This document shows, in pieces, positions 1 to 33,049 of a stretch of DNA of 33,049 nt (position 1 is the stretch's first letter; the number at the start of each line of letters is the position of its first letter). Source of the stretch: Ruminococcus sp. (GTDB lineage: Bacteria; Bacillota; Clostridia; Oscillospirales; Ruminococcaceae); NCBI RefSeq assembly GCF_017549005.1, contig NZ_JAFYYT010000042.1:1-33049 (forward strand), read 5' to 3'. The position numbers and the translations under genes are program-made. The notes under the pieces are model-generated. The model had not been told where the DNA came from, made no database searches, and saw only the letters and a program-made list of their open reading frames with translations.

Positions 1-12
1 GCCCCGAAGGGC

Positions 13-51
13 ATAAAAATCCCCAGCAGTAAAATACTTTTACCACTGGGG
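13..51 (-). terminator. Attenuator terminator hairpin
   Basis: On the minus strand, arms CCCCAG..GTAAAA and TTTTAC..CTGGGG (bases 21-51) form a stem with a two-base internal mismatch and a short loop, followed by ATTTTTAT. It ends the leader of the off-window resistance gene and overlaps the second leader peptide, as in tet(M). Confidence 0.8.
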
Positions 52-75
52 ATGATAATTTGCGGACATACACAT
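40..75 (-). CDS. Second leader peptide, MCMSANYHPQW, overlapping the attenuator
   Basis: An 11-codon frame starts with ATG-TGT-ATG and stops inside the terminator hairpin. Its place matches the short peptide (orf12) that overlaps the terminator upstream of Tn916 tet(M). There is no strong ribosome binding site in front, so translation is inferred from position and analogy only. If translated, ribosome movement through it would disrupt the terminator stem and permit readthrough. Confidence 0.45.
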   Translation of the reverse strand: MCMSANYHPQW

Positions 76-221
76 ATACAGCATACACCTGTTTGTGAGT
101 GCTGTTTTTGGGGATATGTCAAAATTGATAAGGCAAAAGTATTCTTAAATTGGGTACAAAAAACTAAGCCCCTACAAAAGGGACTATCATAATCCTTTGT
201 TCCCACTATTTGATTATAGTT

Positions 222-245
222 TTATTTAAGAATACCTTGCCGCAT
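222..245 (-). CDS. First leader peptide, MRQGILK
   Basis: A seven-codon frame (Met-Arg-Gln-Gly-Ile-Leu-Lys, TAA stop) begins 8 nt after AAGGAG at 254-259. Its last codons form one arm of the long stem pairing with 135-150, so translation and RNA folding compete. I recall the same heptapeptide at the 5' end of the Tn916 tet(M) leader, which is the main reason for assigning this region to the tet ribosomal-protection class. Confidence 0.7.
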   Translation of the reverse strand: MRQGILK

Positions 246-285
246 ATTTTTTACTCCTTTTCTGGAATAGAATTATTATATATCC

Positions 286-314
286 ATTATACACAGTGAA
301 AACAGATTTGTCAA
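286..314 (-). promoter_or_regulatory. Consensus sigma-A promoter of the tet-type leader
   Basis: On the minus strand TTGACA (309-314) and TATAAT (286-291) are separated by exactly 17 bp, giving a perfect consensus. Transcription should begin near 279 and run left through the leader. Confidence 0.85.
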
Positions 315-454
315 TACCTTGCGGTAAAAAACAACGACTTTGGCACATTGTTCAGCAAAATGCCGATAGCGTTTTCGGAATTTGTGCATACCGCCCTACT
401 TTTCAGAGATGTAACTATACAGGCTATTTGGTCAGTGGTTTCCCTCAAAGAATA

Positions 455-487
455 AGAGATATGCCATCTCATGGATGACATATCTCT
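455..487 (-). terminator. Hairpin downstream of the 510-743 gene
   Basis: AGAGATATG and CATATCTCT pair, extended inward by CATC/GATG past one C-A mismatch, with loop TCATG. On the minus strand it follows the small gene's stop and is followed by a modest T-rich stretch. It separates that gene from the tet-type promoter. Confidence 0.5.
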
Positions 488-509
488 TTAGTCTTGCATT
501 TTATAATAA

Positions 510-743
510 TTAGTCCTGAAGTTCCTTCATCAAAGCCACGCTGTCCTTGAACCCGACCTTGTAAGCAGCTCTCATCTCAGCAGCGGCAGTATCGCTCACG
601 CAGTCGAGGAGCTTGTGGAAGGTAGTGAGCTGGGCTTCGGTCAGCGACTCCTCAAAGGGTATGCAGAGCTTGTTAAACTCGTCCGAGAACTCAGCAGAGT
701 GAATATCACCCTGGCGATAGTTGTAAAGTGCATCAATCATCAT
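510..743 (-). CDS. Small conserved-looking protein, unknown function (77 aa)
   Basis: A soluble, acidic 77-residue protein starting MMIDALYNYRQGDIHS, with no signal peptide or membrane segment. Heptad-like runs (FEESLTEAQLTTFHKLLD, then DTAAAEMRAAYKVGF) suggest an all-helical small domain. It loosely resembles small helical DUF proteins (DUF6809-like) found in clostridia, from memory only. AAAGGA lies a few bases upstream of the double ATG at 738-743, which supports expression; the second ATG is also possible. It sits alone between a hairpin and a poorly coding stretch, so context does not suggest a role. Confidence 0.7.
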   Translation of the reverse strand: MMIDALYNYRQGDIHSAEFSDEFNKLCIPFEESLTEAQLTTFHKLLDCVSDTAAAEMRAAYKVGFKDSVALMKELQD

Positions 744-1411
744 AATCCGTCCTTTCGGTCATTTCAAACATCATTGTTATTTTACCGATTTTAAGCTGTT
801 TTGGATATGGTGTCCTAATTTATCACTTACAAAGTTTAAAAGTTATGATCCCTTTCCTCTTCTGTACTGAATGCAATGCAGAATTACTGTCTGCCGCAGA
901 TGTTTAAAATTCACCCCCCCATAATATTTTTAGTGTACTGCTATGAAACAGGGCTTATATCTCCTGCCCGTTCCCAATCATGTTTTATTATGAAGGCTAT
1001 TGCATTTATACCTCCAAAAACAGCAATAAAAAGCATTGTCCCGTTTGCTTTTCGCCATGACCAACCACCATGTCACAGGCCTTGCCGCTTTTTGGGATAA
1101 ATGTAAATGCAAAAGCTGCATCACTTATAGTAACGCACGTGACTTTCAAAGTGTAACAGATTTTGAAAAAATTTTTTTCATCGAATATTTTCCTATAATC
1201 ATCATGGACGTTGCTTATAGGCATTTCCGTTCGCCGCAGGGCATAGCAAAATATTTGAAAATACTGCATCAGTTGTTACTGAGAGCAGGAGCTGTGAAAA
1301 TTGAAGTCAGCATTGCTGATGAACGAAAGCTTTTCCAGGACATCAGCTCATATATTATGAAGGAGCAATATCCGCCTCTGTTGTATTATTTGCCACAAAA
1401 CAATAAAAGCC
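744..1411. other. Gene-poor stretch, possible decayed gene remnants
   Basis: No frame here has both a convincing start and a ribosome binding site. Two stretches look protein-like. On the plus strand, 1057-1425 is open and ends in a plausible 73-residue tail (from Met at 1204, RHFRSPQGIAKYLKIL..., LFQDISSYIMKEQ), but no Shine-Dalgarno precedes either Met and its last codons lie inside the next gene's promoter. On the minus strand, around 950-1090, a 45-codon open frame reads HGGWSWRKANGTMLFIAVFG then a short hydrophobic tail, like the C-terminus of a lost membrane protein. I treat both as possible remnants rather than genes. Confidence 0.4.
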
Positions 1412-1441
1412 TTGACATTTTTTGATAAAACGGTATAGAAT
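1412..1441 (+). promoter_or_regulatory. Sigma-A promoter of the 1481 gene
   Basis: TTGACA (1412-1417) and TAGAAT (1436-1441) are 18 bp apart. The ribosome binding site AGGGAGGT follows at 1465-1471, ten bases before the ATG. Confidence 0.7.
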
Positions 1442-1480
1442 AATAGTACAGCAAATACTTTTCAAGGGAGGTTTATAGTT

Positions 1481-3649
1481 ATGATAAAAGGTTTGAAGCG
1501 TGTTTTTACAGTATTTGCTGCTTCCGTGATGACAGCCGTATCGTTAGCAGCATCTGCAACAGCGGCTGGAAATGAAGAAAACTGCGAAGAAAAGGCTCTT
1601 ACCAGTGAAGCATGGCACGAGGGCGACAGCAACGGCTCCATATCGCTGAACGACGGCGATAACAACGGATATAGCTGCGAATGGGACGAAAATGGCAGTT
1701 TTATCTTCCGCAAAGGCATTGAAACGGAAAAAGATTACGCAGCAAGCTGGTTCAGCGAGATGAAGGTCAATTATTCGGGCTCACTGACTTCAGACGGCAT
1801 AGCGTATACAGGCGTTGAGTTCATTCCGGACTTCGGTGATAGGCTGTATATCATAGACGTCTATACAGACAACAGCTTTTTCAAGGAAATGGAATATATA
1901 GGAGGCTATAGCAATCCAAGCAATGCGTCCGAAGTTGAATATTATAATATTTACGCATCTGACAGCACCGATGAGCTGACAGGCTGGAGCGGCAGGAGCT
2001 ACTGGTGTATCAGCGATTCGAGTCTTGGCAAACGAGGAAAAGAATACAGCACAGAGGTTGATCTTCAGACTCAGATTTTCAGATGTGAAGATTTTGGAGC
2101 CGAATTCGGCAATGCTGACAGAATAAACGTAATAACCGGAGGAAAGGCTTCAAAGGGCAGCGCTGAAATAAAAAGTGCGGGATTTACCGCTGAAGTAATG
2201 TCAAAAAATGAAATATCCGAAAGATTCAGCACTGATAAAAGCGATTATAAAAAGGACGGCGCATACAACTGCACTGTGTCAAACTTCAATACTGATAACG
2301 GCCGTTTTAATATGAACATGAACGGCGGTGGAAGATTCGATTGCAAATGGGAGGATTCAAAAGGTACCATCTATTTCAGCAAGGGTCTGAACTGCAGAGC
2401 AGAACTTAATAAGCAGCGCACGTTGACTGTTGATGCAAAATGGCACAAGGATAATTCCACAGGCAATTCCTCCTGTTTCATAGGAGAAATTGTAGATACT
2501 TCGATCAATAGCGCACTTGGGCCGTGTCTTGTCTATATTATCGAGGACTACGAAGACCTCAACTTTCTGAAAGATGCTGTTCTGAAGACAAATATCGACG
2601 GCTATGAAATATACACCAGGAAAGGAATAGACCAGTACAAGGGATATAGAGCCGATCAGATATGGGTAGTCAATACTCGCAGGAATTACAGCGGAGAATG
2701 TCATACAGACGTTGCGAAATGGCTCCGTAAGCTTGAAAAAGCACTTGGCATCGACCTGATATTCATATATGGAGTTGAATTTATGGTATATGCCTACGGT
2801 GAAAGCGGCGGAGTCAGCGTGGAAAGGAACAACATAACTATCCCTAAATATACAGAAGACAAATACCTCCGCGGAAATGATGAAACCGACAGGTCCGGCT
2901 TCCATTACTCAATTGCGAGCAGCTCAGCCGACTTAAACTATATGATAATAAACGTCTCTGACAATGCAATATGTTCTTGGGAAAAACAAAGTGAAAATGA
3001 AGAATCCGTATTCAGGAAAGGCATAAAGCTCCCTGAGCCTGTTAATACTGACGACTATGACAGCATATATTTTTCACTTGGAACGTATATAGTATCAGAC
3101 GATAGTTATTTTGCAGGCATATACGGTCATACTAAAGATTCGGGATCTGAATTCTACATAGTTAACAAATCCGCCAGCGAGGATTTTCTTAAAAACGCAG
3201 TTCCTGCCGGCAACGCCGATATATGCGGCTGCACCTATTCTCTGTATACCAGCGAAAGGCTGAATGCAGACGGTACGTCCATAAAACAGTTCTGGAGCGT
3301 ACTGAATAACAAATTAGTTCCCGCTGATGAGAAAAAAACAGAGACAGATTTGATACAGCACATTGAAAAATGGAAAGAAACTGGACTTGCAGGCGAGCCG
3401 AAGCTTGATGAAATATATGCTTTCGTCCATGCATACGGCACGGGCAGAGGATATGCACATATTAACGATATCGCTCTTGAACCTTACAAAAATTACGGCA
3501 GCAGAGATGTATACACCATCGGGGATATTGATAAGCTGCAGGGATATCTCCTCGGTGTCAGAGCTCATGTAAACAAGAGCTACGACGTCAACAATGACGG
3601 AATTACCAACATTTACGACCTTGTTGAACTCAGGAAAATGTTTTTCTGA
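1481..3649 (+). CDS. Secreted dockerin protein with three degenerate GH11-like domains
   Basis: A 722-residue exported protein. Residues 1-29 are a Sec signal peptide (Lys/Arg, hydrophobic core, ATA-A). Three copies of a beta-rich domain follow, roughly 45-240, 262-460 and 470-665. Each has the GH11 landmarks CEW/CKW/CSW, a central FYIV/LYII strand, YWC/IWVV/FWSV and a late glycine-rich strand. Compared with the intact xylanase at 23581, copy 1 has RLYIID and copy 2 has CLVYIIED where the nucleophile Glu stands, and copies 1-2 also lack the acid/base Glu. Copy 3 keeps the first Glu (SEFYIV) but has His (VHAYG) at the second. The C-terminus (about 670-722) is a half-degenerate dockerin: the second calcium loop DVNNDGITNIYD is canonical, the first has lost its Asp/Asn ligands. 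Catalysis is unlikely; carbohydrate binding on a cellulosome is inferred. Single-gene unit with its own promoter and terminator. Confidence 0.8.
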   Translation: MIKGLKRVFTVFAASVMTAVSLAASATAAGNEENCEEKALTSEAWHEGDSNGSISLNDGDNNGYSCEWDENGSFIFRKGIETEKDYAASWFSEMKVNYSGSLTSDGIAYTGVEFIPDFGDRLYIIDVYTDNSFFKEMEYIGGYSNPSNASEVEYYNIYASDSTDELTGWSGRSYWCISDSSLGKRGKEYSTEVDLQTQIFRCEDFGAEFGNADRINVITGGKASKGSAEIKSAGFTAEVMSKNEISERFSTDKSDYKKDGAYNCTVSNFNTDNGRFNMNMNGGGRFDCKWEDSKGTIYFSKGLNCRAELNKQRTLTVDAKWHKDNSTGNSSCFIGEIVDTSINSALGPCLVYIIEDYEDLNFLKDAVLKTNIDGYEIYTRKGIDQYKGYRADQIWVVNTRRNYSGECHTDVAKWLRKLEKALGIDLIFIYGVEFMVYAYGESGGVSVERNNITIPKYTEDKYLRGNDETDRSGFHYSIASSSADLNYMIINVSDNAICSWEKQSENEESVFRKGIKLPEPVNTDDYDSIYFSLGTYIVSDDSYFAGIYGHTKDSGSEFYIVNKSASEDFLKNAVPAGNADICGCTYSLYTSERLNADGTSIKQFWSVLNNKLVPADEKKTETDLIQHIEKWKETGLAGEPKLDEIYAFVHAYGTGRGYAHINDIALEPYKNYGSRDVYTIGDIDKLQGYLLGVRAHVNKSYDVNNDGITNIYDLVELRKMFF

Positions 3650-3677
3650 CAAATGGTTTGTTCTCAGCTTATTCAAT

Positions 3678-3710
3678 AACGGGACAGTTTTTCAGTTGTC
3701 CCGTTTATTG
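3678..3710 (+). terminator. Terminator of the 1481 gene
   Basis: AACGGGACA and TGTCCCGTT (9 bp) flank a ten-base loop and are followed by TATTG. It starts 28 bp after the stop codon. Confidence 0.75.
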
Positions 3711-3797
3711 ATTGCAGGCAGATAAAACCGCCCGAACCTAATGGAAACTTGGATATCAGTTATGACATCATCTTAAGAAACTGTTTTGGAGGGAAAA

Positions 3798-4370
3798 ATG
3801 AAAAACGTATATGAAAACTGTCCTGTTTTTGAAAGCAACCGATTTTTACTAAGATTTGTAATACAAGAAGACACAGATGACCTTCTTGAAGTTTACAGCG
3901 ATAAAAACGCTCTGCCTTTTTTCAACAGTGACAACTGCGATGGGGATAACTTCTACTATCCCGATACAGACAGAATGAAAAATGCCATAGATTTCTGGCT
4001 GCGTTCCTATGAAACAAAATGGTTTGTACGCTGGACTATCATAGATAAGACTTGTTCAAAGGCAATTGGTACTATAGAGATGTTCCACAGGTTTGCAGAT
4101 GATGATTTCAACCATGCAGGCGTTCTCCGTCTCGATGTGAGGAGCAACTATGAAAAATCGGATATATTGCGTGATCTCTTTGAACTTTTTATCCCCCCAG
4201 CTTATGAACTGTTCGACTGCAATGAGATAATAACCAAAGTACCTGTCTATGCAGTTGAACGTATCAATGCCGCTCAGAGCTTCGGCTTCACTAAATCGGA
4301 AAAGCTTTTGATTGGCACCAACGATCACTATGCCTATAACAATTACTGGACAATAAATAAGGATAGATAA
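3798..4370 (+). CDS. GNAT acetyltransferase, RimJ/RimL-like (190 aa)
   Basis: A cytosolic acetyl-CoA-dependent N-acetyltransferase, substrate unknown. The N-terminal SNRFLLRFVIQEDTDDLLEVYSD segment is typical of RimJ/RimL-type GNATs, and the C-terminal INAAQSFGFTKSEKL resembles the usual RALEKLGF helix. The central acetyl-CoA loop is poorly conserved (RLDVRSNYEKSDILRDLF in place of R/Q-x-x-G-x-G/A), so activity is uncertain. The ATG at 3798 is chosen because GGAGGG at 3788-3793 is correctly spaced; a TTG further upstream is not needed. It is the first of three adjacent GNAT genes; the next begins 2 bp after its stop. Confidence 0.8.
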   Translation: MKNVYENCPVFESNRFLLRFVIQEDTDDLLEVYSDKNALPFFNSDNCDGDNFYYPDTDRMKNAIDFWLRSYETKWFVRWTIIDKTCSKAIGTIEMFHRFADDDFNHAGVLRLDVRSNYEKSDILRDLFELFIPPAYELFDCNEIITKVPVYAVERINAAQSFGFTKSEKLLIGTNDHYAYNNYWTINKDR

Positions 4371-4372
4371 TT

Positions 4373-5008
4373 ATGAGTATTACAATAAAAGCACTTACTC
4401 CCGAATTGATAAACGATTATTTTGATTTCTTTGACAACCGCGCATTTTCCGATGATTCGCCCTTTTATCCATGCTACTGCAATGCTTTTAATATGAGTCT
4501 GGAGCAGATAAAAACACAGCTTTTTGCTCGCTCGGAGCTCTACGGAAATGGTGTTGAGGGCTGGAAAAGAGTTCTGCGTGAATCCGCATGGGATATGGTG
4601 AAAAACGGAATAATCCGAGGATATTTAGCCTATAATGATGAACTTGCAGTTGGCTGGTGCAACGCCAATGACAGAATGAATTATTACCGCGTGGGTGAAT
4701 TTGATATGGACAATATTCCCGAAGATGAACCGCCTTTGGGCTGCTCTGAAAAGGGCTCTGTCAAATCTGTGGTATGCTTTGAGATATCCCCCGATCATCG
4801 CGGCAGAGGCATTGCAGGAATGCTCCTGGCACAGGTATGCAAAGACGCGGCTGATGAGGGATACTCATTTGTGGAAGCTTATCCGAGCGATAATCTCGAA
4901 AACGGCAGTCTTGCATTCACAGGACCGCTTCGCCTTTATGAGAAATACGGCTTCAAGGAATATGCACGGTCTAGTTCTGCAATTATTATGAGAAAAGCTT
5001 TGAAATAA
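4373..5008 (+). CDS. GNAT acetyltransferase (211 aa)
   Basis: A GNAT-fold N-acetyltransferase with a clear acetyl-CoA site: CFEISPDHRGRGIAGMLL supplies the beta-4 strand and R-G-x-G-I/A pyrophosphate loop near residues 140-158, and LRLYEKYGFKEYAR is the conserved C-terminal helix-strand. A longer N-terminal part (YPCYCNAFNM, residues about 30-45, then an ESAWDMV helix) resembles GNATs annotated in clostridial small-molecule or antibiotic detoxification; the substrate cannot be read. The start follows the previous stop by 2 bp with only a weak GGATAG site, implying translational coupling. Confidence 0.85.
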   Translation: MSITIKALTPELINDYFDFFDNRAFSDDSPFYPCYCNAFNMSLEQIKTQLFARSELYGNGVEGWKRVLRESAWDMVKNGIIRGYLAYNDELAVGWCNANDRMNYYRVGEFDMDNIPEDEPPLGCSEKGSVKSVVCFEISPDHRGRGIAGMLLAQVCKDAADEGYSFVEAYPSDNLENGSLAFTGPLRLYEKYGFKEYARSSSAIIMRKALK

Positions 5009-5026
5009 CACATTGGAGGGATAAAT

Positions 5027-5479
5027 ATGCCTGTTTCCTACAGAAAACTGACTGAAAAAGAACTTGATACCTTTATTGAAATGCGTATAAACCAACTCCG
5101 TGAGGAAGGTGCAAAGGAGGATATCGACCTGAGACCTGCACTGAAGGACTACTACACTCGTCACATGGCAGATGGTACCTTTGTTTCGTGGCTTGCTGTA
5201 GACGGAGAAAAAATCATCGGCACAAGCGGTATGTCAATAGTTGAAAAGCCGCCGTATTTCGGCTGCCCAAGCGGTAAGATAGGACTTCTTTCCAGTATGT
5301 TCACTGATAAAAGCTACCGCAGACAGGGCATAGCAAGGGAACTCCTCTCACGAGTCGTAAATGAAGCTAAGGAACGCGGCTGCGGAACCGTTCAGATAAC
5401 AGCTTCGGATATGGGAGTTCTGCTGTACACAAATTTCGGATTCACAAAGAACAATAACTTCATGCAGTATAAATTATAG
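5027..5479 (+). CDS. GNAT acetyltransferase (150 aa)
   Basis: A compact GNAT domain, usual length for the family. FTDKSYRRQGIARELLSRVV is the acetyl-CoA binding strand and loop (R-R-Q-G-I-A), and VLLYTNFGFTKNNNFM is the C-terminal substrate-side strand. GGAGGG is well spaced before the ATG. It is last in a three-GNAT operon that ends at the hairpin 18 bp downstream. The three copies share little sequence, so they are not a recent tandem duplication; different substrates are likely. Confidence 0.85.
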   Translation: MPVSYRKLTEKELDTFIEMRINQLREEGAKEDIDLRPALKDYYTRHMADGTFVSWLAVDGEKIIGTSGMSIVEKPPYFGCPSGKIGLLSSMFTDKSYRRQGIARELLSRVVNEAKERGCGTVQITASDMGVLLYTNFGFTKNNNFMQYKL

Positions 5480-5496
5480 TCAGAAAACAACGCAAA

Positions 5497-5530
5497 AAAA
5501 CAGCTTCTTCACTGTAGAAGAAGCTGTTTT
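5497..5530. terminator. Bidirectional terminator between the GNAT operon and the small peptide gene
   Basis: AAAACAGCTTCTTC and GAAGAAGCTGTTTT form a perfect 14-bp stem around ACTGTA. T-runs lie on both sides, so it can end the GNAT operon (plus strand) and the 28-aa peptide transcript (minus strand). Confidence 0.85.
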
Positions 5531-5602
5531 GTCATTTCATTCTAATGTATTTTTTTAGGAGGTTATACACTAAATGCTTTCAGCTAAAATTTGGTTTTCG
5601 TT

Positions 5603-5689
5603 TTAACATCGTCCAGTGCTGCACATTCGGTCTGTCCCCCTGACGATGGAGCGGAGCATACCAAGCATACAGGATATTCTGTTTTTCAT
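5603..5689 (-). CDS. Unannotated 28-aa Cys-containing peptide gene
   Basis: A small gene that is complete in every element. A promoter (5721-5749) and AAAGGAG (5698-5704) sit correctly spaced before an ATG, followed by 28 codons, a TAA and a bidirectional terminator. The peptide starts MKNRISCMLGMLRSIVRG and ends GTDRMCSTGRC: three Cys, five Arg plus one Lys, a short hydrophobic centre, no signal peptide and no Gly-Gly C-terminus. I do not recognise the family. Its neighbour upstream on the same strand is a rhodanese, and next to that a ThiF/MoeB-type E1 enzyme. A sulfur-related leader or sensor peptide, a RiPP precursor and a small regulatory peptide are all open possibilities. No gene lies downstream before the terminator, which argues against a simple leader. 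Confidence 0.6.
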   Translation of the reverse strand: MKNRISCMLGMLRSIVRGTDRMCSTGRC

Positions 5690-5720
5690 TTTCACCGCTC
5701 CTTTCGTTTGGTGTGACTTT

Positions 5721-5749
5721 ATTATATCACGAAGAAAGAAGCTTGTCCA
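5721..5749 (-). promoter_or_regulatory. Sigma-A promoter of the small peptide gene
   Basis: On the minus strand TGGACA (5744-5749) and TATAAT (5721-5726) lie 17 bp apart. Transcription should start near 5714, 25 nt before the peptide's ATG. Confidence 0.75.
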
Positions 5750-5798
5750 ATGCTAAAAATCCATTGCAGATTATAGAAAAAAGCTATATCCGACTCTA

Positions 5799-5827
5799 TT
5801 GAAAAGCTGATTTGTATATGCTATACT
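5799..5827 (+). promoter_or_regulatory. Plus-strand promoter firing antisense through the rhodanese gene
   Basis: TTGAAA (5799-5804) and TATACT (5822-5827) are 17 bp apart. The next plus-strand gene is the ThiF-type enzyme at 6179, so the transcript would have a leader of about 345 nt wholly antisense to the rhodanese gene. Confidence 0.45.
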
Positions 5828-5850
5828 TATTAAACAAGTAGGAATTGTGC

Positions 5851-6153
5851 TTACAGCCCGGTACTTGCAAGACTTACGATATATGCAGCGTGACCACCCT
5901 CGATATTGTAAACGTCATATCCGCGGTCTTCCAGTATCTCGGCAACTTCTCCGCTGAGGTCGCCTGTTCTGCACAGAACGTAAACGGGCTTGTCTTTCGG
6001 TAGTTTTGAAAGTCCCGTAGATATCTCGTCAAAGGGCACATTTACCGAGCCCTTTATACCGTTATTTTTAAATTCTTCTCGGCTTCTTATGTCAAGAAGA
6101 AGCACTTTTTCCGTATCAAGAGCGGAGAGTTCAGATGCATTTATACTTTTCAT
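5851..6153 (-). CDS. Rhodanese-domain sulfurtransferase (100 aa)
   Basis: A single-domain cytosolic rhodanese of usual length. VLLLDIRSREEFKNNGIKGS is the entry strand and CH2A-like motif, and the active-site loop is CRTGDLS with the persulfide Cys near residue 61. GGHAAY closes the domain. Such proteins carry sulfane sulfur, often to ThiF/MoeB-type sulfur relay enzymes, one of which is the divergent neighbour. AAAGGA at 6161-6166 fixes the ATG at 6151-6153. Only 25 bp separate its start from the ThiF start, and both ribosome binding sites fill that gap, so its promoter should lie inside the neighbour; I could not identify it. Confidence 0.9.
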   Translation of the reverse strand: MKSINASELSALDTEKVLLLDIRSREEFKNNGIKGSVNVPFDEISTGLSKLPKDKPVYVLCRTGDLSGEVAEILEDRGYDVYNIEGGHAAYIVSLASTGL

Positions 6154-6178
6154 ATCAAATTCCTTTCGGGAGGCAAAA

Positions 6179-6985
6179 ATGGCTTTAACAGACGAACAGC
6201 TCGAACGCTATTCGAGACACATCACATTAAAAGAAATAGGCGTAAAGGGGCAGAAAAAGCTGCTTGCCGCAAAGGTGCTCATCATTGGTGCAGGCGGTCT
6301 CGGCGCACCAGCCGCGATGTACCTTGCAGCCGCAGGTGTGGGAACTATCGGCATTGCCGACTGTGACAGGGTGGAGCTTTCAAACCTGCAAAGGCAGATA
6401 ATCCACACTGCAAATGATGTAGGCAAAACCAAAGTGCAGTCCGCCGCAGAGACTATAAAAGCGCTCAATCCCGATGTTGAAGTTATCACTTACCATGAAT
6501 ACGTAAACAGTAAAAATATCGCAGCTATGATAGCCGATTACGACTTCATCATCGACGGCGCAGACAACTTCCCAACGAAGTTTCTCATAAACGACGCCTG
6601 TGTACTTGGACGCAAGCCCTTCTGTCACGCAGGCATACTCCGCTTTGAGGGGCAGCTTATGACATACGTCCCCGATAAAGGTCCCTGCTACCGCTGCATA
6701 TTTGAAGCTCCGCCGCCGAAGGACGCTGTCCCCAGCTGCCGCGAAGCCGGAGTCATAGGTGCAATGGCAGGAATTATCGGCTCTATGCAGGCTCTTGAAG
6801 CCGTGAAGTACATCACAGGTCAGGGTGAACTGCTCACGGGCAGTATGCTCATATTCGACGGACTTAAAATGGAATGGCGCAAGATAAAGCTGCCGAAAAG
6901 AGTACCGGTCTGTCCGATATGCGGTGATGATCCGTCTGTAACGGAGCTTTTCGACGAGGAACAGCAGGCTTGCAGCTTGTTATAA
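6179..6985 (+). CDS. MoeB/ThiF/HesA-family E1-like adenylyltransferase (268 aa)
   Basis: The family adenylates the C-terminal Gly of a ubiquitin-like sulfur carrier (ThiS, MoaD or similar). Visible motifs: RYSRHITLKEIGVKGQKKL at the N-terminus; Rossmann ATP loop IIGAGGLGAPAAMYLAAAG (about residues 37-55); DCDRVELSNLQRQ with the Arg finger; DGADNF; the zinc pairs CYRC and CPIC; and PSCREAGVIG, which holds the usual catalytic Cys region. No separate C-terminal rhodanese is fused, but a free-standing one diverges next door, as if the MoeBR fusion were split. No carrier protein or ThiG/ThiH/MoaE is in the window, so the pathway is open. The start at 6179 has GGGAGG six bases upstream; a longer in-frame extension would run antisense through the rhodanese and is rejected. 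Confidence 0.9.
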   Translation: MALTDEQLERYSRHITLKEIGVKGQKKLLAAKVLIIGAGGLGAPAAMYLAAAGVGTIGIADCDRVELSNLQRQIIHTANDVGKTKVQSAAETIKALNPDVEVITYHEYVNSKNIAAMIADYDFIIDGADNFPTKFLINDACVLGRKPFCHAGILRFEGQLMTYVPDKGPCYRCIFEAPPPKDAVPSCREAGVIGAMAGIIGSMQALEAVKYITGQGELLTGSMLIFDGLKMEWRKIKLPKRVPVCPICGDDPSVTELFDEEQQACSLL

Positions 6986-7040
6986 TATGATTATATAGCC
7001 GCTAAGAGTAAAAGTCAATAACCAATTCACAGAAATCATA

Positions 7041-7069
7041 TTGACAAAGTATGCATATTATAGTATAAT
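7041..7069 (+). promoter_or_regulatory. Perfect consensus promoter of the gshA-type operon
   Basis: TTGACA (7041-7046), 17 bp, TATAAT (7064-7069). Transcription should begin near 7076, leaving a 167-nt leader containing a small peptide and a terminator before the first gene. Confidence 0.85.
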
Positions 7070-7111
7070 ATAAACATAGTAAACCAGTATGCATTGACGG
7101 AGGTGTTTGTT

Positions 7112-7174
7112 ATGCAGGTATATATGTGTAAAATGAATATTTGTATAACGAGCCCCGCGCTTTCTGTGTCATAG
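7112..7174 (+). CDS. Leader peptide (20 aa) upstream of ACT-gshA genes
   Basis: GGAGGTG is spaced about 6-7 nt from an ATG. Twenty codons follow (MQVYMCKMNIC then ITSPALSVS) ending in TAG. The peptide holds two Cys and three Met codons, and the stop lies at the edge of a hairpin (7173-7187). The downstream operon makes gamma-glutamylcysteine, so Cys (or Met) codon stalling could control the terminator at 7198. This is inference from position. Confidence 0.55.
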   Translation: MQVYMCKMNICITSPALSVS

Positions 7175-7197
7175 GCTTTTTCTGCCTGTAAGCAAAC

Positions 7198-7228
7198 AGT
7201 CTGCCGCGGAGGCAGGCTATTTTTATTT
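7198..7228 (+). terminator. Intrinsic attenuator before the ACT-gshA operon
   Basis: AGTCTGCC and GGCAGGCT pair (one G-U) around GCGGA, followed by ATTTTTATTT. An upstream hairpin AGGC..GCCT (7173-7187) and a CTGT/ACAG pairing (7186-7199) could form an alternative fold that frees the terminator's left arm. The first structural gene begins 15 nt later. Confidence 0.65.
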
Positions 7229-7242
7229 GCAGGAGGAATCAT

Positions 7243-7488
7243 ATGAAAAGAATTGAAGTAATATCCCTTGACAGAATAGGCCTTGTCGGTGAAATATCCA
7301 ACGTCATCAGACGTCTGAACGGCAACATCATAACTCATACAGCCAATGTAGTGACAGACGAAAAGAATATCCTCGTTTCGCATTTTACTGCCGATATCCT
7401 CTTTGAGACTGCTTCCGAAGATGAAGCTGTTTCACGCAGGCTTCGCAGGATAAAAAATGTGCGGCAGGTAAGAATTACAGATATTTGA
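7243..7488 (+). CDS. Stand-alone ACT-domain protein (81 aa)
   Basis: A single ACT domain: RIEVISLDRIGLVGEISNVI is the first strand, ligand loop (R-I-G-L-V) and helix; NIITHTANVV and the repeated beta-alpha-beta half complete the fold. ACT domains bind amino acids and usually regulate metabolic enzymes. Placed first in the operon, 10 bp before the gamma-glutamylcysteine synthetase, it could be a separate regulatory subunit or amino-acid sensor for that enzyme; this is inferred from context. AGGAGG precedes the ATG. Confidence 0.85.
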   Translation: MKRIEVISLDRIGLVGEISNVIRRLNGNIITHTANVVTDEKNILVSHFTADILFETASEDEAVSRRLRRIKNVRQVRITDI

Positions 7489-7498
7489 GGTGATATTT

Positions 7499-8647
7499 AT
7501 GATCACAAGTAAATATTATTACAGCGGTAAATTCGGCATTGAGCGCGAAACTCTCCGCGTGGACGGTCAGGGCAGACTTGCTCAGACTCCTCACCCTTTC
7601 GGCAATGACGAGCATATCACCCGTGATTTCTGCGAGAATCAGGTGGAGCTTGTAACTCCCGTCTGCCACAGCGTTGACGAGGCTGTTGAAGCTCTTGCTG
7701 AGCTCGATAGAATGGCCCGCAAGGAACTTGCAAAAAACGGCGAGAGCATATGGCTCTACAGCAATCCTCCCCACTTTGACAGTGAGGACGAGATACCCAT
7801 TGCAGACTTCACAGGCGACCATTCCTCAAAGCGTGCGTACCGTGAAGTCCTTGAACAGAAATACGGCAAAAAGCTCATGCTTTTCTCGGGTATTCACTTC
7901 AATTTCTCATTCGCAGAGGAATATATCCGTGAGCTCAATACAAATAATGAGGACTTCCATACATTCCGCGACGAGCTTTACCTCAGACTTTACAAGCAGC
8001 TTATGGTGCATAGCTGGCTGCTTGTGCTGCTTACGGCGGCGAGTCCTTATTATGACGCTTCACTTGACAAGGACGGAAAAAGCGGTATAATTATGAGTGG
8101 GTATTCGTCCCTGCGAAACAGCAAACGGGGCTACTGGAACAAGTTTCTGCCCATACTTGACCACAGGAGCTTAAAGACTTTCACAGGCAGTATCAAAAAG
8201 CATATCGTGACGGGTTCGCTGTACTCCGCAAGCGAGCTGTACCTGCCCATACGCCTTAAACCAAAAGGCGTGAACACCCTTGAAAATCTTGCGTCAAAGG
8301 GTGTTGACCATATCGAGCTGAGAATGTTCGACCTCAATCCCTCCGCATCTCTCGGAATCGACAGCAGAGACCTTGAATTTGCTCATCTGCTTATACTTTA
8401 TCTGCTCCCGCAGGCCGATTTCGACTTCACTCCTGAATTACAGGAAAAGGCAGTCCGCGACCATAAAAACGCGGCACTTCTTGAACCTGATACAAAGCTT
8501 TTAGAGCGCGGACTTGAAGTAATCGAGGAAATGGAAAAGCATTTTTCGGACAACGAAAAAGCACTTGAAATAATTGCATATGAGAAAGAAAAAATACTCG
8601 GCAGAAATCATTTTAAAACCTCAATTGTTTCGGCTTCTGCAAAGTAA
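7499..8647 (+). CDS. Glutamate-cysteine ligase-type enzyme (382 aa)
   Basis: Joins the gamma-carboxyl of glutamate to cysteine with ATP. The N-terminal KFGIERETLRVDGQGRL motif is diagnostic of the GshA/GshF ligase domain; DFCENQVELVTP, SGIHFNFSF (metal/ATP site) and ELRMFDLNPSASLGI also fit. At 382 aa it is shorter than E. coli GshA and lacks the ATP-grasp half that gives bifunctional GshF its glutathione synthetase activity. No separate gshB is visible, so the product may stop at gamma-glutamylcysteine. The ATG at 7499 is preferred over a GTG at 7490 because GAGGTGAT sits just upstream. A class II amidotransferase follows, a pairing like EgtA-EgtC. Confidence 0.85.
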   Translation: MITSKYYYSGKFGIERETLRVDGQGRLAQTPHPFGNDEHITRDFCENQVELVTPVCHSVDEAVEALAELDRMARKELAKNGESIWLYSNPPHFDSEDEIPIADFTGDHSSKRAYREVLEQKYGKKLMLFSGIHFNFSFAEEYIRELNTNNEDFHTFRDELYLRLYKQLMVHSWLLVLLTAASPYYDASLDKDGKSGIIMSGYSSLRNSKRGYWNKFLPILDHRSLKTFTGSIKKHIVTGSLYSASELYLPIRLKPKGVNTLENLASKGVDHIELRMFDLNPSASLGIDSRDLEFAHLLILYLLPQADFDFTPELQEKAVRDHKNAALLEPDTKLLERGLEVIEEMEKHFSDNEKALEIIAYEKEKILGRNHFKTSIVSASAK

Positions 8648-8675
8648 TTAAGGATCAGACAAGGCGGTGAAATAA

Positions 8676-9434
8676 ATGTGCGAGCTTCTGGGCTTCACTT
8701 CAGAAAAAAATACGGATATATCGGACTATCTGCGCAGTTTTTTTGCTCACAGCAGAAGCAATCCTCACGGCTGGGGAATGATGTATGAAAATGCTGGCAG
8801 AGTCATTCTGAAAGAGCCTGTCTGCGCCGCTGAAAGTTCTTTTCTCGGCGATATGATAGATAGTCTTGCTCCGCAGAAAAACCTTCTCGCACATATAAGA
8901 TTTGCCACTGTCGGCTCCATAAACGAGAACAACTGCCACCCATTCACGGGAAAGGATATTTCGGGCAGAGAATGGACTCTTATCCACAACGGTACTATCT
9001 TCAACGGCAGGCATAATCACCGGTATTCTGCCGCACAGCAGGGAGATACGGACTCCGAGCGCTTCTTTCTTTCGCTTCTCGACTATATGAACGAGCATAT
9101 CTCACGGGCTGTTCCCAATGAGCGTGAACGCTTTGAGACAGTAAACAGCTTCATAGTGGAGAACGCTCCGCGGAACAAGCTGAATCTGATGATATACGAC
9201 GGCGATATGCTCTATGTACACAAGAATCTGAAAAATACGCTGTGCTTCAAAAGGCTTGAAAACGGCATTATTTTCGCTACAAAGCCCCTTGATGACGGCG
9301 TGTGGATACCGTTCCCCATGGCGCAGGTAATAGCCTACAAGCACGGCAGAGAAGTCTATCGCGGCGACCGCCACAAGGGCACTTTCGTTCCGCCCCTTGA
9401 GTATATTACGGCAATGGACGCAATGTATATATGA
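8676..9434 (+). CDS. Class II glutamine amidotransferase, YafJ/EgtC-like (252 aa)
   Basis: An Ntn-hydrolase beginning MCELLGF, so Cys2 becomes the N-terminal nucleophile after Met removal. SRSNPHGWGMMYE, HIRFATVGSINENNCHPF and LIHNGTIFN are the glutamine-binding motifs of this family (Arg73-type, Asn-Gly oxyanion segment). No synthetase domain is attached, so it is a stand-alone amidohydrolase. The family includes EgtC, which removes gamma-glutamyl groups; being 28 bp behind a gamma-glutamylcysteine ligase makes a gamma-glutamyl hydrolase or transfer role plausible. AAGGCGGTGA precedes the ATG. The substrate is inference. Confidence 0.85.
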   Translation: MCELLGFTSEKNTDISDYLRSFFAHSRSNPHGWGMMYENAGRVILKEPVCAAESSFLGDMIDSLAPQKNLLAHIRFATVGSINENNCHPFTGKDISGREWTLIHNGTIFNGRHNHRYSAAQQGDTDSERFFLSLLDYMNEHISRAVPNERERFETVNSFIVENAPRNKLNLMIYDGDMLYVHKNLKNTLCFKRLENGIIFATKPLDDGVWIPFPMAQVIAYKHGREVYRGDRHKGTFVPPLEYITAMDAMYI

Positions 9435-9442
9435 GGTGAATT

Positions 9443-9892
9443 ATGAGCTATGATTTCTACGGCTGGGAAACCGCTTTGGTACCGCCGGTCAATAACGACT
9501 TCAAGGGCATAGATACTCCGCAGAAACTATATGACGCCCTTACTGAGATATGGTGCGAGTACACCTGTGCTCCACGTCTGCGCTTCAAATGGAGCAAGGA
9601 TAATATCACTCTCGGGCAGTGCTCCATAACCGCATTTTTAGCACAGGATATCTTCGGCGGAAAGGTTTACGGAGTCCTCAGACGAAAAGGAAACTATCAC
9701 TGCTACAATGTTGTGGGAGATGTAGTCTTTGACCTTACCAGCGAGCAGTTCGGCGGCGAAAAGCTGGACTATACCAACAATCCCGAGCAGTTCAGAGAAG
9801 TCCACTTCTCAAAAGCAGAAAAACGTGAGAGATATGAATATCTCAGGAAAAAACTGAAAGAATTTACGGAGCAGAACTATGAGCGCAAATGA
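9443..9892 (+). CDS. YunG-like conserved protein (149 aa)
   Basis: A cytosolic protein. ITLGQCSITAFLAQDIFGG (Cys near residue 59) followed by YHCYNVVGDVVFDLTSEQFG (His near 92, Asp near 101) gives a Cys-His-Asp order reminiscent of papain/transglutaminase-fold enzymes. From memory, this pattern matches the uncharacterised YunG family of Bacillus. Position as fourth gene of the gamma-glutamyl operon could mean it acts on amide or gamma-glutamyl bonds; that is a guess from context. GAGGTGA lies in the 8-bp gap after the previous stop. Confidence 0.7.
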   Translation: MSYDFYGWETALVPPVNNDFKGIDTPQKLYDALTEIWCEYTCAPRLRFKWSKDNITLGQCSITAFLAQDIFGGKVYGVLRRKGNYHCYNVVGDVVFDLTSEQFGGEKLDYTNNPEQFREVHFSKAEKRERYEYLRKKLKEFTEQNYERK

Positions 9893-10088
9893 GCTTAGAA
9901 AAGCTGTTATTTCGGACGATGAGCTGAGCTTTTCCCATAACGGCAGAGATTATCTATTATACGGCTGGAACCAGTGCGACGGCTACGTACTCAGCCTTGA
10001 ATGTGAGGGCGAGCTTGTATGGCAGTCAGCACCAATGTCAAAAGCCGCCTGTACAGATGAACTTATCAGGTATTATTCCGGACTATAA
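9879..10088 (+). CDS. Small hypothetical protein (69 aa)
   Basis: Overlaps the preceding gene by 14 bp, with CGGAG inside the upstream gene seven bases before the ATG, implying coupled translation. The protein (FSHNGRDYLLYGWNQCDGYV, then LVWQSAPMSKAACTDELIRY) is small, beta-rich looking and without membrane segments. I do not recognise the family. It is the last gene of the operon, 50 bp before a strong terminator. Confidence 0.7.
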   Translation: MSANELRKAVISDDELSFSHNGRDYLLYGWNQCDGYVLSLECEGELVWQSAPMSKAACTDELIRYYSGL

Positions 10089-10138
10089 CCGAATTTCCTG
10101 TTGCTCATATCGGCAAATTTATTAAGCGCCACATTTTC

Positions 10139-10170
10139 AGCCCTTTGCCTAAACCGGCAAAGGGCTTTTT
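10139..10170 (+). terminator. Terminator of the ACT-gshA operon
   Basis: AGCCCTTTGCC and GGCAAAGGGCT form a perfect 11-bp stem around TAAACC, followed by TTTT on the plus strand only. Confidence 0.9.
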
Positions 10171-10208
10171 CACTGTGGTCATCAAAGCCTGTATACCGCC
10201 ATATCCGC

Positions 10209-10253
10209 TTATGTACAACATAGATACGATAATTTTTTCTCATACTGCCACAT
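10209..10253 (-). pseudogene. cotJC: cotJC stub: only the N-terminus remains
   Basis: Immediately after cotJB, AAAGGAG and a 7-nt spacer lead to an ATG and MWQYEKKLSY, then LCCT and a stop. MWxYEKKLxYP is the start of the CotJC manganese-catalase-like coat protein as I remember it, a protein that normally has about 190 residues and is the third gene of cotJABC. Here the frame loses similarity after about ten codons, and the next gene's terminator lies 40 bp further. The simplest reading is a deletion of nearly all of cotJC. A cotJC copy may exist elsewhere. Confidence 0.55.
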
Positions 10254-10256
10254 AAT

Positions 10257-10505
10257 TTATCTCCTTTCCCACGGCCACGGATCATCTATCCATGTCCAGC
10301 GCTCGGCGTCTGTTGAACGGTCGGGCGTCAGCGGTCCGAACCGCCTTACAAACTCGTCAACTGCATTTTTCCGCAGTTCACTGTACTTTCGGAACATTGC
10401 GAGAGCGCGGCGGCACTCAGGGTGAGTATCAAGGTACAGATTCATCTCCTTTAGAGTGAAATCGTACTTTTTTATCTTGCTGAGAAGCATATTTTTCTCA
10501 TTCAT
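10257..10505 (-). CDS. cotJB: Spore coat protein CotJB
   Basis: An 82-residue protein, the usual length. IKKYDFTLKEMNLYLDTHPE, ALAMFRKY and FGPLT near residue 57, and the Trp-rich tail WTWIDDPWPWE are the family's conserved segments. CotJB belongs to the CotJ complex in the inner spore coat, together with CotJA and CotJC. Its ATG overlaps the cotJA stop (ATGA), so the two are co-translated. The partner cotJC is reduced to a stub just downstream. Confidence 0.9.
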   Translation of the reverse strand: MNEKNMLLSKIKKYDFTLKEMNLYLDTHPECRRALAMFRKYSELRKNAVDEFVRRFGPLTPDRSTDAERWTWIDDPWPWERR

Positions 10506-10759
10506 TTGCCGTCGCCTCCTCCCGTAAACGGCAGATCAAGCGGCGGAAACAATGTACCGCGGCTGAGCGCCTTATCGTCGTCGTAGGTCTCTCCCCACTG
10601 CTGAAACGGCACGTAAGCCATTGCCAGAGGCGTATTCCCGGGGAACATCTGCCCCGAGCCGTTCATGTTATTATTTCTGTCCATATTTGCAGGACTCAAA
10701 GGAGCTTCCCGTTCGCGGAATATCATCTCCTCAATATCGTCAAAAAGATCGAGCTTCAT
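10502..10759 (-). CDS. cotJA: Spore coat-associated protein CotJA
   Basis: An 85-residue protein with the family signature near its C-terminus: LAMAYVPFQQWGETYDDDKA, then GTLFPPLDLPFTG. CotJA is needed for CotJC incorporation into the coat in Bacillus. AAAAGGAGG precedes the ATG. A sigma-K-like promoter lies upstream, with a GC-rich hairpin (about 10779-10810) in the 5' leader. Its presence suggests a sporulation-capable, or recently sporulating, ancestor. Confidence 0.9.
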   Translation of the reverse strand: MKLDLFDDIEEMIFREREAPLSPANMDRNNNMNGSGQMFPGNTPLAMAYVPFQQWGETYDDDKALSRGTLFPPLDLPFTGGGDGK

Positions 10760-10814
10760 AACTCAGTCCTCCTTTTCTGCGCGGAGAACCTGTGCAGAAG
10801 TCCTCCGCACGTTT

Positions 10815-10843
10815 TATAATATGAAAAAAAGGAGATCACGGTT
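10815..10843 (-). promoter_or_regulatory. Candidate sigma-K (mother-cell) promoter of cotJAB
   Basis: On the minus strand AACC (10840-10843), a 16-bp spacer and CATATTATA (10815-10823) fit the sigma-K consensus mACm-N16-CATAnnnTA. No sigma-A pair is evident in this gap. Confidence 0.5.
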
Positions 10844-10844
10844 A

Positions 10845-10872
10845 CAAAAAAGCCGCAGCGTAAAACTGCGGC
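10845..10872 (-). terminator. Terminator of the membrane export gene
   Basis: GCCGCAG and CTGCGGC pair around CGTAAAA; on the minus strand six T follow. It insulates cotJAB from the upstream gene. Confidence 0.85.
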
Positions 10873-10920
10873 ATAAACCTTATTCCAAACAAGCTGGACA
10901 AAGCTTTTCAAATATGTACT

Positions 10921-11394
10921 TTATTTTATCGCGCTGAAAGCACTAACTCCGAGAAGAGTTGCCGCAGTAATGATAATGGCAGCAAGAACTACTCCGAGAG
11001 AAACCGCAAGAATACTCTTCTTGAAGTCAAGATCAAGAAGACTTGCCGCAAGAGTTCCTGTCCATGCGCCGGTACCGGGAAGCGGAATGCCGACAAAAAG
11101 TAGAAGCGCCCAGAACATTCCCTTTCCAGCCTTTTCCTTCAGCTTTTCTCCGCCGTGATGTCCCTTTTTCAGGCACCATGAAAAGAAACCGCCGATGACA
11201 GGCTTGTCCGAACCCCATTCCAGTATCTTTCTTGCAAAAAAGAATATAAACGGAACAGGTATCATATTGCCGATAAGGCATATGATAACCGCATAATACC
11301 ACTTAACGCCCATGCTAACGCCAACAGGGATAGCTCCTCTCAACTCAAAAATGGGCACCATAGAAAGTAAAAATGTTAAAATAATCTTTTTCAT
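10921..11394 (-). CDS. Small multidrug-export family membrane protein (157 aa)
   Basis: Resembles COG2426 / Sm_multidrug_ex. Hydrophobic segments at the N-terminus (IILTFLLSMVPIFELRGAIP), middle (YYAVIICLIGNMIPVPFIFF) and C-terminus (GMFWALLLFVGIPLPGTGAW, ILAVSLGVVLAAIIIT) predict four or five membrane spans. The motifs PIFELRGAIPVG and GIPLPGTGAWTG are the paired family signatures. The transport role is by family name only. MKKII at 11394 is taken as start; the longer frame adds residues without a better ribosome binding site. It stands as a single-gene unit. Confidence 0.85.
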   Translation of the reverse strand: MKKIILTFLLSMVPIFELRGAIPVGVSMGVKWYYAVIICLIGNMIPVPFIFFFARKILEWGSDKPVIGGFFSWCLKKGHHGGEKLKEKAGKGMFWALLLFVGIPLPGTGAWTGTLAASLLDLDFKKSILAVSLGVVLAAIIITAATLLGVSAFSAIK

Positions 11395-11430
11395 ATTACA
11401 ACTCTCTTTCCTGAAAATCACATACACTTT

Positions 11431-11459
11431 ATTATCTCACAAAATGTCGAAATAGTCAA
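11431..11459 (-). promoter_or_regulatory. Sigma-A promoter of the membrane export gene
   Basis: On the minus strand TTGACT (11454-11459) and GATAAT (11431-11436) are 17 bp apart, 37 bp before the chosen ATG. Confidence 0.75.
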
Positions 11460-11486
11460 GCATTTTTTCGCAAAAAGCATAAACAC

Positions 11487-11518
11487 AGCCCCGAAGCGCT
11501 CAGAATCGCCCCGGGGCT
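11487..11518 (-). terminator. Terminator of the two-gene GH11-like operon
   Basis: AGCCCCG and CGGGGCT pair across a loop of 18 nt that can fold further. On the minus strand the following sequence holds TTT and TTTTT. The T-tract is interrupted, so efficiency is uncertain. Confidence 0.5.
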
Positions 11519-11555
11519 CAGCTGTTACTGCAAGTTCAGGAGCAAACTGCTGTTT

Positions 11556-13832
11556 TTACTCTGTCTTTTCGGCAGAAACGGCTTTTCTGAGCTCCATGAG
11601 GTCGTAAATGTCCCATGTTCCGTCGCTGTTGATGTCAAAATCCCTGTCGCCGAAGTCACATTCTTCACCGAGCAGGAAGCTTCTGAACAGCTCCACGTCC
11701 TCCTCAGTGAATGTTTCCGGTTCAGCTTCTGATACTTCTATATTGCTGAAACGGAGGGATACTGTCCCCTTTCCGCGTCCTGTCATGTCGATACCAACGG
11801 CAGCCTGGCTTACACAGCCCAGTTTATAGCCTGCCTTCTTAAAAGCAGCTGCATGGGCTGCAAAGTCGATATAACCGCTCACACCGGAATGATTCTTGTC
11901 GTTCTCCCTGCATACGCTGTAATATTCGTCCACAACATTATCGCCATTGATAGTATGCGGAAGGATATGCTTCATCTGCACATACAGGTCGTACCATTTG
12001 TCGTTGATCCTGGTCTCGCCTATTTTCTTTGCGTCGCTTGGTACATAGGCTATGCTTGTACTGTCGAACACCTGCAAATGGATATCCCTGTAATAGCCTG
12101 CCTGTTTCATCCAGGCATGACCTGTGATGTAATAATTGCCCTCGGTGCTGACATCGGCAGCATAGCCAATGCAGACATTATCCTTCTTATCGAGGTATAT
12201 TTTTTTATCCTTGTCTATCATTTTTATCTTGCTGATGTAATCGTAAGCAAGCTTTTCACCGTCGTAATCGAATACGATAGTACCGTCCTTTTTCAGTACG
12301 CTTTGTGCGCCGCCGTACTGAGCGCTGTAGTCATATCCGTCCCTTTTATAGCTGACATTGCCGTCTCCGCCGAGGAGAACGTTCTCATTGTCATCAGGAG
12401 ACTCTATGTCAATATCGACGTCCTCAAGAATTATCTCGCCCGCACCCTTGCCGAATACCTCCGCAAAGGAAACGGTCTCATAAAGCTTTCCGAGTCTTGC
12501 TCCCGCTTTTTCCCAGGCTTTAAAATGCTTGAGAAGATCGACTTCGCCTGCAGCTCCGTAAACCGCGTCACTGAACTGTACCTGTGAAACGCTCCAGTAC
12601 TGATATACGGGAGGCGAGTCGAAAGACATGGAAACAGCGTAGCCCTTATACAGGTCATATTTTACTCCGTCTATCTCAACTGTATCAATATATTCCTTTT
12701 CTGAGACGAAATCGTCGGAATTCCTGAACTGAACTACATAAAACTCCGCAGTCTGATCGTAAGTCCAGCCGTAAACTCCTGCGGCATAGCCGTCCTTTGC
12801 CTTAATATCCGTTCTGTAGCGGATATTTATCTTGTCATAGTCGGTACATTTCAGAGCATTCGGGGCATTCAGGATATTTTCGTTCACACAGCCCTTACGG
12901 AACAGACAATTTGAATATTCGCTGTTATTATTGTACACGCAGGCAGCTTTTCCGTCACTGTATACGGTCATTTCGCCGTTTGAATAATCGTCGATCTGCC
13001 AGAAACTGTACCTGAGCCCGTCATAGTAAACATACTTATTTTCTTTCTCGCAATTCGGAACCGTCATTCTCGGCGGAGCGTCTATGGAAACTATCCTGTT
13101 GCGAGATACCTTTACAGAGCCCTTTTCGCCCAGCGCCCTGACGCAGAGCCTTGTACCCATTACCTTTTTGATATCAAGCTCTTCGCAAATGCCCTTTATG
13201 TCGATCTTTCCGCTCGTTTCCTCCGAAAGGTCAACGCTTTCCCTGCGTATGATGTAAACAATATCAGCAGACCCATTTTCTGTAGGTATACGATAGACAT
13301 CGTATTCTGCTCCGTTTACGGCTATGGTACCCGTTCTGAACTCCTCGCCGGGGAGCTTCATACCGGAATATGACTCCTCAACAAATATCTCAGCTAATCC
13401 CACCTGTTTGAAAACTCCCACAAACCTTGCGCGGAAAACATATCCGCCCTCAGTCTCCGCAGAAGCTGTATAGTCGATGTAATAACGCTTGAAGTCCTCC
13501 AGATTGGCTTCGTTGTGAGAGCCGACCTCAAAATCCGCAATATCTGTACCCTCCCACGAACAGCTGAATGTCATGTTTTTTCTGTTAATATCAAAAGACA
13601 GCTTTCCGTCGTCGCCAGCAGCTTTCCACAGCTCAAAATCAGCGTCCGAGCGCGGTTCTTCGTAATGCTCCGCAAAGGAATCCTCACCCGTTGCGATCCC
13701 CACATTCTGCTCCCCTGCTGCTTCAGGAACAAAAATATTTCCGACTGCGTCGGCAGGCAGCAAAGCCAATGAAGCCGTTGTGACAATACAGGCTGTCACC
13801 AGTGATAAAAAGTGTCTGATCTTGTTTTTCAT
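11556..13832 (-). CDS. Secreted dockerin protein with three GH11-like domains
   Basis: A 758-residue exported protein; signal peptide about 1-29. GH11-like copies lie near 62-250, 268-480 and 490-700. Copy 1 keeps the nucleophile Glu (GLAEIFVEE, E148) but has Arg (LCVRALG) at the acid/base position. Copy 2 is the best preserved: YSFWQIDD, AGVYGWTYDQTAEFYVV (E363), QYWSV and VSFAEVFGKG (E458), so both catalytic Glu may survive. Copy 3 has RDIHLQVF and VGIDMTG and lacks both. The tail is a half-degenerate dockerin: DFDINSDGTWDIYDLMELRK is an intact calcium loop plus helix, the preceding repeat has lost its ligands. The ATG at 13832 is preferred over one at 13844 because GAGGTG needs that spacing. 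The site overlaps the stop of the upstream gene, so the two are coupled. Confidence 0.8.
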   Translation of the reverse strand: MKNKIRHFLSLVTACIVTTASLALLPADAVGNIFVPEAAGEQNVGIATGEDSFAEHYEEPRSDADFELWKAAGDDGKLSFDINRKNMTFSCSWEGTDIADFEVGSHNEANLEDFKRYYIDYTASAETEGGYVFRARFVGVFKQVGLAEIFVEESYSGMKLPGEEFRTGTIAVNGAEYDVYRIPTENGSADIVYIIRRESVDLSEETSGKIDIKGICEELDIKKVMGTRLCVRALGEKGSVKVSRNRIVSIDAPPRMTVPNCEKENKYVYYDGLRYSFWQIDDYSNGEMTVYSDGKAACVYNNNSEYSNCLFRKGCVNENILNAPNALKCTDYDKINIRYRTDIKAKDGYAAGVYGWTYDQTAEFYVVQFRNSDDFVSEKEYIDTVEIDGVKYDLYKGYAVSMSFDSPPVYQYWSVSQVQFSDAVYGAAGEVDLLKHFKAWEKAGARLGKLYETVSFAEVFGKGAGEIILEDVDIDIESPDDNENVLLGGDGNVSYKRDGYDYSAQYGGAQSVLKKDGTIVFDYDGEKLAYDYISKIKMIDKDKKIYLDKKDNVCIGYAADVSTEGNYYITGHAWMKQAGYYRDIHLQVFDSTSIAYVPSDAKKIGETRINDKWYDLYVQMKHILPHTINGDNVVDEYYSVCRENDKNHSGVSGYIDFAAHAAAFKKAGYKLGCVSQAAVGIDMTGRGKGTVSLRFSNIEVSEAEPETFTEEDVELFRSFLLGEECDFGDRDFDINSDGTWDIYDLMELRKAVSAEKTE

Positions 13833-13845
13833 GTCGACATTCACC

Positions 13846-15993
13846 TCATTTTTCAGATAAAATAACAGGCCTCATCGTTTTTTCTTCCTCTTCGGCAGTT
13901 TCTATTTTAAAGTCATCGCTTATCTCAGCGTCCTTGCCGAGCTCAAGAAGAATATGCCACTCAGCCATATCAGCGGTCATGACCTCGGGGAATGAGCGCG
14001 ATATTGTAACAGCCGACCCGGTAAATTCCACGACCTTGACCTCTATCGAACCGCTTGGCTCGCTGAGGATAACATCAAGGAGCTTGTGATCACTGAACCA
14101 TTCATCGGTATATTTTCCGATCGCCTCCTTATAGGAGTCCCTGGCATAAATAAAGCTGTTTTCCCTTGAAGTGAGCTGCTTTTCAAGCTGTTCCGCGCTT
14201 GTTATGAGCTTTGCCGCAGGGTATGCTATATTTTCGGAAACTCCGGAGCCCTTTATGTATTTTGCATTGATCTCGTACTTTTTCACATCAGAGGCAGCGG
14301 ACTGCTCCAGTATCTTTTTACGCATAAGGCAGAGGTCGAAAGTATCGAGCTTGTTGTCCGTGCAGAGGTCTGCCGCTTTCCAGTTCATAAGGTAAGCATT
14401 TTTTGAGCCGAGCAGCCACTTCTGAAATACAACGATATCCGCCATGTTGCAGACGCCGTCCTCGTTTATATCGCCGTTTGCGATCCTTGTCACCCTGAAA
14501 GTGATTTCTCCCGAATCATTTGAATAACGCCTGCATTCCCTCGGATTGACCAAAGACGGAGCATATCCGTCGGGAAGCTTATCCTGATTGAGGTAAATAT
14601 CCGGCATATAAGGGTGATCAAAACACAGATAATACGGATTATTGCCTTCACAGTGCGTAATAGTCTCCTGCAAACTATCAGAAAACAGATCTGAAAAATT
14701 CGTTCCGTCGGGAATATCAATAAGCTCTCCCGTGATATCGTCAATAATTGTCACACGTTTTGTATAAGTCTCAAGCTCCTCCGCATTTTCCCATAATACC
14801 TCTGTATCCCTGTAGTCCTCTCTCGGAAGCTCTATTTTCAGGATATCAAGGCCATATGGCTGCGAATACGCTCTGATGACAGACGTAAATAACACATTCA
14901 GCTTACCGTCCCTGTAATAGAGCTTGTTAAGATAATAATAGACAATATGCCCGTCATGCGTGTCACGGAATGTTTTCAGCAGCAACACATTGTCATTAAA
15001 GAAGTCGTCATCGTATGCTGCTGCAAAGTCATTTGCAGCCTTTTCATTCAGGCAGCATGACAGAAACACATTAAGCTCCTCTGCAGAGCTGATGACTGCC
15101 TCTTCTGACTCAAACGCCTTGTCATCGTTCAGTAGACCGTCCCTGACATCTCCCGATTCCATGCTGTAGCTGTCACATGAAAACTTCTCCTTAATGTTCA
15201 GATACTCTGTATGCCTTTTTATCTGTGAAGGGTCGATATCAGGCCGCTCTTCTCCCATATACAAGTAGTTTACGCTGATATCTCCGCCGCTGCGGTAGCC
15301 GCTAACGCCAAGCATTATTCTGTCAACGGCGCCGAGTTCAAAGCCTGCTTCTTCCCACGCCCTGAAATGTTCCTTCATGTTGACAGTATTGTTCAGATGC
15401 CTTCCTTTTCTGCACATTCCCTCTGCAGAAGTGCATATGCTTATGATATCATGATACGCTCTTTCGGGAGTTTCGCTGAAACAGCCATACTGATCGCGGA
15501 TTATATCATAAAGCTCATATGTACGGCCGTCAATCTCGGTTTTAGCTATATAGTTGTAATTTCCGGGCGGTCTCCAGCTGCCCCATGTTTCTATAATGCT
15601 GAACTGCGTTCTGCTGTCCTTAATGGTGCCGTATACGTATAAATAGCTGTTGTTATTAAAATACAGGTCGGCGTCATAGCTTACGTAATAATCGGAAAAA
15701 TCGGAAGCATTTACGGACTCCTCAAACTTTTTTCCCTTCATGCACAAAGTGTCCTCTATATTATCGCCCCATGAGAAGCTGAAACCGTTATTATCCGTAT
15801 TTTCATAGCTGATATCGCCCACTTCGTTTTGCAGCCATATCTCATAATCATAACCATTGACCGAATCCATTAATTCATAATCCATTGCAGCCGCTGTCAT
15901 AGGCACTTTATTATAAGACGTAAATGCGGAAGCTGCCAGAATACAAGCTCCTGATAGAACAAAAGAAAGTACTTTTCCAGTTATCCTTCTCAA
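13846..15993 (-). CDS. Secreted dockerin protein with a catalytically dead GH11 domain and duplicated PrcB-like domains
   Basis: A 715-residue exported protein. Residues 47-245 align well with GH11: GYDYEIWLQN, FSFSW, YVYGTIKDSRTQFSII, ETWGSWRPPG and GVSGYRSGGDISV. The nucleophile Glu is Gln130 (RTQFSII versus LMEYYIV) and the acid/base Glu is Ser231 (VSGYRSGG versus IEGYRSNG), so it should not hydrolyse xylan. An alpha/beta domain (about 285-410: SSAEELNVFLS, DDDFFNDNVLLL) recurs after the dockerin (about 597-695: TSAEQLEKQL, TDEWFSDHKLLDVI, MTADMAEWHILLEL) and resembles PrcB/DUF-type domains. A full dockerin sits internally at 507-564 (GDINEDGVCNMADIV; the second loop LCTDNKLDTFD). The start is TTG at 15993 with GGAG seven bases upstream. 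First gene of an operon with 11556-13832. Confidence 0.8.
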   Translation of the reverse strand: MRRITGKVLSFVLSGACILAASAFTSYNKVPMTAAAMDYELMDSVNGYDYEIWLQNEVGDISYENTDNNGFSFSWGDNIEDTLCMKGKKFEESVNASDFSDYYVSYDADLYFNNNSYLYVYGTIKDSRTQFSIIETWGSWRPPGNYNYIAKTEIDGRTYELYDIIRDQYGCFSETPERAYHDIISICTSAEGMCRKGRHLNNTVNMKEHFRAWEEAGFELGAVDRIMLGVSGYRSGGDISVNYLYMGEERPDIDPSQIKRHTEYLNIKEKFSCDSYSMESGDVRDGLLNDDKAFESEEAVISSAEELNVFLSCCLNEKAANDFAAAYDDDFFNDNVLLLKTFRDTHDGHIVYYYLNKLYYRDGKLNVLFTSVIRAYSQPYGLDILKIELPREDYRDTEVLWENAEELETYTKRVTIIDDITGELIDIPDGTNFSDLFSDSLQETITHCEGNNPYYLCFDHPYMPDIYLNQDKLPDGYAPSLVNPRECRRYSNDSGEITFRVTRIANGDINEDGVCNMADIVVFQKWLLGSKNAYLMNWKAADLCTDNKLDTFDLCLMRKKILEQSAASDVKKYEINAKYIKGSGVSENIAYPAAKLITSAEQLEKQLTSRENSFIYARDSYKEAIGKYTDEWFSDHKLLDVILSEPSGSIEVKVVEFTGSAVTISRSFPEVMTADMAEWHILLELGKDAEISDDFKIETAEEEEKTMRPVILSEK

Positions 15994-16033
15994 AAGATCA
16001 CTCCTCTCCTTATGAAATATTATATATAATTTT

Positions 16034-16061
16034 ATTATACTTGTAAAGAAATATTAGTCAA
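16034..16061 (-). promoter_or_regulatory. Sigma-A promoter of the GH11-like operon
   Basis: On the minus strand TTGACT (16056-16061) and TATAAT (16034-16039) are 16 bp apart. Confidence 0.7.
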
Positions 16062-16078
16062 GTGAACTATTGCTGAAA

Positions 16079-16097
16079 TTGGCGGCATTAACGCCAA
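16079..16097. repeat. 19-bp palindrome upstream of the promoter
   Basis: TTGGCG-GCATTAA-CGCCAA: perfect 6-bp arms around 7 bp, 18 bp upstream of the -35 box of the minus-strand operon and next to the serpin terminator. It could be an operator; no known site is claimed. Confidence 0.5.
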
Positions 16098-16112
16098 AAA
16101 TTGCTGTAAACT

Positions 16113-16156
16113 GCAAAAGATCCCGCGTTTCCAAACATAAACGCAGGATCTTTTGC
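16113..16156 (-). terminator. Terminator of the serpin gene
   Basis: GCAAAAGATCC-GCGTTT and AAACGC-GGATCTTTTGC form a long stem with one mismatch and an 8-nt loop; the stem's own TTTT supplies the U-tract on either strand. Confidence 0.8.
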
Positions 16157-16167
16157 TTATGGAGTAT

Positions 16168-18078
16168 TTACCTTTGATTCTCGTCGAGCATAGTTGCTGC
16201 TCCTATGAATACAGGAACATTGTTCTTGTCAACGATCATGTAAATGAAAGGTCTGTCAAGCTCGATGTATTTCTTTTCCTTCTGAGGGCGTGCAGCATTG
16301 CCCATCATCATAACGTAAGTTACGGCAGCTGCCTTTGTCCCCTTTTCGGTGACTTCTATCCTTGTCTTATGGAAAACATCGTCGATATAGAGCGGTCCGT
16401 TTACAGACTCGCTCATCTTGCCGAAGTCCGCTTTTGATGTGAAAGCCTCGCTCATTCCCATACTGCTGAGAACTTCCTTGAGGGACTTCGAATAATTGTA
16501 CTTGAATTTCGGTATCATTACGTTGAGCTCGATAGTATCGGGATCAACGTACTCCTTGAGCCCCTCTGCAAGCTTTTCGCCGTCAAGCTCCTTGATATAC
16601 TGTACGATATCATTTTCCTTAGGGAGTATTCCCACGAAGCTGTAATTGTTGTATATGTAGGGCTTCTTGAAAGCGTCTGCGTCGCCGAGGTCGAAGTACA
16701 TTGTCTCTTCACTGTTCATTCTCTGTATATTATGCTCCTTACCATTGAGATCGGTGAACTTGCCGTCTCTGCTCTCTGTGTAAGGCTTCTCCCATTCAGC
16801 CTCGAAATAGAGAGCATTTATAAGCATCATCAGATCATCGGGATCAAGAGAGTTAGGACCAAGAAGAGTAGGTATCATGCCCTTTGTGTTCTTGTCCACC
16901 CAGCCGTTGACGTCGTTAACGGTGCTTTCGTCAAACGGAGTCTTGTATATAGCAGAGTTGTAGTACTTCTTGTTCGCTTCGAGGAAATCATTTTTTACCT
17001 CAAACCCATCCCTTATCCATATGGAGTTGGCAACATACAGCTTCTCCTTTTCCTTGTCGGGGAGATTTGCCACATAGTAAGCCATATACTCGTTAATATC
17101 GTCAATAGTCAGACCGTTTCCGAGTACCTTTTCCATTTCCTCCTTTGTACTTCCGTCAGCGCCGTTTGCAGTCATTGCAAGCGCAGACGAAATGGAAAAC
17201 GGAGAGATAAGGAGATTTTCCTCGCCGCTCTTTGTCGGGTCGAAGCATTTTTTCAGCAGTTCCACGCCGAACTTCATTTCAGCCTTTGCAAAATCCTCAT
17301 CTGTGACCTTTCCCTCTTCCGCAAGTACATCAACTTTATCGTCGAGCCTTACGCTTCCGATAACAGCATTGCCGTAGAAGTTATCGGCTGCACCAAGCAG
17401 AAAATCCGTAACTCTTGCAAGGTCGTCGGCGTCGATAGTATCATTCTTGTTTATATCTGCATTGAGGAACATTTCATTAGTGAGCTCCTGTTCCGAACCG
17501 CCTGCAAGGTATTTTCTGTAAGCGATAAGATCAAAGGAATCCACTGTTCCGTCATCGTTTATATCTCCATAGAAGTGAACGCTCGGAGATTTGACATAAA
17601 CTATTTCATCTATCAGATATTCACTTTCCCTGCTTGTGAAATTTTCATCGACTTCATTCTCTGCTTCGCGGAGCGACTGATACTCTCTCTGACATCTTAT
17701 TTTCAGAGTAACGATAGTACCCTCGCTTATTTCGCTCATCAATGATCTGTTTCTTACAATTTTCTTCTTTTCCTCGGCGTCGGCCTCACTGCCGGCTTTG
17801 ACAGGAACGATTAAATGCAGTAAACGTGACGGATACCATGTGGAATATACGCCGTCGACCTTTGGAACAGCGTGAATGCGGAATTTTCCGTCCTGAACGT
17901 AAGCATTGTATATACATATGTTCTTCAGCTCGTACTCATACGTTTGCTGTTGTGTTGTCTGAGCGCTGGCGGTAAAAATACCTGAGCTGTTCTGCGGCAG
18001 ATAGCTTACAGTGCCAAGAGCCAGTGCAAGACTCATGATACCGGCAGTTATCTTTGTAAATTTCTTAATGTTTCTCAT
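16168..18078 (-). CDS. Dockerin-bearing secreted serpin (636 aa)
   Basis: A suicide inhibitor of serine or cysteine proteases. Residues 1-40 hold a Sec signal. An unrecognised domain follows to about 170 (TYEYELKNICIYNAYV..., SEYLIDEIVYVKS). Next come a complete dockerin (YGDINDDGTVDSFDLIAY, then NADINKNDTIDADDLARV) and the serpin fold (about 245-636) with NLLISPFSISSALAMTANGA, MLINALYFEAEWEKPY and the C-terminal DRPFIYMIVD. The reactive loop hinge EKGTKAAAVT starts at 578 with the small residues needed for strand insertion, so it should be inhibitory. Counting from P17 puts P1 near Asn594, give or take two residues. Dockerin serpins (PinA of Clostridium thermocellum) protect cellulosomes from proteolysis. 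Start ATG with GGGAGGAG upstream. Confidence 0.95.
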   Translation of the reverse strand: MRNIKKFTKITAGIMSLALALGTVSYLPQNSSGIFTASAQTTQQQTYEYELKNICIYNAYVQDGKFRIHAVPKVDGVYSTWYPSRLLHLIVPVKAGSEADAEEKKKIVRNRSLMSEISEGTIVTLKIRCQREYQSLREAENEVDENFTSRESEYLIDEIVYVKSPSVHFYGDINDDGTVDSFDLIAYRKYLAGGSEQELTNEMFLNADINKNDTIDADDLARVTDFLLGAADNFYGNAVIGSVRLDDKVDVLAEEGKVTDEDFAKAEMKFGVELLKKCFDPTKSGEENLLISPFSISSALAMTANGADGSTKEEMEKVLGNGLTIDDINEYMAYYVANLPDKEKEKLYVANSIWIRDGFEVKNDFLEANKKYYNSAIYKTPFDESTVNDVNGWVDKNTKGMIPTLLGPNSLDPDDLMMLINALYFEAEWEKPYTESRDGKFTDLNGKEHNIQRMNSEETMYFDLGDADAFKKPYIYNNYSFVGILPKENDIVQYIKELDGEKLAEGLKEYVDPDTIELNVMIPKFKYNYSKSLKEVLSSMGMSEAFTSKADFGKMSESVNGPLYIDDVFHKTRIEVTEKGTKAAAVTYVMMMGNAARPQKEKKYIELDRPFIYMIVDKNNVPVFIGAATMLDENQR

Positions 18079-18133
18079 AATACATTACTCCTCCCGTATT
18101 TAATGAAGTTATGAGAGTTTTTCCCATGTTTTC

Positions 18134-18162
18134 AGTATATCACCCTGTTTTTCCCTTGTCAA
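18134..18162 (-). promoter_or_regulatory. Sigma-A promoter of the serpin gene
   Basis: On the minus strand TTGACA (18157-18162), 17 bp, TATACT (18134-18139). Confidence 0.8.
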
Positions 18163-18317
18163 TCCAAAGGGCGGAGCTAACCTCAAAAACAGCATTAAGA
18201 CTAATTTCATCAGTATTTTTATGTAAATCTGCATAAAAAGATACTTTGCCTATCACATGAAAAGCTTCTCATATTTGAACAAAGCACACTTATGTTAAAA
18301 CATTTGCGCATAAACAG

Positions 18318-18345
18318 AAAAGCTCCGCAGTGGCGAAGCTTTTCC
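18318..18345 (-). terminator. Terminator of the arabinofuranosidase gene
   Basis: AAAAGCTcCGC and GCGaAGCTTTT pair with one mismatch around a 3-4 nt loop, just after the stop codon; TTTTCTGTTT follows on the minus strand. Confidence 0.65.
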
Positions 18346-18357
18346 GAAGGATCCTGT

Positions 18358-21300
18358 TTATTCAAATGATGAGATCTTGTGAAGGAGATACTCCTGAATG
18401 CGGAGGGCGTCGCCTGAGGTAATTCCCCTGCTTGAAGTGTCGACATCTGCATTTATGCAGCCCTGCTGAGTGATAGCTCCCTTGTCGGTACCGCCTGAGC
18501 CGTACTTGTTGGGATTAGCAAGAGCCTGCATTATCAGCACAGCGTCGGACATATCAACTGCCCCGTCGCAGTTTGCGTCGCCGGGCTTTGTGGGCTTCGG
18601 CAGCTCTGTCGCAGTCGTGGTCGAAGTGGTAGTTGCAGTTGTTGTCGCCGCTGTAGTTACAGTCGGCAGTTCAGCACTTTCCAGCTCGCGGATAATTATG
18701 TAGTTCACATTTATAGCCTTGTCAGCTGAAACGATATCGAGCTGTACGGCTCCGTTTGCAGGAACAGTCATCTCGCCCTTTGAAGCCGTCTTTCCGTCGG
18801 TCACGCAGTTCTCCATGATACACTTTGATACAGTGGAATCATAGTTCGTATAAACGGAGGGCTTTGTGGAACAGTTCCACGGGTCGCTGAAGCAGATCTC
18901 CACGGAGTATTTGCCGGGGTGCAAGGTAAAGCCGTAGGAGATACGTCGGTCCATATTGTTTTCGTACTGATTTTTCGTGTAGCGGAATGAAGCCGTCTTG
19001 TCCCTTCCGTCAGCGGTGTTGTACTCGTCGCACCATGTATTTGCAGTATAAAGTCCGCCGCTCTTTGACTTTCCGTTGTACTGGTCAGTCGGGTCGTCGA
19101 TGAGTCCCCACGCCGCGCCTGTTACCTCGTCATAACCGTATATCTGCTCGGTGACGCTGTTATAGAAGCCAAGCTTGTCCGAACCTGTTACGGTATAGGT
19201 ATCATGGTCGCCGCAGTCAACGAAGTAGGCAATACTGCTGTCGTACTGATAAAGCGGTCTTGCGGCAGTCATATAGATGAAATCGCAGACCTTTGCTGAC
19301 TCCCCGCCGTTATCGGAGGAGAAGCCGACTGTTACCACATCGTATTCTGTTCCGTCGGCAGTTACGTGCTGTGAATACTTATCGATTATATCCTGCGGGA
19401 GCATGATGTTCACGTCGTAAACGTCCTCGCTGCCCTTGTAGCTGAGAGTTCCGCTGTAGATAACAGAATCCCCCGCAGTTATGCGTATGGTCTTGTTATT
19501 GTCTGCCTTGCGGAACTTTACTGTGAGATAGTTGTAGTCCGCTTCCTTGTCTATTGCCATGCGGTATGTGAAGTATCCGCCGCTCTTTGCATAGCGGTAG
19601 GTACTGTCATCTGTCACTCCCTGAGTATTTACCTCCTGCATATCGTGGAGGTTATCGTTCTCGTACTGTCCGTAACCGGGCTGAACCGTATCGGTAACAG
19701 TCTTTTTACAGCGTGAAGGCCGTTCAACTGTTGTGTTGTCGCTCTGAAAGTTCCAGTAAATGCCGTATCTCTGCTGATACTGCCTGTAATGAGGCGAAAA
19801 AGTGAGAGTATGGTCGGTGTCCTTGAGCGTGAACTTCATGGACGAGCCGTCCCTTACGAGATGACTGCCGATATTCGCCATAAATGTGCTTACGGACGAA
19901 TTGTCTGATATCTGTATATTCTCGGAAGGCGTGACCTTATCCTTGGGGATAGTTACCCACATTCCCGTTGAACCTGTTGCCATATTCTGCTTGCCCAGCT
20001 CAGCACTGAGGACTACAGGTCCGTATTTGAAGCCGTAGACCGTATTCTTGTCAGGGAGAGCATATGCTTTTACAGTCTCGGGGATAGTAAGCTCAATGAC
20101 GTCTCCAGTCCTGAAGTCGCCGGTTACCTGAGCATAGCCGTTTACGGTCTTGTATGAGTAAGCCTCGCCGTCAACGCTGACCTTCATCTTGCCTGCTGTC
20201 CAGTCGGGGATACGGAAGCGGAAATCAACTGCTCCGCTGCCGTCAATGGTAAATTTAGCCGTATCCGACTCGGGTATCGAGCTTTCCTGCGTTATCTTCA
20301 TTTCCCTGTCAGCCCAGTTAAGCACCGAGCTCTGATACAAATTGACATACAGCGTGTCGTCGCTGTGCATATATATGGTGTCGCCAAGCTTTGTGAAGCT
20401 CTCCATACCGCTTCCCGTACAGCACCAGAAGTGGTCGAATTCGGAGCTGTAGACCTTGAAATATCCCGTCGCCATAGGCTGAAAATAGGTAGTCATACCT
20501 GTTTCGGGATTCTGTGAGGAAAGTATGGAGTTATAGTATGTATTCTCATAGAAGTCCATGTACTTGCTGTCGCCTGTTATCTTAAAGAGCTCACGGCTGA
20601 GCTTGAGCATATTGTAGGAATTGCAGGTCTCGCAGTTGCAGTTTGTGCGCTCCTTGTCGAGAACATCGTCCATACCGAAATGCTCCCATTCGCTGTTGCC
20701 GCCAGTGATGTAGGTATGGTGAGCGACTACCATGTCCCAGAAAGCCTCAGCGTATTTCAGATAGCGTGAAGCATCGACCTTTTCGCCATTGACGGTCCTG
20801 CCGTCGAGAGCTATATAGCGCTTGAGAGCGCCGAGGAACTTCGGGATAGTAGTATTTGCGTGCTTATTGTTGAGCACGTTTGCGCCGCCCTTTAAAACAG
20901 CCTCATGCAGGTTGGTCTCATCGAAATAGTGAGCAGCCGCTGCGTGCTCGTCCTTTCCGGTTATCATGTACAGGTCGTAGAGGCAGTCGTTCATTCCGCC
21001 GTATTCGATGGAAAGCACGGTATTGTGCTTCTGCTCGTTCCACGTCCTGCAGCGGTTGTACACCCAGTCGCCGAGCCCCGAGCCCAGCTCCTTTGCAGGC
21101 TCGTAGCCTGTAGCGTTATAGATATCTACGATTCCCGCAATGAGCTTGTGCATGGTGTACCACGGCACCCATGCTTCGTTGATGATGTTCGCCTTGCCGA
21201 CTTCAACATTGTCGAACTGCACCTCTACTCCCGTTCCGTTAGGGTGAGCAGCCGCCCACACAAAGCCCTGCCTGCCCTTTGAGTTCTTCTGGCACTCGCG

Positions 21301-21714
21301 GAGACCGTCCACAAGCGCGAACATCTTCGTACTTATCTCCCTGCGCTGCGAGTCGCTGAGCTCGGGGTGGAGATAAGCCTGTGCAAGAGCTGTGAGGTAA
21401 TGTCCTACAGCGTGACCTGCGATATTGGTGTTTTCCCAGCCGCCGTAGCGCTTTGCACCCTTAGTGTTCAGACCTGCGTTTTCGCGGAAGCCTGCAAGGA
21501 GCCTGTCGTTGTCAAATGAGAGCAGGTATTTGAGCTCCTTATCGAATGCGTTTGTGCAGTATTCGTCAGTCATGGTGACGTCTGCAAGGGTGAAGTTCCT
21601 GATGTCGGGGCTATCCGCTGCCGCGGTATCGGATACGGGAAAGCTTGCCGCAGTGCAAGCTAAAGCAGCGGATAATCCAAATGATGTCATTCGCGAGATG
21701 AATTTCCTTCTCAT
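18358..21714 (-). CDS. Dockerin GH127/GH146-type beta-L-arabinofuranosidase (1118 aa)
   Basis: Secreted exo-enzyme expected to release beta-L-arabinofuranose from arabinan or hydroxyproline-linked glycans. Residues 1-33 are a signal peptide. The catalytic DUF1680 domain spans about 40-640. The zinc/nucleophile set is visible: E362 and C364 in NCNCETCNSYNML, C431-C432 in HFWCCTGSGME, matching Glu338, Cys340, Cys417 and Cys418 of HypBA1. A DUF6805-like beta domain (around 760-880) and a malectin-like CBM (around 890-1030, YFVDCGDHDTYTV...) follow. A short Thr-rich linker leads to a C-terminal dockerin of the NPNKYG type (GDANCDGAVDMSDAV, NADVDTSSRGITSGDAL). The ATG at 21714 has AAGGAGG upstream; a 37-codon upstream extension crosses the promoter and is rejected. 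Confidence 0.9.
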   Translation of the reverse strand: MRRKFISRMTSFGLSAALACTAASFPVSDTAAADSPDIRNFTLADVTMTDEYCTNAFDKELKYLLSFDNDRLLAGFRENAGLNTKGAKRYGGWENTNIAGHAVGHYLTALAQAYLHPELSDSQRREISTKMFALVDGLRECQKNSKGRQGFVWAAAHPNGTGVEVQFDNVEVGKANIINEAWVPWYTMHKLIAGIVDIYNATGYEPAKELGSGLGDWVYNRCRTWNEQKHNTVLSIEYGGMNDCLYDLYMITGKDEHAAAAHYFDETNLHEAVLKGGANVLNNKHANTTIPKFLGALKRYIALDGRTVNGEKVDASRYLKYAEAFWDMVVAHHTYITGGNSEWEHFGMDDVLDKERTNCNCETCNSYNMLKLSRELFKITGDSKYMDFYENTYYNSILSSQNPETGMTTYFQPMATGYFKVYSSEFDHFWCCTGSGMESFTKLGDTIYMHSDDTLYVNLYQSSVLNWADREMKITQESSIPESDTAKFTIDGSGAVDFRFRIPDWTAGKMKVSVDGEAYSYKTVNGYAQVTGDFRTGDVIELTIPETVKAYALPDKNTVYGFKYGPVVLSAELGKQNMATGSTGMWVTIPKDKVTPSENIQISDNSSVSTFMANIGSHLVRDGSSMKFTLKDTDHTLTFSPHYRQYQQRYGIYWNFQSDNTTVERPSRCKKTVTDTVQPGYGQYENDNLHDMQEVNTQGVTDDSTYRYAKSGGYFTYRMAIDKEADYNYLTVKFRKADNNKTIRITAGDSVIYSGTLSYKGSEDVYDVNIMLPQDIIDKYSQHVTADGTEYDVVTVGFSSDNGGESAKVCDFIYMTAARPLYQYDSSIAYFVDCGDHDTYTVTGSDKLGFYNSVTEQIYGYDEVTGAAWGLIDDPTDQYNGKSKSGGLYTANTWCDEYNTADGRDKTASFRYTKNQYENNMDRRISYGFTLHPGKYSVEICFSDPWNCSTKPSVYTNYDSTVSKCIMENCVTDGKTASKGEMTVPANGAVQLDIVSADKAINVNYIIIRELESAELPTVTTAATTTATTTSTTTATELPKPTKPGDANCDGAVDMSDAVLIMQALANPNKYGSGGTDKGAITQQGCINADVDTSSRGITSGDALRIQEYLLHKISSFE

Positions 21715-21749
21715 AATGGATTCCTCCTTAAATTTTAATATCCGCTTAT

Positions 21750-21778
21750 ATTTTATATTATAATCCGACGGACTGCAA
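21750..21778 (-). promoter_or_regulatory. Probable sigma-A promoter of the arabinofuranosidase gene
   Basis: On the minus strand TTGCAG (21773-21778), 17 bp, TAAAAT (21750-21755). Both boxes are imperfect. Confidence 0.5.
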
Positions 21779-21915
21779 CCCATAAAATAACGCAAAAGGT
21801 TGAAAATATTATGCTTTATGTACAATCATGCTCAATCAATGAGTTATCGTGCTGTGTATATTCACAAATCGCGAACCTTTTTATTCCCAATACTGTGTCA
21901 AGCCGTCCGAACGAG

Positions 21916-21944
21916 TTGAAATAATTTTGCTTATATGATATAAT
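21916..21944 (+). promoter_or_regulatory. Sigma-A promoter of the DUF6678-like gene
   Basis: TTGAAA (21916-21921), 17 bp, TATAAT (21939-21944), 45 bp before the chosen ATG. Confidence 0.75.
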
Positions 21945-21988
21945 GATTTCAGCGTCCAGCAAATGAACTAACAGAAATGGGTGATAAT

Positions 21989-22672
21989 ATGCTGCATGAA
22001 ACCTTACGGAAGGTACTTGACACACGAAGCGGAGTAATCCTTCCCAACAGCCCGCAGAAAGGGAACTGCTATGAAACAGTTTTTGACGCAGAATGGAAAG
22101 GAAATGTGCATTTTGTAGTTGTAATGTCGGAATTTCGCCGTAATCCCGGCCATTACCATGTCATAAGAGACGGGCAGCCAATATCGCCGACCTATACCTT
22201 TACCAAAACAGACGAGTCGCTTTTCAGAAAAATGCAGAGACTTATAGACGATATTGAAAACGGCAAATTCAGCAGCAAAAAGACTCTTAGTGAAAGGATC
22301 ACTTCTTTTGTTGAACAAAACGGAGCGGTTTCCTGCATGAACAACACCAAATGGCGCGAGCTTCTCGGAGCTCTGAACGAAAACATGAAAAATATCGAGA
22401 TACAGTACAAGAACATATTCGACGAAAAAGCTCCTGATGAATACTGGGAACTCTATGGCGATGAGGATATAGAGCATATGAATCCCGCTCAGATCCAATG
22501 GCTGAAAATAAAGCATACTATCACAGAATACAGACACCGCGGAGCTCTGCTTCCCCCCGAAACCGAAAGCTATGACAAAAAGGAAGAGCTTATGCAGATA
22601 TTCCGCAAATACAATATCCCTTATGAATACGATGAAAGTGAAAATGCATTCGTGGTATTCGGGTATAAATAA
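21989..22672 (+). CDS. Cytosolic protein with DUF6678-like C-terminal half (227 aa)
   Basis: No signal peptide or membrane segment. The N-terminal half (about 1-95: GNCYETVFDAEWKGNVHFVV, then NPGHYHVIRDGQPISPTYTF) and the C-terminal half (about 100-227: SCMNNTKWRELLGALNENM, YWELYGDEDIEHMNPAQIQW, ITEYRHRGALLPPE) look like separate domains. From memory the C-terminal pattern resembles DUF6678, a family without known function. The ATG at 21989 is chosen over 21977 because GGGTGA lies just before it. It stands alone between two carbohydrate genes with its own promoter, so context does not give a role. Confidence 0.75.
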   Translation: MLHETLRKVLDTRSGVILPNSPQKGNCYETVFDAEWKGNVHFVVVMSEFRRNPGHYHVIRDGQPISPTYTFTKTDESLFRKMQRLIDDIENGKFSSKKTLSERITSFVEQNGAVSCMNNTKWRELLGALNENMKNIEIQYKNIFDEKAPDEYWELYGDEDIEHMNPAQIQWLKIKHTITEYRHRGALLPPETESYDKKEELMQIFRKYNIPYEYDESENAFVVFGYK

Positions 22673-22792
22673 TACATATTGCTCACATATCATATGCCTA
22701 ATATTTATATATGTACATCATCTATGTGTTTTTGCCTTGTTGGACTTAAAATAGTCAATACGCCGAATTCTTTTTCTGTAACCGATTTTTAG

Positions 22793-22821
22793 TTGAAATA
22801 CGCTTTCAGTTGTGATATATT
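22793..22821 (+). promoter_or_regulatory. Sigma-A promoter of the lipoprotein gene
   Basis: TTGAAA (22793-22798), 17 bp, TATATT (22816-22821). Confidence 0.65.
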
Positions 22822-22902
22822 ATAACAGGTCATTAAAGTAGTATTATGACCTGTTTTCTGTTTTTAACGGAAAACAATGACATTATATCAGGAGCGATAA
22901 AT

Positions 22903-23511
22903 ATGAAAAGAAAAATGATAATTGCAATGGCACTCACAATGCTTCTCTGCGGCTGCGGCGAAGCTGACAGCAATTCCGCAAAGGACAGCACAGCTGAAAA
23001 GACTACCTCAGCTACAGCTGCTCAGGAGGAAACAACTGCCGAGACAACAACAGACGCAGAAGAAGAAAAGGCCACAGAAGCAGATACAACTGAAGCTGCA
23101 ACAACTGCCGGTGAAGAGGACACAACTGCCGACGCTGAAAGCGCAACAGCTTCACTTCACGACGACATTTTCGAGGGACTGTACAAAGATAAGAACGACA
23201 GCAATAACTCCCTTTCTATCGACTGCAAGAACGATAAGCTCTACAATGTACATATCTCCCGCAAAAAGTCTGATACTGTAACTGAAGAGTGGTTCTTCAC
23301 AGGCGAGTTCAACGGCAGACAGGTGCTTAACTATGAAAACTGCTGCAAGAGCACAATGACTACCGCAGAGGACGGTTCTGTTATGAGCGGCACCGATTAT
23401 TTTGACGGAACAGGCTACATCCAGATCTCCGAAGAGGGTACCGAAACAGGTATCATCTGGGTAGACAATAAGGATAACGCAGGCGCAGGCAATTTCTTCA
23501 TAAAGCAGTAA
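22903..23511 (+). CDS. Thr/Glu-rich lipoprotein (202 aa)
   Basis: A surface lipoprotein: MKRKMIIAMALTMLLCGCGE contains the lipobox with the acylated Cys at residue 16 or 18. A low-complexity spacer of Thr, Glu and Ala (about 25-85, ETTAETTTDAEEEKATEADT) lifts a C-terminal beta-rich domain of about 115 residues (DDIFEGLYKDKNDSNNSLSI, WFFTGEFNGRQVLNYENC, GTETGIIWVDNKDN). That domain recalls lipoproteins of unknown function common in Clostridia. The ATG at 22903 has AGGAG eight bases upstream. Convergent with the xylanase gene; the two share a terminator. Confidence 0.85.
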   Translation: MKRKMIIAMALTMLLCGCGEADSNSAKDSTAEKTTSATAAQEETTAETTTDAEEEKATEADTTEAATTAGEEDTTADAESATASLHDDIFEGLYKDKNDSNNSLSIDCKNDKLYNVHISRKKSDTVTEEWFFTGEFNGRQVLNYENCCKSTMTTAEDGSVMSGTDYFDGTGYIQISEEGTETGIIWVDNKDNAGAGNFFIKQ

Positions 23512-23534
23512 AAGCAATATGAAATAAAAGAAAA

Positions 23535-23562
23535 AGCCGTAACATCACATGATGTTCCGGCT
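23535..23562. terminator. Bidirectional terminator between lipoprotein and xylanase genes
   Basis: AGCCG-AACATCA and TGATGTT-CGGCT pair with one mismatch around a 2-nt loop. ATTTTATTT follows on the plus strand and TTTTTCTTTT on the minus strand, so it serves both convergent genes. Confidence 0.85.
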
Positions 23563-23580
23563 ATTTTATTTATCCTCAGA

Positions 23581-26316
23581 TCATAAGCTCTTTATCAGTC
23601 CGAGGAGGAACTGCTGTATTTTAAGAGCGTCGTTTGAGGTAAGACCCTTTGAGCTTGTATCAACGTCTGCGTTCATCCTGCCCTGCTCTGTGAGAGCGCG
23701 CTCGTCAGTGCCGCCTACGCCGTACTTGTTCGGATTTGCAAGTGACTGCATGATGAGAACTGCGTCTGCCATATCTATTCCGCCGTCGCAGTTTGCATCT
23801 CCGAGGACATAGTCAATTACATCTTTCTCCTTGATAGTTACCTTGTAGGAGAACTTGACATCATAGCAAAGATTGAAGCTGTAATAATCGCCGACTGTTC
23901 CGTCATAGCTTACGGTATACTCGCCTGCAGGAAGAGTATTGAACTTGTCGCCGCTCACGCTGTTTTTACCACCGTCAGAAACAGTGAATTTTCCAACGCT
24001 GAAGAAGGTTTCATCGTATGCCTTGCTGCCTGATGCATTCTTCTTTGAAGCACTTATCATGAGTCTCTTGATATCGAGATCTTCGCCGACAGTGTATTCC
24101 GTCTTTTCAGGATATGCTGCAACGCTCTTGAACTCATAGGTCTCATGTGTTGTGACCATAGGCGTTGTTGTAGGAGTTGTGGAAGTTGTTGTCGAAGTGG
24201 TAGTTGTGGTTGTGGTTGTAGTTGTAGTTGACGTGGTAGTGGTTGTAGTGGTGGTTGTTGTTGTCGTAGTTGTAGTAACAGGCTGTGCAGAAGAAACATA
24301 CTTGTCGATAACGTCTGCCCAGAAGTTGCCTATCTTTTTATAGCCTGTTCCGTTGGGGTGGAGCTGATCGCTGCTGATATCGTTCATGCCGTCAAGACAG
24401 CCGTGAACATCTGCAAATCTTACGTTCTTGGACGCATACTCCTCAGCCACCTTCTTGACGGTGCTGTTGTAGCTTGCGATCTCCTGAGCATTTCCACCGT
24501 AGGCTGTGTGCTCGGGAACGGAAGCAAGGAAAATCACTCCGTCAGCAGGCATCTCCGAAAGCATATAATCCAGTACAGCGCGGAGGTCTGAAGCACAGGC
24601 GTCCATTGAGCGGTTTGCAGTCAGGTCATTCGTACCTATCATAAGGAGAATGATATCGGGAGAAGCTTTCTTGACAGCGCTGTTGTTCTTGAGCTCATTG
24701 TACAGGCTGCCCTTGCCGCCCTGCTGCTGTCCCCAGCCGGGAACTTCCTTGATCTGATAGCCGCTGAATCCTGCATGGTTGTCATCATAGGTGATACCGT
24801 TTGCAGTAGCGCTGTCCCTGCCGTTTGGACCTACCATATCTATCTTTGTATAGCCCATTTTCCTGAGAGCATCATAGAGGTACTTTCTGTAGCCGCCCTG
24901 CTCGCCGTCACCGTTGGTGATAGAGTCACCAACAGGCATTATCTTAATGGTGCTGTTCTTTGAAAGGTTTGAAGAAGCCGCAGGAACATTTTCCTCATTA
25001 TTTCCCTGCTCTCCTGCCGAACTGCCTACCGTGCCCTTACCTGTAACAACAGACGAAGCCTTTCCTTCCTTCGAGATCTGTACTGCGTCTATGCAGAAGT
25101 CGCAGAGGTCGCCGGAGTCCTCGGGAGTTTCGATATAAAGTATCATATCGCCTGAGGCGCTTGGGATAGTGAATTTCGCATTCTCAAGCTTTGTCCACTC
25201 GCCGCTCTTAGCCGTACAGTCAGCGATCTTGGTGTATGAAGCGCTGTTTCCTTCGCCCTGCTGCAGGGACATTTGGAGAGTTACAGCGCTGCCGGAGTTC
25301 TGAAGAACTGCCGCACTGAAACTGTATGTTGCGCCCTGTATAAATGTACTTGGATCCAGTGCAACAGCGCAGCCGTTCCACTCATTTTCCCTTCCCGAAA
25401 CGTATATCGACTTTGCTCCGTCGTAGTAATTCTTGCTGTCAGACTTGACAGAAGCGCTTCCTCTTCCTGTCCAGTCGCCTGCACCGCTTTCAAAGTCGTA
25501 TGTGAAGTAGTCGCCGTTTGCGTCGGGATCAGGTATCTTCGGCGTATCTGTTACATAATCGGGATTATCTCCTCCTTCGATAAAATTATTATCAACCGTT
25601 ATGCTCTTAACCTTTGCCGAGCCGTTCGATCTGTAACCCTCGATATTCAGCGATACTTCGTAAAGAGTACCCGACATATCGAGACCTGCCTTTGACCATG
25701 CGTCAAAGTGCTTGCTTACGTGAATAATACCCTTCATGTAGTTTGTTGTGTTGTTTTGTGAACCGCTTTTCTGCCTGATGCTCCAGTACTGCGGGAAGGT
25801 AGCCGTTCCGTCAAGAGAAGGCTGATTATAGCGCATTGTCTTGGCAATGTCGTATGTGTTTCCGTCAAGAGTTACAGTACCCTTTCTCTCAGCGCCGTCT
25901 CCGGGCGGACGCCAGTCGCCCCAGCCCTCAACTATGTAGTACTCCATGAGAGGAGTTCTCGTCCAGCCGTATACGCACATATAGGAATTTCCGCGGGGCG
26001 TGTACTCAACATCGTAGGTAAGTACGATGTTGCTGCCTATCTGCTTGTAATTCTTCTTCTGACTGTCATAGTTCTTGCCCATACGAGCAAGGAAATTCTC
26101 GATACCGCTCCACGAACAGGTGAAATTGCCTGCACCGGGGTTCATTGAAACCTGACCCGTGTAGTTCTGGTTCCACATTTCATAGTCGTAGCCGCCGATG
26201 TTTCCGCGTTCCTGCTGGTCGGCAGCAAGGACCGTTCCTGTATTCGGTATGCCTGCGGTCAGCATTGCGGCGCTTATGCCGACGCTGACGAGCTTTTTGA
26301 AAATGCTCTTGTTCAT
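23581..26316 (-). CDS. Bifunctional xylanase/acetyl-xylan esterase: GH11-CBM22-CE3-dockerin (911 aa)
   Basis: Exported after residue about 34. GH11 endo-beta-1,4-xylanase at 41-245: YEMWNQNYTGQVSM, FTCSW, nucleophile E125 in TPLMEYYIVEGWGDWRPPG, acid/base E226 in LNIEGYRSNG. CBM22 xylan-binding module at about 268-418. CE3 SGNH esterase at about 455-676: MPVGDSITNGDG (S465), MIGTNDLTAN (N563), SDQLHPNG (D650/H653). A long Thr linker, an Ig-like beta domain (YTVGEDLDIKRL...) and an NPNKYG-type dockerin (GDANCDGGIDMADAVLIMQS, NADVDTSSKGLTSNDALKI) finish it. It would cut acetylated xylan backbone and strip acetyl groups in one polypeptide on the cellulosome; R. flavefaciens XynE-type enzymes combine the same activities. 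The ATG at 26316 fits GAGGA. All catalytic residues are present, which makes it the reference for the degenerate GH11 copies nearby. Confidence 0.95.
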   Translation of the reverse strand: MNKSIFKKLVSVGISAAMLTAGIPNTGTVLAADQQERGNIGGYDYEMWNQNYTGQVSMNPGAGNFTCSWSGIENFLARMGKNYDSQKKNYKQIGSNIVLTYDVEYTPRGNSYMCVYGWTRTPLMEYYIVEGWGDWRPPGDGAERKGTVTLDGNTYDIAKTMRYNQPSLDGTATFPQYWSIRQKSGSQNNTTNYMKGIIHVSKHFDAWSKAGLDMSGTLYEVSLNIEGYRSNGSAKVKSITVDNNFIEGGDNPDYVTDTPKIPDPDANGDYFTYDFESGAGDWTGRGSASVKSDSKNYYDGAKSIYVSGRENEWNGCAVALDPSTFIQGATYSFSAAVLQNSGSAVTLQMSLQQGEGNSASYTKIADCTAKSGEWTKLENAKFTIPSASGDMILYIETPEDSGDLCDFCIDAVQISKEGKASSVVTGKGTVGSSAGEQGNNEENVPAASSNLSKNSTIKIMPVGDSITNGDGEQGGYRKYLYDALRKMGYTKIDMVGPNGRDSATANGITYDDNHAGFSGYQIKEVPGWGQQQGGKGSLYNELKNNSAVKKASPDIILLMIGTNDLTANRSMDACASDLRAVLDYMLSEMPADGVIFLASVPEHTAYGGNAQEIASYNSTVKKVAEEYASKNVRFADVHGCLDGMNDISSDQLHPNGTGYKKIGNFWADVIDKYVSSAQPVTTTTTTTTTTTTTTTSTTTTTTTTTTTSTTTSTTPTTTPMVTTHETYEFKSVAAYPEKTEYTVGEDLDIKRLMISASKKNASGSKAYDETFFSVGKFTVSDGGKNSVSGDKFNTLPAGEYTVSYDGTVGDYYSFNLCYDVKFSYKVTIKEKDVIDYVLGDANCDGGIDMADAVLIMQSLANPNKYGVGGTDERALTEQGRMNADVDTSSKGLTSNDALKIQQFLLGLIKSL
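24160..24279 (-). repeat. Thr-codon repeat encoding the interdomain linker
   Basis: About 40 consecutive ACN codons with few Ser/Pro interruptions, between the CE3 and Ig-like domains of the xylanase. On the plus strand it reads as GTN repeats and makes spurious Val-rich frames. Such tracts are prone to slippage and length variation. Confidence 0.85.
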
Positions 26317-26436
26317 TGTGATCATTCCTCACTTTCTGAAAAGAAATTTTAATATCCTTTTTTCGGCTGAAAAAGGCGCAAAAGCCGTCATACTCTTTTG
26401 TGTCCCGTCCTTTTTCTCAGCCTCTGAACATATTTT

Positions 26437-26465
26437 ATAATATTTCGACGAATATTGCAAGTCAA
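26437..26465 (-). promoter_or_regulatory. Sigma-A promoter of the xylanase gene
   Basis: On the minus strand TTGACT (26460-26465), 17 bp, TATTAT (26437-26442). It leaves a leader of about 110 nt with a small hairpin (GGCT..AGCC near 26364-26387). Confidence 0.7.
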
Positions 26466-26494
26466 ATCTTGCGAAAATATTCATTTTAAACAAA

Positions 26495-26534
26495 TACAAA
26501 AAAACATTCTGAGCTCCGCAAAAGCGGAGCTCAG
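26495..26534 (-). terminator. Terminator of the ECF sigma/anti-sigma operon
   Basis: CTGAGCTCCGC and GCGGAGCTCAG form a perfect 11-bp stem with a 4-nt loop, and seven T follow soon after on the minus strand. Confidence 0.9.
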
Positions 26535-26562
26535 GCAGCTGCAAATACATCGTTCTATTCGT

Positions 26563-27534
26563 TTAAGTCATCTTTTTTCTGTCAATATTCCTGAAAATAT
26601 AATACTCGTCCGTTTTCATCAGCCTTACCGCGACCGACTCCACGGCGCTAACGTCCGCTATCTCATAGACCTCCAGCGGCATTCTGAACTGTGTCTCATC
26701 GGAAACGATAATATCAACGTTCGGCTTGCCGATATAGATCCCCACCCAGTTTTCGGGGACAAGCGAGTCCATCTTTTCATAGGTGATACTGTTCAGCGTA
26801 ACTGTGCAGTACGAGGTGCGGAAAGCCTCGATTCTGTCTGTCGTCGTGTAAACAGGTCTTGTGACAGAACCTGTTGCCCCAGATGCGCCTGTAGTCATAA
26901 TAGTCGGAACCGTCACACAGGCAGTCGACGTAATTACTGCACCCTCCTGTATTATTGAAGTATCCCGTGTAGTCGTTGTCGCAGGCATAACAGGGCTCAC
27001 CCCTGTTGTTGTCCCGGTGAACACGGTCTCTTTGCCTGTATTTCCGCTATGAACAGCGGAAGAAGTTGTTACGTGAATGTTCGTGGCGGCAGTCTGTGTC
27101 GTCTTTGTCACAACTTCTGTCCTGTTCACTTCAGAGCTTTGCGTTGCAGCCGCTGTTGTCCGCACAGAAGCAGTAACCGACACCGGGGGGCTGCTCACGG
27201 TCGTTGTCCTTGCAGTCTGAGTTGTTCTAACTGTGGATACCGTAGTTTTTGCCGCCGTAGTCCGTACTGTTGAAGCAGTCGTCGTGACCTCCGCCGAAGT
27301 CTCTGCAGTAACAGCTTCGGTAGCTGCGGAAGTAACGATATCGTCTCCGCTGAAACCGGGATCTTTTTTGAGCGAGCTGTTATGCCACACAGCCACGCCG
27401 ACTATCACCGCCGCACAAAGTCCCGAAACGGCGCATGATATCTTTTTTATACGCTGAGCCCGTATCTTTCGCCTTTCCAGTATAGCGTCGCCCTGTTCCC
27501 TGACGATATCGGCTATTTCCTTATAGCTCCTCAT
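26563..27534 (-). CDS. Membrane-bound anti-sigma-type protein with Thr-rich stalk (323 aa)
   Basis: Probable partner of the ECF sigma factor encoded just upstream. A short charged cytosolic part (1-31, YKEIADIVREQGDAILERRK) precedes one membrane span (about 32-50, SCAVSGLCAAVIVGVAVW). A Thr/Ser/Ala-rich extracellular stalk (about 60-230) leads to a compact C-terminal domain (about 235-320, YCTVTLNSITYEKMDSLVPE, NVDIIVSDETQFRMPLEVYE). No HxxxCxxC zinc motif is present, so it is not a classic ZAS anti-sigma. The layout recalls clostridial RsgI-like polysaccharide sensors, though RsgI proteins pair with SigI rather than ECF factors. Its start overlaps the sigma gene by 14 bp, so translation is coupled. 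The sensing role is inferred from topology and operon. Confidence 0.75.
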   Translation of the reverse strand: MRSYKEIADIVREQGDAILERRKIRAQRIKKISCAVSGLCAAVIVGVAVWHNSSLKKDPGFSGDDIVTSAATEAVTAETSAEVTTTASTVRTTAAKTTVSTVRTTQTARTTTVSSPPVSVTASVRTTAAATQSSEVNRTEVVTKTTQTAATNIHVTTSSAVHSGNTGKETVFTGTTTGVSPVMPATTTTRDTSIIQEGAVITSTACVTVPTIMTTGASGATGSVTRPVYTTTDRIEAFRTSYCTVTLNSITYEKMDSLVPENWVGIYIGKPNVDIIVSDETQFRMPLEVYEIADVSAVESVAVRLMKTDEYYIFRNIDRKKMT

Positions 27535-28075
27535 AAACGAATCCCTCCTTTTCCAGCTCTTTTTTCAGCGCGTTTTTAGCGCGGTAAAGCAAGTCCCTGA
27601 CCTGTTTGCCTGATTTTTTCATTATATCCGCAGTTTCCGCATGGTCAAATCCCTCGATATACATAAGATAAAGCACCTGCCTGTATTCGGGCCTGAGCTT
27701 CTGCATATTCCTGTGCAGAACTATCTTGTCTTCATCTTTTATATATTCTTTCTCCAGCGAAGCGGCTTCCGAAAGTCCGTAAGCGTTCTCGAGAGGTATT
27801 TCTGTCAGCTTCATTTTACGCATATTGTCGCAGGCTATATTTCTGCCAATGGTGTAGAGCCATGTCCTGAATGCGCTTTTTCCGCGGAACACAGGTCTGT
27901 CAGTGTAGAGCTTGATAAAGGTGTCTATCGCAAAGTCCTCAGCTTTATGGATATCGCCGACTATGCTGTAAAGGTAAAAGATAAGTCCGTCCTTGTAGTC
28001 ACGTATCAGTTCGTCCAGTGCGTACTTATCCCCCGAAAGAAAACGGCTGTAGCTGCTTTCACCGTTTTTCTTCAT
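27521..28075 (-). CDS. ECF-type RNA polymerase sigma factor (184 aa)
   Basis: Region 2: YALDELIRDYKDGLIFYLYS, DFAIDTFIKLY and FRTWLYTIGRNIACDNMRK (-10 recognition). Region 4: LRPEYRQVLYLMYIEGFDHA and KSGKQVRDLLYRAKNAL, a helix-turn-helix for the -35 element. Length is typical, with no extra C-terminal domain. The ATG at 28075 follows AAAGGAG; an upstream extension would cross the promoter. Its operon partner is the membrane protein overlapping its 3' end. A promoter of unusual sequence lies directly upstream and is repeated in the opposite direction for the 28273 gene, so the factor probably drives both itself and that gene. Confidence 0.95.
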   Translation of the reverse strand: MKKNGESSYSRFLSGDKYALDELIRDYKDGLIFYLYSIVGDIHKAEDFAIDTFIKLYTDRPVFRGKSAFRTWLYTIGRNIACDNMRKMKLTEIPLENAYGLSEAASLEKEYIKDEDKIVLHRNMQKLRPEYRQVLYLMYIEGFDHAETADIMKKSGKQVRDLLYRAKNALKKELEKEGFVYEEL

Positions 28076-28097
28076 GGTATACTCCTTTCTCCTATTA

Positions 28098-28132
28098 ATT
28101 AGACGTAAAAAAACACTACAGCGTCGCAGTTT
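28098..28132 (-). promoter_or_regulatory. Candidate ECF-dependent promoter of the sigma/anti-sigma operon
   Basis: On the minus strand AAACTGCGACGCT (28120-28132), 14 bp, CGTCTAAT (28098-28105). The CGTC -10 is typical for ECF factors. The same two elements with the same spacing recur in the opposite orientation at 28169-28203. The 5' leader would be only about 15-20 nt. Confidence 0.75.
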
Positions 28133-28168
28133 TTTTCTATTATACAATAAAAAATTTTTTTTTGCAAC

Positions 28169-28203
28169 AAACTGCGACGCTCAGGCAGTTTTTTACGTCT
28201 AAT
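28169..28203 (+). promoter_or_regulatory. Candidate ECF-dependent promoter of the 28273 dockerin gene
   Basis: AAACTGCGACGCT (28169-28181), 14 bp, CGTCTAAT (28196-28203), followed by TAG. It mirrors the minus-strand promoter at 28098-28132; the two halves form an inverted repeat with a 36-bp A/T-rich centre. A sigma-A pair is not seen before this gene. Confidence 0.75.
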
Positions 28204-28272
28204 TAGTAAAGGGCTGAAAAAGGTGTCGGCTCGGAAACAACAGCTGCATGTAAAAAACGAGGAGGTATCATT

Positions 28273-30192
28273 ATGAATAACATAAAAAAGAAGCTTTTAT
28301 CGCTTATTTTAGCAGCAGGAATGACAGCTTCAATGCTGCCTGCGTCTGTTTTCGCCGAAAACGAAAAGATACAGAGTGAAAAAATATCAATGACCGAATT
28401 AAACAAGTTAAGGGCTCGGCCGTCGGAGTATGACGAGAAGTACGAGGCTGCCACCCTTGAGGAAGTAATGACGGAGCTCTGCGGAAATTATGTATTTCTC
28501 AACAGCCACGATGTAAGCTACCATTCAGGCAGTTTCAGCTGTATCGGAGACAACGGAAAGATACATAAAATCGACAGCTACTATACCGAGACTGTTGTGA
28601 AGGTCAAAGAGGATACGTCTCTCCCTGTGGAGGAGATAATGTCAGAGGCTGTGGATATGGGCATAAAAAAGCCCGAGATAAACAAGGACGGAGATCTTTA
28701 CCGTATAACGGTCACGGCTCCCTATCAAAATGACGAAGAAAACGCAATGAAGTTCCTGCTCAACAAGCTTGCGGACTGCGATAATGTGGTCTCGGTAAAG
28801 GAACATCTTGCAATATACGAGGATACCGCCAACCATGTAAGTCTGGAAGGCGTGTATGTCGGCAAGACAAAGCTCAGCGACGAGACAATGGGAGAACTCC
28901 TGCTGAAACTCGCTCCGCTTGGCGCAAAAGAAGACACAAGCAGTTATACACTTGACCGTCTGCGTAAAACAGGGTACAGATACAACTTTGTGTTCGACTA
29001 TGACCTTATAAACAAAATGAACGACAAATCTGCCATATACGACCTTTACAAATACCTTGATGAGAGCGGTCTCAGCTACTCAACATTGTCTTATCAGACC
29101 TGCCTCGCAATGGCAGAGCCTGAGGTATATTTCTGCAGCAAGGAATACCCTCTCGGCAAGAAATACGATGTCGTTAAAAAGCCTTCATACCCGACTGGCG
29201 AAGAAGAAGCTCAGGGAGAGGAACTGTCACAGCTCAATTTCAAGCTGAACAATCCCGATGAAGAACTCGAAGCCGCATACAAGTCTGCAACTTTGGACGA
29301 AGTATTCGACAAGCTCTGCGGAAACCATGTCGATCTTTCCAGCCATTACGGCAGCGAGCTTTTCTCCGCCGTCGGCCAAAAGCAGCTATTCAAAATAGAC
29401 GAAAGCGGCAGGATACATATCATCTACGTCAGGGGAGCCGAGACCGTCGTTAAGGTCAAAGAGGACACAGAGCTCCCGTTAAAGGATCTACTCGCTGACA
29501 TAAAGGTTGACGGTTACAACAGTCTGAGTATTTCAAGGCAGGATAATATCTACCGCATAAAGAACTCCCCCTCGAAAGAGATCATGGACAAAATAATCGA
29601 AAAGCTCAGGACTTACGGCAATGTAATCTCCATTGACGAGCATTTTGCAGTCTACGAGGATACAAAGAACTACTCGGGCTTCTCGTCCGAAAACTCTATT
29701 TACATCGAAGGAAAGGACATTCCGGAAGAGGAGCTCCTCGAAAAGCTTGCCGCATTTGACCCTTCGGAGCTCACAGACGATACATACATCGACTATCTCT
29801 TAAAGAACGATTCGGAACTGGTCTTCAGGATAGGCGAAAACCGTCAGAACGACCCGACGGAATACTATAAAGCGGTAAAATACCTTGCAGACAACAACAT
29901 AGGCTACAGGATACCGAGCACTATCACCGAACTGGCAGTCCTGAAAGCCGAGGTATTCTACTGTAACCGTCCCTGCCTGATAAACGGCATGGAGGGCGAC
30001 GCAAATGCCGACGGACAGCTCGATATGTCCGACGCGGTAATGATAATGCAGTCCCTTGCAAATCCCAACAAATACGGTGTAAAGGCCGCAAAAGGCATAA
30101 CCGCACAGGGCATAAAGAACGGTGACGCCGACAATAACGGACTTACCACAAACGACGCCCTTGAAGTGCAGAAAAAGCTTCTTGGTCTTTAA
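28273..30192 (+). CDS. Secreted dockerin protein with two copies of an unknown domain (639 aa)
   Basis: Signal peptide 1-28 (ASVFA-E). Two homologous blocks of about 270 and 240 residues follow, near 40-315 and 335-560. Shared segments are AATLEEVMTELCGNYV / SATLDEVFDKLCGNHV, ETVVKVKEDTSLP / ETVVKVKEDTELP, NVVSVKEHLAIYEDT / NVISIDEHFAVYEDT and PEVYFC / AEVFYC. No glycoside hydrolase, esterase or CBM signature is recognised. The paired strand-helix pattern recalls ferredoxin-like or peptidase-inhibitor I9 folds, which is only an impression. The C-terminus is an NPNKYG-type dockerin (GDANADGQLDMSDAVMIMQS, DADNNGLTTNDALEVQ). It faces the ECF sigma operon from a matching promoter, so it is the clearest candidate target of that factor. 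GGAGG precedes the ATG. Confidence 0.85.
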   Translation: MNNIKKKLLSLILAAGMTASMLPASVFAENEKIQSEKISMTELNKLRARPSEYDEKYEAATLEEVMTELCGNYVFLNSHDVSYHSGSFSCIGDNGKIHKIDSYYTETVVKVKEDTSLPVEEIMSEAVDMGIKKPEINKDGDLYRITVTAPYQNDEENAMKFLLNKLADCDNVVSVKEHLAIYEDTANHVSLEGVYVGKTKLSDETMGELLLKLAPLGAKEDTSSYTLDRLRKTGYRYNFVFDYDLINKMNDKSAIYDLYKYLDESGLSYSTLSYQTCLAMAEPEVYFCSKEYPLGKKYDVVKKPSYPTGEEEAQGEELSQLNFKLNNPDEELEAAYKSATLDEVFDKLCGNHVDLSSHYGSELFSAVGQKQLFKIDESGRIHIIYVRGAETVVKVKEDTELPLKDLLADIKVDGYNSLSISRQDNIYRIKNSPSKEIMDKIIEKLRTYGNVISIDEHFAVYEDTKNYSGFSSENSIYIEGKDIPEEELLEKLAAFDPSELTDDTYIDYLLKNDSELVFRIGENRQNDPTEYYKAVKYLADNNIGYRIPSTITELAVLKAEVFYCNRPCLINGMEGDANADGQLDMSDAVMIMQSLANPNKYGVKAAKGITAQGIKNGDADNNGLTTNDALEVQKKLLGL

Positions 30193-30231
30193 TTGAAATT
30201 CACCCCCACAAAAGCAATAAAAGTTCAGAAA

Positions 30232-30246
30232 TGTTGAATTTCAACA
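30232..30246. repeat. Perfect 15-bp palindrome upstream of the 30350 gene
   Basis: TGTTGAA-T-TTCAACA, located 17 bp before the proposed -35 box. It could be an operator; no regulator is assigned. Confidence 0.5.
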
Positions 30247-30263
30247 ATATCCGACTTGTATTG

Positions 30264-30293
30264 TTATGAGAAATGATATAAGATTAGTATAAT
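30264..30293 (+). promoter_or_regulatory. Probable sigma-A promoter of the 30350 gene
   Basis: TATAAT (30288-30293) is perfect; the best -35 is a weak TTATGA (30264-30269) 18 bp upstream, consistent with activator dependence. Confidence 0.5.
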
Positions 30294-30349
30294 GGATAGT
30301 TATATCCTGACATTATTTATTATTTCTCATTTTCTGTGGGGGTGTTTTT

Positions 30350-32884
30350 ATGACATTCAGAGGTTTTAAACGGGCTGTTTCCGCAGCAGCCGCAGCAGTA
30401 TGCTTCGTTTCAGCTGTTCCGGCGGTCCCGCTCATAGCAAGCGCCGAACACATAATCACAAAGGGCGGCTATGACTACGAATACTGGTCTGACAGCGACG
30501 ACTACCTCAAATTCGACGTTGACGAGGACGGCGTCATGCTGGGCTCATGGTATTCGCAGTCAAACTGCTTCTTCGCAAAGGGTTTGATAAAGAATAAGCC
30601 CGTTTCCAATAATTATATTGTAAACTACGATGTTTCCATCAATTTCGGACCTGTTCAGAATGCTTCCGCATACGGTGCGTGTACTTACTTATGCGCTTAC
30701 GGCACATTATCCGATCCGCCTGCGGAGATCTTCCTCATAGACTATGATTCTGACCCGGAATGGTATAACGGCGGGGGAGAAAATCCTCCGTGGTACAATG
30801 AAGCTCATAAAGATGACTATACTCCGCTGGGAAGCTTCGAGTCGGACGGCAATATCTACGATCTTTACACCAACAATGGCGTAAACCACACTATAGACGG
30901 CTCATACAACTATGCCAGATACTTCAGCGTCCGCCGAGGCTGCAAGATGAAAGACCGTTATGAAACCAATCAGTCATGGGGAGCTGTCACCGAATACAGC
31001 GACTATTCGGGTTCAATAGACGTAGGCGCACATCTTGACGCATTTGAAAAGGCAGGAAAAAGAGTGGGCGACCTCGAAAGGCTTTCATTCAACATCGAGT
31101 CATACTGCTCTGGCGGCGAAGTTAAGCTGAACAGCTGTGAAATAACAGAAAAGGCAGAGGAAGACACCGAACCGATAAAGACCCGAGGTACCTTTGAAAA
31201 GGACGGTTACAACTATTCCTACAGCTCGTCATGCAGACCAAGCAAGATCAACCTAAAAATACACGACGACGTAAAGTCAAAGGAATTTGATTACTCCTGT
31301 CCTGACGGCACAAACACCATAACGAAGGAACTCATAACAGAGCCTGTAAAGATAGGAAAAAACGACGTTATCATGTTCAGGAGCGACTATGAGTTCACTC
31401 TGAAGGGCGAAGACGACAATAAGAACCGTTTCAGCGGCATACTTGAAATGGAACTGAACGACGCACAGAAAGTGTTCTTTGCTGATACCGGACTGGCTCT
31501 CAGTGAAAAGAAGATTGAAGAGATGTATGCCGAAAAGGGCATAACTGCAAAGCCTGCAGGCAAGACAGACGGTAACACCATAAAGCTTCGTGAAACACTT
31601 TTTTCCGATACCAACAGAGAAATGAACGTCTATCCCTTTACTTACACAATAAAGAACGGCGATAAGGAAGAAAAGCACACCGATTACTGGCTGACCGATC
31701 TTGACAGCGACACTTATTCCTACCGCTCAGGCAATCATAAATACAGCGGCAATAAGATCAAGCTCCAAAGCTCGTACAGATGCTACAATATCCACACGAT
31801 GACAGACGTTTTTGAAGCTCTCGGAGAATTCGGACTTTCGGCTGAAACCATCGAGTCTGCTTCCTTTGTATTCTGCTCCGAAAATGTAGGCAGTTCGATA
31901 TCTGTAGCTGATATTTCCCTTGATGTTACTGATTTCCCCGACGGTCCCTATGATTACTCGGTAAGCTATTACGGCGAGGGCGATTTTTCATTGAAGTCAA
32001 AAGAAAACGGCGTTTTTGACTTCGACTGGTACAACAAGCTCGGCGGGACCTGCTTTGCAAAAGCCGGAAAACGTTTCGGCGGCAGCGGTCTTGACCTTGC
32101 AGATGTTGAGAGCATCACCGCAGACTACAGCGTAACTGTCGATTCCGTTGAGATATACAAGGTCGACAAGGACAAAACCTCGGTATACTTATACGGCACA
32201 CTCCCTGCGACAGAAGAGAAAACGGACGAGTTCTACATTGACATTGCCTACCTCGGAAACGATGAGACACTGAAAAAAAGGTCAGGCTCTTCCGCACCGC
32301 TTTCCGCTATTGACGATAACGGAAAGACCTACGATCTTCACAGCAACTCAATGCTCTCCGACAGCGGTTATGAGTTGTTCGTAAGCAATATCGACGACGA
32401 GCTCTCTGTAGACCGTCAGTACTGGAGCATGGAGCACGAGCCCCCCGTAAACGGAGAGGACGCGGCTTCATTCAGCGGAACGATAGACATAACGAAGCAT
32501 ATCGCAGAATACAGGGCTTTGGAAAACGGAAATAAATGCGGACTTCTCAGTGAGCTTGCCATAGTTGCGGACGCAGAGCAGTCGGTCGGCAATATTTCTG
32601 TTGACAAATTCGATATCACCATTACATACAAGGACGGAACAGTTGAGAAGTATACTCCCGCTGAAGTAACAAAAACTCAGAAAAAGACGGTCATCGGCGA
32701 CCTTAACGGCGATAACAGAACGGATTCACTTGACCTCGTGCTAATGCGTCGTGAAGTCCTCGGTGCAGAAGCAGACAAGACGGTCAATAAGCTGGCAGAC
32801 ATGAACGGCGACGGACAAGTAAAACTCAACGACCTTGTGCTTCTGACAAATTTCATACTCGGAAAAAAAGCAGATAAAACATAA
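30350..32884 (+). CDS. Secreted dockerin protein with three GH11-like domains (844 aa)
   Basis: Signal peptide about 1-32 (LIASA-E). Copy 1 (38-270) starts GGYDYEYWSDSDDYLKF and keeps both catalytic positions: E126 in PPAEIFLIDYD and E250 in SFNIESYCSGG. It lacks the usual WG-WRPPG run, replaced by an acidic, Trp-containing insert (DPEWYNGGGENPPWYNEA). Copy 2 (about 285-530) is more diverged; the nucleophile site reads AQKVFFAD and the acid/base Glu is gone. Copy 3 (about 540-760) keeps the first Glu (TDEFYIDIAY) and has Asp (IVADAEQ) at the second site. A complete dockerin ends the protein (GDLNGDNRTDSLDLVLMRRE, ADMNGDGQVKLNDLVLLTNF), of a class different from the NPNKYG type. GGGGGTG precedes the ATG. 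Copy 1 could be active; a binding role is equally possible. Confidence 0.8.
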   Translation: MTFRGFKRAVSAAAAAVCFVSAVPAVPLIASAEHIITKGGYDYEYWSDSDDYLKFDVDEDGVMLGSWYSQSNCFFAKGLIKNKPVSNNYIVNYDVSINFGPVQNASAYGACTYLCAYGTLSDPPAEIFLIDYDSDPEWYNGGGENPPWYNEAHKDDYTPLGSFESDGNIYDLYTNNGVNHTIDGSYNYARYFSVRRGCKMKDRYETNQSWGAVTEYSDYSGSIDVGAHLDAFEKAGKRVGDLERLSFNIESYCSGGEVKLNSCEITEKAEEDTEPIKTRGTFEKDGYNYSYSSSCRPSKINLKIHDDVKSKEFDYSCPDGTNTITKELITEPVKIGKNDVIMFRSDYEFTLKGEDDNKNRFSGILEMELNDAQKVFFADTGLALSEKKIEEMYAEKGITAKPAGKTDGNTIKLRETLFSDTNREMNVYPFTYTIKNGDKEEKHTDYWLTDLDSDTYSYRSGNHKYSGNKIKLQSSYRCYNIHTMTDVFEALGEFGLSAETIESASFVFCSENVGSSISVADISLDVTDFPDGPYDYSVSYYGEGDFSLKSKENGVFDFDWYNKLGGTCFAKAGKRFGGSGLDLADVESITADYSVTVDSVEIYKVDKDKTSVYLYGTLPATEEKTDEFYIDIAYLGNDETLKKRSGSSAPLSAIDDNGKTYDLHSNSMLSDSGYELFVSNIDDELSVDRQYWSMEHEPPVNGEDAASFSGTIDITKHIAEYRALENGNKCGLLSELAIVADAEQSVGNISVDKFDITITYKDGTVEKYTPAEVTKTQKKTVIGDLNGDNRTDSLDLVLMRREVLGAEADKTVNKLADMNGDGQVKLNDLVLLTNFILGKKADKT

Positions 32885-32946
32885 TGAACATGAATGGACA
32901 GCCCATACGGCTAATGTCATTAAGCTAATCGAATAATGAAAAGGAA

Positions 32947-32990
32947 TCAGGAGTATGTTTGAAAATAAACGAGCATACTCCTGATAGTAT
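32947..32990 (+). terminator. Terminator of the 30350 gene
   Basis: TCAGGAGTATG and CATACTCCTGA form a perfect 11-bp stem around 16 nt, followed by TAGTATTTATT. Beyond it, to the window end, I see only a small AGATC/GATCT-centred inverted repeat (about 33003-33030) and no gene. Confidence 0.75.
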
Positions 32991-33049
32991 TTATTAAAAA
33001 AAGGCAGCACGAAAAGACAGATCAGAGATCTGCCAGAAAAAATATTGAC

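Follow-up and report, generated by a model that had tools for sequence, protein, structure and literature searches.

GH11-related domains, most of them without a complete catalytic pair, in dockerin proteins of a Ruminococcus genome

The stretch of DNA analysed here (the window, 33,049 nucleotides) is one entire contig of a Ruminococcus sp. genome of 3.33 Mb in 56 contigs, from a bacterium rich in genes for breaking down plant fibre. It encodes four proteins, P0001 to P0004, in which domains resembling GH11 xylanases have for the most part lost one or both catalytic glutamates, and it raises the question of what such domains are and what they may do. A sequence-only reading of the window had described ten GH11-related domains in four tandem dockerin proteins and had suggested that their repeated use reflects selection for a new job.

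Relationship to GH11 was assessed with profiles. The Pfam family GH11 (PF00457, cut-off 27 bits) matched all four proteins, with 72.3 bits for P0001, 109.2 bits for P0002, 87.9 bits for P0003 and 51 bits for P0004. Once the profile included relatives, ten GH11-type segments were found, three each in P0001, P0002 and P0004 and one in P0003, which confirms the earlier count of ten domains in four proteins. As P0003 carries a single GH11 domain it is not a tandem protein, and the description of all four proteins as tandem had to be dropped. In a per-domain Pfam search of the whole genome five of the ten window domains exceeded 27 bits, and copy 1 of P0001 scored 26.2 bits. Against a profile made from intact GH11 alone, eight of the ten copies matched with probabilities of 92.8 to 99.8%, whereas copy 2 of P0001 (5.0%) and copy 2 of P0004 (14.1%) gave no clear match to it. 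The former matched copy 1 of P0002 with 91.3% probability, while the latter matched none of the nine other copies in the window.

Structure prediction, in which the alignment rows were window sequences only, added little to this. The AlphaFold2 model of P0004 copy 2 had a pLDDT of 51.5 and is biased, because the alignment behind it consisted of GH11 rows. Among the 50 PDB matches listed for this model most were GH11, several were GH12 and one was an unrelated receptor, with TM-scores of about 0.3 to 0.5. A model of full-length P0001 reached a pLDDT of 39.5 and was set aside. From the profile comparisons, eight to nine of the window copies can be regarded as homologous to GH11 endo-xylanases (PF00457) such as BcX, and P0004 copy 2 may tentatively be placed in the same family.

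The catalytic positions were assigned by profile alignment and are given in the order nucleophile/acid-base, with the numbering of the Bacillus circulans GH11 enzyme BcX, whose catalytic dyad consists of E78 and E172 according to the available part of PMC12078400. In P0001 (1481-3649, forward strand; 722 aa) three GH11 domains, all degenerate, are followed by a half-degenerate dockerin at the C-terminus. Its copies carry R/G (copy 1, 1601-2182; 92.8% against the intact-GH11 profile), L/Y (copy 2, 2249-2839) and E/H (copy 3, 2888-3478; 96.3%). P0002 (11556-13844, reverse strand; 762 aa) combines three GH11 domains with a half-degenerate dockerin, and its copies carry E/R (copy 1, 13092-13652; 98.6%), E/E (copy 2, 12408-13025; 99.5%) and H/D (copy 3, 11736-12347; 99.1%). 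P0004 (30350-32884, forward strand; 844 aa) has three GH11-type domains and a dockerin. Copy 1 (30458-31147; 99.8%) carries E/E and retains the thumb motif TIDG, the tentative copy 2 (31196-31921) has a cysteine at the acid/base position and is poorly aligned at the nucleophile, possibly a glutamate, and copy 3 (31940-32620; 98.2%) carries E/D.

P0003 (13846-15993, reverse strand; 715 aa) is built differently from the triples, with a degenerate GH11 domain (15256-15864; Q/S; 99.8%), an unrecognised region, a dockerin (14308-14475) and an unrecognised C-terminal domain. No Pfam names were found for the regions that flank the dockerin, and the idea that they are repeats of one domain was rejected, as BLAST between them gave only an E value of 0.30. 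For the C-terminal domain, matches at 33% identity were found to the C-terminal ends of L033 (E 9e-18) and L030:7078-9207 (E 1e-16). Hydrophobic N-termini are visible by eye in all four proteins. The intact GH11 domain of P0005 (25591-26205, reverse strand, in a protein encoded at 23581-26325) served as a control; P0005 also contains a CBM and an esterase-type domain, and its dockerin scores below the threshold.

Both glutamates are kept in only two of the ten window copies, P0002 copy 2 and P0004 copy 1. The profile alignment reproduced the tally given earlier, with both glutamates in two copies, one in four and none in four, P0004 copy 2 being the uncertain case. Five relatives of this copy have V, K, K, K and D at the nucleophile position; it may thus have lost both glutamates, which would change the tally to two, three and five. 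Unlike GH11 endo-xylanases, eight of the ten domains are without one or both glutamates and have mostly a changed cleft and thumb. In P0001, P0002 and P0004 most copies are also altered at most other cleft residues, while P0003 keeps Y69, W85, W88, R89, P90, R112 and Y174 and has lost W71 and Y80. Judged by these residues, the assignment of most window copies (eight of ten) as pseudoenzymes is supported.

The frequency of this loss was determined by a census of GH11 segments. The census used a profile tuned to degenerate copies and counted segments only once where their cores were identical, which reduced 33 segments to 30 in this genome. In this genome 14 of 30 distinct segments lack a glutamate, and the 16 that keep both include P0005, P0002 copy 2 and P0004 copy 1. 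A second genome (G034) gave 20 of 36 segments without a glutamate, one of which ends at a stop before the acid/base position, and 16 with both. In a sample of the phylum, GH11 was present in 13 of 397 other genomes, and all 15 domains had both glutamates (0/15 lost); this control found GH11 by Pfam and could miss a highly degenerate lone copy. When both sides were taken from Pfam matches at E <= 0.001, 8 of 26 lacked a glutamate here and 0 of 15 elsewhere (Fisher P 0.018), and chance was rejected as an explanation of the loss. A wider set of 186 domains, 96 of them with both glutamates, is biased, since it was deliberately enriched in relatives of the window proteins. Automatic annotation calls these proteins GH11 xylanases; above the Pfam cut-off, 5 of the 23 GH11 matches in this genome are without a catalytic glutamate. 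Further glutamate-less GH11 matches of the genome were observed just under the cut-off.

The dockerins of P0003 (PF00404, 28.6 bits) and P0004 (32696-32860, forward strand; PF00404, 37 bits) exceed the Pfam cut-off, and for these two proteins the earlier designation as dockerin proteins was borne out. The dockerin of P0001 falls short of the cut-off (14.8 bits versus 22.9), and the dockerin-like C-terminus of P0002 (11574-11708, reverse strand) has no Pfam match. By eye, the C-termini of both P0001 and P0002 consist of a degenerate repeat followed by one good calcium-binding repeat, the latter being the intact second repeat in P0002. The genome contains ten cohesin matches, eight of them over the cut-off and five within one frame of 1206 aa, and together the dockerins and the cohesin matches point to a cellulosome. 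In R. flavefaciens FD-1 the unknown dockerin modules comprise 155 putative domains in 118 proteins, according to the part of PMC2930009 that was available, and some of these modules may be degenerate GH11 too.

The interpretation we prefer, and hold tentatively, is that the copies are non-catalytic binding or structural modules derived from GH11, carried on dockerin proteins and probably cellulosomal; we infer glycan binding, division of labour and cellulosomal assembly. Active GH11 xylanases would have given rise to mostly non-catalytic modules on dockerin proteins, which probably enter the cellulosome. In the P0003 type the glutamates would have been lost on several branches with W71, W85, W88, P90 and Y174 mostly retained, and the domain would putatively bind to xylan or a similar glycan and leave it uncut, like the BcX variant E78Q. 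In the triple type one or both glutamates would often survive in a single copy, as in P0002 copy 2 and P0004 copy 1, two copies that may still be enzymes; the remaining copies would serve as structural or recognition units in which chiefly the fold is preserved. In an unrooted tree P0003 is nearer to intact GH11 than to P0001, P0002 or P0004 (support 92/94), which suggests at least two origins, and active GH11 xylanases of the genus seem to have given rise to two or more such families.

Of 120 genomes of the genus, 10 contained full-length homologues of P0002 (13 in all, 33-67% identity), and five full-length homologues of P0004 were found in 5 of 24 genomes picked for many GH11. A search for full-length relatives of P0001 in 24 genomes gave none, and the P0002 family was not found outside this genome among 295 genomes of the order (E <= 1e-25). 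In a collection of genome contigs P0002 matched, in part, two MAG loci with the label Oscillospiraceae, one of them from the rumen of a water buffalo. In an unrooted tree of 8 of the 14 P0002 family members and 5 of the 6 P0004 family members, copies 1, 2 and 3 each formed their own clade across species, with support of 100/99, 100/94 and 100/98 for P0002 and of 100/100, 100/100 and 100/99 for P0004. According to this phylogeny the copies of both proteins are orthologous by position across species.

Conservation of the cleft was compared with that of the remaining positions, using a list of positions that we take to make up the cleft. Twelve intact GH11 domains kept the cleft better than the rest (0.90 versus 0.79, random P <0.001). 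For the P0002 family with all 14 members the P values were 0.08 for copy 1, 0.15 for copy 2 and 0.44 for copy 3, and for the six members of the P0004 family they were 0.42, 0.63 and 0.95. A P value of 0.04 for P0002 copy 2 was obtained with 7 of the 14 members, a set that had dropped five of the six members without the copy 2 nucleophile. The cleft of the triples is no better conserved than the rest once all homologues are counted.

Conservation of this kind would also fit dead copies that served only to lengthen and stiffen the proteins, letting the dockerin keep another part some way off. Such spacers, one of the roles proposed earlier, are somewhat unlikely in our judgement. They are compatible with a fold that is conserved without a clear excess in the cleft in the six groups tested with all homologues, and with a copy order that is fixed across species. 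However, neither P0001 nor P0003 has an E/E copy, and so there is no plainly active part to be spaced. Spacers would also not predict the residues that are fixed at the acid/base position, where copy 1 of P0002 has Arg in 12 of the 14 family members (the nucleophile remaining Glu in 13) and copy 2 has Glu in 14 of 14 (with the nucleophile Glu in 8 of 14).

The E/E copies, and perhaps some E/D copies, could still be glycosidases of altered specificity with the others as their degenerate partners, which we consider unlikely. P0002 copy 2 keeps Y69, W71, E78, Y80, Q127, W129 and E172. P0004 copy 1 keeps Y69, E78, E172 and Y174 besides the TIDG motif, and it is E/E in 5 of 6 family members; the acid/base residue of P0004 copy 3 is D in three and E in three of the six. 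Nevertheless, both E/E copies of the window have lost W85, R89, P90 and P116, with R112 lost or gapped, and the nucleophile is gone from copy 2 in 6 of the 13 P0002 homologues. Moreover, P0001 and P0003 would be left unexplained.

Under the preferred reading of non-catalytic binding or structural modules, glycan binding is the leading guess for the P0003 type, because tryptophans are kept and because BcX E78Q still binds xylotriose at the active site with a KD of 5.7 mM (PMC12078400, available part). In this variant the nucleophile Glu is replaced by Gln, as in P0003 and L212. It is, however, a man-made single change in a cleft that is otherwise intact, and P0003 has lost more. In L256, a relative from G034, the nucleophile is replaced by Gln, and the 12 further sites that were read all carry their usual residues.

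The P0003 family comprises 22 members, mostly of 710-770 aa, with the GH11 domain at the N-terminal start and mostly a second, very degenerate GH11-like match at the end (13-86 bits). A Pfam dockerin was present in all six members scanned, P0003 included. Two homologues of P0003, which cover residues up to about 565, were found in 2 of 24 genomes. The N-terminal GH11 domain is E/E in 2 of the 22 members, and the 20 that have lost one or both glutamates show 12 different pairs, of which E/Q is the commonest (five). By eye, the family tree suggests that nucleophile and acid/base were each lost about seven times, several of its forks being weak. P90 is kept in 21 of the 22 members, W85 in 19, W88 and Y174 in 18 each and W71 in 17. 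Y69 and Y80 each remain in 10 members, and a group of fold residues in 20 to 22. Out of 63 positions that are near-invariant in intact GH11, 27 are kept in less than half of the family, both glutamates included. The mean conservation of the 12 other presumed cleft positions was 0.51 versus 0.57 for the 49 non-cleft positions. The cleft is thus not specially spared and the glutamates are not singled out, and these averages count against glycan binding. Xylan binding, as proposed earlier, is consistent with the cleft residues that stay in this family, but its cleft as a whole does not stand out.

The action of selection could be followed in a further genome (G067), whose contig C3 carries counterparts of much of the window, namely P0002, P0003, a serpin, a GH127 gene, three other genes, P0005 and P0004. 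Between the window and this contig, seven copies gave dN values of 0.13-0.35 and dN/dS ratios of 0.07-0.15, while the intact GH11 domain of P0005 gave a dN of 0.047 and a dN/dS of 0.034; dS was saturated in both cases. Four P0002-like pairs with dS values of 0.12-0.16 had whole-protein dN/dS ratios of 0.155-0.194 with upper bounds of 0.24-0.28, and in these unsaturated pairs all three copies are without a glutamate. Over all pairs, the 30 dN/dS values for GH11 domains lay between 0.05 and 0.45, and 22 fell in the range 0.1-0.25; several intervals were wide, and one reached above 1. The copies are under constraint, though less so than the GH11 domain of the active neighbour P0005. The view that repeated use reflects selection is upheld, since the copies are retained, with dN/dS mostly well below 1 and orthology by position.

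The faster change of the copies relative to the intact neighbour (dN 0.13-0.35 versus 0.047) would also fit decoys that capture the xylanase inhibitors of plants and so shield the active GH11 enzymes, in the way that the inactive GH12 decoy PsXLP1 of Phytophthora protects PsXEG1 (PMC8960721, in the text available). This precedent shares with the window copies that an inactive glycoside hydrolase paralogue is involved, one kept for a non-catalytic job. It differs in that PsXLP1 is inactive through a C-terminal deletion, belongs to another GH family and acts in a plant-pathogen setting. For the copies studied here decoys are less likely, and indeed quite improbable. According to the available sections of PMC9739030, XIP-type inhibitors reach with a loop into the thumb-palm groove, and TAXI-type inhibitors compete at the active site, as judged by competitive kinetics. 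The thumb and cleft contacted by these two types are mostly lost in the copies, the thumb proline being kept in 1 of 22 members of the P0003 family. The same source states that XIP types act on fungal and not on bacterial xylanases, with one exception. In addition, the dN/dS ratios indicate constraint, and no positive selection was seen in the whole-domain values. The site at which TLXI-type inhibitors bind lies elsewhere than the active site (PMC9739030, same sections), so that loss of the cleft leaves room for decoys of this type, and P0004 copy 1 has kept its thumb.

Neutral decay following gene amplification is very improbable: it would fit the P0003 homologue in G067 that is interrupted by an in-frame stop near the N-terminus, the likewise interrupted relatives in G062 and G034, the lack of a full-length P0001 relative in 24 genomes and the dN/dS intervals that are wide or, in one case, reach above 1, but it was rejected on the full-length open frames of 13 P0002 and 5 P0004 relatives, the positional orthology, the mostly low dN/dS ratios and the phylum control.

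Reuse of a glycosidase fold without catalysis has a parallel in the XIP-type inhibitors, which are inactive GH18 proteins. They differ from the proteins described here in fold and kingdom, and they are inhibitors and not dockerin proteins. The claim that no class of tandem GH11 pseudoenzymes had been described was correct in part. No description of tandem inactive GH11 proteins was found in the literature searched, most subscription papers being outside its scope. The architecture, however, is in print: the available text of PMC4081043 lists 'GH11-GH11-Doc' in its table of multifunctional proteins, namely WP_019679180 and EWM54934 of R. flavefaciens 17 and 007c. In combining two GH11 domains and a dockerin in one protein they resemble the proteins described here, and they may be relatives of P0002 or of the P0003 family. 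The terms 'inactive', 'catalytic residue' and 'pseudo' are absent from the main text of PMC4081043, and the word 'inactive' was not found in the accessible text of three R. flavefaciens papers, including PMC4081043 and PMC2930009. The proteins described here would be pseudoenzymes of a glycosidase family that are unusual in their tandem, dockerin-borne form and in the frequency of glutamate loss.

A wider reading, which is possible but rather doubtful, is that in this genus, taken to be fibre-degrading Ruminococcus, GH11 was turned more than once into a non-catalytic recognition fold displayed by way of dockerins on the cellulosome. Catalysis would have been lost many times, the former cleft would have been adapted to other ligands of the cell wall or to proteins of the plant, and such a fold would account for about half of the GH11 domains in GH11-rich genomes. 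If the copies bind glycans, they would be binding modules of new origin, and GH11 would provide a clear case of an enzyme family that has abandoned catalysis many times.

The gene for a serpin with an N-terminal dockerin (16168-18078, minus strand) lies directly upstream of that for P0003, which is followed by the gene for P0002, a protein with three GH11-type domains, and all three are on the same strand. The serpin and P0003 genes are separated by 174 bases, and those of P0003 and P0002 by one base; the three possibly form an operon. Their counterparts are also found side by side in genome G067. In this genome the frame of the P0003 homologue (L194:11699-13174, minus strand) is broken by a stop near the N-terminus, and the open remainder showed 69% identity.

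The C-terminal domain of P0003 (about 150 aa; 13849-14298, minus strand) had no match in Pfam. It is shared with the C-termini of the proteins at L030:7078-9207 and L033:5939-8056 (33% identity), and further long proteins of the genus match it as well. Pfam also gave no name to the C-terminal region of the protein at L032:3589-6870 (minus strand), which is 88% identical to that of its relative at L234:1315-4626 (plus strand), with a dN/dS of 0.07. Both proteins have three degenerate GH11-type segments, a dockerin that by eye is half-degenerate, and an SH3-type match below the cut-off.

P0001 (three GH11-type domains) and P0002 end in a putative dockerin subtype in which, judged by eye, the first repeat is degenerate and the second intact. 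The subtype also occurs in G067 and G018 on the L232 and L233 proteins, which we take to resemble GH114-type enzymes. P0008 (28273-30192, plus strand), which adjoins P0004, appeared by eye to consist of two similar halves; the Pfam scan gave no family above its cut-off, and a dockerin match fell below it.

The GH11 domain L256, carried by a 1115-aa protein (genome G034, contig C1, around 1026137), has the usual residues at 12 of the 13 sites read, and its nucleophile is Gln (codon CAA). Either this Gln is a sequencing error, or L256 is a natural, putative binding-only form.
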